64,000 bases of DNA from Xanthostigma xanthostigma. Lineage: Eukaryota; Arthropoda; Insecta; Raphidioptera; Raphidiidae. The notes under the pieces are model-generated. The model saw nothing but the letters and a program-made list of their open reading frames with translations, searched no databases and had not been told where the DNA came from. This document shows positions 1 to 64,000 of the stretch, piece by piece. A program made the translations under genes and the position numbers. Every line of letters begins with the position of its first letter. Position 1 is the stretch's first letter. The stretch is taken from positions 21,428,509 through 21,492,508 of the forward strand of contig OY754475.1 of the NCBI GenBank assembly GCA_963575645.1. The letters are read 5' to 3'.

Positions 1-175
1 CGTTTTGGAAGGGACTTGCATTAAAAATCCGTTCTTAGTGGGTGTCTACATCGAGAAAGGCGTATAACTATGCCAAATTTCAAGTCAGTCGGGCGTATAG
101 CTTTGGAGATCTTGTGATGAGACAGTCAGTCTGTCAGTGAATAGTATTTCGATTATATATTAAACAACTGGATGT
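1..175. repeat. Dispersed repeat fragment (LINE/SINE-like 3' tail)
   Basis: The text resembles the segment at 32695-32875: an 'aaaatccgttcttag'-type start, then 'tgccaaatttcaa', then a run of cagtcagt motifs. Two similar copies in one window show a dispersed repeat. The family was not identified; such tails are common behind RTE/CR1-like elements in Lepidoptera. The left end is cut by the window edge. Confidence 0.5.
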
Positions 176-718
176 GTTTTCGAAAAACGGGAACGAGATC
201 CTGTTCTTTATATCGAACATTTGAAACTAATGTCGCGAAACTATAGCCCTGGAGGGCTGGACTCTTTAAAGAGAATACGTAAAAATATTTGTGATTTTAG
301 CAATAAGTATTTAAATCATTGCCTTGTTCTATTCTTGTAATTATTGCCTTCAGTTCTAAAATGTTTTTCGATTTGAATGTGTTATACTGTCATTTTTTAA
401 AGTGACGCATAATATTGTAAAAAATCTATTTCTGTTTTTAAATAGTTGTTAATAATGATGTTCTACAACTTAGAAAGATCTTTTTGTTGATATAGTATTT
501 TTGGATTATTAAACTATTTTCTTACAACTTATTTAGATTCTCGTGTTTGGTGGCATGAACTTTCCTTACGTTTTTAGAATCAAGTTTTATGTTGATTTTT
601 TAACAACGAAAGAATCAATTTTTCTAGTACAAAAATTTTAAAACTACGCTAGCTAACGTAACGACGTAAGAAATAATATTTATCTTTGTTAAACCTCGTA
701 GTTCAGTAATTAATGTTT
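176..718. other. Gene-free A+T-rich stretch
   Basis: No open frame with recognisable coding character and no clear repeat is seen. It is the likely promoter region of the first zinc-finger gene, because the relic 5' exon follows at 719. Confidence 0.4.
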
Positions 719-745
719 ATAAAAGGTGCCTCCATTCACGTAAGT
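719..745 (+). promoter_or_regulatory. Relic ZAD exon-1 end with splice donor (non-coding 5' exon)
   Basis: This stretch aligns with the last 21 nt of ZAD exon 1 plus its donor (consensus ATGAAGTGTGCTCCCGTTCA, then GTAAGT). Here GTGCCTCCATTCAC is followed by the donor GTAAGT at 740-745. No ZAD coding sequence survives upstream. A matching acceptor AG lies at 991-992, just before the start codon at 1004. It probably acts as the donor of a non-coding first exon. Confidence 0.6.
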
Positions 746-1003
746 TAATACAGACGTTTTCAATCATGATTTGAAACAGTTACATGTTAAAGGAGACATT
801 AAAATGTCGAACATTTTGACTCGTTGTAAGATTATTTTTTGAATTGCATTGTTTGTTATATTTAATAGTGTAAATTACTTATAAAATCATTGTTTGCATA
901 AAAAGTATCTCGATATCAAAGAACTAATAAAAAAATTGTCATCTAAAATTGATTTGTGTACAACTTTTTCAATTCTTAACACCCTGTTTTAGTTGAAGCA
1001 ATA

Positions 1004-2194
1004 ATGGAATCTGATTATTCAAAACAAGTATCAGTGGATCCTGAAATCCCATTAAAATACGAAATTAAAAAAGAAGACACTACAATATCAACAGATTATA
1101 AGCCTTTGAACAGTATCGAAACAGTTTGGTTAAAAACTGCTGAACAAGTTTCGATAAAAACTGAAAATGTTGATGAAGAATTCAAGATTAAAGAAGAACC
1201 GGCGGACGACGATTCAGTATATCAAAACGTTGCTGAAACAAATGAATATTCAGTTGTTAAGCATGAATATGATGATACCGATGTGAAGTTGGAAACAGAT
1301 GCCAATATATTCAGCAACGGTAACGATTTTACAGATATACAAGATCACTTCATATTAACACACGGTCCCAATGAACACGAGGAGGTTAATGTACCCAAAG
1401 CACAGGAAAACAGCATCAAGATTACAAAATTGGTTTACTGTGACGTTTGCAATAAGTCTTTCACAAGATCTAGTAGCTTGGCTAACCACAAACGATTACA
1501 TACCGGCAAGAAACTATACAAATGTGAATTTTGTAATAACGTTTTTTCTCAATTGTCGAACTTAAAAAAACACAGACTACAACATACTGGTGAGAAACCG
1601 TTTCAGTGCGATATATGCCTCAAGGGTTTCACACGATCAAGTAGCTTGAGGGATCATAAATTTTTACATACCGGTGAGAAACCGTATAAGTGCAAGTCTT
1701 GCGATAGTAGTTTTACTCAGTTCTCGAACCTGCACAAACACGAACTGCAACATACTGGTGAGAAACCGTACCAGTGTGACGTTTGCAATAAGTTTTTCAC
1801 GCGGTCACGTAATTTGACAGATCACAAACGAATACACACTGGCGAAAAACCGTATAAGTGTAATTTATGTAATAAAAGTTTTACTCAGATGTCTAACGTA
1901 AAAAAACATCAATTGCAACATACCGGTGAGAAACCTTTTAAGTGCGACACTTGCAACAAGTGTTTCACGCGATCGAGTACCTTGAATGATCATAAACTTT
2001 TACATACCGGTGAGAGACCGTATAAGTGCAGCTCTTGTGATAATCGTTTTATTCAGCTATCTAACTTAAAAAAACACGAACTTAAGCATACCGGTGAGAA
2101 ACCGCATCAGTGTGATATTTGCAAGAAATGTTTCACCCGTTCAAACTATTTACGTGTACATGTTTTACAACATGCTCAGGAAAAGCTGGAATAA
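1004..2194 (+). CDS. C2H2 zinc-finger protein, 9 fingers, ZAD-less
   Basis: A 396-residue probable nuclear DNA-binding regulator. Residues 1-145 are acidic and carry the cluster's shared leader motifs: IETVWLK, IKTE, IKEEPADDD and VKLE. Nine canonical C-x2-C-x12-H-x3-H fingers run from about residue 146 to 390 with TGEKP linkers. Fingers alternate between two types: odd ones have FTRSSSL-like helices and even ones FTQLSNL-like helices, so the array grew by copying a two-finger unit. The ATG at 1004 (MESD) follows a good acceptor at 991-992 and begins like other ZAD-less genes here. The coding part is one exon; an upstream non-coding exon is inferred at 719-739. Family and fold are certain; the DNA target is unknown. 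Confidence 0.93.
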   Translation: MESDYSKQVSVDPEIPLKYEIKKEDTTISTDYKPLNSIETVWLKTAEQVSIKTENVDEEFKIKEEPADDDSVYQNVAETNEYSVVKHEYDDTDVKLETDANIFSNGNDFTDIQDHFILTHGPNEHEEVNVPKAQENSIKITKLVYCDVCNKSFTRSSSLANHKRLHTGKKLYKCEFCNNVFSQLSNLKKHRLQHTGEKPFQCDICLKGFTRSSSLRDHKFLHTGEKPYKCKSCDSSFTQFSNLHKHELQHTGEKPYQCDVCNKFFTRSRNLTDHKRIHTGEKPYKCNLCNKSFTQMSNVKKHQLQHTGEKPFKCDTCNKCFTRSSTLNDHKLLHTGERPYKCSSCDNRFIQLSNLKKHELKHTGEKPHQCDICKKCFTRSNYLRVHVLQHAQEKLE

Positions 2195-3192
2195 CGGATG
2201 GTTTTAGGAAGACCCCTATAAATTAGTTACTTTTCATGTCTGTACTGTCAGATATACAAATATATACTTATTATGAAGTGAAAATCAGGTATTTTATTAC
2301 GAAATACGTGAAAAAAAATGCAGTATGTGTTTTGTTTGTAATATTATCATTAGAATGACTTAACACTCACTAAATCGCTCGTTATAACACTATGTCAGTG
2401 CTCGTGATAATCCTTTTCATTACAAACAAGATACATAAATTTTATTTATTTATTTACAAGTCTCCTTTTATTGCACAAATTGAGGTATACAAAAAAAATG
2501 TGTATAAAGAATACTTCTTACTAGAACGAACTCTATTATAGTTGCAGGTTGGACTTATTTAGCAGGCGCGGATCACAGATTTTGTGAAGGGCTCAATATT
2601 TTGTTTTAATTTTTTATATTTATTTAAAAATCGAGAATGACAACGTAAATATATTTGAATGCATTTTGATTTTGGGGGGTCAAAGTCTCAACTGCCTGGC
2701 TGAATTTTTTTCAAGCTACAAGAAACACATTACTATTCAAAATTCAAACTTTCAACAGACAGCACCGATGCTGATGGTCTCAGTTGTTTAGCGTCTATAA
2801 TCTAAGGCAGTGTCGAACTTGAGATTTATTATTTTTATTTATTATTAAACAAAGAAATGGTGTAAAAAATATGTTAATAAAATAAAACTAACATTTCACA
2901 ACAATAAAATAAAACTAACATTTCACAACGTTACAAAAGCTACATTTTGTTTTCATTACGTTTTCTGTACAAGGCTGTTACGCAAAAGTTTACTACTGTC
3001 TAAAACTTAGTGGTACTCAAACATTTTCAAGACAGTTGCAATGGGCTGGGACCATTTTTTGTTGAAAGTACGACAAATTAAAAATTAATATTGTTTAATG
3101 GTGTAAAACACATCATAGTAAAATAAACAATTAGTGTCAATATATAATTCATAACAGTTCTCAATTTGTGTGGATTATTGTTCAAACCGGAT
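2195..3192. other. Intergenic, A+T-rich, with a small tandem duplication
   Basis: This is the 3' flank of the first gene. At about 2879-2929 a roughly 25-bp segment containing aactaacatttcacaac is repeated twice in tandem. Near 2777 the text ctcagttgtttagcgtctat matches a motif seen again near 16690 (reverse) and 51215. No coding signal is seen. Confidence 0.4.
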
Positions 3193-3219
3193 ATGACATG
3201 TGCTTCCGTAAATGTAAAT
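3193..3219 (+). promoter_or_regulatory. Relic ZAD exon-1 end with splice donor
   Basis: ATGACATGTGCTTCCG is followed by a GTAAAT donor. The ATGACATGTGC part is identical to the end of the ZAD exon of the gene at 22326 (codons for MTCAPVQ). It lies 0.5 kb upstream of the gene at 3721. The matching acceptor is uncertain; an AG at 3680-3681 is a candidate. Confidence 0.55.
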
Positions 3220-3720
3220 AAAGCAGGACTTGATTTAATTTTTTTAATATTACCGTCGCTTCATTGGTTTACATCGGATGTGTAATTTCAAAGCACCGAT
3301 TTAAACTTCAAATTTTTGTTTGTACTTATGCCTTAGCGGTTAGGTGTGATGGCGTAATCGAAACATATGTTTAAAATTTTGAACTCTGATCACGGATTTA
3401 TAAAATTTGATAAATAATACGATAATTCAAGCAGATATAAAAAAACAGGTTCTTTGAAATACGTTGTCTTAGAATACTGTTTTTTTTTTATATTTCCGCT
3501 CCGCACACTACAGTTCGACAAATATAAAATAAGGTCAAGCTTTTACGTACAAACTTGCGTTTAAAATACTTTTAATACTTATTTTAATCGTCTAAATAAC
3601 TGGTTATAAAATATTAAACAACAATAACAAAATTTCAACACTGCAAGATATGTACAGTGTGTCAAAAATTTGAGTTAGCAGTGATTCATAATAAATAAAT
3701 TTAAAAATTGAACTCTTAAA

Positions 3721-4605
3721 ATGGACGCCGCGTCAACCGATCCTGAAAATTCCGACACAAACGTGAGCGAAAATCAACCGACAGACGAGGGCTGCGTAAA
3801 ATCGGAAGCTTTTCATAATGTCGAAACAGTATGGTTAAAAAACGCCGAAGAAAAACACGAGTTTCTGAACATCACTGATCTATTGCAAGTGAATATTAAG
3901 GAAGAACCATCGGACGACAGTTTGTACCAAACAAATGAAAATCAAGGCAGTGAAGGTGAAGCTGAAACAAATGAGAGTTCATACAGCAAACCGGAACACG
4001 ATGGTACCGACATGAAGTTTGAACTTTCGGACAGCGAACTGCTAGCAAATAAAAACAAATCGCGCAAATGTGACATTTGTCAGAAAAGATTCACGTATTT
4101 CAGCCAATTAGAGAAACACATAAGATCGCATACGGGCGATAAACCTTTTCAGTGTGAAATTTGTAACAAGAGCTTCACGCAGTTGAGCAATTTAAAATCT
4201 CACAAAATAACACACACAAACGAAAGGCCGCATCAATGTGAAATTTGCAGCATGTCTTTTAGCCAATCGAGTCATTTGAAATCGCATAAATTAACGCATA
4301 CCGGTGAGAAACCATTTCAATGTGAAATTTGTAACAAATGTTTCAAGTTGTCGAGCATTTTAAAGAGGCACAGAAAGGTGCATATCGACATAAAATCGTA
4401 TCAGTGTGACATTTGCCACGGATATTTCAAATATTTGGATAATTTAAGAAAACACAAACTTATACACACTGGCGCGAAACCGTTTCAATGTGACGTTTGT
4501 CACAAGCGTTTCACGCAATTAAGTTCTTTAAAAACACACAAAACTTCTCACTGTAGTAAAAGAAATATTAAATGCGACGTGTGCAACGATGATTTTACTG
4601 CATGA
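3721..4605 (+). CDS. C2H2 zinc-finger protein, 6 fingers plus a truncated seventh
   Basis: A 294-residue protein with the cluster's acidic leader (VETVWLK and NIKEEPSDDS in residues 1-115). Six complete fingers run from about residue 117 to 277. A seventh finger ends after its first half (CDVCNDDFTA, then stop). Fingers 1-4 use C-x-I-C knuckles (CDIC/CEIC), and the linkers are partly degenerate (TNERP, IDIKS). The start ATG gives MDAA, similar to the MDA start region near 45560. Sequence after the stop still holds battered finger text to about 4964, so the original protein was longer and its 3' end is decaying. It may still be functional with six fingers. Confidence 0.85.
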   Translation: MDAASTDPENSDTNVSENQPTDEGCVKSEAFHNVETVWLKNAEEKHEFLNITDLLQVNIKEEPSDDSLYQTNENQGSEGEAETNESSYSKPEHDGTDMKFELSDSELLANKNKSRKCDICQKRFTYFSQLEKHIRSHTGDKPFQCEICNKSFTQLSNLKSHKITHTNERPHQCEICSMSFSQSSHLKSHKLTHTGEKPFQCEICNKCFKLSSILKRHRKVHIDIKSYQCDICHGYFKYLDNLRKHKLIHTGAKPFQCDVCHKRFTQLSSLKTHKTSHCSKRNIKCDVCNDDFTA

Positions 4606-4964
4606 AATTATTTAGAGCAGCGCAAATCAATACATACTGGTGAGAAACCGGCGTGACGTTTGTCATGAAGATTTTACTTTGTCAATTTATTTTTTAATTA
4701 AAAAAATCAACGCATAAATGAAAAACCGTTTCAGTGCAGTCTGCGCAGTCAACTATTTCAAATATCCGCAAACGAGAATATAGATGGTTTTTTACGATTG
4801 ACCAATTAACAGACACGCTGTATATAAATTGGTGGGCGATTATAATAACTGTAGCGAACTATGTACAAAAGCATAAACTAATACATACCAATGACAAACC
4901 GTATATATTTATGACAACTGCAATAGAAGATTTAGTTATTAATAAATATATGTCAATGCACTAG
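4606..4964 (+). pseudogene. Decayed 3' finger remnants of the gene at 3721
   Basis: After the premature stop, recognisable linker text (catactggtgagaaaccg near 4632, aaaaaccgtttcagtg near 4720, cataaactaatacatacc near 4870) continues in changing frames with stops and indels. These are two to three former fingers of the gene upstream. A polyadenylation signal AATAAA at 5096-5101 follows. Confidence 0.75.
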
Positions 4965-5352
4965 TTATTATACTACTTTTATAAACAATTTTTATCATAT
5001 TTGTTAAAAATAATAAGTAAACATTTTTTTTTGTGTATCTATTTTGAAGTAGAGCATTGTATAATTTTTTTTTTTGTATTCGATTGCTATAGATAAATAA
5101 AATTTGTATTTAAACTTGTTTCTGTTTTTACATCCGGTAATCAAAATGACACAATCTTTCCCGTTATTCCGAAAATTCAAATTTTCTAATGTCCTCGAAG
5201 ATTATGATTTAAGTACATTTGGGGAATAATCGAATGATTATTAACAACGAAAGGTTACTACTCAAATGATTATATAATCGAATGATAATAATAATGTTCG
5301 TGCTATGCGTGAATTATTGTTTCAACTCTCGAATGAATTTATTTTCCAAAAC

Positions 5353-5850
5353 TCATGTATACAGGGTGTCCCACGACATGAGTGCCATAGGTTGGGACTG
5401 TGTTGATGGGGTGATTTCAAGTAAAAAATGTCTAATGAACATATATACCCATACGCTATCCTAACTGAGCTAGAAGCATTTGAAATTTTAGATAAGTAGT
5501 TGTAGGAATTCCCTACTAATTAAAAAACCATTTAAAAAGAAATCGCTTTATTGAATTAGTTGCTCAAAATGTCCACCCAGTTGCTGTATACATAGTCTAG
5601 CTCTTCTTAGAATTGAAGTGGTAGCTCTGCGAATAAATACTAATGGTGATTCACAGCCACCTGGTCTTTTTAATAATACCAAAACCAACAGCCGAACCTA
5701 ATACCTGCATTTGTGGGGTTACTTATCTAAAATTTCAAATGCTTCTAGCTCAGTTAGGATAGCGTTCCGGGTATATGTTCATTAAACATTTTTGACTTTA
5801 AATCACCACATCAGGCTATGGCAGTCATGTCGTGGGACACACTGTATATT
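5353..5850. mobile_element. Inverted-repeat element (MITE-like) with a transposase scrap
   Basis: The left arm from about 5353 (tacagggtgtcccacgacat) reappears inverted at the right end (to about 5849), and the pairing extends inward for about 140 bp per arm, including an inner block 'gagctagaagcatttgaaat'. The termini are flanked by TA. Between the arms, the reverse strand at about 5545-5600 reads RLCIQQLGGHFEQL, which resembles the C-terminal end of insect Tc1/mariner-like transposases. I infer a non-autonomous remnant; the family is uncertain. Confidence 0.7.
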
Positions 5851-6039
5851 GTGTCATGAAATTCACAGTATACCTACATATTTTCAAGTGCTGTAGGGTA
5901 AACACAACTATAGGCCGGATTGCAGAAAGCGTCAGAAATGTTTGTTATAACAATTAGATATTTCTTCATAAGAAAAGCAAAGTAGAACTTTTTTTAAACT
6001 TTTAATAACACTCGTGATCACCTAAGTGCAGATAATAAT
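5851..6039. other. Gene-free spacer
   Basis: No coding or repeat signal is recognised between the inverted-repeat element and the repeated segments that follow. Confidence 0.3.
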
Positions 6040-8345
6040 AGAAATGAGTTGTTTCTGACAACCATAGGCACGAATTGCGCCCTAAAGAAGGAAAACCAAC
6101 TTAAAATTTAAAAAAAAACCTTAAGGTTGTTGAGAAGAATCACTTTTGATTACGACAAAATATTATAAATTTTCATTTCGTAACAAAATATGTGTACATT
6201 TTAGTTAATACAAATAATTGCATTTTTAAACAAAATTAACAATGAATAGAATAGAATAGAACTTTATTATGGCGGAGTTCAGTCGGAACTGATCTTCCAC
6301 TCAACCATTATTAACATCACAAAAATCATAAATGATAGATACATATAAATGAAATGACAATAATATCAAAATTGAAAAATTGACATTGTGTATATATACA
6401 TAATAGGTATAGGTATAATAACAAAATAAATAGATATCTGATATACTAATGGATAATTATACAAAAGTTTTACTTATATAATATTTTTAATTTCTGTTTA
6501 AAAGTGCTGGGCTTATGTTCAATGATTTGATTAACAATGATTGTTATTATTCAAAATGTGGTCGAAAATCATAGATGTTTTAATACAAATACACCTAAAA
6601 CAAAACAGAAAGATTAACCAAAATAAATAACTTCATGTTAGGATTTATTCAAGCGTCAACACTCACTTTTCAAAGAATTCAATGATAAAAGCTCAATAGC
6701 TTGCTGATATACAAATAAAATCATAGACGTTTTAATACAGATACACCTAAAACAGAACAGAGGATTAACCTAAAAAAATAACTTAATATTAAGATTAATT
6801 TAAGCGTCGACACTCACTTTTCAAAGAGCCTAATGACAAAAGCTCAAATCTTAAGAAATTTAAATAAATCAAAATACTAATAATTTGAAAGGGCATTATT
6901 TCCTTTTTAACTTTTTTGACACAGCGTTTATTTATTTATTGCTGCGACAAAATATTGCCTTTGGGAACGCTTCAAAGTAAAGCGAGCCCTTGGTACCGAC
7001 CTCCATAAGATACTTCCATTCTGATATGATCGCATGGCGTGCATCGCCCCTCGTACCAACCTTGCCTCTCCGAAAAAGTGCCAAAGAAGTCAAAAAGACA
7101 AAACATATCCCAAATGCTTGTCTACAAAAAAATTTAAATGCTTTTAGTTCAAAAAGAATCCTAACGATAGATCGAAACAAAACACTAACAATTAAAAAAA
7201 ATCGCTACGAAACACGCTGCACGTTTCATTTCGTAATAAAATAAAATCTGTATACCTACATTTTAAAGTTATTACAAGTCATTATATTTTTAAACAATAT
7301 TAACAAATAACATGTTGTTATTCTTCTTCGGAGAGCTAGTTTTAAGTTGATTTCATTTTCATTTTAGAATTAATGTTGCATTGGTCGAAGAACAATGATT
7401 GTCATTATTCAAAATTTGGTCGAAAATCGTGGACGTTTTAATACAAATATACCTAAAACAAAACAAAGATTAACCTAAATGAATAACTTCGTATTAAGAT
7501 TTATTTAAGCGTCGACACTCACTTTCGAAAGAACTCAATGACAAAAGCTTAAAAGCTCGCTCATACAGAAAACATTTAAATGAATAAAAATACTCAAGAT
7601 GTTATTTCGTTTTTAACCTTTTTGACACATTTATTTATTACTGTGACAAAATATTGCCTTTGGGAACGCTTCCAAGTAAAGCGAGCCCTTGGTACCGACC
7701 TCCATAAGATGCTTCCATTCTGATACGATCGCATGGCGTGCATCGCCCCTCGTACCAGCCTTGCCTCTCCGAGAAAAGTGTCAAAAAAGTCAAAAAGATT
7801 AAACATCTTCCAAATGCTTGTCTACACAAAAATTTAAAAAATGAATCCTAACGATAGATCGAATAAAAACACTGACTATTAAAAAAAAATCGCTATCATG
7901 AGGAAATAGTTAGAATTTTAATTAACACGGTTAGCGGAACGTACGTAGAGAAAAAAGAGATCTGGTGTTTTGTAGTTATTATTTACACAAAACAAGAATC
8001 TAAATTTAAGGATGCGTTGACAATAATTTGTAAGCGTCGACACTTTTGTTTAAAAATGAAATTAATAAACAAGAAATACTTACAAACAATTTGAATATTC
8101 GAACCACTTTTTATCGCGAACGATTTCTTTTTGCACTGCACTGAAATAAAATCACAAAACTCGCGAAAAGTAAAAATGTAAAATTAATTAAAATTGAGCT
8201 GAACTTATGAAATCTAACATGCAGCCCTATGCCCCCCGAAGGTGCGACTAATGTTGTTTTTGGTCGTTTCTGACAACAACAGACACGAGTCGCGTCCTGA
8301 GGGAGGAAAACCAACACCAAACACAAAAAATAATACACAATATTA
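6040..8345. repeat. Two rearranged copies of a compound repeat
   Basis: Blocks recur in direct orientation. A 'gttattattcaaaatgtggtcg' block and its continuation lie at 6535-6720, again partly at 6721-6870, and at 7389-7560. A 'ggaacgcttc..aagtaaagcgagcccttggtaccgacctc' block lies at 6965-7190 and 7665-7860. A 'gtttctgacaac...gaggaaaaccaac' block lies at 6046-6110 and 8268-8320. A 'tttcatttcgtaa' block lies at about 6172 and 7225. An (atagaa)n tract starts near 6245. The short open frames here come from the repeats and are not genes. The element class is unknown. Confidence 0.6.
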
Positions 8346-9631
8346 CATCGGGATCGATTCACGGAGGGCCTACAATTTCGATTAACGACTGAGATACGAG
8401 ATTCGAACATACGAATATATTAACTGCTTTTATACGAATAATTAATAATTCAAAAGTTACTCTGAAATTAATTCTGATATTGATTATAGATTATACCCTG
8501 ACAAAAATGTTATAAGGAGTAGAAAATTTTATATTATAAAAAAAATTACCTACTGATCAAATTTCTATACTGTTAAAATAATAAAAAATGAAAAAATTGA
8601 TTTGAATGAAATTTCAATTAATTAAATTTAGCTAAATTTCACGGAGAACTTCTAAGGGACAATATATGTTGATTGTTGAATCGTTGACCAGAAAACCACT
8701 CAACACTGAATGGTTTTCAGTTGGGCAGATCGAGGCTGCGCTCGTTGGACGTTGTTTCGGCATTTTTTTCGTAAAACCATTGCTATAAGTTTTCACCTAA
8801 CAGTTTATTTATCGAAACGTAATTAAGTTAAATATTACCATCTAGAAAATACCATTTGGCCCACAATGATATTTTTTCAAGTGCTTATATATTAGCACGT
8901 TTTTGTATTTAGCACAAATTATGAATTTCGATTGATTCTTTATGATTTTGCGAAGTCTAATACAAATTTGATTAAATTTGGAAAAAAATTACTGTTTAAA
9001 AAAACACCTAAGAACAAAAAAGTACCGAAAACAAACGTCAAAAAACTGAAAAAAAAATCATCAGAGCGAAATGAGAGTAGTGATTAGTTAGACTCTTTGT
9101 CTGTGAAAAGCCTAAATCCACAAAGCCCTACGCACGGAACGCAAAACAACCTTCGCCCTTCACAGCAGGCCTCGGTCCTCGCTCTGGTCTCAACAGCTGT
9201 ATACATTTATTGATGTGACTGGACTTACAACTGTTGCGACAGGACGTAAGCCCGCTGTTCGAACTAGATTGCCGGACTACTTTTTTTGTAAGGCTATTTT
9301 TAGTAGCGTTACAAACCAAGTAATCCTAAGACTAAATCCCTAGGTGCGGTCCAACGCGGATGTCCTATTGGGATATGGACCGCGGAAAGCGCAGCTAGCT
9401 AAAAAATAACGACAGTGCACGACGTACCTGGTGTCTTAGCAACATTGCATGCGAAGACAGACGGCACGCCGTACACCTAAATCCAATAACAAAAAATATA
9501 CATGTGTCATATGTGTGTCCCTAAAATTCGCGATACGCAGAAATCCACTGGGGAAATTCGACCACCTTAACGCTCCTGACGCGATGGAGGCTAGACCTTA
9601 ACCCCAACAAAGCACAGCGACCTTTCCTTCT
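8346..9631. other. Gene-free region
   Basis: No convincing gene. Frames such as the minus-strand one at 8111-8410 have no family features. Base composition is less A+T-rich at 9120-9640. Confidence 0.35.
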
Positions 9632-10160
9632 GGAAAACACAACCGATTTTCACTAAGAAAAACACAGCACTTCGATTGTCACAATGGAAAACACGACAAG
9701 TGCGATTTTCACAGAGGAAAACACAGCACTTCGATTTTCACAATAGAAAACACGACAAGAGCGATTTTCACAGCGGAAAACACGGCACTTCGATTTTCAC
9801 AATAGAAAACACGACAAGTGCGATTTTCACAGAGGAAAACACAGCACTTCGATTTTCACAATAGAAAACACGACAAGAGGGATTTTCACAGCGGAAAACA
9901 CAGCACTTCGATTTTCACAATAGAAAACACGACAAATGCGATTTTCACAGAGGAAAACACAGCACTTCGATTTTCACAATAGAAAACACGACAAGAGCGA
10001 TTTTCACAGCGGAAAACACGGCACTTCGATTTTCACAATAGAAAACACGACAAGTGCGATTTTCACAGAGGAAAACACAGCACCTCGATTTTCACATTAG
10101 AAAACACGACAAGTGCGATTTTTACTACGGAAAACACAGTTAACACGATTTTCACGGTGG
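9632..10160. repeat. Minisatellite, 29/30-bp half-units in a higher-order pattern
   Basis: About 18 half-units start with gaaaacac and contain cgattttcaca. Two kinds alternate: one with agcacttcg...aata (29 bp) and one with gacaagtgcg...agag or gacaagagcg...agcg (30 bp). The second kind itself alternates, so the full order is A-B-A-C with a period of about 118 bp, repeated about four times. Edge units are degenerate. The open frame inside it is a by-product of the repeat. Confidence 0.9.
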
Positions 10161-11287
10161 AAGGTACAGCTATTGACTTTCGCTTGGAAGCTAAGGCAGT
10201 CTCGATCGAGCCAAGACCTAAAATCTCAACCGCGGACATCATAGCAGGTGGTCTACTAACCGCGCTGTCCTATCCGACCTGCACGCGTAAGGACAAAAGT
10301 TGGCCGAACCGCGCCCTACAGCTACCCTAACATCTAACGTTCCCAAATGGAACCTCTGTGGAAAGAAACCCTAAACACAGCAGTGCAAACAATCAAAACG
10401 CCCTCCCTACATATTTCATCGAAGTCTACAGGTTACAGTTAAACTGCTGCAATAGCCCTAAAGCTAACGATAAACGAAAAATTATGAATGGTTGTGTTAA
10501 GGCCACTTGCACCAACAGCGATTAACCAGTTTATGAGAATTTAATCGTTGATATTTGAACATTTGGATTTTTAACATTAAAAAATTAAACTGAATGTGAG
10601 ATATTTAAAATGATATTAACAAAAAAAAAAACATATCTTCGCGAGACAGTTATTTGAAGTTAAGTAAGCAATTGTTGTAATATTATTGTCGTAGTCTGAA
10701 CTGCAGCTATTGGTGAAAGCGGCCATTGTATGATGAAGTCGCCCATTTTGTACCGCATTAGAATTTTTCTAAAATAATTCAAATTCCGTTGTTGAAATTT
10801 AAATTAAAACTAGACATAAATGCGACACAAAATAGGTAACAAAAAATATTTACATAAATATATCATATAAACAAAAAAAAAATGCATCTCACAACATTCC
10901 AAATTGAGTGGATTTTTACCACCACAAAATAAGACACGTTGTGTTTTACATTTACAATACAATTTTTAAAAAGGAGTCCCTAAAAGGCAACAAATTTGAA
11001 AGATTTTAATTTTACCTATAATAAGAAAGTTAAAACGCGACCGCGAAAATGTGATCCCGATTAAAATATAAAAAATATGTTAAAAGTCATAACTGAAGAC
11101 TGAAGTTTCATTGATTCTTTTTTAAACTTTCGAATCATTATTATTGATTCGTACTTCATTCAAACACATTTAAACAGTCTTGAAATTATAAAACTTCTAT
11201 CAGTGATAACTTTTCTCTGTCACGTGAGCTTCTAACAATTCTGGATGTCCAAAACCCCTAAAAGAGTCAACTTTAAATCACAATAAA
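10161..11287. other. Gene-free region
   Basis: The first 300 bp resemble the sequence flanking the minisatellite on its left in composition. The rest is A+T-rich with no recognised feature. Confidence 0.3.
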
Positions 11288-11487
11288 TACGGGAGTAGGG
11301 TTGCCAGATGTCTTTTTGTTGTTAATTTTGTAACAAAACTGTGATTCAATATTAAACAAAAATTAATAAACAACTTTAATACGAACACAACAGAGATTTT
11401 TTATTATAAAAAGGTATGTTTGGCTTTTAATAAATTTTAGGCTCTTTTGCAATTTGTATTTTATGGTCTGGCAACCTTATACGGGAG
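11288..11487. mobile_element. hAT-type MITE with 8-bp target duplication
   Basis: The element spans 11296-11479 (184 bp). Its terminal inverted repeats are TAGGGTTGCCAGA on the left and, read from the other end, TAAGGTTGCCAGA. A perfect 8-bp direct repeat TACGGGAG flanks it at 11288-11295 and 11480-11487. An 8-bp duplication with NAGGGTTGCC-like ends is characteristic of hAT elements. There is no coding capacity. Confidence 0.85.
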
Positions 11488-11546
11488 GGCTTTTGTTGAC
11501 TCCAGCTCACTGTAACAGGATAAATAAATAAAAACAAGCCACTCAC

Positions 11547-11576
11547 CAAAATTCTGCACTACAGTTTCGTCAGCAC
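11547..11576 (-). other. Candidate 30-nt microexon
   Basis: On the minus strand a polypyrimidine tract and CAG acceptor precede a 30-nt block that ends at a GTGAGT donor. In phase 1 it reads ADETVVQNF. A similar block with the same splice borders lies at 50665-50694 (ADETWLQIT). No adjoining gene was identified, so this may be a dispersed-repeat fragment. Confidence 0.3.
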
Positions 11577-11686
11577 CTGCAACAAACAAAAAAACATAAT
11601 TAGCACAAAATATTTTAAAAATTCCTTTAAATAATACCTACTTAAAGGAAAGCAAAACAAGAAACGAAAAAACGAAAAATACGTAC

Positions 11687-11774
11687 TTGAGACGAAATCT
11701 CTGTAGGGCTCGTAGGTTATTCCAGTTCCAACTTCCAGTCCAGCACACGAAAGGTAAAAGTCGCGAACTACTGA
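11687..11774 (-). other. Candidate minus-strand first exon
   Basis: Reading the minus strand, a TCAGT-type insect initiator near 11774 is followed by about 85 nt and then a GTACGT donor (RC of 11681-11686). The nearest downstream acceptor leads to the 30-nt block at 11547-11576. This is inference from splice-like and initiator-like motifs only. Confidence 0.2.
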
Positions 11775-14700
11775 CTGTTATTTTATTGATTTTTAAACAC
11801 TGCACTGGGTAATCGTTTTAATAAATTATTTTTAATAAATGCGAGTTTAAAATCGCGATCACATTTCTTTAGTTAACATTTTTAACACTTTCACCGCACT
11901 GGTCAGTTCTGATCCATTTGGTCTGGTTGATCGCCTCGCTGTCCTGGAAATCCCGACTTCAGAAGAAAGTACCTTCGATTTAATCATTAAAATATTATTT
12001 AAACACTGATTCGCGCGAACGCGGAGCCGGGGGACGAATCAACCCGCAGCGTCGTCTTGGAAGAAAAATGTTAGTGCTACAGGTCAATACCAAAATTATT
12101 CCTGTTTTCACGATGTAAAATGTTGTGCACTGTTTAATTTTAAAACAGGTGTTCCCCCTTAAGACAACACTGTCTCGACTCGAACGAAAACGTACGCACT
12201 CCCGCACATTCTGAAACGCGAGAGCCAGTAACCGGCGCCACGCACTACCGACTCATAAAGCGAAAAACGGAAAGATTTTATTAGTAGTACATACATATGA
12301 TCTGCAAATATTTTTAAGTGATTTTTACCGTCCTTTCTTCGCCAGAAAAGTGCTAAATTAGCCAAAAAGAAACAAGAAATATCCCTCAAAACGCTTCCCT
12401 GCACAAAAAAACAAATTTTTATTCAAAATACTAATTATTTGAGGGATTCATCTGACAAAGAACAATTGATAATTTCGAAACTGAATGCTTCTAGAATAAG
12501 CATTTATATTATTTTATTAATTTCAAATTTGAGGCGCGAATTGAATCCACAAAATCCATTTTACAAAGAACTGCTGCGCTGGAGGCAATTTCGTTTTAAG
12601 TGACGTCAAACAGCAATTTAGTTCGAATTTCATTGGTATGAATTTATATCGCTGTAAGTAGATCCAAGCAGATGCGGTTTATAATTGTGATCGCAATACG
12701 CCAACCTAAACGGCTTCTCAACCAAGGTACGGAGTGCACCGGTGGCAGTCAATTAAAATCAAAAAAAACAAAAAAAAAATCATACAGTGTCTGAGGGCGC
12801 CCTAGCCTGTACTAGTATTGCAACAGAAATCTATTACCCAACGTTCCTCGGCAAAGTTTGTCCACAGTTAGCAAGTAGAGCACTTAGCATTAAAGTATCC
12901 GAGAATGAGACCGATCTGGAGTGTTTGGATCGTCCGTCCACAGCGCCCCGCTTCCCAGCCACCCTCTCAGAGGATCGCAGTTCAATACAACAGCTCGCAT
13001 CAAACTGAAAACGCGGATTCACCTTTCTAATGAATGCCGCTCAAGACGACCCGCCCAAAACGTTTCAGATAACACCTAGGACATCCGGCGGATGAAAACA
13101 ACTATCAAATTCAAAGTCGAGGCCGAGAACCCGAAATTAAACTGAAGAGACGTTCTTCCCGCCGAAAGAACTCTTCCTCCCTATGGGACTTCACGCAGTT
13201 CCGTTGGGAATGTCTTATCTAGTCTTAGATCACGTAGCTTTAATCTGCAAAAGAAATACTTGTTAACATCTTAATTTAATTTGCCGACGCAGCTATTCAT
13301 GCGTAAAATGAACGTCCAACTAAACTAAAAAAAAAAAAAATATTTGCAGGTCATTTTACTCTAATCCGTGCAATCAGATTCGAAGTAACCGGTCGTTGTC
13401 CGAGTCCCAGTTCTCAAAAACGCCTGAAACAAAAAGCAAAAAAAATTAAGATATGTACCATATTACAAAACAAAAGCAACACCAAGAGAAAGGAAAGGTC
13501 GCGTGGGCCAGGGCAAGCCTTCTTTTCCTTAAATGTCACATTATACAATGTTTTAATAAATAAAATAACAGAAAAAAAATTCCAACAATAGTCATAATAT
13601 GATAGCATCTCGGTCGAAAAGAGTGGCTCATCATTTAAAGTTTGTTGGTTTCTTCATCTGCTTGTATTGAACAGAGCTTGAAAGTTGATCTGCTTTTTCG
13701 AGTCTCGAATCGCGCTTGAAACTTTGTGGACCCCAGCTGTCTTGTCGCAGAGTCGCCGAAAGGCAATCAAATGTCGTTATCCAATCTTCTTACGATTAGC
13801 AAACTCGGTTCTGATGTCTGAAACAAGAAGAAAAGACATTGAAACAAGCAAAAGCGACATTAGAGGAAAGGATCGTGTGACTTACATAATACAACACGGA
13901 TCTAATAAAAATAGTGACTGAGAAACCTTCGATTGATCCATGACGTTATTTTAGTGTCTAAACAAAAATAAGTGAACAATACCGTGAAAAGTTCGCGAGT
14001 GCTGAACTGTATCAATGTTAAAAAAAATAATAAGGCGTCGAAAAATCGGCCACATCATATTCAGACGGAAAAGAATTAGCTGATTGAATATGTCAACAAT
14101 TAATGCCATTTAAGATGTATAGGGTTTGACTATAATTTAGACATTATATCCTTTATAGGGAGATCTTGTGAATTAATTTATACAGTGTGACTCTGCACGT
14201 TACAGATTAGGTTGTAGAAGCTTTCAAATAATAGACGTCGTTGAAACATTCAAAAGACCGACGAATAATAAATAATGACGAACAAGTCAAATAAAGAAAA
14301 TATCTTTAATTGTGTAAAAATATCAACCACAGCTATAGTACTGCAGAAGTCATTGTCTCCTGTCGGCTTTAGTAAGCAAGATCCCGATAATAGTTATAAT
14401 ATATCGGATAAAATCTCACCACAATTACGATTGCACCTTTAGTGTTGAAGTAACAACTTATCAATATGACTAACGAAATGGCAATGTTACATAATGCATA
14501 TTATAATAACGTTCAACATAATTTATAGTTTAGACCAGAGGCGGCGAATAAAGAACAATAATTCAATTTTTATTAATTTAAACAGTGTAACAATTGAGTT
14601 GTTACAGCAGTATAAGTACACCATTTAAATTGCACACAAAAAAAAACACCTGACTTTATTAATACATCACTGAAATAAATATGTATTGTCTATTTTAGAT

Positions 14701-15371
14701 AAATAACTGTATAATCGCCGTACGGCAAACAATGACTGATTGTTTATACCACACACTCTAGAAGTGAAACGTAAAGTCTAAATGTAAATTTGGAATTTAC
14801 AGAATAATATAGAATGAGTTATTTTTCGCTGGTTACATCATTTGCATTTAACGCAAACGTTAAACGGTCCAAATTCGCCTAAAAAGTAGCTACATTTCAA
14901 TAAAATATTAAAGTTTGAAATAATGCTTGACTCTGATATGATAGAATTACAAATTTTCAGAATATTCTAGTCAATTGGGTAACTGCAGTGAAATATTTAA
15001 TAAAATCTTACCACGGTTGAAAAGCGGCCAATGTTATCACTTATCAGGCAGCTGAAGTTACAAAAATCAATTTTAAGATTATTATAATGTAACAATTTTT
15101 AAAACATTTAGAACGGAAAAAATCCATTTCAGACATATACAAGTTCAAACTCAATGACAAACCAAAGAAGTATTACATAAATGATAATAATAACTATTTT
15201 TATTAGTAAAAGTAGTGGCGTCGACTATAAACAGGGGCGGCTTTAATAAAATCACATGTGTCGGTTTAACGAGTTTTTGAAGTCAAAATTTCACTTAACT
15301 AATGTTATTGTCGTGAAAGCACAACAATTTAATAAAAGTCCGTTCGCGCGTGTTTTACAATAATATTGTAT
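11775..15371. other. Gene-free region with a less A+T-rich part
   Basis: No protein family is recognised. The stretch 12700-13300 is richer in G+C than its surroundings and could be an untranslated or promoter segment of a minus-strand gene. Acceptor-like sites on the minus strand occur near 13424 and 13259. From 13930 to 15371 only A+T-rich sequence is seen. Confidence 0.3.
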
Positions 15372-15785
15372 ACTAGCTGCCCGGCCCAGCTTCGCCCGAA
15401 CGTAAATCGGATTGCATCCTTGAATATATAAATATTTATTCACTGACAAACATTAAAATAACAGTTATAATATTATACTTTATGCGAGTTTTATAATTAA
15501 GTCCCGGACGAATCCGGGTGGAGTAGCGTAATGACAATAATCATAGCGCACGGAATGCGCCGGTCAAGTACTCGCAAAGCACTATATTTACACGAACCGT
15601 TTCAAGTATTTTTTGATCACCCTCTATATCCGTGGCTAGTTTCGCTACAGAACTGAATTTTTCCAGGTTAAAAACATTAAAATAATAGTCACTTTATATT
15701 TTCTACCGTGAGTTTATAATAGAAATCAGTCAAAATCGGACGAAGTGTGAAAGAAAGATAAACAGACAGTTACAACGTTTAACTT
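15372..15785 (-). repeat. Dispersed repeat with 'ctagctgcccggcccagctt' end
   Basis: It starts with tactagctgcccggcc..gcttcgcccg and ends near 'cggacgaagtgtgaaagaaa'. The same gcttcgcccgaa text opens the repeat at 15927. Such sequences are very common interspersed repeats in Lepidoptera. The family was not determined. Confidence 0.55.
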
Positions 15786-15926
15786 TTATATTTTAGTAGG
15801 CATTTCATTAATTACTCTAATAAAATAAATTCAAGTCTAAGTCCGTCTCTGATTTTAACGTTTTTAGAATTTAGACTGATGTTAAAAAATAACGATATTA
15901 TAAAATCTGTTCTTTATTAATAAACT

Positions 15927-16157
15927 AGTGGCCTGGTCCGGCTTCGCCCGAATTTGTAAATTGCCATAGTTTTTTCGTTGCAAAATTGGTCTCCACGAAA
16001 AGTGCTTTAATTTTAACGCAATAATATATATATAGCCTATGTCCATCCTGAAGGTCCATTCGAAATATTGGTGAAGAAATTTTTGAAATCGGATGAGTAG
16101 TTTTGGAGATTACCTCCTACATCCAAACTTACAAACTGTACCTTTTTATAATATTAG
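15927..16157 (-). repeat. Dispersed repeat, copy 1 of a three-copy family
   Basis: On the minus strand this reads taatattataaa ... ggatgtaggaggtaatctcc ... ctactcatccgatttc ... ggaccttcaggatggacata, then ends in the gcttcgcccg-type text. The same sequence occurs at 55338-55450 and at 63868-64000 on the + strand. Confidence 0.65.
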
Positions 16158-17336
16158 AATTTCGAATAGACATTAAAAAAATCGTACAAAAAAAACAGAA
16201 CCGGTTCAGCTGTTTACCCATCAGAAATAACACATAATTTTTGTTAAAAATTGACTAAATATTTGCAATGTGTAGGTACCTTTTTAAAACAATTGTTATT
16301 TTATATATCTATCTGCAACCTACCAACAGATGTGAAATAATTTTAAAAATTATAAATTTTAAATTTTGAGCAGCCACATTCTTTGCCGAAACAATTTAAA
16401 ATTTGTATTTACTGATAAACTTTTCTGATATGGCATGTATTATTATCGAGAATTTTGTTAAAATGAAATTTTAAATTAAAAATATCTGTGAAAACGAGTA
16501 CCAAATGCTTTATTACAAATATCCACATTACGTTGTTAAAATAGAATAAATAGCGTATTTGTAATTTGTATATAAATTATTTCTATACGACAGTTCAAAA
16601 TTAGATTAAACTTATAATATTGGAAAACCACAATATAATAAATGCACCGCCCAATATCAATTAATTATTAGAATAGAGAGATTGTATATTATAGACGCTC
16701 AACAACTGAGCTCATCAGCGAATTATTATAATAATACCTATAAACCTGTTTATAATACGTAATATTAATGACTAGGTACTTACAATAGAAACCGGTTGAA
16801 ACAAGCAACGGTCGACGGTCTATAAAATGCACAAATACGACGCCAAACGGGAAAACGTTTTCATTCAAAATACGTATTTTCGCAAAAACTGGCGCCGAAC
16901 TAATATCACAAATAAGTTTAGAAGACGTTTAAAAACACTATTCAACAGTCAAAATATTTCAAACACGCAATTTTTATCACTAAAACTCAAAAAGAAATCA
17001 ATGCACTTTTAGACGCGTTAATTTCAATGACAGTTCAAAGACAACTGACTGGTCACAACTCAACGGCTGTGATTGCATCGCCTACTTGGTCTTAATTTGC
17101 AATTTATAAGTTACCTATATTTTTTAAATAAAAACATACCTAATTTGATAATTATTTCAATTTTTCGATAATAACATATTAGCCTAATTTTTAACTTAAA
17201 TATTAACAATATTTACCTACTGAACATTAGAAAAAAATATAATATTTAGATTTTAAATAAATAAACTTAGTGAATATAACGAGGTTACGAACTTTTATAT
17301 AATGTGTTTCTATGAGATATGTTTAAAATGAAATAA
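16158..17336. other. Gene-free A+T-rich region
   Basis: Near 16690 the minus strand carries the ctcagttgttgagcgtctat motif shared with about 2777 and 51215. A short lysine-rich frame at 16827-17012 shows no domain and is not called a gene. Confidence 0.3.
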
Positions 17337-17500
17337 AATAAATTTTAATTACGCTTTTATAGACTTAGCGTGAACGACCACCGATTGTTGAAATATATTA
17401 TATAATACAGGACCGTAGTTAGGTTTTTTGGGGCCCTGGGCAAGACCTCGTCACTGGGTCCCCTACACTAAATTTTATGAATTAAAATCTTTGATTAACG
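17337..17500 (+). repeat. Direct-repeat segment, copy 1
   Basis: The string from 'ttaattacgcttttatagac' through 'gaccaccgattgttgaaata' to 'acactaaattttatgaatta' recurs at 18687-18900 with small indels. The ggggccctgggcaagacctcgtcac core suggests a dispersed repeat. Confidence 0.6.
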
Positions 17501-18202
17501 TCTGAATAGAACTCTACAAACAAATAAAATTATCGACACATTTTTTTCAGACTATATAATCTGGATTGAAACGTCATCTAGTGAAATATTGATTTATAAT
17601 TTTATTATTTTAATGTCTGCAAAAAAATTGGTCGATAATTTTATTTATTTTATGAATTAAATAAAGCTACTTATCTAGGGGAAGGACAAACCGGGGCACC
17701 CGACGCGGGCGGCAGTTTCAGGGGGCGCCAAAATCATAATATATGGTTGAAAACCATCTGTCCTCTTTTCCGATTTACTCAATCTGCTTGTTTTCTGGCG
17801 GTTTCCCGTTCACGAAAAATGGTAACCATTATATATTTGCAAGTTTTTTAAAGAAATTTATCTCCAACGCTGGAGAAATACAGTGTAACCTGTAACGCAG
17901 TGGAATTTTTTGTTTGTTTTAGGTTCAGTAATTTAAATAGATTTTATTAAAATTAAATTTGTTTAGTTAAAATATTTTATTTATTAACGAGTTATTATAA
18001 TTATTAACTGATAAAATATAATGTTAGAACCAAGTTACAACATTTTATAGTAGTTCTGGCGACTGGTGGTCAGAATTTTATATTGAACTGTTTTAAAATA
18101 TTTTTACAAAATGAGAATTTTAAAATTGAAAGTAAGGATGCCGGGCACTTGCATAACTAAAGAATAAAATTAAATTATTATCACTGGACAGGGCCGGCAT
18201 CG
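17501..18202. other. Gene-free region
   Basis: A+T-rich apart from a short G+C-rich patch near 17690-17730. No feature is recognised. Confidence 0.3.
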
Positions 18203-18685
18203 TTACAAACCTCTTTATAACGTCCTTCGTTATAACGGAAAACTTCCTATAACGTAGAAATTTTTACAATTTGGTTGGTTTACCTTAAAACCCATACATT
18301 AATACCCTCTTTATAGCGCAACAGCTATTCTCTATTACGAAGAAATATATTCATATTTAAGCGTCAGCAAATATTTACAGACGTAAAGAGGACGATTCTG
18401 AACCATCACCAACTATTCAACAAGCACTTGATGCCGCCAAACTTATCGAAAAATTCCTATTGTTTAATGAAGATGATCCCAAGACATGCATAAGCCACTT
18501 AATAAAATACTAAACAAATATTGGCACAGCAAAAAACGTCAGGCAAAGTTAACAGACTATATGGAATAAATTAATTAGGTGAAATTTATTTATTTTGCAT
18601 TCTTCCCTCTATATAACGAAAACTCTTTATAACGAAAAAAAAATGCCCGGTCCCTTGAGATTCGTTATAAAGAGGCTACACTGTA
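18203..18685 (+). mobile_element. pogo/Tigger DNA transposon remnant
   Basis: The ends carry inverted copies of a terminal text with cctctttataacg. The right end reads, inverted, cagtgtagcctctttataac and abuts a TA. Inside, 18379-18513 encodes 44 residues ending in a stop, with PTIQQALDAAKLIEKFLLF and NEDDP, typical of the C-terminal tail of Tigger/pogo (CENP-B/jerky-like) transposases. The rest of the transposase is gone, so this is an internally deleted, immobile copy. It lies 1.25 kb upstream of the finger-transposase fusion gene. Confidence 0.75.
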
Positions 18686-18686
18686 C

Positions 18687-18900
18687 TATAATAAACTTAA
18701 ATTACGCTTTTATATAGAAGTGGCGTAAGCGACCACCGATTGTTGAAATATATTATAATATATATTATATTGGAACTTTGTAACATGTTTTGAGGATTAA
18801 ATAAAATAAATAAATACAGGCCCGTAGTTATCTTTTGTGTGGCTTTGGACAAGACCTCATCACCGGACCCCTTTACACTAAGTTTTATGAATTAAATATT
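18687..18900 (+). repeat. Direct-repeat segment, copy 2
   Basis: This is the second copy of the segment at 17337-17500. It is interrupted by an A+T-rich insertion before 'acaggcccgtagttatc'. The two copies flank the pogo remnant. Confidence 0.6.
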
Positions 18901-19795
18901 TCCCCAAAATAATAGTTTTAATCACTAGTACAATCAGAAACACAAATCATTTAGGTACATGTATTTTTCTTGTTATTTTTTTAGTTACTACCTATGTTGT
19001 TAGGACAGTAGAAGGGAGGGGGAAGGTGGGCTAAAAAGTTGTTTTTTTAATATAATGCGATCTTTTTCGATCTTTCTGGACGACCCCCCCCCTTCGTCTG
19101 GGCCCTGGACACGTGCCCCTGCTTGTAATCGATTTTATTGTGTTAGTTTTTTAGACAATATGTCAGATCATAAAAAAAATAGTTATCGCTGATTAAAACC
19201 ATTAAAAAATTATCAAGTAGCGCTAAGCGCAATGTGACTCAGTACTTTGCGGCAAACAGGTCGTATAAAAAATTAAACATACCTACTGATGAGAAACCGC
19301 TGACGAAAGCGTTGTTTTGTGCACACGTGTAAGTGGCTTCTTTTAAAGTATGAAATTTCGAATAGGAATCAATGGAAACGAACATTACTTATATATTTAA
19401 ATACATAAACTGCCTCATAGAAATGAATACAATATTTGTTAACGATATATGTAATAAAAGATTTATTTACATCCGGTTTTGTTTTATTCAAAACTAAATT
19501 AAATCTAATATTTCCAAGAAATAATTTTTTATTTAGAGTAGGTTATAAGGACAAAATATGTATTTGCTTATTTTATCTGCGATACGACTTATTTCCTCTA
19601 AAACTCAATAATACACAACCCAAATCAGGCATGTAAAATGCGTAAAAATGTTATAGTGTAAAATATAGCCATATATTACTTTGCTTTGTCGTTTAATAAT
19701 CTTTAATGTGAATTTTATTAAACAGCGTAAAAATATGTTGTCGCAAAGTTGATCTAAAGAGCATTAAATGTCCTCAGTAGTTTGTTATTAAATTT
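18901..19795. other. Gene-free region upstream of the fusion gene
   Basis: It contains a homopolymeric C tract near 19084 and a gggccctggacacgtgcccc text. No gene is recognised. It is presumably the promoter region of the gene at 19935. Confidence 0.3.
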
Positions 19796-19822
19796 ATGAA
19801 TTGTGCTTCCGTTTAGGTAAGT
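19796..19822 (+). promoter_or_regulatory. Relic ZAD exon-1 end with splice donor
   Basis: ATGAATTGTGCTTCCGTTTAG is followed by GTAAGT. Read as codons it gives MNCASV-stop, against MKCAPVQ in live ZAD exons: the Gln codon CAG has become TAG. The acceptor of the next exon is at 19925-19926. Confidence 0.7.
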
Positions 19823-19934
19823 AATTAAAAAGTAAAATGAGAACTTATCACTCTCTGTTACTATAGCCCGTAACAAATTTAGTTTATCGTCATCAAAAAA
19901 AAATACTTAACATATTTTATTTTTAGGTGCCGAG

Positions 19935-22094
19935 ATGGAATCTGACAAAAATTTTACGGATTATGAGTATACTAACATCGCAGTGAAGTGTGAATTGTTA
20001 GAAGAAATTTCAGACGAAATTTCACCTACTGGACACGATGTGTTAAATAATGTTGAACCAGTTTGGTTAAAGGGGAAAGAAAAGAGAGTAAAAAGTGAAC
20101 TTTCAGACACTATTGACGTACCAGAAATCAATATAAAACAAGAACCAAATGATGGGGATTTTGTATATTATGAGCATCAAATCAGTGAATATTCCGCAGA
20201 AACAATTGACAGCTTAGGTATTCAAAACGAGGACAGTCAAATAAATGAATATGACGAACGGTTAAATTTTAGTATATCAAAAACGCAATCCACGAACAAA
20301 AAGTCGTACCAGTGTGATATCTGCAATAAATATTTTAGCAGAACAAGTCATTTAAAATTTCACAAGTTTACACATACTGGTGAGAAACCGTATCAGTGTG
20401 ACGTTTGTCAAAAGTCTTTTACACAATTGAGCAGTTTAAAACCTCATAAACGAGTTCATACAGGCGAGAGACCACACCAGTGTGAAGTGTGTACGAAAAG
20501 TTTTACGCAGTTGAACCAATTGAAAATACATAAGTTACTTCACACCGGTGAAAATCAGTGCGACACAAAACGTAAGCACAAAACGTTAACCCTGGCTCTA
20601 AAAGCTGAAATATTAAAGAGACTAGATCAAGGCGAAAAAATGTCCGAACTTGCAAAGTGTTATAATATCGGTAGATCCACAATCCACGATATTCGTAGGA
20701 ATCGGATAAAAATCGAGAATTTCGTGAAAAGTGCAGAGAGCGGCCCGGGTAAGCGGCAGACATTAAAATGTGGAGAACATTCCAAAGTGGAGGAAGCCCT
20801 GTACGCGTGGTTTCTTCAGGAACGAGGACGTCACAGTCCAATTTCTGGTGAAATTTTGCGACAGAAAGCTAAATTTTTCTATAAAAAAATTTCCGATAAA
20901 GATGATTTCAAGGCAAGCGACGGATGGCTCAACAAATTCAAAAAGAGATACGGGATTCGCTTACTAACCATCACCGGTGAAAAACTATCCAGCGACGCTG
21001 ACACAAATGCTGTTGTGCCGTTTATAAAAAAATTTGAAAGACAAGTTAAAGAGTTGGATTTGACACCGGATCAAATTTACAACGCGGACGAGACAGGTTT
21101 ATTTTGGAGATTGATGCCACATAAAACTGGTACTGAACGCAGAATATGTAAAGATCGAATTACGTTCATGCCATGCTCGAACGCTAGCGGCACACACAAA
21201 TTACAATTGCTTGTCGTTGGAAAATCGAAAAAACCAAAAGAGTTCAAAAACATATCCCTGCCAGTTGTTTACAAAAGTCAAAGCAAGGCTTGGGTAACGA
21301 GAGAATTGTTCAAAGAATGGTTCTACGAAGATTTCGTGATCGCTGTAAGAAAATTTATGAAAACGCGTAATTTACCACAAAAAGCGCTGCTGGTGTTGGA
21401 CAATGCGCCCGGACATCGTAACGACGACCAGTTTGTATCGAAAGACGGCCAAATACGGGTCATGTTTCTACCACCTAACGTTAAAACTTTGTTACAACCG
21501 ATGGACCAGAACGTGATTTCGATGATAAAATCTCGATATAAGAAAAAACTTCTCATGCAAGCTCTCAGTCAAGATAACGATATCACGAACACGCTTAAAG
21601 GCATCAATCTAAAAGACGTTGTTTTCATGCTGGCAGAAGCTTGGAAGGCTACGCCTGGTCATGCGATCACGACGTCTTGGAAAAAGCTGTGGCCGTCAAA
21701 TACAGCTGAATACGATGAAGAAGAAGACAACGCGTGGGAAACTGATGATGTTATACCGCTGTCTGGTGTTCTAGAAGCATTATCTGAAAGTAACGCAGGC
21801 ATAAAGAATGAAGACGTACAAGATTGGTTACAAGGAGACGGCGAAAATGTATTTATGGATGACCAGGATATCATCGACAGCGTACAAATAGAAGATGATG
21901 ATACCGATCACTGTTCCATCTCTACGTCGTCTAAATTTGATGACGTTTTTGCTAGTTTTAATACGTGCGTCAAATGGGCAGAAGAAAGTGGTGTTTCCGC
22001 GGAAGACATTATGACATTGCGAAAATTGCGTGAAAATGTTTTTAAAAAATCGTTTATTGTAAAGAACACCAAACCAGATCCTTTGTTATTATGA
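19935..22094 (+). CDS. C2H2 zinc-finger / pogo-Tigger transposase fusion protein
   Basis: A 719-residue host-transposase fusion in one open frame. Residues 1-120 are the cluster's acidic leader (VEPVWLK, INIKQEPNDGD). Three canonical fingers follow (C127/C130/H143/H147; C155/C158/H171/H175; C183/C186/H199/H203). A fourth finger breaks off at TGENQCD (about 204-210) and runs straight into a CENP-B/Psq-type helix-turn-helix (about 211-265), a second Tc5/CENP-B DNA-binding domain (about 280-345) and a DDE_1 catalytic domain (about 375-580). The three catalytic acids are visible: D385 in YNADETG, D489 in LVLDNAPGH and D524 in QPMDQ. The acidic C-terminus is typical of jerky/Tigger proteins. No pogo-type terminal repeats are seen close on either side, so I infer a domesticated transposase, perhaps targeted by the fingers. 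The start follows an acceptor at 19925-19926. AATAAA lies near 22124. Confidence 0.93.
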   Translation: MESDKNFTDYEYTNIAVKCELLEEISDEISPTGHDVLNNVEPVWLKGKEKRVKSELSDTIDVPEINIKQEPNDGDFVYYEHQISEYSAETIDSLGIQNEDSQINEYDERLNFSISKTQSTNKKSYQCDICNKYFSRTSHLKFHKFTHTGEKPYQCDVCQKSFTQLSSLKPHKRVHTGERPHQCEVCTKSFTQLNQLKIHKLLHTGENQCDTKRKHKTLTLALKAEILKRLDQGEKMSELAKCYNIGRSTIHDIRRNRIKIENFVKSAESGPGKRQTLKCGEHSKVEEALYAWFLQERGRHSPISGEILRQKAKFFYKKISDKDDFKASDGWLNKFKKRYGIRLLTITGEKLSSDADTNAVVPFIKKFERQVKELDLTPDQIYNADETGLFWRLMPHKTGTERRICKDRITFMPCSNASGTHKLQLLVVGKSKKPKEFKNISLPVVYKSQSKAWVTRELFKEWFYEDFVIAVRKFMKTRNLPQKALLVLDNAPGHRNDDQFVSKDGQIRVMFLPPNVKTLLQPMDQNVISMIKSRYKKKLLMQALSQDNDITNTLKGINLKDVVFMLAEAWKATPGHAITTSWKKLWPSNTAEYDEEEDNAWETDDVIPLSGVLEALSESNAGIKNEDVQDWLQGDGENVFMDDQDIIDSVQIEDDDTDHCSISTSSKFDDVFASFNTCVKWAEESGVSAEDIMTLRKLRENVFKKSFIVKNTKPDPLLL

Positions 22095-22325
22095 GAAAAA
22101 TATTATCAATATTTACCGTGAAAATAAAATACACATGAAGGATTATTTTTATACTTTTACGTTATTTTCCTGCAAATTTAAAGGCAACGGATACAAATTT
22201 TAGGTAGGTCCTGGAAGTTATTTTCAATAGCGGCAACCGATCGACAGTGTGTTGCACCCTCTGTAAATATCAAGAGCTGGACATCAATCGATAGCTTGTA
22301 CAAACTTAGTCACTTTTGAATAAAA

Positions 22326-24869
22326 ATGGCAGAAATATCGATAAACGGACACGGTTTAAGTACAATGTGTCGGTTGTGCTTATCACGTGGTGTAACGCTA
22401 TTAGATATATTTTTTTTTTCAACCAAAATGGAAAACCAAGTCGCTGATGTAATCATGACATGTGCACCGGTTCAGGTAAGGTCGCATCAATGACACGCAT
22501 TATAAAATATTTTTTACACAACACAGTTGCCTACTGTGTATTTAATCATAATAAATTGATAATTTCTTTCTCGAATATTTTCTTACGCAAACTTATGAAA
22601 ATTGTATATGGATTTACAGAGAAAAAATTGAGATTTCAAAACATATACGTTGTCATTTGAAAAAAATGTATGTAGATACACTTCCGGTTGAGTTTGAAGT
22701 ACAAAAACAATATACCTCCGATAGTAAGTCACCAGTTGAACAAAAAGCTATTTAAACTTTTTTTTTGTATCTAGTAGGATACACGAATTATTCATTGTTA
22801 CTACTTTCAGTGAATACTCTGTGTATGTGAAAATATATTTTGTCAACTGTAAAGCTGCGTCCTGACTATGCCGATCGGCAAAGCTGCACTAGTGTTATCA
22901 GGCTGAATACGTTGTCGATCGTAACCCGCGCGCTGTCGGTCTACATCAAAGAAAGCCGAACCGACTTGCCTAGTGAAGACGCGTTTCGGCCAATCTCAGT
23001 CGACATTTGGTGTTTGTAGTAATCAAAATAACATCGTCATCTCTACTCATCTTGTCGAAACCGAACGCGAATACCGATTTCAAAGTGGCCATTCGGCTTT
23101 TTCACTCGGTATAGTCAAGACGCTTTTTATGTGGTCTTTTACAAGATGGTGATATACCTTATGTAAGTGCTATAATTCTGTCCCAGATTTCTAAACGCGA
23201 CGAAATGCCGGATCTCATCTGCCAATTATGCTACACTCAAGTGGAAAAAATTTACGCGTTCCAGACACAAGTAGTGCAGTCTGACAAAAGACTACGACGC
23301 TATCTAAAACAATTGGGTAGACCTGCCAAACAAACCAAGACCGAGTGTTCTCAGGAGAATTCTTCAATCAACGAAACAAATTCCGATATCACTGTTAAGC
23401 GTGAATCTAAAGAGCTTCATGACGTCATTGACAATATGACGGGACCGATGAACGGCAATTGTTCATTATCAGCAAAATGTGTTGATGACACTTTGTCAAA
23501 GAATGATTGCGCTGAAGACAGAATAATTGATAGTGGCGACATTAAATTGGAAGAAGACGCGAATGACTTCTGTTCAGAAAAAGAAACAGAAAAGATCGAC
23601 TCGGCAGACAGATTTAACGACGAATTGACATTAAAATCCGAATTACAGACTGGTAATCTTTTAATCCAACTAGGATACATTAACGATTCAGAAAGCACTT
23701 CGTCCAACTGTGAGGGCAGTGATCCCATCAGCGAAGATTTCGATCACAAATCGGAGAACTTCGCGAATCTTCCTTCTGGTGTTGTAAAGCATAATAAACG
23801 TGAAAAGAAAAAAGAGAATAGTACCAAAAACAAAAGCGGAATTAAAAGAACATATCAGTGTGAGTTCTGTGGCAAATGTTGTACTCATTCACATCATTTA
23901 AAACGTCACAAACGTGTACATACTGGTGAGAAGCCATATCGATGCGACATCTGTAACAGCCGTTTCAGTTTAATAGAAACATTAAAATCACATCAAGCTG
24001 TGCACACTCATGAGAGACGATATCAATGTGAACTTTGTAAAAAGACATTTCTATACAAAACTGGTTTGAAATATCATATACGCAGCCATACCGGTGTGAA
24101 ACCGTACCAATGTGACATTTGTGATAAGAGTTTTGCTCAGTCAACCCACTTAAAAAACCACAAACGTACACATACTGGCGCGAAACCACTTCAGTGTCCC
24201 GTTTGTGATAAGAGGTTCAGCGTATGGGGTTCTTTAAGAAATCATCAAAGTGTTCATATTACCGAGAAACCATTCCAGTGTGACATTTGCATGAAGGGCT
24301 TTACTATACAAAGATATTTAAATAACCACAAACTTATACACTCTGGTGAGAAACCATACCGTTGTGACGTTTGCGATAAGCGCTATAGCAGTGCTAGTAG
24401 TTTAAAAATTCACAATCGTAAACATTCTGACGTGCTACCATACCAGCGCGACGATGCCAAACAACGATTAAACGGTTCGGTCACTCGCAAACTTCAACAC
24501 AATGACAAGAAACCGCATAAGTGCGGCGTTTGTGGTAAGTGCTTTACCACTGCGTACCACTTAAAAGTCCACGCACGTACGCATACTGACGAGAAACCGT
24601 ATCAGTGTGACATTTGTAAGAGGTGCTTTAACCAGTTGAGCAACTTAAATTATCACAAACTGACACATACAGGGGAGAAGCCGTATCAGTGTGACGTTTG
24701 CGATAAGGGCTTTACTTTGTCGAGGAATTTAAATATTCACAAACGTACACATACTGGTGAGAAACCATATCAATGTGACATTTGTAAAAAGCGCTTTACT
24801 GTGTTAACCAGTTTAGTTGTACACAAATGCTTAGAAATTAAAGATACAGGCGTAACACCATGTCAGTAA
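22326..24869 (+). CDS. ZAD C2H2 zinc-finger protein, about 11 fingers
   Basis: Two exons: 22326-22475 (50 codons) and 23187-24869, phase 0, 610 residues. The ZAD has CRLC in exon 1 and CQLC after the splice (ISKRDEMPDLICQLC), ending in VQSDKRLRRYL. ZADs mediate dimerisation of insect zinc-finger factors. An acidic linker with psi-K-x-E motifs precedes fingers at about residues 275-596: seven fingers, then a degenerate one in which Cys is replaced (YQRDDAKQRL), then four more. Finger 1 has Cys in place of the core aromatic (KCCTHSHHL), and the last lacks its normal final His (HKC). The 711-bp intron carries an inverted-repeat element at 22852-23128. AATAAA lies at 24900-24905. Splice sites are a GTAAGG donor and a TCCCAG acceptor. 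Confidence 0.92.
22852..23128. mobile_element. Intronic inverted-repeat element (MITE-like)
   Basis: The left end gctgcgtcctgactatgccga recurs inverted at the right end (tcggtatagtcaagacgct). Arms are about 25 bp and total length about 277 bp. It sits wholly in the ZAD intron of the gene at 22326. Its interior is G+C-richer than the host intron. The superfamily is not assigned. Confidence 0.6.
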
Positions 24870-24981
24870 TATATTTTGTAATTTTTTTCGATTGCACCAA
24901 ATAAAATTTAACAATAATATGTAACAGAAATATTAATTGTTCATAAGATGTGAAATGTACTTAAGTTTAATATTTAATTGT

Positions 24982-25279
24982 AATACGCGCCACGAATCTA
25001 AAAGGCTCGAAAGTTAGATGCGAATGCGGGCTTGCGCTTGTACAGTCTGTTGAAAAACTATACAAACTCGCAACTCAATAAAACTAAAATAACAACTTGA
25101 CAATTCGTACTCGACTGTACTTTAAAGCAGGAAAGCGAAAAGGCAACGAGCGATCACAGCCAATCACCGACGAGCGCACGTTCCGTGCAGGTAGCTGGGA
25201 GTCACAACGGCTCTAAAATATGCCTTTGCGACGCTGTTTGTGACTAACTTCCGAACGTTTTAGATCCGGGCCCGTATTA
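24982..25279. mobile_element. Inverted-repeat element (MITE-like)
   Basis: The left arm has gaatctaaaaggctcgaaag then ttag; the right arm, inverted, has ggatctaaaacgttcggaag then ttag. Flanking aatacg/cgtatt text extends the pairing to about 45 bp. The interior is G+C-richer than its surroundings. There is no open frame of note. Confidence 0.6.
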
Positions 25280-25762
25280 TACTGAGTTAGTTAATTAGAA
25301 ATTCTTATTTTAATTAATATGGGACTGAATATTATTACAAAAATATAATCTAATCAATAAATTGTTTGTTTGAAATTTCATATTTCCAAATTTGTGAAAA
25401 TAAAGAATTTAATCAACTTGACGTCAGCGTTAATTATTTTCTAATCAATGTTAAATTCGAATTAAGAATTTGATTTTCAGCGGGAATCATGTACCTGTAA
25501 CATTCAATAAAGTAAACGAATTTTTTCGCAGATATATCGTTTATAAATTAATTAGGTTTTCTTGCATCTATGTGGACAGTGGAGTGTTGGTAACTACTGA
25601 CATTTTTTTTCCAAAAAAAACATGGATATGTACGTCATTTTGCAGTTTAAATTTATCATATCAAAGTAACATACAACTTAACAAGATGTATCTAATTGTT
25701 CATGTTTGACCGACAATTTTCTTTGCTAAAGTAAAATTATTTTCAATTTATTACACAGTTAA
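25280..25762. other. Gene-free A+T-rich region
   Basis: Nothing recognised. The short frame at 25470-25709 has no finger or other domain. It is the likely promoter region of the gene at 26284. Confidence 0.3.
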
Positions 25763-25789
25763 AATAACTGTGCATCCGTTTAGGTAAGT
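25763..25789 (+). promoter_or_regulatory. Relic ZAD exon-1 end with splice donor
   Basis: GTGCATCCGTTTAG is followed by GTAAGT. The Gln codon of the ancestral CAPVQ is TAG. An acceptor is likely at 26257-26258 (cttcacag). Confidence 0.6.
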
Positions 25790-26283
25790 AATTACAACAA
25801 AACAAATTTTAGGTCATTTTTTATTAAACTGCATGAACACGGTTTACAACGAGATCTTTGTTTTTCTGAAGCTCATCTTTTGACATGGTTGCTTCTATAG
25901 ATACGTGGTAAAACTATCTAATTAAACAAGTTAAAATCATAACTGTGAAATGATTAATTAAATGGGTTATTTTTGATTCGTGGGTTATTATTACATTTCT
26001 TATTATCACATTAAAGTGGAATTATATAATGTGATAATTATAACCTATCTTTTTCGAGTCCATACCCAGTGAAACCTTATTGTAACCCTTATTCTGTCTG
26101 TTACAGCCTTCTGGCTCCAGAACTGTTACTGATGAAATAACAAAAATTAAGGAAGTTGATGGCCCAAACGCAAACAAATGCAATTTTTATTGGGCTTTTA
26201 TTTTACGCGATTATAAATCTGTAGATTGATTTTACCTTAATTGATAAAACCTTCACAGATCCACAAATGTCGGTTTGTTGAAG

Positions 26284-27318
26284 ATGGAATCCGATCCATT
26301 ATCCGGAGTGGATCCTGAAATTATCACCATAAAATGTGAGCCAATAATAGAAGACGAAGAACCGTTAGAAGACACCGAAACATGTTGGGTTGAAGAACAA
26401 AATTCAATCAATTACAAAGCTTCGAATAGCACTGACGAACACCAAGTCAATATAAAACAAGAACATCAAGAAACAATCAACGGTGTGTTTATTAAAAAAG
26501 AGTACGATGATATCAGTGTGAAGTTATACACAGATCCCAGTGGAGCTTCTCTTAAAAAGAAGCAGACAAGGAAAAAAGAGAGATGCAAAAAGAAACAAAA
26601 CGGCGAGCCGAAAAAATATATGCGAAAACAATCGCAGCCGTGCGAAATTTGTCACAAGACTTTCGTGGGGAGTTGGCATTTGAAAGCTCATAGACTTACG
26701 CATACCGGTGAGAAACCGTATCAGTGTGACATTTGTAACAAGCGATTTTCGCAAACGAGCGTTTTAAATAGGCATAAAGTTGTACATTCCGGTACAAGGC
26801 CGTATAAATGCGATTCTTGTGACAAAAGTTTTACGCACGCGAGCAATTTAAAAGATCACAAATTACGTCACGGCGAAGGCACGCCGTTTCAGTGTGACAT
26901 TTGCAATAAATGTTTTACGCGATTCGATCACTTGAAAGCGCACAAATTTAAGCATACCGGTGAGAAACCGTACCAGTGCGACGTTTGTAACAAGTGTTTT
27001 ATACGGTTGAGTAACTTAAACTCGCACAAGTTCTCTCACACCGATGACAAAACCCATCAGTGTGAAGTTTGCAAGAAGTGTTTCCCGCATCCGAGTTTTT
27101 TGAAGCGACACGAAGTACAACACACGGATGAGAAACCGTATCAGTGTGACGTTTGCTTCAGTAGTTTTACGAGGCTGTGCTATTTGAATAGACATAAATA
27201 TAATCATACCGGCCAAAAACCGTTTAAGTGCGACGTATGTAGCAAAACTTACACCCAATTAGTCAATTTAAATAAACATAAACTTACTCATACGGACGAG
27301 GAACCCAATGTGACTTAA
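26284..27318 (+). CDS. C2H2 zinc-finger protein, 8 fingers, ZAD-less
   Basis: A 344-residue protein from ATG 26284 (MESDPLSG). A TTG three codons upstream is in frame but is not a natural insect start. The acidic leader has IIEDEEPLEDTETCW (a variant of ETVW), NIKQE, IKKEYDD and VKLYTD, followed by a lysine-rich stretch (KKKQTRKKERCKKKQNG) that is a good nuclear-localisation candidate. Eight canonical fingers run from about residue 120 to 336; the last is followed by only eight residues. Linkers vary (SGTRP, GEGTP, TDDKT, TDEKP, TGQKP), so the array is older than the uniform TGEKP arrays of the pair near 33-37 kb. It is intronless in its coding part. Confidence 0.93.
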   Translation: MESDPLSGVDPEIITIKCEPIIEDEEPLEDTETCWVEEQNSINYKASNSTDEHQVNIKQEHQETINGVFIKKEYDDISVKLYTDPSGASLKKKQTRKKERCKKKQNGEPKKYMRKQSQPCEICHKTFVGSWHLKAHRLTHTGEKPYQCDICNKRFSQTSVLNRHKVVHSGTRPYKCDSCDKSFTHASNLKDHKLRHGEGTPFQCDICNKCFTRFDHLKAHKFKHTGEKPYQCDVCNKCFIRLSNLNSHKFSHTDDKTHQCEVCKKCFPHPSFLKRHEVQHTDEKPYQCDVCFSSFTRLCYLNRHKYNHTGQKPFKCDVCSKTYTQLVNLNKHKLTHTDEEPNVT

Positions 27319-28026
27319 GCATAATAAATTAATATAAGTCGTGCAATTATCAACGTCAAACTCTTAAATGAAAACGGAGTTAGTCATTTTCAAATATATG
27401 AAACAAATGACGTCAATGTACAATGTTCAAATTGACGACTCAAAAAAGCTCTAAAAACATGGACGTATATTTGGATACCTGACTGGCAGTTTAAAAGTGA
27501 GGCTAGGTTGCCATATTCGAAATGGGCAAACCATGGAAGCCTGGAGGCTCTGCGTAAAATTTAATTCGCCATGATTGAAAAGGTCAAAAATGAATAAAAA
27601 CGCCTGATTCATTTTTGTGAACTATTGGAAGATAGGCAGTCCGGGTAGTGTAAATATATTCATATTTAAAAAATGATCAATGAAATAAAATTTCAAACAA
27701 GTAAATGTTTATATTTCATTTAAATTTGTACCTCTACAGATTTCGTTATTGGGTATTATGTCAAGCTTAAAGGCCGGTCATGAAGGGAGGTAAATACCAG
27801 TCTAGGGGGCAAATTCTCTCAGATTGATTGCCCCAAATATACTAACGCAACGAAAGGGGACCGTGAATCCCCCATACCATTACTATTAACAATGAGCGTC
27901 AAATAAAGACATTCTTGAAGAGTTCAGTACTTTGATTTAAACATTTGGTCATCTTCTCAGATGCAAATTAGTGTGTATTATTCATTCAGAGCTTATTTAA
28001 ATTTTAATTGCCAAGCTGTCCTAACT
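27319..28026. other. Gene-free region
   Basis: No feature is recognised apart from two G-rich patches near 27770 and 27810. Confidence 0.3.
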
Positions 28027-28053
28027 TTGGAGTGTGCATCCGTTTAGATAAGT
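28027..28053 (+). promoter_or_regulatory. Relic ZAD exon-1 end with a destroyed splice donor
   Basis: GTGTGCATCCGTTTAG is followed by ATAAGT, where the other loci have GTAAGT. The invariant donor GT has become AT. This fits the broken gene that follows. Confidence 0.65.
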
Positions 28054-28261
28054 AATTTCGCAGAGTTATTAAAGACGTTAAAAAAACTAATAGCAATTAC
28101 GATAATATTCTTTTCTGTTTTGTACGTAAAGTGGTTCACTTGGTTATACTACGGTTTAGTACGATTTTAAAATTTTTCTTATTTGAGCATTTCAAGCTAT
28201 TGAAGAAAAAAACTCTACTAAATGTAATCTACGGTAATTTTCAGCGAAATTTTGTTGAGTT

Positions 28262-28737
28262 GGAATCTGGATGCTTCTTTAAATCGGATAAACCTATCAC
28301 AGTCAAACATGAAAATAATGAAGCGTCAAATACGTTCGTCAAAAGTAGAACTCTAAGCAACATCGAAACGGTTTGGATTACAACCGATGTACCAAACATG
28401 GTATAGCAAAGCGTCGACATACAACAAGTCAATATAAAACAAGAAGTTAAGAACGAATAGATGACAGTCAAATATATCAAACAAATGCGCATCAAGAAGC
28501 AACTGCCAGCTTATATAATAAACACGAAAACACAAGTGGTACAGATGATATTAAATTTAAAACTAACCTGATAGATTCAAACGACTCCTTTGTTGTCAAA
28601 TGCGGCGACGATAACCAGTCGAATGTTTCGAAGTGTCTGCAAAAAAAAACACAAACGATAAAAAATTGTTTCAGTGCGACATATGCAATAAGTGTTTTAA
28701 AATAAACTGGTATTTAAAATCTCACAAACGGACGCAT
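28262..28737 (+). pseudogene. Broken 5' half of the 19-finger gene
   Basis: After an acceptor at 28243-28244 the text matches the leader of the ZAD-less genes, but the start is TTG GAA TCT instead of ATG GAA TCT. SNIETVWITTDVPNMV is closed by TAG at 28404, and the frame has a second stop at 28458. The homologous reading then shifts frame near 28457 (DDSQIYQTNAHQEATASLYN) and again in a nine-A run at 28641-28649 before the fingers begin. With the lost donor at 28048, this makes at least six disabling changes. The 5' half is dead even though the finger frame downstream is open. Confidence 0.8.
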
Positions 28738-30825
28738 ATGGCTGACAAACCGTTTGAGTGTAGTGCTTGTAGAATGTGTTTCAGACATTTAGATGATTTG
28801 AATGCCCACACACGTACACATACTGGTGAGAAACCGTACAAGTGTGACGTTTGCAGTAAGTGTTACATCTTTTCGAGTTTATTAAAAAGACACAAACTGA
28901 TACATACCGGGGAAAAACTACATCAGTGCGACGTATGCGGTAAATGTTTCAGTCAGTTAGTGAACTTAAAAGTCCATAAACGCGTGCATACAGGCGAGAA
29001 ACCGCACATTTGTGACGTTTGTAATAAAAGTTTTACTCATTTAAGTACATTAAAAAATCATAAACAACGTCACAACATAGAGAAACTGTACCAGTGTGAT
29101 GTTTGCAGCAAGTGTTTTGCACGACTGAGTTGTTTAACGACTCATAAACTGATTCATTACGGCGAGAAGTTGCATAAGTGTGACGTTTGTAATAAGTCTT
29201 TTTTAAAGCCGACCACTTTAAAAAGACACAAATTAGTCCATACTGGCGAAAAACCATACAAGTGTGACGTTTGCAACAAATGTTATACGCGCTCTACCAG
29301 TTTGAACAATCACAAACTTCTACATACCGAGGACAAACTTTATCACTGCAATAATTGTAAGTGTAGTTTCATGCGATTAGCCGAATTAAACAGTCATAAA
29401 TCTATACACACTGACGAACAACTTTATATAAATCAAGAAGTAGCAGACACCAGTTTTAAACATCCAACAAATGAACGCCAAGATAATGAAACAAACAATA
29501 GTTCGTTCAGAAAATGTAGAAATTTCAATACCGATATGAAGTTAGATACGGATTCTGATGATCTTGATCAGATAGACGGCCGAAAAAATCGAGACGGTTT
29601 GTTGAGCGTTTTAAAAACTAAATTCAACGTTTTAAACAATCATATCCAATCGAAGACTTTAAAACGGCATATATGTGACGTTTGTGAAAAAGGTTTTCGC
29701 CAAATAAGTAATTTAGTTAAACATAAACGCATTCATACCGGTGAAAACCCGTGTCAGAGTGACGTTGGCAACTTAAAATCACATAAGCTGGTTGATTTTA
29801 AAGAACAACTCCATATAAAACAAAACTCGACAGGCGACGCCTTAAACGCACGCCACGACGACGAATTAACTGTTGAAAGAACGGCTAGTTCACGTGAAGA
29901 CGTGAAGTTATATACAGATTCCGCATCTTCAAATGATTCCACTTTAATACATATAAATGATCACTTTATGTCTAAACAAAGCAGCGATGATAAAAGAAAA
30001 GTGTCAAAAAAACTTGAGTATGAAAATCGACATAAAACAGATCAATCGGTAGATCTTTATAGGTGTGACATTTGCAATAAATGTTATGCATATTCGAGCG
30101 CTTTAAAGAGACACAAATTAACACATACTGGTGAGAAACTCTATCAGTGTGACGTGTGTGGGAAAAGTTTCAGTCAAGCGATAAATTTAAAAATACACAA
30201 ACGTGTACATACAGGCGAAAAACCGCACAGATGTGACGTGTGCAATAAAAGTTTTACTCACTTGAGTACGTTGAAAAACCACAAACAACTCCACAGCGGG
30301 GCGAAACTCTATCAGTGCGATGTTTGCAGCAAGTGTTTCACGCGAATGAGTTGTTTAAATATTCATAAACTTATTCATACCGACGATAAGCCACATAAGT
30401 GTGACGTGTGTAATAAACGTTTTATTAATTTTACAACTTTAAAAAGGCATAAGTTAGTGCATACTGGAGAGAAACCGTATCGGTGTGACATTTGTAACAA
30501 GTGTTTTACGCGATCGACTAGTTTGAATAATCATAAAATGTTGCATACGGGCGAGAAACCTTATCGCTGTGACGTTTGCAATAAGGACTTTTCAAATCAA
30601 AATTATTTAAAAACGCACGAATTACAACACAGTGAAATAAAACCGTATCAGTGTGAAGTTTGCAGCAGAAGTTTTACACGGTTGGCTCATTTAAATAGAC
30701 ATAAGTTTGTTCATGCAGATGAGAAACCTTACCGGTGTGACGTGTGCAACAAAGGTTTCATACAATTACAGAATTTAAAAGCACATAAAAAGGTTAAACA
30801 CAAAGAAGTGAAATCTAAGAAATGA
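28738..30825 (+). CDS. Long C2H2 finger ORF (19 fingers, internal leader copies), 5'-broken gene
   Basis: The frame is open from 28633 (GTG, no natural start). The first ATG (28738) lies in the linker after finger 1, so a product from it would have 18 fingers in 695 residues. Fingers fall in blocks: nine, then an acidic spacer resembling the leader of sister genes (TNERQDNETNNS, DMKLDTDSDD), one finger plus a collapsed one (CQSDVGNLKSHKL), a second leader-like spacer (DVKLYTDSAS, NDHFMSKQ), then nine. Fingers 3-8 match fingers 11-16 one for one (for example THLSTLKNHK, TRSTSLNNHK). The ORF is thus an internal segmental duplication or a fusion of tandem genes. It is possibly still expressed but more likely a young pseudogene. 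AATAAA lies at 30877-30882. Confidence 0.7.
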   Translation: MADKPFECSACRMCFRHLDDLNAHTRTHTGEKPYKCDVCSKCYIFSSLLKRHKLIHTGEKLHQCDVCGKCFSQLVNLKVHKRVHTGEKPHICDVCNKSFTHLSTLKNHKQRHNIEKLYQCDVCSKCFARLSCLTTHKLIHYGEKLHKCDVCNKSFLKPTTLKRHKLVHTGEKPYKCDVCNKCYTRSTSLNNHKLLHTEDKLYHCNNCKCSFMRLAELNSHKSIHTDEQLYINQEVADTSFKHPTNERQDNETNNSSFRKCRNFNTDMKLDTDSDDLDQIDGRKNRDGLLSVLKTKFNVLNNHIQSKTLKRHICDVCEKGFRQISNLVKHKRIHTGENPCQSDVGNLKSHKLVDFKEQLHIKQNSTGDALNARHDDELTVERTASSREDVKLYTDSASSNDSTLIHINDHFMSKQSSDDKRKVSKKLEYENRHKTDQSVDLYRCDICNKCYAYSSALKRHKLTHTGEKLYQCDVCGKSFSQAINLKIHKRVHTGEKPHRCDVCNKSFTHLSTLKNHKQLHSGAKLYQCDVCSKCFTRMSCLNIHKLIHTDDKPHKCDVCNKRFINFTTLKRHKLVHTGEKPYRCDICNKCFTRSTSLNNHKMLHTGEKPYRCDVCNKDFSNQNYLKTHELQHSEIKPYQCEVCSRSFTRLAHLNRHKFVHADEKPYRCDVCNKGFIQLQNLKAHKKVKHKEVKSKK

Positions 30826-31310
30826 TGTATTATTGAATTTTTTATTTTACTGATAATATTGTGATGAAAAAATCCAAATAAACGGCAGAGTAAAGTCTTT
30901 TTTATATCACTTTCTGATGCCAGTATCTTGAATATTGATGGTACAGATTATAGAGAAATACCTATCAATAATCATCATCTGCCTTGAATTTTTTTTTGTA
31001 TTCTTAGCAGACATCTCTCCAAATGCATAAATGTTTATGAGATGTGACTGATCTTTGGCTAGGAGCATAACTTCACTTTGTTTAGAACGGCCAAGTTCAT
31101 ATTAAAAAATATAATTTTATATCTCCAGCACAGCTAAAACAATTGATCATAGAACTTCATTTAATTTAAGGAGAATCAATACATAATAATTGTAAGTTTA
31201 TTTTTTCTTTTCGAGTAATATGACGTGTATACATTAAATCTGAATTTACAACGAGAAACATTTTACAATTTTATAAAATAAATATAATTATAAAGCAAGA
31301 AAACAGTATT
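30826..31310. other. Intergenic, nothing recognised
   Basis: A+T-rich 3' flank with the polyadenylation signal of the gene upstream; no other feature. Confidence 0.35.
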
Positions 31311-31337
31311 TTAAACTGTCCTACCGTTAATGTAAGT
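31311..31337 (+). promoter_or_regulatory. Relic ZAD exon-1 end with splice donor (weak match)
   Basis: GTCCTACCGTTAAT is followed by GTAAGT. It is weaker than the other relics but in the right place, with a strong acceptor gtttcag at 31566-31567. Confidence 0.45.
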
Positions 31338-31603
31338 AGTGTACACATTTTAAAATCATTATATGTCAAAGCATTAAAATTGCGAGTATTATAAAATAAT
31401 TATAATTTTATCGATACGATAAGATTGATGAATATAAAATATGTATACCTACTCAAAAAAATTAATAATTTTGTTTATCATTGAAATCGTTAATATTTTC
31501 AATAATTAATATTTTACGAAGTTAACTTATTCAACAGTATGTTTCCTGTACAATTATTTTGTTTCAGTAGAACTTTGTTGATTTACTTGATATCGAATTA
31601 GAA

Positions 31604-32284
31604 ATGTCATCAGAGGATTTTAACTTCGAATCTTCAGTTACGCCAAACACAATAAAGTATGAAATTGACGAAACCAGCTGGATGAAGAAAGAAGTGGTTC
31701 ATCATAAGAGAGGGAGTACGATTTTAGAAAATATTGAACGTGACTGGTTAGAACCGGACGATCAAGTATCAATTAAAATAGAAGAAGAGATCGATACTGT
31801 ACAAGGCAGTATAAAACAAGAACCAATAGATGATAACAGTCTATTATCTCAAACAAATGAACAAGCATACGGCGATAAAACAAATGATAGTTCATGCGAT
31901 CACAAACAGAACACAGAAGAAACAGTGTACAAATGCGATGACTGCAAAAGATATTTCGCACATTCCAGTAGCTTGGATATTCATAAACGACGCCATACGG
32001 GTCATAAACCGTTTAAGTGCGACTTTTGCCATAAAGATTTTGAGTTTTTATTTTATTTAAGAGTGCACGAGTTCAACCATACTAACAACAAACCTTATCA
32101 ATGCAACGTCTGCTTTACCAATTTCATCAGTTTAGCCAGATTGAACCGACACACATTTTGTCACGGCAGGGGAATGCCATACCGATGTGAAATGTGCATG
32201 AAAGGTTTCTTGAATCGAAGATATTACATACAACATATGGCAAAGCAACAATGTACCCGATCAGTGACTGAAAAAACAACCTGA
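31604..32284 (+). CDS. Short C2H2 zinc-finger protein, 3 fingers plus a C2HC finger
   Basis: A 226-residue protein starting MSSEDFNFESS, like the gene at 38773 (MSSKDFDLESS); the two are sister genes. The leader carries NIERDWLEPDDQVSIKIE (a drifted ETVWLK) and IKQEPIDDN. Three C2H2 fingers and a fourth with a C-x2-C-x12-H-x4-C pattern (CEMCMKGF...QHMAKQQC) occupy the C-terminal half. Linkers are degenerate (TGHKP, TNNKP, GRGMP). An acceptor gtttcag at 31566-31567 opens the exon, with an inferred non-coding exon ending at 31331. AATAAA lies at 32393-32398. Confidence 0.88.
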   Translation: MSSEDFNFESSVTPNTIKYEIDETSWMKKEVVHHKRGSTILENIERDWLEPDDQVSIKIEEEIDTVQGSIKQEPIDDNSLLSQTNEQAYGDKTNDSSCDHKQNTEETVYKCDDCKRYFAHSSSLDIHKRRHTGHKPFKCDFCHKDFEFLFYLRVHEFNHTNNKPYQCNVCFTNFISLARLNRHTFCHGRGMPYRCEMCMKGFLNRRYYIQHMAKQQCTRSVTEKTT

Positions 32285-32694
32285 TATAGGTACATACCGG
32301 GAGAATTCGTATCAGTGAAATGAAACTGGACACGCTACTTTTGAAAGATCATAAATGTAGAATTGCACATAGGTTCTCACACTAAAAGGAAAAATAAATT
32401 TATATCAAATTAATGTTCAGTGTTTGATTCTAACAATTAATGTAAATGGTAACTTTGTAATTAAAAAATCCAATACAAATAAAATAAAACTGACTTTTTT
32501 GTACCTAATTGTAAATTTAAAAAAATCAGCTTGTTTATCTGATATCTAGACCAAATTAACCGTCGTGTATGCGCTGGAACGCAGTAAAAAGAGTGATGCA
32601 GGAAATACAATTTATTGTCAATTTATGTGAATTTTAATAAAAGAAGACTGTATTTTGCACTACAGAAATTAATTGAATACTCCATACAAATTTT

Positions 32695-32875
32695 GAACTC
32701 CCATTACACCTTTTTAGGGGTTGAATTTTCAAAAATCCGTTGTTAGCAGATGCCTACGTCATAATAACTATCTGTGTGCCAAATTTCAGCCCAATCCGTC
32801 CAGTGGTTTGAGCTGTGCGTTGATAGATCAGTCAGTTAGTCACGGTTTCCTTTTATATATTTAGATACACTATAC
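32695..32875. repeat. Dispersed repeat fragment (same family as 1-175)
   Basis: It contains ttttcaaaaatccgttgtta, ctgtgtgccaaatttcag and gatcagtcagttagtcac in the same order as the copy at the window start. It lies immediately upstream of the ZAD gene at 32899. Confidence 0.55.
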
Positions 32876-32898
32876 ACACGTAGCCTAAATTTTACATA

Positions 32899-35352
32899 AT
32901 GGAAGAAGTATCGGCAAATATGTTCGATTTAAATACAACGTGTAGACTGTGTTTGTCAAAAGGCGTTGCGACGCTAGATATATTTGCCTTTTCAACGGCA
33001 ATGATGGACAAAGTAGCCGATGCCATTATGAAGTGTGCTCCGATTCAGGTAAATCACTTTTAAATTCTAATAGTTTAATAATTAACAGTTAATTCTTAAT
33101 TCTACTTAATAACTTTTGTGTCAAAAAAAGTATTATTACTAAAAACCATACAATTTTGTTGTACAAAATTGCATAAATTATTGCACAAATATATTTCCGA
33201 TTCTTAGATAACGAGATGCGATGAGATGCCAAATTTAATCTGCAATTCATGCAACACTCAACTGGAGAAAAGCCACCAGTTCCAGCAGCAAATAGTGCAG
33301 TCTGACCAGACACTGCAACGCTATCTACAGCAACTACGAACTACTAACAAACAAATCAAGGTTGAATGTTCCATTCAGGGGCCCTCCGAGGATTCTTTAA
33401 TTCATAACACTGATACAGATATCACGATGAAATGTGAATCTCCGGAATTTCAAGACGCGTCTGATATAAATATCAACGTAAAAGAAGAGGTGCCTTCAAA
33501 TCATAGTTCTGCAAACGCACTACACGAGGAATTATTTTTAAAATCTGAAATCAAAGAAGAACCGATAGATAATTATTCATCAGTTCCAGTCGAATGCACT
33601 GATAACTCAATAGATATTTTATCTGGGAGTGATGATTGTAAAACCAGCCGTGAAATTAAAAGAGAACCCTTAGATGTTAATTCATCAATTACAACGGAAT
33701 GCACTGCTAATTTAATAGACACTTCATCTGAGGGTGGCCAAGGAATTGAAGTCGAGTCAAAAAATTCAGAAATCGAACAACAATCGCATAACTTCACGTC
33801 CCGTTCTGAATTAACAGTGCATACTGGTGAGAAACCATATCAATGTGACGTTACTAATCAGTGTTTTAGCCAATCACAAGATTTGAAAAATCACCAACAC
33901 TTAAATACTGATGAGAAGCCATTTCAGTGTGACGTTTGTAAAAAGGGTTTCACTCGATCATATGATTTGCAAAAACATCAGCGCATACATACTGGTGAGA
34001 AGCCATTCAAGTGTGACGTTTGTAATATCTGTTTCAGAGAATCGCGTTATTTGAAAAAACATCAACGTGTACATACTGGTGAGATGCCCTTTCAGTGTAA
34101 TGTATGTAATAAGAGTTTCAGCGAATCAACACATATGAAAAATCACCAACGCGTACACACTGGTGAGAAACCATACCAGTGTGACGTTTGTAATAAATTT
34201 TTCAGCGAATCATCACGTTTAAAAGACCACCAACGCGTACATACTGGTGAGAAACCATACCAGTGTGACGTTTGTAATAAGCGTTTTAGAGAATCAGGTC
34301 ATTTGACAGGTCATCAACGCGTACATACTGGTGAGAAGCCATATAAGTGTGAAGTTTGTAATAAATGTTTCAACAAATCTGATACTTTGAGAAAACATCA
34401 ACTCATACATACTGGTGAGAAGCCGTATCAATGTGACGTTTGTAATAAGCGTTATAGAGAATCAGCACATTTGAAAGATCACCAACGCGTACATACTGGT
34501 GAGAGGCCATATCAGTGTGACGTTTGTAAAAAGGGTTTCACTCGTTCAACTGATTTGCGAACACATGAACGCATACATACTGGTGAGAAGTCGCATAAGT
34601 GTGACGTATGTAATAAGAGTTTCAGCACATCAGGTAATTTGAGAATACATCAGCGTATACATACTGGTGAGAAGTCGTATAAGTGTGACGTTTGTAATAA
34701 GTGCTTCACGACAAATGGTTCTATGGAAAGACATCAGCGTATACACATTGGTGAGAAGCCACATCAATGTGACGTATGTAATAAAAGTTTCAGCGAATTA
34801 GGTATTTTAAAAAGACATCAACTTGGACATACTGGTGAGAAGCCGTATCGATGTGACGTTTGTAATAAGTGTTTTGGATTATTAGCACATTTGAAAAGAC
34901 ATCAACGCGTACATACCGGTGAGAAGCCATTTCAATGTGAAGTTTGTAATAAGTGTTTCAGTAAATCAGACATTTTGAGATTGCATCAGCTCAAGCATAC
35001 TGGTGAGAAGCCGTACCGGTGTGACGTTTGTAATATGTGTTTCAGTGCATTAAACAATTTGAGAATACATCAGCGCATACATACTGGTGAGAAGCCATAT
35101 CAGTGTGACGTTTGTAATAAGTGTTTCAGTATTTTAGATACTTTGAAAAAACACCAACGTGTACATACTGGGGAGAAGCCATATCAATGCGACGTTTGTA
35201 ATAAAAGTTTCAGCGAATTAGGTAGTTTGAAAAGACATCAACGTGGACATACCGGTGAGAAACCATATCAATGTGACGTTTGTAATAAGTGTTTTAGACA
35301 ATCACAACAATTGAAAAAACATCAACGTGTACATACTGGTGAGAAGCCATAA
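32899..35352 (+). CDS. ZAD C2H2 zinc-finger protein, 17 fingers
   Basis: Exons 32899-33048 (50 codons) and 33208-35352, phase 0, 764 residues. The ZAD has CRLC (TTCRLCLSKGVATLDIFAFS) and CNSC (ITRCDEMPNLICNSC), ending IVQSDQTLQRYLQQL. The acidic linker has repeated VKEE, IKEEP and IKREP motifs. One degenerate finger (CDVTNQ, second Cys lost, last His replaced by Asn) precedes 17 canonical fingers at about residues 291-759, all with near-identical HTGEKPYQCDVCNK text. The frame stops in the linker after the last finger (TGEKP-stop); decayed finger text (cgcttgtaatatg) follows, so the array is 3'-truncated. It is a recent tandem copy of the gene at 35623. AATAAA lies at 35458-35463. Splice sites are gtaaat / ttcttag. 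Confidence 0.94.
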
Positions 35353-35622
35353 TTATATCACGCTTGTAATATGTAATTTGTTTAATTTGGCGATTGATAT
35401 TTTCGTTCTAGCAATGATGAATTATTTTTATCAGGACAAAACTTTTATATTAAGATTAATAAAAAATAAAGTAACATTAATATGTTTTTCAACTGTATTT
35501 TATTCTTTTGTAAATCCTTTTTAAGCGTGTCACCGGGGGCACACGACGGTGTTCAATGACATTTTTTTTTGCTATTGTCGTCAGTAAATTCTGACTCCAA
35601 GTGGAAGCCTAAAATTCACACA

Positions 35623-37613
35623 ATGGAAGAAGTATCGGCAAATACGTTCGATTTAAGTACAACGTGTAGACTGTGTTTGTCAAAAGGCGTTGCGACGCTA
35701 GATATATTTTCCTTTTCAATAACAATGACGGACAAAGTAGCCGATGTCATTATGAAGTGTGCTCCGGTTCAGGTAAATAACTTTTAATTGTTTATATATT
35801 ATAAAAATCATCATAGTTTAATAATGTACAGTTAACTCTTATTTTTGCGATAACTTTAGTGACCAAATGTGCATTATTATCAAAAAACAAATTATGCTTG
35901 TCGTGAGTGAATAAAATAGGTCGTTAGGTTAACTAAAAATATGTGATTATTATCATACTCTTTTGTTTTACAAAATTGCATAAATTATTGTACAAATATA
36001 TTTCCGATTCTTAGATAAGGAGATGCGATGAGATGCCAAATTTAATCTGCAATTCATGCAACACTCAACTGGAGAAATGCCACCAGTTCCAGCAGCAAAT
36101 AGTGCAGTCTGACCAGACACTGCAACGCTATCTACAGCAACTACGAACTACTAACAAACAAATCAAGGTTGAATGTTCCATTCAGGGGACCTCCGAGGAT
36201 TCTTTAATTCATAACACTAGTACAGATACCACGATGAAATGTGAATCTCCGAAATTTCAAGACGCGTCTGATATAAATATCAACGTAAATGAAGAGCTGC
36301 CTTCAAATTATAGTTCTGCAAACGCACTACCCGAGGAATTATTTTTAAAATCTGAAATTAAAGAAGAACCGATAGATAATTATTATTCATCAGTTCCAGT
36401 CGAATGCACTGATAACTCAATAGATATTTTGTCTGGGAGTGATGTCTGTAAAACCAGCCGTGAAATCAAAGAAGAACCCTTAGATGTTAATTCATCAATT
36501 ACAATGGAATGCACTGCTAATTTAATAAACACTTCATCTGAGGATGGCCAAGGAATTGAAATCGAGTCAAAAAAGTCAGAAATCGAACAACAATCGCATA
36601 ACTTCCCGCTCCGTTCTGAACTAATAGAAAATTTTACTAAACGTGAAGATGGAACCAAAAATACTTCGAAAATACTTCAAAAATATAAGTGTGATTTCTG
36701 TAATAAAGATTTTGCTTTTTTAAGTAAATTAAATATTCACAAGCGTGCCCATACTGGAGAGAAGTTATACCAGTGTGACGTATGTAATAAGAATTTTAGC
36801 CAAATAGGTAATTTGAAAAAACATCAGCGTATACATACTGGTGAGAAACCATACCAGTGTGACGTTTGTAATAAGTGCTTCCGTATTTTTGATACTTTGA
36901 AAACACACCAACGCGTACATACTGGTGAGAAGCCGCATCAATGTGACGTTTGTAATAAGCGTTATAGAGACTCAGTACATTTGAAAGAACACCGACGAGT
37001 ACATACTGGTGAGAAACCATATCAGTGTAACGTTTGTAATAAGGGTTTCACTCGATCAAATGATTTGCGAAGACATGAACGCATACATACTGGTGAGAAG
37101 CCGCATAAGTGTGACGTATGTAATAAGAGTTTCAGCGAAATAGCTATTTTGAAAAAACACCAACGTATGCATACTGGGGAGAAGCCATATCAATGTGACG
37201 TTTGTAATAAGTGTTTTGGATTATCAGCTCATTTGAAAAGACATCAACGCGTACATACTGGTGAGAAGCCATATCAGTGTGACGTTTGTAATAAGTGTTA
37301 TAAAGACTCAGTACATTTGAAAGAACACCAACGAGTACATACTGGTGAGAGACCATATCAGTGTAACGTTTGTAAAAAGGATTTCACAAGATCAACTGAT
37401 TTGCGAAGACATGAACGCATACATACTGGTGAGAAGTCGCATAAGTGTGACGTATGTAATAAGAGTTTCAGCGAATTATGTATTTTGAAACAACACCAAC
37501 GTATGCATACTGGGGAAAAGCCATATCAATGTGACGTTTGTAATAAGTGTTTTAGAATATCAGCACAGTTGAATAAACATCAACGTATACATACTGGGGA
37601 GAAGCCATATTAA
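35623..37613 (+). CDS. ZAD C2H2 zinc-finger protein, 11 fingers (tandem sister)
   Basis: Exons 35623-35772 (50 codons) and 36015-37613, phase 0, 582 residues. ZAD and linker are almost identical to the gene at 32899, as are the intron end (ttccgattcttag) and the 3' flank, so the pair arose by recent tandem duplication. Only 11 fingers are present (about residues 276-576). Fingers 4-7 (DSVHLKEH, TRSNDLRRH, SEIAILKKH, GLSAHLKRH) are repeated as 8-11 (DSVHLKEH, TRSTDLRRH, SELCILKQH, RISAQLNKH), a four-finger block duplication. The frame ends TGEKPY-stop in a linker, as in its sister, so the truncation probably predates the duplication. The donor is gtaaat. Confidence 0.94.
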
Positions 37614-37858
37614 TATCAAGTTTGTAATATGTAATTTGTTCAATTTGGCACTTTTAAGCATAAACGCTCGTCAGTTATTTAGTAGGTATTATGTTTGGCC
37701 GTGAAAATGGACATTATTCTTGGCAGGATATTTTCGTTCTAGCAACGATGAATTATTTTTATCAGTACAAATGTTTTGTATTAAGATTAATAAATAATAA
37801 AGTAACATTAATATATTTTTCAACTGTATTTTATCATTTGTAAATCCTTTTTAAGTGT

Positions 37859-37931
37859 GCTAAAACGACAAAATTTCATTGAGCACCGTCGTGTCCCCCG
37901 ACGGGGTTCAATGAAATTTTGTCGTTTTAGC
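37859..37931. repeat. Perfect 24-bp inverted repeat (73-bp hairpin)
   Basis: The arms at 37859-37882 and 37908-37931 are perfect reverse complements (gctaaaacgacaaaatttca...). The 25-base loop has its own ccgtcg/cgacgg pairing. A degenerate half of the same sequence (gcacacgacggtgttcaatg) lies at the matching place behind the sister gene, near 35540. It may be a small fold-back element or a structured 3' sequence. Confidence 0.85.
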
Positions 37932-38257
37932 TACTGCGCAGGACTGTGACGAGAATATTACCATTCGCAGAGAGTTTGGAACAGAGCTTTCCTGAGGTAT
38001 CTTTAGTATTTGTGGAAAATGTTTTAAAATCTAGGGAAATTCAGTTCGCGTTGGGGGAAAACAAGCATCGTGTGACGACACTGGACAGTTGAAATAAAAT
38101 TGTATTTTTGTGCATAAACGTTTCAATTTAACGTGTTAAATATTTCGAATTATATTTTTGTAATAATAAATAGTATTAGTGTGAGTTTGTAAATATAGCA
38201 CAGCAAAACAATACAAGTTTGTAAATAAAACAACAAAACATTTTAATTACTTGCCAT
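37932..38257. other. Intergenic, nothing recognised
   Basis: Upstream region of the gene at 38773; no repeat or frame of note. Confidence 0.3.
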
Positions 38258-38284
38258 ATTTTCTGCGCTCCCGTTGAGGTAAGT
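38258..38284 (+). promoter_or_regulatory. Relic ZAD exon-1 end with splice donor
   Basis: TGCGCTCCCGTTGAG is followed by GTAAGT. The CGCTCCCGTT core equals that of the live ZAD exon at 53239 (TGCGCTCCCGTTCAC). The acceptor gtttcag is at 38747-38748. Confidence 0.65.
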
Positions 38285-38772
38285 TTACACAAACAAAAAT
38301 TTGTGTTTTTAATGTGAAAACATTTAAAATAGTAAGTAAATTAACATTATCCAGATGACATGAGACGAACATATAAAATTTAGCAACACCATTTACCGTT
38401 AAACTTTTTTTGTATCATTTTTAACTACTTTACCTTTTGACAATTAAATCGCGTCTAAATATTTCCTGACAATTTTGTTAATACTTGTAATTTTCAGTAT
38501 ACTAGATAGTTATATAGGTATCTGTGGTATATTACGAGTCTTTTTAGATATTTCTTGTACAAAAAGGTAATATTTATTTTTTACGGGGATTCCCACCGTG
38601 TCGCGAGAGCGAAGGGGATAGGTGGTGATGTGTTGTTTAATTTAAAAATAACCAATAGTCGTATATGTCCATTCTGTGAAATGTTACCTATAAACATGAT
38701 TTAATTAACATTATATGTCTAGTACTATAATTTCGTAGTTTGTTTCAGTACAAACTTGTACTTGACATAGAA

Positions 38773-39429
38773 ATGTCATCTAAGGATTTTGACCTTGAAT
38801 CATCAACTAAACAAATCACAGTCAAGAGTGAAATCATCGACATCAATTCAATCAAGGAAGAGGTAGTTGAAGATATCACGTGTGTAGAATACAAGCCTTT
38901 AAAAAACATTGAAACTGTTTGGCGACAACTGAACGAACAAATATCAGTTAAAAATGAACCTCCAGACGATTCTGACGCGCTACAAGCCGATATAAAACAA
39001 GAACTCTTAGATGCCAGTTTATTACCTCAAACAAACGACACTTCGTGCAATATCAAACAGGAAAAGGGAGTGAAACTGCACCATTGCGAAGTTTGTAAAA
39101 GATATTTCGCATTTTCTAGTAGTTTGGAAGCTCACAAAGTAGACCATATTGGTGAGAAATCGTTTAAGTGCACCTCGTGCGACAAGATTTTCGACAGCTC
39201 AGATTTATTAAAACGCCACGAGCTACGACACACCGGTAAGAAACGTCGCGGGTGTGAGATTTGTTACAGAGGATTTACGCGATTGGATTACATGAAGCAG
39301 CACCGACTCTTTCACATGTATATGAGTAAACCGTATCGATGTCAAATATGCGATGAAAGTTTCGCAAGTCTAACAAAATTTAAAATACATAAAAAAAAAC
39401 ATTCGAACCTGGGACACATTTTTGAGTAG
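38773..39429 (+). CDS. Short C2H2 zinc-finger protein, 4 fingers
   Basis: A 218-residue protein from ATG 38773 (MSSKDFDLESS). The frame extends 11 codons upstream, across the acceptor at 38747-38748, but only from a TTG. The leader has KNIETVWRQLNEQISVKNEPPDDSD and IKQELLDAS. Four fingers follow; the linkers are irregular (IGEKS, TGKKRRG, and a longer MYMSKPY). It is a sister of the gene at 31604, with which it shares the start, the KRYFA-SSSL first finger and the order of the rest. It is one of the shortest proteins in the cluster and may bind DNA only weakly or act through protein contacts. Confidence 0.88.
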   Translation: MSSKDFDLESSTKQITVKSEIIDINSIKEEVVEDITCVEYKPLKNIETVWRQLNEQISVKNEPPDDSDALQADIKQELLDASLLPQTNDTSCNIKQEKGVKLHHCEVCKRYFAFSSSLEAHKVDHIGEKSFKCTSCDKIFDSSDLLKRHELRHTGKKRRGCEICYRGFTRLDYMKQHRLFHMYMSKPYRCQICDESFASLTKFKIHKKKHSNLGHIFE

Positions 39430-39624
39430 GCCGTGGTTTCGAGCCGCTGATTATAGGGAACCACGGCACAAAAACAGGAAGATGTAAATTAATTTGCCCC
39501 ATATAGTTAAATAAATATTCTGTTATATTGAGATTTTTGTAAGTTTCTAAAAAAAAATGAATAAATAATTTTTTTGTGTAAAAAGTCGGACGACACTTTT
39601 GTAATCTGTAAACTTTAGGTATGT

Positions 39625-39761
39625 TCCAAGCAGCCAACAAACGGACGCGAAACCGTCATCCGCATGCGCAGTAGCCAAAGTGAGACTATCGGTTTTGGAA
39701 CACGTTGTAGCCACCTGCGCATTACGGTGACGGGTTCGTGCCCGTTTGCTGCCTGCTTGGA
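39625..39761. mobile_element. Palindromic inverted-repeat element (about 137 bp)
   Basis: tccaagcagccaacaaacgg at the left pairs with ccgtttgctgcctgcttgga at the right, and the pairing runs inward about 53 bp per arm with few mismatches. Almost the whole element is arm, so it can fold into a hairpin. MITE-like; family unknown. Confidence 0.7.
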
Positions 39762-40013
39762 CTAATATTCACGATTGCTAAGCACTCCAAATGGGTGACA
39801 GATCGCTATTGAAAATTACTGTTGATTTGCCAAGATCGCATATATTTGTTTTTGATCAAAGCAGGAGTGTTAAACGGGTCATTTTACTTCCGCGATATAA
39901 GCATAAAAAGCAGCTAATTTGTATTTAGTTATATATTTATATTATATATATACAAAAAATATATAATTTAGTGGATACACAGAATAAACACAAAAAACTC
40001 TGCTTTATTTTCC

Positions 40014-40040
40014 TGGGCGTGTGCTCCCGTTCAGGTAATT
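40014..40040 (+). promoter_or_regulatory. Relic ZAD exon-1 end with donor, upstream of the THAP gene
   Basis: GCGTGTGCTCCCGTTCAG is followed by GTAATT. TGTGCTCCCGTTCAG is identical to the end of the ZAD exon at 57767-57916. It lies 95 bp upstream of the THAP gene start, and a matching acceptor is not obvious. Confidence 0.6.
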
Positions 40041-40134
40041 TGTATAATGTAAATAAACGGTTCTATCTCCGTTAGCTGATTAGTTAAAAGAGGACAATAA
40101 TATCAAGTCAAAGTTATCAAAAAATAAATAAATC

Positions 40135-42266
40135 ATGGGTAGCGTGTGCAAAGTCTGTAAGAGGAACGCGGACAAATATCCCAATTTGTCATTTCACAGG
40201 TAAATATTTAAATAATACAATTTTTATGGTTCAAAAATTATTTGATTGTTTTTTTTTTAAACATAAACAAAATTAATTATAGGTTTCCTGACGGTGACAC
40301 TGAGAGGGAAAAATGGTTTTCTTCAATGGGAATTAAACCTATTAAACTAAGCAGAACTTCTTTAATATGTTCAATGCACTTCACTGAAGACTGTTTTAGA
40401 ACCACTGTAGTCAGTGAACGACTTTTATTGAAAAAGGGATCAGTACCATCAATTCCTGCGTTGCAGAGTACGTATATAAAACCAATTACATTTCTGTCAT
40501 GGCGTCCGCTTGTGACGTCACGTCTAAGTAAATATTGCATTGTCTCTATGCTCAACGAATAAAAGCAACAAAAGTTATATATTTTGTTTGTTTAAAGTGA
40601 ATTCCAAAGTTTACAAGTGGTGTGGGGTCCCTCTATGTAAAAACACGTCGATAACAACACCTAACAAATTGTTTGTTTATGTTCCAAACAAGCAAACGGT
40701 GAGAGATGAATGGCTAAAACTCGCAAAGCGAAACCCAGCAGATGTACTTCTAAATTCGAATATTTATTTTTGTGAAGATCACTTTGATGTAAGTATTTAC
40801 TATAGATTGACAGGTGTATAACTCAAAATCTTTATTTGAGATGAAATAATTAAGTGATTAAACAATTCATTGAGGTTATGTTTGTTTTGGTCTTAGTTAT
40901 CATTCTTGTTATTAATTTCTATTTTCTATAGACTACTTATTCTCTTTTCAGTTGCCTAATGATATGGAAAATTATATGCAGTATCATTTGATGGGATGGG
41001 TATCACAAGTCCGTATGAATCCGGGATGTATTCCTAAAAATTTTGCATGCCAAACAGAGAAACAAACACGAACATCTGACACTATAAAACGATCGTATAT
41101 ACGTAAGAAGCGTAAGAAGCGAAAGATAATTGCTCTTGAAAAATGTAATATGGTTACAGAACGTTCTGATTTTGAAGAAATTGCGTCCGGAAGTTCAGGT
41201 ACATATTTTTCCAAGATTTATGTAATTTCATGCTTTAACAGGGCTTAATACAACAAGAAAGTTAAAAATGTTATTATATAATTAACAAAATAATCTAGTA
41301 GCGTTTCTAGCCTCGTGTGCAGCGGCCTTTAAAAATATTATTTCTCAAGATAACGCAAGTTTTAGTTAGTTATGTTCGTTTTCTCACTGGCTCATATAAA
41401 ACAGTTGGTAGCCTTTAAAAATTAAAAAAAAATATTACATTAATTATGTCTTTTTAGTTGAGCAACAGCCTGTGGTCACTCAAGTACAACATTTTGGAAA
41501 TTCTACTCACAAATATGTTGCTCCAATGGTTTTTAATGCCACCATAAAACCTGAGCCAACAATGACGGCTATGTCATCAAATAACGTTGAGACAGTTCAC
41601 ATAAAAACAGAAGTTCCTGAGAATTTTGATACAGAAATTAATATAAAACAAGAGCCAATCGATGACAATTTAATCTATGAAACAAATACGCATCGAAGCA
41701 ACGAATTAAAAACGAATAGTCACTATATTAAACAAGAAAACGCCGTCGTGAAATTAGAAACGGAAGTATTTCTTGATGATTTTTCGACAGGCGATAATCA
41801 GTTTAACGAACAATTCGAATATGTCAACACTGACGTGAAGTTAAAAACGGAATATAATTCTTCTGTTGATAATTTTGAAAGTCAAGCCGGACAGTTCGTT
41901 GATTCTAACGATTCAAAAACAAGTGATAAAATATATGAATGTGAGGACACTGGTAAGAAACCGTACCCCTGTGACGGTTGCAGCAAGTATTTCACAAATA
42001 CGAGTGATTTGAATAGTCATAAGCAACTTCATGTTAGTGCAAAATCGTATCAGTGTGACGAGTGTGGAAAGACATTTGCACATTTAAGCATTCTGAAGGA
42101 GCATAGACGTATTCATACTGGTGAGAAACCTTATCAGTGTGACGTTTGTGAAAAATGTTTCTCAAGGTTCGGTAATTTGAAAAGACATACACTTATCCAC
42201 ACTGGTCATAGAGAAAAAAATAATTTTGTCGAAAAAAATAAACTAATTCGCACATTTTATTTATAG
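40135..42266 (+). CDS. Double-THAP and C2H2 zinc-finger protein, 5 exons
   Basis: Predicted exons 40135-40199, 40283-40467, 40598-40788, 40952-41198 and 41458-42266 sum to 498 codons plus stop, with all phases and GT/AG borders consistent. Residues 1-83 form a THAP domain (C5, C8, a conserved FPD...W, SLICSMHF, KKGSVPSIP). Residues from about 84 to 190 form a second, variant THAP domain (WCGVPLCKN, WLKLAKRNP, YFCEDHFD, then LPNDMENYMQYHLMG and PGCIPKNFACQ). A basic stretch RKKRKKRKI follows. Exon 5 carries the cluster's leader motifs (VHIKTE, NIKQEPIDDN, YIKQE, VKLE) and three C2H2 fingers (about residues 401-477). THAP and C2H2 units both bind DNA, so this is a three-module regulator. The internal exons are inferred from sequence, not transcripts. 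Confidence 0.85.
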
Positions 42267-42446
42267 AAAAAAAAATAGTTATTTTTGTATGCAACTGAGT
42301 CAACACTGAAGTGAATAAATAGTTAAGTTTTCAAGTATCGTAATTTTTCAAACCCTTTCACTAGTTATTTATAAAACTATAATATTACAGGAAACGTTAA
42401 CATAATAAAATTATTATAGTGACGTCGAAGGTTATAAAAATGTTGT

Positions 42447-42473
42447 ATTAAATGTGCTTCCGTTCACGTTAGT
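42447..42473 (+). promoter_or_regulatory. Relic ZAD exon-1 end with splice donor
   Basis: ATTAAATGTGCTTCCGTTCAC is followed by GTTAGT. It sits between the THAP gene's last exon and a truncated finger gene, for which it would be the 5' exon. Confidence 0.6.
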
Positions 42474-42820
42474 AATAAAATTTGCTAAACAGTAATGCCA
42501 GGATAATATTAACCAACAGCGGAAATTTTTATTGATTAAGTTGTGTTTAAGTTTGTCGTACCTATAAGTTTCTTCGTATATAATTCACTGGTGGAATATT
42601 CGGAAGTTATTTTTTTATTGATAATTTAATAAAGCTTTAGATTTAAAAAAAAGATCTCCCACTAATTCTGAACCTACTATAAACGCCGTAGAAGATATAA
42701 AAAGTTAAAAAAAACCGATGAAATGATATCAGAAAAATCGATAAAAAAACAAAGTTATGGGAAAAATCGATTTGCAGTCAGTCCATAAAAAACAGGATCC
42801 TGCAAAGAACTGTTAAACAA

Positions 42821-43231
42821 ATGAACAACAGTGAATACGCTGCTGAAACAACTGAGTGTCGATACATTAAACAGGATAATATCAATGTGAAATTATCTGC
42901 TAATCTCAGTATGTCAAATAATGATAACAATCCGATAAAAATAATGGATCACTTTATATTAAAAGAAAACAGCGACGGAGAATCAACCGAACCGAAAATA
43001 TCAAAAAGACAAAAGAAATCTATTAAAAAAGTGTATCGGTGTGATATTTGCGATAAGACTTTTACGCGATCAAGTCATTTAAAGTGTCATCAATTTATAC
43101 ATACTGGTGAGAAACCGTTCAAGTGCGACATTTGTAGCAAGAGCTTTATTCAGATGTCAAACTTAAAAACTCATAAACAGCAGCATACCGGAGAAAAACT
43201 ACATAAATGTAAGTTTTGCAATAAACATTAG
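42821..43231 (+). pseudogene. Truncated C2H2 finger gene (2 fingers plus a fragment)
   Basis: An open frame of 136 residues starts inside what is normally the middle of the leader (SEYAAETTECRYIKQDNINVKL, IMDHFILKE). The ETVWLK and IKQEP parts are absent or decayed upstream. Two good fingers follow, then CKFCNKH-stop, the first quarter of a third. An inverted-repeat element begins 30 bp later and may mark the break. It resembles the first gene of the window (FTRSSHL / FIQMSNL alternation). It is probably dead, though a small two-finger product cannot be excluded. Confidence 0.65.
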
Positions 43232-43260
43232 TTTCATTACGGAATCAGAACGTAAGGTTA

Positions 43261-43485
43261 AATATACAAATATAGCTATAGTTTACTATTATATTATGAA
43301 ACATCCATTGTTGACATTACAATGCAATATTACGAAAATGTTTTATTTAAACAATGTCACTGTCGGGACTCCAATCCGAATCCTCCACTATCTCATCCGC
43401 CGCGATAGTGGAAGATAGTTTTGTACTGTAATGTCAAAAAAGGGTGTTTCATAATATTATAACAGCAAACTATTTGTATATTTGC
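43261..43485. mobile_element. Inverted-repeat element (MITE-like, about 225 bp)
   Basis: aatatacaaatatagctata...ttgacattaca at the left is matched inverted by tgtaatgtcaaaaaagggtg...tatttgtatatttg at the right, giving arms of about 55 bp with a handful of mismatches. The centre has a small palindrome (cactatctcatcc..gatagtg). It lies just behind the truncated finger gene. Confidence 0.7.
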
Positions 43486-43601
43486 AATAGTATTATACAA
43501 TAATTCGCTTGCAAATGCGTAATTTCGTGCGAGGAACTTTCAAATATTGAAATTTAATGTTAAACTTCAATTTTAAAAGTAGAATTAATTTTTCTTTTTA
43601 G

Positions 43602-44709
43602 TACAAATTAATACTTCTTCGTCGAGTAATTCGGCGAGTAACGCCGAACGTTCGGGTGGTTTAAAAAGAAAACAAATTGCTGAATATCATCGGGACTATA
43701 GAGCTCGTAAAAAAGCCGAGTTTGAAAATATTTTTTGTGACGATAGAACTTCCTGTAATTCTAGACGAAGAAAAACAGCCGCCGAATACCAACGAGAGTA
43801 TCGAGCACGTAAAAAAGCTAGGCGTCAAAGTATGTTGCTTAATTCTACTAATATTGATTCATCTACAAATTCCGATGCATCGATGAGTGTTAGTTCATCT
43901 ATGCCTGCAAATCTATCAATGAGTGCTGGTTCTACTTTAAGTAATGTCGGAGATGTAACTAATTCAAGAAGAAGGAAAACAGCCGCACAATATCAGCGAG
44001 AGTATAGAGAACGTTTAAAATCGAAACGTCAAAGAATGTTACTTAATTACGCAAATGTTGAACCATCTACGATTGCTGATACATCTACCGATAATAGTAC
44101 AATTAACCATGAATGTACAAATATTGCCAATACAGGTACAGAAAATTATTAAAATAATTCGCAACTACCATTATCGGTTTACAAGCATATAAAGCAGTTA
44201 TTTTAAATTATTTATTTGTCTATTTAGGTGAAAAACGGCCGGTGGTCAGTCCAGTACAATATTTCGAAAATTCTGGTCAAAGCAATGTTGATCCAACAGT
44301 ATTAAATATCACAGTTATGTGTGAACCAACATTGGCACAAATAGCAGAAGATACTAATGATGACAAGTCTTTGAATAACGCTGAGACACTTTGCATAAAA
44401 ACCGAAGTTCCTGATCATTTTGATACACAAGTTTATATAAAACAAGAGCCAATACACGACAATTTAATAATTGGAACAAATACGTATCAATGTAGCGAAT
44501 TAAAAAATAATAGCCAATATATTAAACAAGAACACATCGATGTAAAATTAGAACCGAAGGTATCTTTTGACGATATTTCGATAGGTGGCCATGATGGTCA
44601 ATTTGAATATGTCAACACCGATGTGAAGTTAGAAACAGAATATGATTCTTCCGTTGATAACCCTCTGACAGATGGTCAAGACGGACAGTTAAAAAATTCG
44701 AATAATTAA
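43602..44709 (+). CDS. Fingerless paralogous exons: basic-repeat exon plus acidic leader exon
   Basis: Two exons, 43602-44135 (534 nt, phase 1 at both ends) and 44228-44709. The first, behind a strong acceptor tttctttttag, encodes three copies of a basic motif: RKQIAEYHRDYRARKK, RRKTAAEYQREYRARKKARR and RRKTAAQYQREYRERLKSKR, separated by Ser/Thr/Asn-rich text. The second (RPVVSPVQYFENSG) is a copy of the leader part of THAP exon 5 (QPVVTQVQHFGNST), with CIKTE, YIKQEPIHD, YIKQE, VKLE and VKLE, but it stops before any finger. Phases match THAP exon 4 (ends phase 1 at 41198), so exons 1-4 could splice to these instead, giving 567 residues. Otherwise they are the tail of a duplicated THAP gene that lost its front. 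Confidence 0.6.
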
Positions 44710-45074
44710 AAAAACAAGTAACTTCTTCTTTATGCCATACACTGAGTAAAAGTTTTATTCGATTCAGATGTTTTTTGGACATGGAATCTGTGCCTTTAAA
44801 GCAAGAGCTTTCAGGCACTGAAACTTTTACATGCACAAGAGACTGGCTTTGCCGCTGAAATTTGTGTTGGCTGGCGCGCGGGCTACGAAATTGAAAATGA
44901 CGTCACAGCGGGCTTGCGTGTGTGGTATTATAGCACCTTGTCGCGTGAACGACTTGGATAAACGCCCACCAATAAACATGGCGTCATAGTGTGTTTTCTG
45001 TTAAGAGACAATTTTATTTAACAATTTTAAAATAAGTTTTTTTTACAATTTTTTATTATCATTTGAAATGAACA
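44710..45074. other. Intergenic; possible finger scrap
   Basis: Just after the stop at 44709 a short stretch (agtaaaagttttattcgattc) could be a degraded finger. Otherwise nothing is recognised. The G+C-rich patch at 44860-44990 is unexplained. Confidence 0.3.
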
Positions 45075-45101
45075 AATGTGTGTGCTTCCGTTTAGGTAAG
45101 T
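45075..45101 (+). promoter_or_regulatory. Relic ZAD exon-1 end with splice donor
   Basis: GTGCTTCCGTTTAGGTAAGT, identical over 20 nt to the relic at 19803-19822. The acceptor of the next exon is at 45544-45545 (tttttttcag). Confidence 0.7.
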
Positions 45102-45545
45102 TGGCTGATAATATAACGTTCGTAAAAATTAAAGAAAAATGACCCGTAATACAATATATAATTGAAACAAATGCATACGTGCTTGTTATATTATAGTGCG
45201 AATTCTTAAAATAAAAAAAGTGAAATAGTTCTTGATGTTCTGATGTACAACCTTTTTTGAAAAATTAACAATGTAGCAAAAGATGATAGACGTTGAACAG
45301 TTAATTTTATCACTACTAGAAGCGGGATATTCAAAATTTCGAAAATATATGGAGTTTTTTAACATATTTTCATACATTAATAATATAAAAAATTCCAATT
45401 GGAATAAACGAACTTAAAAGTCATTCATTATTAGTGTATTTGCCATAAGGCACTTACACTATAGGCGTCGGTGGGATGGTGGAACCTAGTGCTCGGACTT
45501 GATGAAATCACCATTTTCATGTCATTTGTTTTGTTTTTTTTTCAG

Positions 45546-45658
45546 AATGTTGCTTCAAAATGGATGCCAGAATTAAAAAAGAAAATGCTCGGGTCAAATT
45601 TTTTTAGGGAAATCAGAACAGACCTCTCTTGCACACTCGACAAATTTCGATAGTCATA
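45546..45658 (+). pseudogene. Abandoned original N-terminus of the gene at 45659
   Basis: After the acceptor, ATG 45560 opens MDARIKKENARVKFF and hits TAG at 45605-45607. The same frame then continues through HTRQISIVI into ATG 45659. The sister gene at 48275 is open across the matching region (MEAVSSKQNVSD to ITENVRLKTEQ). One in-frame stop has therefore pushed the start about 33 codons downstream. Confidence 0.7.
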
Positions 45659-47386
45659 ATGTCTGAAAATGCTGGATTAAAAACAGAACAAAGCTTAATA
45701 AAACGCGAAGATATGAACCCCACTGATGTACAGCACGTTAGTATAAAGAAAGAGTCAACAGACGATGATTTAATGTATCAAACAGACGTACAGCGAGGCG
45801 TCGAATACCCCATTGAAATAACTGACACTATTTTTATTAGACAAGAATATTCCGGGTTGAAGTTAGAAACAAGTGCAAGTGTAACTGACAGTGTTTTTAT
45901 TATACAAGAACATTCCGGCGTGAAGCTAGAAACAAATGGATCGTTTAACGATAACAATACGGTAGGCGGCCATGATGAAAACACTGATGTGAAGCCAGTT
46001 ATAGATCCTGGACTAAATCACTGTTGTGACGTTTGCAGCAATTCATTTACTGATTTTAACGAACTCGATAAACATAAGCTATCGCACGGTGTAAATAAAA
46101 ACAGAAAAACACACAAGTGTAACATTTGTGAGAAAACATTCCCGCGTCCTTCCAGGTTAAAGAAACACGAACTTACACACGAACTTGCGCATACACCCCA
46201 AAAATCGTATCAGTGTAACATTTGTGAGAAAACATTCCCGCAGGCTTTCAGGTTAAAGAAACACGAACTTACACACACACACCAAAAACCGTATCAATGT
46301 GGCATTTGTGACAAGAGATTTGCTAGCTTGTCGTCATTAAGAAACCATAATCGCATTCGTACCGGTGAGAAACGTTATCAATGCTATGTTTGTCAAAAAA
46401 GTTTTTCAGACAATTGCGCTTTCAGGAGACACACAGCAGAGCACAACAAAAATTATAAGTGTAATGTCTGTGAAACTTTTTTCACAAGTCACGGGGCTTT
46501 AAAGTCACACAAGCTAGAGCATAGATTTAAATGTGATATGTGCGAGAGAAGCTTTCCACTATTAGTAACTTTAAACAATCACAAGTTCCTCCACGACGAA
46601 ATTATCGATCGAAAACCGTTTAAATGCGATCTTTGTGAAAAGGCTTTTTCACAAAATTATTCATTAAAAATCCATAAACGTACGCATACAGGTGAGAAAC
46701 CTTACCCGTGCGGTATTTGTGACCAGAGTTTTTCGGATACTCGTAAACTGAAAAAACACAGAGACGAGCACGATGACACCAAACAATTTAAGTGTGACGT
46801 TTGTGCAAAAAGGTTTGTCCAGTTCAGTGATTTCAAGTTGCACGAGCGACGTCACATTGAAGACACACCGTTTAAATGTGACGTGTGCCAAAAACGGTTT
46901 ACCGGAACGGAAACTTTGAAGAAACATAAACGGGTCCATACCGGCGGGAAACCTTTTGAATGCGACCGTTGCGAAAAAACTTTTCGCTCGCCGAGTTGTC
47001 TAAAGAGACACAAACAAACACACTTCGGCGAGGATCTGCATTTGTGTGAGTTTTGCGGCGAACTGTTCGCGCGATCGTTTGATTTAGAACAACACAAACT
47101 TGTACATACAGGCGAGAAACCGCATAAGTGTGACGTTTGCAGTAAGCGGTTTAAGCTGCGCGATAAATTTGAAAAACACAAACTTGTGCATGCCGGGCAA
47201 AAACCGCACGTGTGCGATATCTGCGATAAGTTGTTCTGGCGAGAGAACGAGTTCAACAAGCACAAACTAGTAAGAAACTGTGGTAAGAAACCGCACAAAT
47301 GTGATGTTTGCAGTATGCGATTTAGGTGGAACGTTACTTTACAAATGCACAAACGAGCGCATAATACAGTACAGGCTGTAGATTGA
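45659..47386 (+). CDS. C2H2 zinc-finger protein, 16 fingers
   Basis: A 575-residue protein from ATG 45659 (MSENAGLKTEQ). A TTG ten codons earlier is not a plausible start. The leader includes SIKKESTDDDLMYQTD and an internal tandem repeat (TDTIFIRQEYSGLKLET then TDSVFIIQEHSGVKLET). Sixteen finger units follow from about residue 123. The fourth has Arg for its last His (HNRIR), and the fifteenth ends HKLVRNC. A longer spacer (ELAHTPQKS) separates fingers 2 and 3. Linkers are diverse, unlike the uniform arrays near 33-37 kb. It is a sister of the gene at 48275 (shared KLETN-SFNDN leader and HLCEFCG finger). Beyond the stop, linker text (catacatgtgagaaaccaca near 47430) remains from a further decayed finger. 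Confidence 0.9.
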   Translation: MSENAGLKTEQSLIKREDMNPTDVQHVSIKKESTDDDLMYQTDVQRGVEYPIEITDTIFIRQEYSGLKLETSASVTDSVFIIQEHSGVKLETNGSFNDNNTVGGHDENTDVKPVIDPGLNHCCDVCSNSFTDFNELDKHKLSHGVNKNRKTHKCNICEKTFPRPSRLKKHELTHELAHTPQKSYQCNICEKTFPQAFRLKKHELTHTHQKPYQCGICDKRFASLSSLRNHNRIRTGEKRYQCYVCQKSFSDNCAFRRHTAEHNKNYKCNVCETFFTSHGALKSHKLEHRFKCDMCERSFPLLVTLNNHKFLHDEIIDRKPFKCDLCEKAFSQNYSLKIHKRTHTGEKPYPCGICDQSFSDTRKLKKHRDEHDDTKQFKCDVCAKRFVQFSDFKLHERRHIEDTPFKCDVCQKRFTGTETLKKHKRVHTGGKPFECDRCEKTFRSPSCLKRHKQTHFGEDLHLCEFCGELFARSFDLEQHKLVHTGEKPHKCDVCSKRFKLRDKFEKHKLVHAGQKPHVCDICDKLFWRENEFNKHKLVRNCGKKPHKCDVCSMRFRWNVTLQMHKRAHNTVQAVD

Positions 47387-47975
47387 GCTGGACGCGCTGC
47401 AGCACGATTTTAAACAATACTGTCTGTTACATACATGTGAGAAACCACATAAGTGTGACGATGCTTTAAATAAATTTAGATATTATACAATTTTAAGTCT
47501 TTTTTTGTTATTAACAAAAAAACTAAGATTGGTTTAATACTTTCATTCTTCCAATTATTGAATGTGGTGATTTTGTTCACTAGACTTTGTGGCTTGTAAA
47601 CTACAAAAACTTCAAAAATAATTATATGCGATTTATTTATGAAATCCCTCTTTCAGGGAACAAATCAACTGTACCTTTCTTTTTTTGACAAAACCAGTGG
47701 AGATAGAAACTTGAAATTTGTACAGTTGATTCTTTCATTGCGACGTATGCACTTAGACGAAATATTTCGAAATTCAACCCTTAAGAGTATTTATTTTCAA
47801 AACGGATAAAAATAGCTGTGGCCGTATTTCGAATTCAACGTCAATTAAGTCGAGGACAACAGAAACTTTATATAAAAAAAGAATTTGACTGGGTCAAAGC
47901 TGGGGGTTGTGGAGTGGGGAACTGACTGACAAAACATTTAAAATATTGTTCCAGCTTCCAATCCAACCAAGAGCT
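47387..47975. other. Intergenic with finger remnant and dispersed-repeat text
   Basis: At 47430-47480 there is linker and finger-start text (gagaaaccacataagtgtga). At about 47640-47820 the minus strand resembles the 'aggggttgaatttt' repeat family seen near 32710. Nothing else is recognised. Confidence 0.4.
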
Positions 47976-48002
47976 ACAGTGAGTGCTGCCGTTCAAGTAA
48001 AT
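47976..48002 (+). promoter_or_regulatory. Relic ZAD exon-1 end with splice donor
   Basis: GAGTGCTGCCGTTCAA is followed by GTAAAT. The acceptor gattttttttag ends at 48161. Confidence 0.55.
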
Positions 48003-48274
48003 TAGTTTTATTTGCATGCTGTTAAAATTTACCGAAAACAATATCGTACACACTTTATTATACAATTTTACTTATATCGCGATCTCGTAAAATTCAATAA
48101 TAATGTATTTTTTCTAAACATTCAAATCTGCTAAATCAAGTTCACTGGCCGATTTTTTTAGTGTAAAAAATAATTGAAGTGCTTATATTATTAACAGATA
48201 AAAAGCCCTGGCATTGTAGAGTGTCAAATTTAACAAAAAATTTAGACCGTTTAAAACAAATTTACTGTTTGAAC

Positions 48275-50056
48275 ATGGAAGCTGTGTCTTCGAAACAAAA
48301 TGTTTCGGACCGCGAAACGTCTGTGATCACAGTAAAATGTGAACACGCAATAGAAGATCGCTCGTCTATCATCGACTATACTTTTTTAAGTATCACTGAA
48401 AATGTTCGATTAAAAACAGAACAAAACACAATAAAATGCGAAAATCTGGACGCCCAAGCTGTAAAAGACGAGCCAACAGACGACGACCAATATCAAACTA
48501 GTGAACACCAACGCGGTGAATACCCCATTGAAATAACTGACAGTCATTATATTAAACAAGAATATTGCAGTGTGAAGTTAGAATCAAGTGAATCTTTTAA
48601 CGATAACAGTACAATAGACGGTCATAACGAACGATTTAAATGTTTTGACGACACTGATGTGAAGCCAACTACAGATCAGCATTCTGACATTGGCGACAGT
48701 ACTTTTACTGATTTTAATGAACTAGAAAACCATAACATAATCAAAAACGCTAACACTCTCAACTGTAACGTTTGTGGGAAGACTTTCACGCGCGTGTCTA
48801 ACTTAAGAAATCATCAACGACTCATACACACGTCGGAAAAAAGGCACCGATGTAGCATTTGTGGAAAGAGATTTACTCGCTTGTCGTCGTTAAAAAATCA
48901 TAATCGCATTCATACCGGAGAGAAACCTTATCAATGCGACGTTTGCCAAAAGAGTTTTTCGGACAGCTGCAATTTTCGAAGACATACTTTAGAGCACAGC
49001 GACAGTAAAAAGTACAAGTGTGACGTTTGTGAAAAAAGTTTCACGCTGCAGTGTCTTTTTAAGGTTCACAAGCTAAGACACGTCGAAGATAGACCGTTCA
49101 AATGTGATACGTGCGGAAAATGTTTCACGCAACCGTACACCTTAAAAAAACATAGGTCGACCCACGACGTCAGCGTGCATCAAAAACCGCATAAGTGCCA
49201 TTTTTGTGAGAAGGCATTCGCTCGGTTAGATTCATTAACGACCCATAAACGTATACATACCGGGGAGAAACCGTTTCAGTGCGACGTTTGCGATAAGAGT
49301 TTTTCAGATTACCGTAATTTCAAAAGACACACAGTTGATCACAATCGCAAAAAGCAATTTCAATGCGACTTTTGTGAAATTTTTTTTCCGGAATTAAGCG
49401 GTTTAAAGGCACACGTGTTACAGGAACATAACGATCATACTGTATTTAAACGTGATATGTGCGAAAAAATCTTTTCACAATCGAGCACTTTAAACAACCA
49501 TAAGTTACTCCACGACGTCGCTATTGATAAAAAATCGTATAAATGCGACCTTTGTGAAAAGACTTTTGCCCGCTCGGATTCATTAAGAATCCATAAGCGT
49601 ATTCATACTGGGGAGAAACCTTTTCGGTGCGATGTTTGCGACAAGAGCTTCTCAGATCAGCGCAATTTCAAGAGACACAGAGTCGAGCACGATGACACAA
49701 AACAATTTAAGTGTGACGTTTGCGCAAGAAGTTTTGCGCAATTTCGTATTTTTAAGTTGCACGAGCTACGACACGTCGAAAACAAGCCGTTCAAATGTGA
49801 TATTTGTGGAAAAAAATTCACACAGCCGAGGAATTTGAATAATCATAAAAAACTTCATGCCGGCGTGAAACCGTTTCAATGCGATCGCTGTGAGAAAAGT
49901 TTTATCATCATGTCTGTTTTGAAAAAACATAAACAAACACATGCCGGAGAGGATCTGCATCTTTGCGAGTTTTGCGGTAAACAGTTTGGGCGACAGGTTG
50001 ACTTAAAACAACACAAACTTGTACATACCGACGAGAAACCACATAAATCTACGTAA
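48275..50056 (+). CDS. C2H2 zinc-finger protein, 15 fingers
   Basis: A 593-residue protein from ATG 48275 (MEAVSSKQNVSD). The upstream frame extension starts with GTG and crosses the acceptor at 48160-48161. The leader has ENVRLKTEQ (drifted ETVWLK), VKDEPTDDDQ, YIKQEY and VKLE. A dead finger (HSDIGDSTFTDFNELENHN) precedes the array; its sister at 45659 keeps the cysteines there. Fifteen finger units run from about residue 164 to 584; the ninth lost its first Cys (FKRDMCEK). Three fingers share FSD..NF-RH cores, placed regularly within the array. The end PHKST-stop replaces the HKCDVC of the next finger, so the array is truncated compared with the sister gene. Confidence 0.9.
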   Translation: MEAVSSKQNVSDRETSVITVKCEHAIEDRSSIIDYTFLSITENVRLKTEQNTIKCENLDAQAVKDEPTDDDQYQTSEHQRGEYPIEITDSHYIKQEYCSVKLESSESFNDNSTIDGHNERFKCFDDTDVKPTTDQHSDIGDSTFTDFNELENHNIIKNANTLNCNVCGKTFTRVSNLRNHQRLIHTSEKRHRCSICGKRFTRLSSLKNHNRIHTGEKPYQCDVCQKSFSDSCNFRRHTLEHSDSKKYKCDVCEKSFTLQCLFKVHKLRHVEDRPFKCDTCGKCFTQPYTLKKHRSTHDVSVHQKPHKCHFCEKAFARLDSLTTHKRIHTGEKPFQCDVCDKSFSDYRNFKRHTVDHNRKKQFQCDFCEIFFPELSGLKAHVLQEHNDHTVFKRDMCEKIFSQSSTLNNHKLLHDVAIDKKSYKCDLCEKTFARSDSLRIHKRIHTGEKPFRCDVCDKSFSDQRNFKRHRVEHDDTKQFKCDVCARSFAQFRIFKLHELRHVENKPFKCDICGKKFTQPRNLNNHKKLHAGVKPFQCDRCEKSFIIMSVLKKHKQTHAGEDLHLCEFCGKQFGRQVDLKQHKLVHTDEKPHKST

Positions 50057-50110
50057 GTGTTTGAAACAAACGCTTTTCGCGGCATCGTGACAAAAACAAA
50101 CAAAACTCGA

Positions 50111-50311
50111 ATACTTAACACTCCTATATTGCTAGTAGGGGTCTGTAAAAGGATGACAACACAACGGTGCACACATACATACGTCTGTCTCCGTCAACAC
50201 TTGCTCATAACGAATCGAGTATAAATAAGTGAGATAGAAGTATGCAGATGCTGTCTTGTGGTCGGCAAAACTCCCACTTGCGCGAACAAGCAATATAGGA
50301 GCATTAAGTAT
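50111..50311. mobile_element. Inverted-repeat element (about 200 bp)
   Basis: atacttaacactcctatatt followed by gc at 50111-50132 is matched inverted at 50290-50311, with two mismatches. The interior has no coding sequence. MITE-like; it lies just behind the gene ending at 50056. Confidence 0.5.
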
Positions 50312-50923
50312 ATGATAAAACTACTGTACAGTAGTTAGACTTTGGAGTGAGGTTAGAAAACGATGATAGAAATCTATTAAGTTTCGCGATTTTAAATAGT
50401 TTAACTTTGATGAATTTTGTATTCTTGTTATAGAAAAAAATAAAAATAGAAAAACATTTTTTGAGCATCAGATTATTACCTATGAATTTTATGTATCAAA
50501 ACCAACTCTTTAAATATCAGATTAATTTTTTACATTGCTTACGGAATGTGAAACAGTTAAAATTTTGATTTTTAGGGCTGGTTTACGACTTTTTTTGTTA
50601 TTGTTTTGTATTTCGCGGGACCCTCGGCTAGAATTCTTATAAGAAATAATAATATTTGACTCACCAGTAATCTGCAGCCAAGTCTCGTCAGCACCTGCAA
50701 CAAAAAAAAAAACAGACATCAGTATTCGGAACTCAAAGTTCTAAATTGAAAATCAAGTTGTCAACGAAAATTTCAATTATTGAATAAAATATTTTTTTTT
50801 GTGGCTATAAGTACGCAAACAAAAATATTTCGACAATAATTTTGTTTGTACGTTTGATTCAAAACATTTTTTGGTAAAGAGAAAAATACAAACAATATAT
50901 TATGTGTTGAATTTATAAGTCTC
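50312..50923. other. Gene-free region
   Basis: Apart from the candidate minus-strand microexon at 50665-50694, nothing is recognised. Confidence 0.3.
50665..50694 (-). other. Candidate 30-nt microexon
   Basis: On the minus strand a T-rich tract and CAG acceptor, a 30-nt block, and a GTGAGT donor are seen. Phase 1 reading gives ADETWLQIT. It matches the block at 11547-11576 in length, borders and partial sequence. It is either a repeated small exon of an unidentified minus-strand gene or a repeat fragment. Confidence 0.3.
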
Positions 50924-50950
50924 ATGGAGTGTGATTCTGTTTAGGTAAGT
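50924..50950 (+). promoter_or_regulatory. Relic ZAD exon-1 end with splice donor
   Basis: ATGGAGTGTGATTCTGTTTAG is followed by GTAAGT, readable as MECDSV-stop against MKCAPVQ. The acceptor ttattcag ends at 51382. Confidence 0.65.
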
Positions 50951-51410
50951 GTTTGATTCGACCTTGCATGCAAACTCATCGTTTATAATTTTATAGAAGC
51001 AAAACGAACACTTATGGTATCCCTTAATTATATAACTTGATATTCCAAACAAAATAAAATTCGAAATCTGAAACTTCATTTGTCAAAAATCGATGTTCTT
51101 TGATTTAATTTGTACCTAGCAGACCCTTCACGGGAAACGTTGGAATGTAGTTTTTTGGGAGCTTGTACCAGTCGGCTTGTCTAATAAACACATAGACCCT
51201 AAGGACTTCAGCTGTTGAGCATCTATAATTTACAATCTATTTTTTTACTTTGTAGATTTACTACATCAGGGTGGTAACCTCAACTGTCGACCGTCTATAA
51301 TAAAGAGTCTACTAAATCAGTGGATTATTAATCAGTCATTTTGAAAAGATATATATTAATAAAACAAATAATATTTATTCAGCGACGAAATAAATTTAAG
51401 TGAAAATATC

Positions 51411-52475
51411 ATGAAAACCAGAAATTCTAAGCGACTATTACCAGATCTTAAAAACCAAACTTCGAGTACAGTCATTGTTAAGTCAGAGATCGTAGATGAT
51501 GCAACCCCGATTGAAGATACTTTATCAAAAGATCCGCTCCAACAAAAAATTAAACAGGAAAAATGTGATGCTTCTGAAAATAGTGAAACAGTTTGGTTCG
51601 AAGAAGAGAAGTTAGTAAAACGTGAAATTTCTGAAAGTTTGGAAGAAGAAATGATCATTAAAGAAGAAAATACTCTTGACTGTGATGATGATGATGCATT
51701 GGATCATAACTATGACGTTGCCGATTGGGTAGAAACACAATTGGATGTTGACAACACTGATTTAAACTTAACGACCGACGAACCGGTGCGAAAAAACGAA
51801 AAAAATCACATTGATATCGTCACGTTATCAAATTGGCGTAATTGCATTGGTAAGAAACTAGATTCGAGTGGTTCTAAAGTCAAAACAAAAAAACAAGGTA
51901 ACAAAATAATAAAGCAAGCCAATGCTATGCCAAAAAAACAAGTCACTAGAAAACCTAAACCAACGCCTTTCAAATGCGATCTTTGCGATAAAAGTTTTAC
52001 GCTGTTTCATCGTTTAGCGTCACACACGTTTCAACATACCGGGGAAAAACCGTACCAGTGCGACATTTGCAAGAGACGTTTCGGACGAATCGATAATTTA
52101 AAATCGCATGAATACACGCACGCGAAAGTAAAACCGTTCCAGTGTGACATCTGCGACAAGTATTTCACGCTCAGTCATCATTTAAATACGCACAAACGAC
52201 TTCATACGGGTGAGAAACCTTTCGAATGCGACGTTTGTAAGAAGCGGTTTGCGCGCTCTGATAATTTGAAGTCGCACAAAGTTTTGCATTCCGGTGAGAA
52301 ACCGTTTCTCTGTGATCTTTGTGATAAGTGTTTTGCTCGCAAAGATAATTTGAGAAAACATAAACGTATGCATACTGGTGCGCGACCGTATAAATGCGAT
52401 ATTTGTAGCGGATGTTTCAGCAGATCCGACAACTTAAAAGCGCATAAACTTCTTCACTTCAAAGATAAAATATAA
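51411..52475 (+). CDS. C2H2 zinc-finger protein, 6 fingers
   Basis: A 354-residue protein. The leader is long (about 185 residues) with VIVKSEIVDD, KIKQEKCD, SETVWFEEEKLVKRE and MIIKEEN, an acidic run CDDDDALD, and a lysine-rich segment before the fingers. Six fingers run from about residue 189 to 349. Fingers 2, 4, 5 and 6 share an R-x-DNL(K/R) helix (GRIDNLKSH, ARSDNLKSH, ARKDNLRKH, SRSDNLKAH), so four of six fingers carry nearly the same DNA-contact residues and a repetitive target site is predicted. ATG 51411 follows an acceptor at 51381-51382. The coding part is intronless. Confidence 0.92.
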   Translation: MKTRNSKRLLPDLKNQTSSTVIVKSEIVDDATPIEDTLSKDPLQQKIKQEKCDASENSETVWFEEEKLVKREISESLEEEMIIKEENTLDCDDDDALDHNYDVADWVETQLDVDNTDLNLTTDEPVRKNEKNHIDIVTLSNWRNCIGKKLDSSGSKVKTKKQGNKIIKQANAMPKKQVTRKPKPTPFKCDLCDKSFTLFHRLASHTFQHTGEKPYQCDICKRRFGRIDNLKSHEYTHAKVKPFQCDICDKYFTLSHHLNTHKRLHTGEKPFECDVCKKRFARSDNLKSHKVLHSGEKPFLCDLCDKCFARKDNLRKHKRMHTGARPYKCDICSGCFSRSDNLKAHKLLHFKDKI

Positions 52476-53238
52476 TATTAGAAGTAATGGACTGCCTTCT
52501 GTGAAATCAGTTTGTTTGATGACGTAGTTTTGAACTGTTCTATTTTTTAAATTTTTTTATTTCACTTTAAAAATAAAATTGTTTAACATTTTTTAGCAAT
52601 ATTATGAAAATAATATACCTGTTTAAACATTTTGAAAAATGCAAAAAAGACGTTCTAAAAATTATGCAAATAATTCGCAAGCTAACAAAATGACCGTAAA
52701 TAGCTTTCGGATTAGCATGAACGATTTTTGGAAATTACTACTAAATACGCCCCTGTGTGTAATTTAAAGAATTCGTTTGTAGTTTGTTAATATTAGAAAT
52801 AATTTGCAATGTTAAAATGAATAATATGTTTATATAAAGCAGTTACTTTAAGTTTGAAGAAAAAAATTTAATAAAATAATTTTATACATTGTCTATTTTA
52901 TTTATGTACATTTGCTTTTATTAAAATTTGTATAAAACAATTAACCACCGGTAAAATAATTTCGCTCCCAGTAGTACATACATTCACCACCAAGAATGAC
53001 TCAGTATTGAAAAATTAGTGTTCCAGTCTTTGAGGGGAAGGTGGTAAGGACTCAAATTATTTTAAACCTAATAAAAATTATTCTTGATCAGCAAAGCAGC
53101 TAGGCTAAGAGATTTTAAGTATTTGGAACAGGTACTATTCTAGGCCTTAGGGTATGATCTATTTCGTATCACTGTAAAGTGAATTTCAAGTAGTAAAAGA
53201 ATTTTAAATAAAAATAAGAGAATTAAACACTTCAAAAA
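52476..53238. other. Intergenic, nothing recognised
   Basis: A+T-rich. It marks the passage from ZAD-less genes to the block of four ZAD genes. Confidence 0.35.
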
Positions 53239-54750
53239 ATGAAAAAAATACTTTCTGGTACAAATTTAAATAAAACGTGCAGGTTATGTTTAACTGAAAG
53301 AGTGGATTTGACTGATATATTTTCGTTTTCTTTAAATCTGAAAGAAACAATATCAGATGTTATCATGAAATGCGCTCCCGTTCACGTAAGTTCTACAATC
53401 TGGCATATTATGAAGAAGAGATAACATGTGGATTTTTGCATACGATTGAAAACATGTTTACAATTATATTCATTTTTTTAGATAACGACTAAAGATGCAC
53501 TTCCAAACTTTGTCTGCACACCGTGCGTCGTTCAACTCGAGCAGTCATACAAATTCCAAAATCGAATAGTGGAATCTGAAAGATCGCTTTTGGAATACTT
53601 GAAACAAGAAAATACATACAAAACAGAACCTCCCGAAGTTGATGACTTTTCAGAAGAAAGCGTCGATCCTACTGACATATCATTGAATTATTATTTGGAC
53701 ATACAATGTAGCGAAGGCAGTAGTCAATTAACACAAGAAAATTTATACGCCGATACAAAAGAAGAACTAAAACAGGGAATCGAACAAAAGAACATATCAA
53801 ACAAAACAGAATCGCCAACAGAGTACCAATGTGACGTATGCGACAAGCATTTCGAACAATTATCTAACTTAGAAACTCACAAAACAACACACGTTGATGA
53901 GCAACAGAACGAGTGCGACATTTGTGGCGGCCGATTTAAATCGCCCTACAACTTGAAACGTCACAAACGAAAGCACGTCGAAAGAAAGCAGCGTTTACGC
54001 TTACAGTGTGACGTTTGTAACAAACTGTTCTCCAGTTCTCAGATCTTGAAGAGACATAAAATACTGCACACAGGTGAGACCCGCTACCAGTGTGAGATTT
54101 GCAACAAATGCTTTACCGGCTCGACGGCCTTGAAACGTCACAAACTTATACATACCGGTGAGAGTCCGTTTCAGTGTGACGTTTGCGACAAAGCGTACAG
54201 AAGTTTTTACAACTTGAAAGTTCACAAGATGCTTCATACCGACGAGAGACCGTTCCGGTGTGACGTTTGCGACGAGTGTTTCATACATAACAAGGCTCTG
54301 AAGATTCACAAACTGTCACATTCCGTCGATAAACCGTATCGGTGTGACGTTTGCGAGAGTCGGTTTGCTGAACCGGATCAATTGGAAGCTCACAAAGCTT
54401 ACAAACATAAGCCGAACAAATGCGATTTGTGCGGAAAGAGCTTTTTAAGATGGAACGAACTGAAACGTCACAAACTTCTACATACTGGCGTGAAACCGTA
54501 CCATTGTGAAGTGTGCAATAAATATTTTACGTACATATACAACTTGAACAAACATAAACGACTACACACCGGAGAAAAACCGTACGAGTGCGATGTTTGC
54601 GATAAGCGTTTTTCGCATTCTAGTAATTTGAAGCGGCACAAACTTCTTCATACTGGCGAGAAACCGTATCAATGCGACGCTTGCGACAAATGTTTTCGTT
54701 ATTCTGGTGAATTGAAAGTTCATAAACTTCAACATGCAAAAGACGAGTGA
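53239..54750 (+). CDS. ZAD C2H2 zinc-finger protein, 11 fingers
   Basis: Exons 53239-53385 (49 codons) and 53482-54750, phase 0, 471 residues. The ZAD has CRLC (KTCRLCLTERVDLTDIFSFS) and CTPC (ITTKDALPNFVCTPC), ending RIVESERSLLEYL. The short linker has the TDISLNYYL motif shared with the gene at 60344. Eleven fingers run from about residue 166 to 467. Finger 4 (FTGSTALKRHK) has near-identical counterparts in the genes at 55855 and 60344. The ZAD end reads GTG GAA TCT GA (53569), one base different from the ATG GAA TCT GA start of ZAD-less genes. The intron is 96 bp (gtaagt / tttttag). Confidence 0.94.
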
Positions 54751-55337
54751 AAAATAAACTTTCAACTGTACATAATATCGGATATACATTGTATCAACTG
54801 ATTTGGTGGATTGTTGTGTTGGTTTTGCATTGTTCATATAATTTCTAGAATACTTTGTATGTAAAATTTAAGTAGGTACACAAAAATTACAAGCTTTAGA
54901 TTAGTTTTATTATTTAGAGTCCGGATAATAACGTAGTTCATCCTGAAATAATGCAAAGTTATAAATCATTTTGATTTAAAGTTTTTGATAGGTTAGAGTG
55001 GTATATGAAGTACGCACCTAGATTTCTTTTAAATCATTCCCAAAGTTGGATAAAGACTTGATAACCATTAAACTTTAGGAATGTTCTGAACGTAGTTGAT
55101 TGGTTAGTCTTGGAAATCCGCCAAAAACTTCAAAACAAAGTGATTTAGTATTTTACACTCTTTCTGGATTGGGTATAAGAATGTAAAAGATTTATATTAT
55201 TATTTTACTTATTATATTTCTACAAAAAAATCTCAAATCTATTAATTTATAAATCAATCGAGGGAGTTGGTGTTGAGAGAAGGTGGATTAGAAAAAATAC
55301 CTAACGTAATTAATGGACTTCAATTTCCCCGTTCTAA
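54751..55337. other. Intergenic, nothing recognised
   Basis: A+T-rich 3' flank of the ZAD gene; no features. Confidence 0.3.
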
Positions 55338-55450
55338 AAACATTATCTGTACTAATATTATAAAGAGGTAGTCTGGATGTGGGAGATCATCTCCGAAACT
55401 ACTCATCCGATTTTAAACAATTTTTCACCAATATTTTGAACGGACACAGG
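55338..55450 (+). repeat. Dispersed repeat, copy 2 of a three-copy family
   Basis: It reads tactaatattataaagaggt, then ggatgtgggagatcatctcc, then cgaaactactcatccgattt and ttgaacggacac, matching 15927-16157 (minus) and 63868-64000. Confidence 0.65.
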
Positions 55451-55620
55451 CCATATATCGTTTGCGCTAAGACACTCAAAATTCACAAACGTGTACATAC
55501 TGGTGCACAACCGCATCAATGTATAGTTTGTAATATGAGATTTAAAAGTTGTGCCAACTGAAAAGAGACATGAAAACGCACGATTCTCGAACGTAGCTCT
55601 AAGAACGCATGTGTAATCTC
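55451..55620 (+). pseudogene. Finger fragment joined to a dispersed repeat
   Basis: Immediately after the repeat comes finger text: gcgctaagacactcaaaatt..cacaaacgtgtacatactgg, then CIVCNMRFKSCAN in the open frame, then a frame slip into ..KRDMKTHDS-like sequence. About 1.5 fingers remain, with no start, leader or ZAD. It is a dead gene scrap whose 5' side was replaced by the repeat. Confidence 0.75.
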
Positions 55621-55854
55621 AAAGCATTAAATTATACAAGCATTTTAACACTCGTTAATAAGTCGCTACACGTTGTGTGGGATTATTTGTTGTGAATAAC
55701 GAATTTGATGTTATTTAAATAAATAATTTAATATTGTGTTATAATTATACTGTAATTTTGCTTGACCGCGCAGATGATACAGGATTTTTTTACATGACAG
55801 TGTGTATAGTATTTATAAAACCAACTAGGAAGCATTATAAATTAACTACGCAAA

Positions 55855-57551
55855 ATGGAGGAAAGATTTATTCTTAGTACTGACATAAATAAACTATGCA
55901 GGCTATGTTTATCTAAGAAAAAACTACCAGTTAATATATTTTCCTTTTCATCAAAATTCCATGGAGAATTGTCTACTGTAGTTATGAAGTGCACTTCCGT
56001 TCATGTAAGTCATATTTGAATATACATGTTTACACATCTTTAGAGAGTATCGGAACTAATTGTTTTTTTAATTCTTACGTTTTTTAGATTATTAAACATA
56101 ATAAGCTTCCAACTCTAACGTGTACAAAATGCTTGCTTCAACTAGAAAAAACTCACAAATTCCAAAATCAAGTAGCTCAATCAGAACAAATTTTACGTGA
56201 CTATCTCAAGTCCCAAGAACTTTCCGAAGACAGTGCCGACAAATCTCTTGTTTCTGTCATTGATCAATCGAAAGACCCTAGCCTTGCACAAATTGGAGAA
56301 ATTAAAACAGCTGATGCAACAAAACACGTTTATAACGACGAAATAATACAAGAAATACTTGACTGTAAGGATATTTCCAAAACCAAACAATGTGAGACAA
56401 AATACGACGAAGTTGAAACAAATGAAAGAAGCTTATCAAAACAAAACAGCCATGCATCTGACGGTGAAATAAAACAAGAGAATGATGACTATGATTACAT
56501 CCAATCCCAAGAAAAATATACCGACTTAAAAAACGTCAACAGCGAAGATAATTGTGCACTCGTTGAACAAAAAGTCATCGACGATATTGAAATAAAACAA
56601 GAAAACTCAACTCAAGAATACAATGTTTTTGAAACTAAAAACATCGACTCAAAATACGATGGTAACGAAACGAGGCGTTCAAAAAAGCGGACGAAAAAAA
56701 GGGTGTACAAATGTGAAATATGCAACAAACAATTCAAACAGTATCGAAATTTGCAAACTCATACGAATATACATACAGGTGAGAAACCGTACCAATGCGA
56801 CGTTTGTGGTCGTCGATTCAACCACCCAAGTAATCTAAAAACGCACCAATTAATCCACACAGACAAGGAGCCTGGAAAGAAGTTGCACTGTGAAATATGC
56901 GATAAATATTTCACTAGAACCGTGACGTTAAAAAGGCACAAAACCCTACACACAGGCGATACGAAATATCAGTGCGATGTTTGCAGTCAATGCTTTACCG
57001 GTTCGACAGGCCTGAAACATCACAAACTTATGCATACCGGCGAGAGACCTTACCAGTGTGAAGTGTGCAACAGAAGTTTCAAAACGTTCAACGTACTTAA
57101 AGTACACAAACTTCGACATACCGGTGAAAAACCGAATAAATGTGGCATTTGCGACGAGAGCTTCACGCACATGAGAAGTTTGAAGTTGCATATTTTGTCG
57201 CATACCGGGGAGAAACCTTTCCGATGCGATTTTTGCGACAGGCGGTTTTATCAATCGGGCAACTTGAAAACTCACGTCAGACAGCATACCGGTGATAAGC
57301 CGTATCAGTGTGACGTATGCGGCAAATGTTTTATAAGATCCACTGAACTGAAACGACACGAACGGTTACATACTGGGGAACGACCGTACCGGTGTGATAT
57401 TTGCAACAAGGGATTCATTGAGTCGTGCCAACTTAAAAGACACAAACGAACGCAATGCGTAGTGAAATACGAATGTAATAATTGTGGTGAAAAGTTTAAT
57501 GATTCAGATGTTTTTAGGAAACACGTGTTGAAACATAATATTCAAACATAA
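55855..57551 (+). CDS. ZAD C2H2 zinc-finger protein, 10 fingers
   Basis: Exons 55855-56004 (50 codons) and 56088-57551, phase 0, 537 residues. The ZAD has CRLC (NKLCRLCLSKKKLPVNIFSFS) and CTKC (IIKHNKLPTLTCTKC), ending VAQSEQILRDYL. The linker is rich in IKQEN motifs and ends in a basic run (RRSKKRTKKR). Ten fingers run from about residue 259 to 533. The ninth ends HKRTQC (C2HC), and the linker between fingers 2 and 3 is lengthened (TDKEPGKK). Finger order from TGSTGLKHHK onward parallels the genes at 53239 and 60344, marking them as one sub-family. The intron is 83 bp (gtaagt / tttttag). Confidence 0.94.
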
Positions 57552-57766
57552 ATCTTGTCATAATTTTATTTTGCTTTATTCTTCATTTTTGTTTTATCTT
57601 AAAAGAAGAAATAAAAATCCTGATATTTATTATATTGATCTCTCTATACTAATGTTTTGAAATAGTAGAGACTGACTCCCCATTCCACTAGAATGGTGAG
57701 ATACTCTCTATTACTACCGCGCCTAAAGAAGTTTCACTTCGAAAAAAGATTATAACAATTATTATA

Positions 57767-60012
57767 ATGGAAGATATGTTAATAAACGGATACGGCTTTA
57801 GTACAGTGTGCCGTTTGTGCTTATCTCACGACTCAACAGCAATAGACATATTTCGTTTTTCAAATAAAATGGAAAGCCAAATAGCTTATGCAATCATGAA
57901 GTGTGCTCCCGTTCAGGTAAGGCACAGAATGTTATAGATTGCAAACGCACGAAAACTAAGATCAATTTAAGCCATTTCAGTTTATTTATATTCTTAATAT
58001 AATAAAACAACATTAAATAATATTTAATTTAAATTGAAAACAGAACAAGAATTATTTTGTTATTGCCTTGTTCGTAAGTTACCAATCACAAGTGGGATGC
58101 TTTTATAATACATACTATGCTTGTGTCTCAGATTACGAAACAAGACGAAATGCCGAAACTAATCTGCCGATTGTGCTACAATCAACTGGAGAAAAATCAC
58201 GAGTTCCAGTCGCAAATAGTACAGTCGGACAAAACACTGCGGCACTATCTACAGAAACTGCGCGCTCCTGATAAACAAATGAAGACTGCTTGTTCCAATC
58301 AGCAGACCTGTGAGGATCTTACCAACCAAGATTTAACTGATACATGTGAATCTTTAGATCTTCATTGCGTGATTGATAATTATGTAACGGAATCAAAGAA
58401 CGGCAATTCATTATCTTCAACCGAACGTGCTGATGATACATTGTCAGAGGCTGATAGTAATGAAATTAGCCGTGAAGACACAAAAGTCGGTTTTGATATC
58501 GTTGCATTGGATGAAGAAATAAATGTTAAAAACCAAGAAAAAGAACCAGAAAACCAGCCATCAGCGGTTAGCATTAACGACGAAGTGTCTTTAAATTCCG
58601 AAAAGCAAATCGAGAATTCCATTCAGAAGCCTGTTGAGAACCTTTCAATTTGTGATAGTGATCCATTAATAACCCCAAAATGTGAACCTTTGGAACTCCA
58701 AGACGTGTTTGATGCGGACGATGTGACGAATGACGACTCATCATTTTCATCTGAAAATGCTGATGATATATTTTCAAAGAACAGCTACAGTGAAATTAGC
58801 TGTGAAGAGACTAAAGTCGACATCCGTGAGGCTAGCTTAGATCAAGATATGAGTGGCAACAGTAAAGAAAAAGAACCGGCAAAGTTCAATTCAGCGGATG
58901 GAATCAAGTGCGAAGCGTCTTCAAAACTCGACCGGCAAGTTAAAAATGTGTCGAATCGACCGGCAGATAACACAGGGAACGTTTCATCAAACGCGAACGG
59001 CAATGAAGTCAACTGCGAAGACATGAATACCAATATTGATTGCACAACGAGGATCTTCGGGTGTATTCGTTCTGCCGATGTAAAGATTGACAAACGTAAA
59101 GAGAACAAAAATAATACATCTATAAATCCTATAAAACACAAAAATGGAAACCGGTATCAGTGTGACGTTTGTAATAAGTGTTTTTCTCTATCGGACCAAT
59201 TCAAAGACCACAAACGTACACATACTGGTGAGAGGCCGTATAAGTGTACCGTTTGTACCTGTAGTTTCAGTCAAGCAAAGACTTTAAAAAGACACGAAAC
59301 TGTGCATAAAAGCGAGAAACCGTATCAGTGTGACGTCTGTAATAAGTGTTTTGCCGAATCAAGATATTTAAATAAACACAAACGTGTACATAATAGCGTG
59401 AAACCGTATCGGTGTAATGTTTGTGATAAGTGCTATACTTTGGCAAGCAGTTTAAATACGCACAAACGTATACATACCGGCGTGAAACCGTATCAGTGTG
59501 ACGTTTGTAACAAGCGCTTTTTCGAATTATACTGTTTGGCCGCTCACAAACGTGTACATACTGGTGAGAAATTGTATCGTTGTGACGTTTGTAATAAGTG
59601 CTTCGCTATGTCAAATCAGTTATATGTTCACAAACGTATACATACAGGTGTGAAACCGTATCAGTGTGACGTTTGTAGTCGGCGCTTCAGTCAGTCAAGT
59701 CATTTCAACACTCACAAATATACACATACAGGCGAAAAGCCTTATCAGTGTGACATTTGTAATAAGTGCTATACCCAATTTTCCAATTTAGTCAGTCATA
59801 AATTAACACATGCAAACATGAAACCGTATCAGTGTGAAGTTTGTAATAAGTGCTTTACTACTTCAGGTTATTTAAATATTCATAAACGTATACATACGGG
59901 TGAGAAACCGTATAAGTGTGACGTTTGTAATAAGTGCTTTCCACAGTCAAGCAATTTAACTGCCCACAAACGTAAACATATGGATGTGAAACAATATCAG
60001 TGGAGCTTATAA
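57767..60012 (+). CDS. ZAD C2H2 zinc-finger protein, 10 fingers, long linker
   Basis: Exons 57767-57916 (50 codons) and 58132-60012, phase 0, 676 residues. The ZAD has CRLC (STVCRLCLSHDSTAIDIFRFS) and CRLC (ITKQDEMPKLICRLC), ending IVQSDKTLRHYLQKL. It is closest to the ZAD of the gene at 22326 (shared INGxGxSTxCRLCLS start). The acidic linker is very long (about 300 residues) and contains two related blocks (DDTLSEADSNEISREDTKV and DDIFSKNSYSEISCEETKV), so it was partly duplicated. Ten fingers run from about residue 394 to 666. The frame ends QYQWSL-stop, where a deletion removed the CDVCN of the next finger. The 215-bp intron has gtaagg / gtctcag borders. Confidence 0.94.
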
Positions 60013-60118
60013 ACGCTTTACTATAACCTTGATTAATTATTATCAATATTTGAATATTCATAAACGCACACACACGGGTGAGAAACCGTATGTGCCACGT
60101 TTGTAATAAATACTCAAA
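60013..60118 (+). pseudogene. Decayed 3' finger of the gene at 57767
   Basis: After the stop the text still reads aaacgctttact, tttgaatattcataaacgca, cacacgggtgagaaaccgta and cacgtttgtaataaata: a finger plus the next linker out of frame. The array was longer before the deletion near 60003. Confidence 0.75.
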
Positions 60119-60343
60119 ATAAATAAGAAATTTAAATGTAGTGATTTTTAATGATATAAATAATAAAAATACTGGTCCCATTAAGAATTTCTTATAATGT
60201 ATTAAATAGGATTTATAGTGTATTTGCCAATAAAGGAGTTGTTATTTTATTATATTCCCCTTGTAGTCCCTTAAAATAATACCTCCATTTTTGCTAATAA
60301 TAATTTTAACAACAGAAGTCTTTGTGAAAGACAAATTGAGTAA
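60119..60343. other. Intergenic spacer
   Basis: Short A+T-rich spacer; no motif beyond aataaaaat-like polyadenylation text near 60162. Confidence 0.3.
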
Positions 60344-62217
60344 ATGACGAAGAAAGCAATTTCTAGAAAGGACCTAAGTAAAGTATGTCGATTATGTCTT
60401 TCAGAAAATGAATTTTTGACGAATATATTCTCATTTTCGTCAAAACTGAAAGGAGAAATCGCTGACATAGCCATGAAGTGTGCTCCCGTTCACGTAAGTA
60501 ATTTTTTCACTTTAATTACATTATCAACTTTATAGTTGTTACAAATTTCGATACCGTTTCAGGAACCGGTTAAAACTAGATAACAGTTTGTAAGTGTCTA
60601 ATTTCATTATAAATGGTGTTCAAAGAACATGTAAAAATTACAATAATTTATAATTTCCGTTGAATCGAATCTATCTAATTAGATATTATTATGATTGGCA
60701 CTTAGTTTGTTTTTCAGATATCTAAACAAGACGAATTGCCCAAAACCGTTTGTGCCCTCTGTATATTTCAACTCAAAGAAACACACAAGTTCCAAAATCG
60801 CGCGTTAAAATCCGAACAGTCTCTAATTCTTCACTTTAAAGAAAAAATCGACACCAAGCCGAAATGTTTAATTCAAAAACAATCGGAAAATGTCGAAAGA
60901 CAAAATGTCGACTCCGAAAACACAGACATTTCTTTAAATTATTATTTAAACGTAGACTACGTTGAAGATACACCGAACATTTCCAGTGCAGACGATCCGA
61001 AAAGTTCCGACAAACCGATCGGATCTACCGAGCGAGACGAGAACAGCCGCGAATCGAATTTTGAAATACCGGCCACGTCAAAAAAATCGCATCAATGCGA
61101 AGTGTGCAACAAATGTTTTAATCAACCATGTCAATTGAAACGGCATCAACTTAAACATACCGGTGAGAAACCGTATCGGTGTGACGTTTGCGACAAAAGA
61201 TTCACCAGTGCCAGCAACTTGAAAACGCACAGATTCCTCCACAACGAAGATAAATCATTTACGTGTGACGTTTGTAAGAAATGCTACACTAGTTCGGTTG
61301 CACTAAAAAGGCACAAACGTCTACATACCGGTGATACTCCGTATCAATGTGACATTTGTAGCAGAGCGTTCAAACAATCCAATCATTTGAAAGTTCACAT
61401 ACTATCGCATACAGGGGAAAAACCGTACAAATGCGACATCTGCGAAAAGCGTTTCGTAAGTTCCAGTTATCTTAAAGTTCACGTGGAACAACACAGCGGC
61501 GAAAAAACGTACCAGTGCAACGTGTGCGGCAAATATTTCACCTGCGCAATAACCTTGAAGCGACACAAACCGCTTCATACCGGTGATACGCAATACCAGT
61601 GTGACATTTGCAACAGATGCTTTACAGGAAGTACGAACTTAAAACAGCACAAACTTGTACATACCGGCGAGAAACCGTTTCGGTGCGAAATTTGCGAGAA
61701 AGGTTTCTCACAACTGGTTCACTTGAAAACGCATACGATGATACATACTGGTGAGAAACCGCACAAGTGTGACGTTTGCAATGAATCGTTCACGCACACG
61801 AACAGTCTGAAGTTGCACAAGTTGTCGCATAACGGCGAGAAGCCGCATCAGTGTGAAATCTGCGGCAAGAAGTTTTCGCAGTCGACGCATTTGAAAACGC
61901 ATAAACTTGTCCATACTGGTGATAAACCTTTTAGGTGTCCGGTTTGCGATAAGCGATTTGTTAGGTCTACTGATCTGAGACGTCATAAACAGATGCACTG
62001 CGATGGCAAATCGTATAGATGTGACGTTTGTAACGAATGGTTTAGTGACTCGGACGAGTTGAAAAATCACAAACTTATCCACGCTGGTGAGGAGTCGTAT
62101 CGCTGTGACGTTTGCGGCAGGACTTTTACTTATTCAATTACACTAAAGACGCATATGACTCAACACAGTGATGAAGAAAGAATGTCCGCGAAAATAATTT
62201 TAACCGATTTGACTTAG
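60344..62217 (+). CDS. ZAD C2H2 zinc-finger protein, 13 fingers
   Basis: Exons 60344-60493 (50 codons) and 60718-62217, phase 0, 549 residues. The ZAD has CRLC (SKVCRLCLSENEFLTNIFSFS) and CALC (ISKQDELPKTVCALC), ending ALKSEQSLILHF. The linker shares TDISLNYYL with the gene at 53239. Thirteen canonical fingers run from about residue 177 to 533, none degenerate. Fingers 6-11 (SITLKRH, TGSTNLKQHK, SQLVHLKTH, THTNSLKLHKLSH and so on) parallel the 55855 gene. The tail of about 16 residues is not finger-like, so this array ends naturally rather than by truncation. The intron is 224 bp (gtaagt / tttttcag). Confidence 0.95.
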
Positions 62218-63058
62218 AAATTTGATAATGCAATATACAGTATGTAAACTGGGTGAGGTACTCCCCGAGGGCGTGACGGCAGCACCACTTACCGTCAAAT
62301 GATCATTTTTCAAATAATTGTAATAATAATTAAACGAAACCTTCAATTATCGAACATTTTTATACCCAGTTAGGAGCCATTCAAGTATTACTTAAGCAGA
62401 ATTTTAATAATTTTAGACCCTCCCCCTTGTCAGCAAAAGTAAGCAAAGGTCTTAAAAAGTTATAGTGTTTATGTTGCCGCAATGAAAAAAAAAACATTTT
62501 GAGTATAAAGCACAAGCGATGTGGTAAAGCTTATTTTCAATTGTTCCTCAACCAAATAAATCTCCTTCAATACATATTTTTGGAACGAAACTTCACTATC
62601 AATGTTATGTTTTTATATGATTTTTGTGTTCACTATAAATAGCAATGTGTTATTTGTTACGAGATTACACATCCTTGTGTATTCTGACAGAGTCGATTGG
62701 ACGTGTATAGTTCTATGAAAAGCGCCGTGGGTCAGACCCCCAATTCTTACGATGTACACAATGGGTTGCATAAACCAAGACAGTATTCTCTGTTTGTTCA
62801 TTGTTGACCATAAGTTGCTAAGACCATATAGGACCATAATAATTGACTTATTCTGATCCATTAATTTTGTAAAAAATATCTAATGAATGAGAGAGAAATG
62901 AACAGCAAATATTTATGTTATAAAAAAATTACCATTTCAACCCTAAACAAATCAATATAAATCATATACTTTTATTCCATACTGAGCATAGGAATAAAAT
63001 CGCAATCGAATCATTAGGGTGCAAACATATACTTCTGTCTTTTTTACGGCTGCAAGCA
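62218..63058. other. Gene-free region
   Basis: Nothing recognised; short frames lack any domain. Confidence 0.3.
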
Positions 63059-63151
63059 CTGGCGTATCCAGGAGGGCAAAACAAGCACGGGGGACCCGGC
63101 TTAAGAAATTTCTAATTTGCCCCCTACTGGGCCAAAAGCTGGGTACGCCCA
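63059..63151. mobile_element. Small inverted-repeat element
   Basis: tggcgtatccaggagggc at the left pairs with gcccc...agctgggtacgccca at the right. It is about 90 bp in total, G+C-richer than its flanks, and MITE-like. Confidence 0.45.
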
Positions 63152-63867
63152 TGTTAACGTCATAGAAAAAGAGACTAGAGATACTTTATTCAGATTGAAT
63201 GCAAGTACATCAATCAATCGTATCATCGGAGAAATCAGGGAATTACATCGAAGAAAGAGACGCAGATATATTTTCGATACGCTTTGTTGCCTTCGCTCAC
63301 CGCACATTGAAGTAGATAGACAATGATTCGTATAGTAAATTATTAAATAATTATGATACTACGAAGACCTGGCTGAAGGGTAGTGGGGTCTGCTTTTATT
63401 TGCAAACAAAGTCCTGATACATTTTGAAATTTTTATACCTTCAAATTTAGTAGCCATTAAAATAAAAAATAAATAAGCCAGATCATTTAGTCGAGTCTAA
63501 AGGTTTGTCAGACTCTATTTTAACGACATTACTAATTCCAAGCCCCACCTTCGATTGTTTTTTCTTGTTCAGTTGCATAAGTCGTCCAGTATTTTTGACA
63601 TGCAATTCCGCAAATGAATCATTGTGTATCATGCTTACTAATTATCAGGACTTATAATTTTTATTGTCAAATGAAAGAATTTTCTTTGAATTTGATACTT
63701 CGTATTATTATATTGTTGATAATATTTATTGTTCAGAACGAATTCAAGGCTGGTTTACACGAGCAGATCGCATTTTTATGAACCACCAACTGCAATGGAT
63801 ATCCAGGTCTAGTATCGCTTTTAATCAAGTTTTGCATTAAAATAGACCCAGCCGTTCTCGAAGTACC
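63152..63867. other. Gene-free region
   Basis: A short arginine-rich frame near 63170-63326 was not recognised. The rest is A+T-rich. Confidence 0.3.
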
Positions 63868-64000
63868 TACCTACTAATAGTATAAAGTGCGATAAACTTT
63901 GTCAGTATGGATGTAGGAGGTAATCTCCGAAATTACTCATTCGATTTCAAAATTTTTTTCAGTAATCTTTAGAATGGACCTTCAGGATGGACACAATATG
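63868..64000 (+). repeat. Dispersed repeat, copy 3, cut by the window end
   Basis: It reads tactaatagtataaagtgcg, ggatgtaggaggtaatctcc, attactcattcgatttcaaa and ggaccttcaggatggacaca, the same order as the copies at 15927 (minus) and 55338. Confidence 0.65.

Follow-up and report, generated by a model that had tools for sequence, protein, structure and literature searches.

Twelve C2H2 zinc-finger genes without a readable ZAD lie in the window, i.e. the whole stretch of 64,000 nucleotides that was analysed, each behind a remnant of the end of a ZAD exon. These genes have probably shed the ZAD and carry an ex-coding leader exon, whose end, TGTGCTNCCGTT, would act together with the splice donor in the pre-mRNA. 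The comparisons below support the twelve loci as putative descendants of ZAD-ZNF genes that fall outside ZAD-ZNF proper, as a readable ZAD is absent.

Relic exon ends and their position in the window

The window was re-read for the twelve 27-nt strings (21 exonic letters plus six of the donor) that a sequence-only reading had placed upstream of the ZAD-less loci, and all were recovered at the positions given, on the + strand (Table 1). The TAG that this reading had reported instead of the Gln codon in five relics was likewise confirmed. Its statement that the 5' splice site is kept holds for GT in 11/12 relics, with exact GTAAGT in 7/12, and fails at 28027, which reads TTTAG-ATAAGT. For the live ZAD exons, it had proposed the consensus end ATGAARTGYGCTCCCGTTCA followed by GTAAGT; either part was exact in three of the seven live exons of the window, the rest deviating. 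The exon end as it had been written required correction, the true end lying one base later, where the Gln/His codon is complete. The predicted intron behind the MKCAPVQ/H codons is of phase 0, and all seven live genes, joined in silico, kept their frame and showed a single terminal stop each. The exon 2 from 33208 corresponds to the C-terminal half of zf-AD (Pfam, 24.4 bits, with a cut-off of 28).

A weight matrix trained solely on the ends of five live ZAD exons (33028, 35752, 53365, 57896 and 60473) was used to score 127,948 window positions on both strands. The twelve relics took ranks 7 and 9–19, and the remaining top-19 places went to the five training sites and the live ZAD ends 22455 and 55984. 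The lowest relic score was 15.0, followed by 6.8 for the next-best window position. When the window was resampled forty times at order 1, the best scores had a mean of 9.5 and a maximum of 15.9, so that sites 31311 (15.0) and 47976 (15.7) are insufficient by score alone; their position ahead of a finger array supports both. With the exonic 21 nt alone, the relics ranked 7–29, with eight of the twelve above the mean resampled best score (12.3) and three above the highest (18.7). This ranking is weaker, and much of the significance of single sites therefore stems from exon end and donor jointly.

Across the window, each site is paired with one C2H2 array in regular alternation (19:19), and the finger pattern used matched 172 times on the + strand and never on the − strand. 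An array was present downstream on the same strand at 19/19 sites in the window and at 37/37 in a second cluster described below. Behind the relics, open finger ORFs span 169–736 residues, among which, by eye, that of 28027 seems frameshifted and that of 42447 truncated; in the ORF behind the 19796 relic, the fingers share a frame with a DDE transposase. The conserved columns of the twelve relics are offsets 6–26 (mean pairwise identity 0.79), as against an identity of 0.31 both in the 60 nt upstream and in the 63 nt downstream, where chance would give 0.276. Gibbs searches of the 150 nt upstream (widths 8 and 12) and of 90 nt of the intron (width 10) yielded no motif above resampled controls.

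Table 1. Relic exon ends, live ZAD first exons and one new translation start in the window.
Positions	Strand	Feature	Donor	Associated sequence
719..745	+	relic ZAD exon end (15-nt exonic core 725-739)	GTAAGT at 740	putative leader, ORF 980-2194
3193..3219	+	relic exon end	GTAAAT at 3214	putative leader, ORF 3712-4605
19796..19822	+	relic exon end with TAG	GTAAGT at 19817	putative leader, ORF 19911-22094
25763..25789	+	relic exon end with TAG	GTAAGT at 25784	putative leader, ORF 26248-27318
28027..28053	+	relic exon end with TAG	lost (ATAAGT)	before ORF 28615-30825
31311..31337	+	relic exon end, lowest score of twelve	GTAAGT at 31332	putative leader, ORF 31571-32284
38258..38284	+	relic exon end	GTAAGT at 38279	putative leader, ORF 38731-39429
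40014..40040	+	relic exon end	GTAATT at 40035	putative leader, ORF 41412-42266
42447..42473	+	relic exon end	GTTAGT at 42468	before ORF 42722-43231
45075..45101	+	relic exon end with TAG	GTAAGT at 45096	putative leader, ORF 45608-47386
47976..48002	+	relic exon end	GTAAAT at 47997	putative leader, ORF 48167-50056
50924..50950	+	relic exon end with TAG	GTAAGT at 50945	putative leader, ORF 51372-52475
1004..1018	+	new start ATGGAATCTGA... of the 719 gene		compare GTGGAATCTGA in live gene 53365 (last ZAD helix, VESE)
22320..22475	+	live ZAD exon 1, frame open, CRLCL...IMTCAPVQ		exon 2 from 23187
32884..33048	+	live ZAD exon 1, frame open, IMKCAPIQ		exon 2 from 33208
35560..35772	+	live ZAD exon 1, frame open, IMKCAPVQ		exon 2 from 36015
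53227..53385	+	live ZAD exon 1, frame open, IMKCAPVH		exon 2 from 53482
55846..56004	+	live ZAD exon 1, frame open, VMKCTSVH		exon 2 from 56088
57692..57916	+	live ZAD exon 1, frame open, IMKCAPVQ		exon 2 from 58132
60344..60493	+	live ZAD exon 1, frame open, AMKCAPVH		exon 2 from 60718

Descent from ZAD genes

The four-cysteine ZAD (CxxC in exon 1 and CxxC in exon 2) was not found at the twelve loci, in agreement with the earlier claim that the coding part is gone. At these loci, the last 21–27 nt are the sole recognisable homology to a ZAD exon: no trace of the ZAD was detectable ahead of the 27 nt, and nhmmer without the motif returned just the seven live exons above noise. Upstream of 719, one weak longer match (hmm 38–126, 9.7 bits) vanished once the motif was removed.

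The decay itself is visible in a further cluster of the contig that holds the window (C12:17.396-17.596 Mb; 200 kb of a 623-Mb genome). This second cluster comprises 37 sites, 33 ZAD-less and four with a live ZAD, and between any site and the next one lies a C2H2 array on the + strand. Relic and live exons were told apart by hand on the CRLCL motif; relic 17513885 retains CTIC, the rest being deleted. Sixteen of the 33 relics were aligned in full with the four live exons, and a decayed ZAD exon 1 was apparent in all sixteen, which demonstrates the homology. A 4-nt gap in the zinc-binding CRLC codons is common to 15/16, and 17404282 alone retains an ATG in the column where live 17563666 starts. 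In 3/16, the net length change is divisible by three, which counts against the mechanism proposed below. The reading frame has been destroyed in sequence homologous to a coding exon, as seen in these 16 alignments and, by eye, at a locus on C5, where the ZAD exon is broken by a deletion other than that of the second cluster.

Second exons were tried for ten relics of this cluster, and two, in which the search string found no start, were left out. The other eight align with a live ZAD exon 2 and keep its acceptor. Five of them read CTGCTAG and three have another TAG/TAA at the same codon, and the new ATG of all eight corresponds to the QSDKTL codons of the last ZAD helix. Decayed DNA of both ZAD exons is therefore visible in ZAD-less paralogues, which bears out the proposed descent. 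Among nine starts compared in the window, six resemble ZAD-end types (MESD, MSS, MSE) and three (3193, 47976 and 50924) do not. These new starts support the view that some ZAD-less proteins begin within what would be the former last ZAD helix.

Constraint on the exon-end core

On a tree built from flanking DNA only, TGTGCTNCCGTT accumulated 1.4 changes per column, versus 5.6 overall; a further count gave 1.4 steps per column, versus 4.9 in the flanks. The slowest windows among the 293 columns were those on TGTGCTCCCGT(T), ahead of windows reaching the donor, and offsets 12 and 20 vary freely. Judged from these counts, the last 12 exonic letters face purifying selection comparable in strength to that on GTAAGT. 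The third base of the proline codon is C in 44/45 relics versus 28/84 live ends, which tolerate C, G or T. The earlier suggestion of a function proper to the donor segment is thereby strengthened: though non-coding, it evolves more slowly than any other part of the leader, and its constraint is absent from the live codons. Within the 84 live ends, Ala is encoded by GCT in 76 and Val by GTT in 78 (32% and 44%, respectively, in the window ORFs), a bias counted on tandemly amplified, non-independent genes; the exon end may therefore carry a splice-related signal that predates the death of the domain. Genome matches to TGTGCTNCCGTTTA were followed by N-GT in 27/39 cases, compared with 1/9 for the reversed control.

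Proposed mechanism and alternatives

The ZAD, a dimerisation domain, would have been lost through point changes and small deletions within its two exons, with exon 1, the intron and, where alignable, the acceptor being retained; the first exon, together with the beginning of the second, would therefore have turned into an untranslated leader. Translation would proceed from a new ATG, located in the clear cases where the former ZAD ended, and TGTGCTNCCGTT would be a sequence-specific exonic signal aiding definition of the leader exon jointly with the donor. We infer both splicing at the relic donors and action at the RNA level. A run of 12 fixed letters is longer and stricter than known exonic enhancers, which counts against an exonic signal. 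It is also conceivable, if rather doubtful, that TGTGCTNCCGTT-NAN-GTAAGT is a superfamily-specific extended donor, recognised by a trans factor (protein or snRNA) in the first exon of ZAD and ex-ZAD genes alike, which number in the hundreds and would have their splicing gated together. If so, an RNA-level address would outlive the ZAD and the beheaded genes would remain under the same control.

The same descent might instead have left 12–15 exonic letters as a double-stranded, promoter-proximal site through which a factor, maybe a C2H2 protein, controls ZAD genes and their ex-ZAD descendants alike, the donor being kept separately. A run of some 12 invariant letters in which one base is free fits a long protein–DNA site, there is one core per gene, at its 5' end, and in two cases (28027 and 17532554) the core persists although its GT is dead. 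However, genome-wide copies of TGTGCTNCCGTTTA without an adjoining GT number 12 versus eight for the control, which is near chance level, live ZAD genes accept the three bases mentioned at the proline codon, and the cores are degenerate in all four live ZAD genes of the second cluster, all of which makes such a site an unlikely explanation.

That the old exon end was simply copied along by recent tandem duplication, unselected, is very improbable. The genes are indeed tandem paralogues and the gap that killed the ZAD is common to nearly all the aligned relics of the second cluster, but the flanks are near saturation in the window and the core changes 3–4 times less than the flanks on the flanks' own tree, which contradicts mere inertia for the core as a whole. 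Continued translation of the segment, whether as a small upstream peptide or by extending the N-terminus, is just as improbable: an ATG occurs at offset 0 in three of the twelve relics, two of which (19796 and 50924) form a closed six-codon frame, yet nine lack it, the last codon is a stop in 5/12 relics in the window and 19/33 in the second cluster, and, by eye, no frame across the motif is regularly both open and ATG-begun within 150 nt. A small-RNA target kept for dosage control of the whole superfamily is equally remote; the 12-mer is near-invariant in relics and less strict in live ZAD exons, but free positions 12 and 20 would seem ill-suited to uninterrupted pairing. An Rfam search of the window at gathering scores returned no match, a result that says little on small-RNA targets. 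A recursive splice point (YAG joined to GTAAGT) in a long leader intron, which CTTCCGTTTAG followed by GTAAGT resembles in several copies, was rejected, as the last exonic base is G in just 7/12 and 15/33 relics (22/45) and C, T or A elsewhere, where the AG acceptor is killed.

Relation to known systems

Insect ZAD-ZNF genes (zf-AD, PF07776) carry C2H2 arrays behind the ZAD, form tandem clusters with shared intron positions and expand in a lineage-specific manner (PMC9810180). The relic genes resemble them in arrays, tandem clusters, intron positions and lineage-specific expansion, and differ in that the copies are without a readable ZAD, the two exons of which seem to have become leader. A literature search on insect ZAD-ZNF genes found no description of such ZAD-exon relics.

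Exons of Xist derive from the Lnx3 gene, coding exons having turned non-coding. Here too, a dead protein-coding exon would be retained as a putative non-coding one; unlike in Xist, the downstream gene stays protein-coding, many paralogues changed, it seems on repeated occasions, and a single, exactly bounded 12-nt end remains constrained. Vertebrate KRAB zinc-finger clusters include KRAB-less members, which likewise represent tandem C2H2 paralogues that lost the effector domain and kept the fingers; a comparable, conserved relic of a splice end is not known to us in them. The promoters of clustered protocadherins share a conserved element of ~20 nt, once per gene in a tandem cluster, an arrangement mirrored here, except that the protocadherin element belongs to the promoter and the relic is codon-derived and ends exactly at a splice donor.

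A transcription-factor family may thus shed its N-terminal domain yet keep the expression unit, the domain's exons becoming leader and a codon at its end becoming the start, with intermediates visible in one genome. The precise non-coding constraint at the end of a coding exon is visible only where the codons died. ZAD-less paralogues of such origin could sit unnoticed in other insects, and the exon-end element renders the coordinated control of a very large zinc-finger family directly testable.

Occurrence in the genome and in other organisms

The profile is not equally common in unrelated DNA, with 1,008 genome matches (at most two mismatches) versus 102 for the reversed pattern, and 25 of the 30 exact genome matches fetched are live ZAD exons. 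A family with TGTGCTTCCGTTTTAGTAAGT has a live ZAD in one copy on C6 (L052) and no finger in the 1.8 kb read on C13 (L051). In other organisms, with one ZAD exon as query, none of 32 candidates qualified as a homologue at E 0.001, and IMG/VR contained neither the exact 21-mer, searched in one form, nor a ZAD relative. A seven-sequence profile retrieved five short ENA fragments which, along with P0084 (CAPIQ), suggest that CAPVQ is a wider feature of ZAD proteins. In all five fragments, CAPVQ is followed by Val, which is how a GT-type intron start would read, as far as protein letters only can tell.

Relic sites in the window

All twelve 27-nt strings of the sequence-only reading were found as quoted, and its claim that each ZAD-less C2H2 gene keeps the splice donor of ZAD exon 1 held except at 28027, where AT stands for GT. 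A weight matrix trained on five live (open-frame) ZAD exon ends only, with none of the twelve included, placed these relics at ranks 7 and 9-19 among 127,948 window positions, the other top-19 places being occupied by the five training sites and, at 22455 and 55984, two more live ZAD ends. The score fell from 15.0 at the lowest of the twelve to 6.8 at the next window position. As the top score over 40 resampled windows was 15.9, the two weakest sites rest on position besides score. When the exonic 21 nt alone were scored, 8/12 exceeded the mean resampled best and 3/12 the highest. Along the window, 19 sites alternated strictly with 19 C2H2 arrays on the + strand, and a search of the - strand for fingers found none.

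Identity across the twelve was 0.79 at offsets 6-26 of the site and 0.31, near chance, on either side. The conserved block comprises 15 exonic nt, approximately TGYGCNNCCGTTNAN, plus the donor, and lacks the live exon's ATG and Lys codons. A search of 150 nt upstream and of 90 nt of intron found no further common motif, and ZAD coding sequence was not detectable upstream of the window's twelve.

Intermediates of ZAD loss

Descent from ZAD genes, as originally proposed, was borne out in cluster 2, a second C2H2 cluster on the same contig, in which every site is followed by a + strand C2H2 array before the next site; the arrays lacking their own site comprise three on the - strand and two small ones on the + strand. 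The full exon 1 was aligned for sixteen relics and four live exons, and a dead exon 1 was visible in 16/16 relics. In fifteen of them the CRLC codons are interrupted by the same 4-nt gap, replaced in 17404282 by a 7-nt gap. Among the relics, 17404282 alone has an ATG at the column where live 17563666 starts; the remaining three live genes have their starts elsewhere. From there to the donor, the net change in length was a multiple of 3 in 3/16. Second exons of relics were aligned to live ZAD exon 2 in 8/10 cases tried, all eight with the acceptor retained; five carry CTGCTAG and three another TAG or TAA at the same codon. In the relics, the protein starts at the final ZAD helix (live AGTCGGACAAGACA vs relic ATGTCTGACAAAACA), QSDKTL having become MSDKTL. 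Many aligned relics (L031-L050) share by eye, directly upstream of the lost start, a stretch that resembles GAGAAATTATTTTTCTCAACAT and contains an inverted repeat; it is possibly the promoter.

Translation starts in the window were compared at nine of the twelve loci. The two start types, together with a deletion unlike the others in relic L053 on C5, suggest that ZAD was lost independently more than once.

Coordinates of the window, cluster 2 and individual loci
Feature	Position	Observation
Window	C12:21,428,509-21,492,508	Carries the twelve relics
Relic	719	Gene start ATGGAATCTGAT, at the place of GTGGAATCTGAA in live 53365
Relics	19796, 25763	MESD start also
Relics	31311, 38258, 45075	MSS or MSE start
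Relics	3193, 47976, 50924	Start of other kind
Locus	28027-30825	N-terminal coding part seemingly out of frame with fingers (by eye); looks like a gene in decay
Locus	19911-22094	Three C2H2 fingers in frame with pogo/Tigger-type transposase (HTH_Tnp_Tc5, full-length DDE_1, CENP-B_N); possible host-transposase fusion gene
Interval	20300-22440	No convincing terminal inverted repeats
Interval	4700-19700	15 kb searched; no C2H2 fingers, no ORF >115 aa
Repeat	9595-10330	Short peptide pattern repeated (ENTTSAIFT and the like)
Cluster 2	C12:17,396,001-17,596,000	37 sites, all +; 33 without live ZAD, 4 with
TGTGCTTCCGTTTTAGTAAGT copies	C13:16.9-17.7 Mb	At least 18 among the matches listed, some paired ~1.4 kb apart
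Piece L051	C13:16914386-16916186	Holds TGTGCTTCCGTTTTAGTAAGT; no C2H2
Piece L052	C6	TGTGCTTCCGTTTTAGTAAGT 21-mer is a live ZAD end

Constraint on the core

Parsimony changes per column were counted for the 33 cluster-2 relics on a tree built from flanking DNA alone. The mean was 4.9 in the flanks, taken over sparsely gapped columns (103 upstream, 41 downstream), vs 1.4 for offsets 6-17, the exonic core (core against upstream columns, Mann-Whitney p = 3.7e-6). Offset 12 is the one free position of the core (6 changes) and offset 20 is likewise free (8 changes); the donor columns showed, in order, 0, 1, 0, 2, 1 and 4. When 260 nt upstream were added, 293 columns were kept with an overall mean of 5.6, and the slowest 12-nt windows were GTGTGCTCCCGT (1.33) and TGTGCTCCCGTT (1.42). 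Windows reaching the donor came behind these, from 2.08, and the best outside core and donor, containing many gaps, scored 2.5.

This constraint differs from what codons would give, because the Pro third base is C in 44/45 relics vs 28 of 84 live MKCAPV(Q/H) ends (G 33, T 21, A 2), which were picked regardless of synonymous letters at Ala, Pro and Val. Fisher p was 5e-14, and 1e-5 among unique 15-mers (31/32 relics vs 12/26 live); the p-values overstate independence because relics within a cluster share ancestry, for which the tree-based count allows. All comparisons are among paralogues of one genome.

Mode of action of the core

On balance, we lean towards the core acting at the RNA level together with the donor. 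TGTGCTNCCGTTTA alone had 39 genome matches vs 9 for the reversed control, and N-GT followed directly in 27/39, compared with one control match. The 12 matches lacking this GT come close to the 8 of the control, so the core does not persist apart from a donor at a detectable rate. A DNA-level site is possible; the core is still held at two copies with a dead GT, 28027 and 17532554. As to action with the donor, live ZAD ends use GCT for Ala in 76/84 and GTT for Val in 78/84, compared with 32% and 44% in window ORFs, a bias among tandem copies that is consistent with a splice-related signal already in the coding exon. In cluster 2, however, the four genes with a live ZAD deviate from the core.

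Genome-wide matches

A protein search listed lepidopteran entries among many from vertebrates and other groups, which does not establish the moth or butterfly origin assumed in the sequence-only reading. In the 623-Mb assembly (28 contigs), the 21-nt pattern, at no more than 2 mismatches, gave 475 + 533 matches vs 49 + 53 for the reversed pattern, so the profile is not equally common in unrelated DNA. At least 86 among the matches listed were exact. Of 30 exact matches fetched, 25 were live ZAD exons by the CxxC...C pattern. Among the others, L004 resembles a relic and has fingers, the ZAD exon is reduced to its tail in L006 and L018, L002 has a broken CRLC part, and L024 looks like a chance occurrence inside another gene. 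The ZAD family is very large here, because Pfam zf-AD (PF07776) gave 1,338 first-look candidates genome-wide and 150/150 scored passed the cut-off. Systems for comparison are Xist/Lnx3, KRAB-less genes and the protocadherin element. Full-text literature search listed no paper that appears to describe such a relic, in a library that excludes many papers behind subscriptions and every bioRxiv preprint. For Drosophila melanogaster, 91 ZAD-ZNF proteins are cited, and ZAD-ZNF genes are described as having expanded, with intron positions in common (PMC9810180), and ZAD genes as diverging among flies (PMC4351887).

N-terminal motifs

[IV]K.E motifs (e.g. IKCE, NIKQEP) recur in the N-terminal parts of ZAD-less ORFs, for example at 980, 19911, 26248 and 45608, and by eye they occur in linkers of both ZAD and ZAD-less genes. 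They resemble the SUMO attachment consensus.
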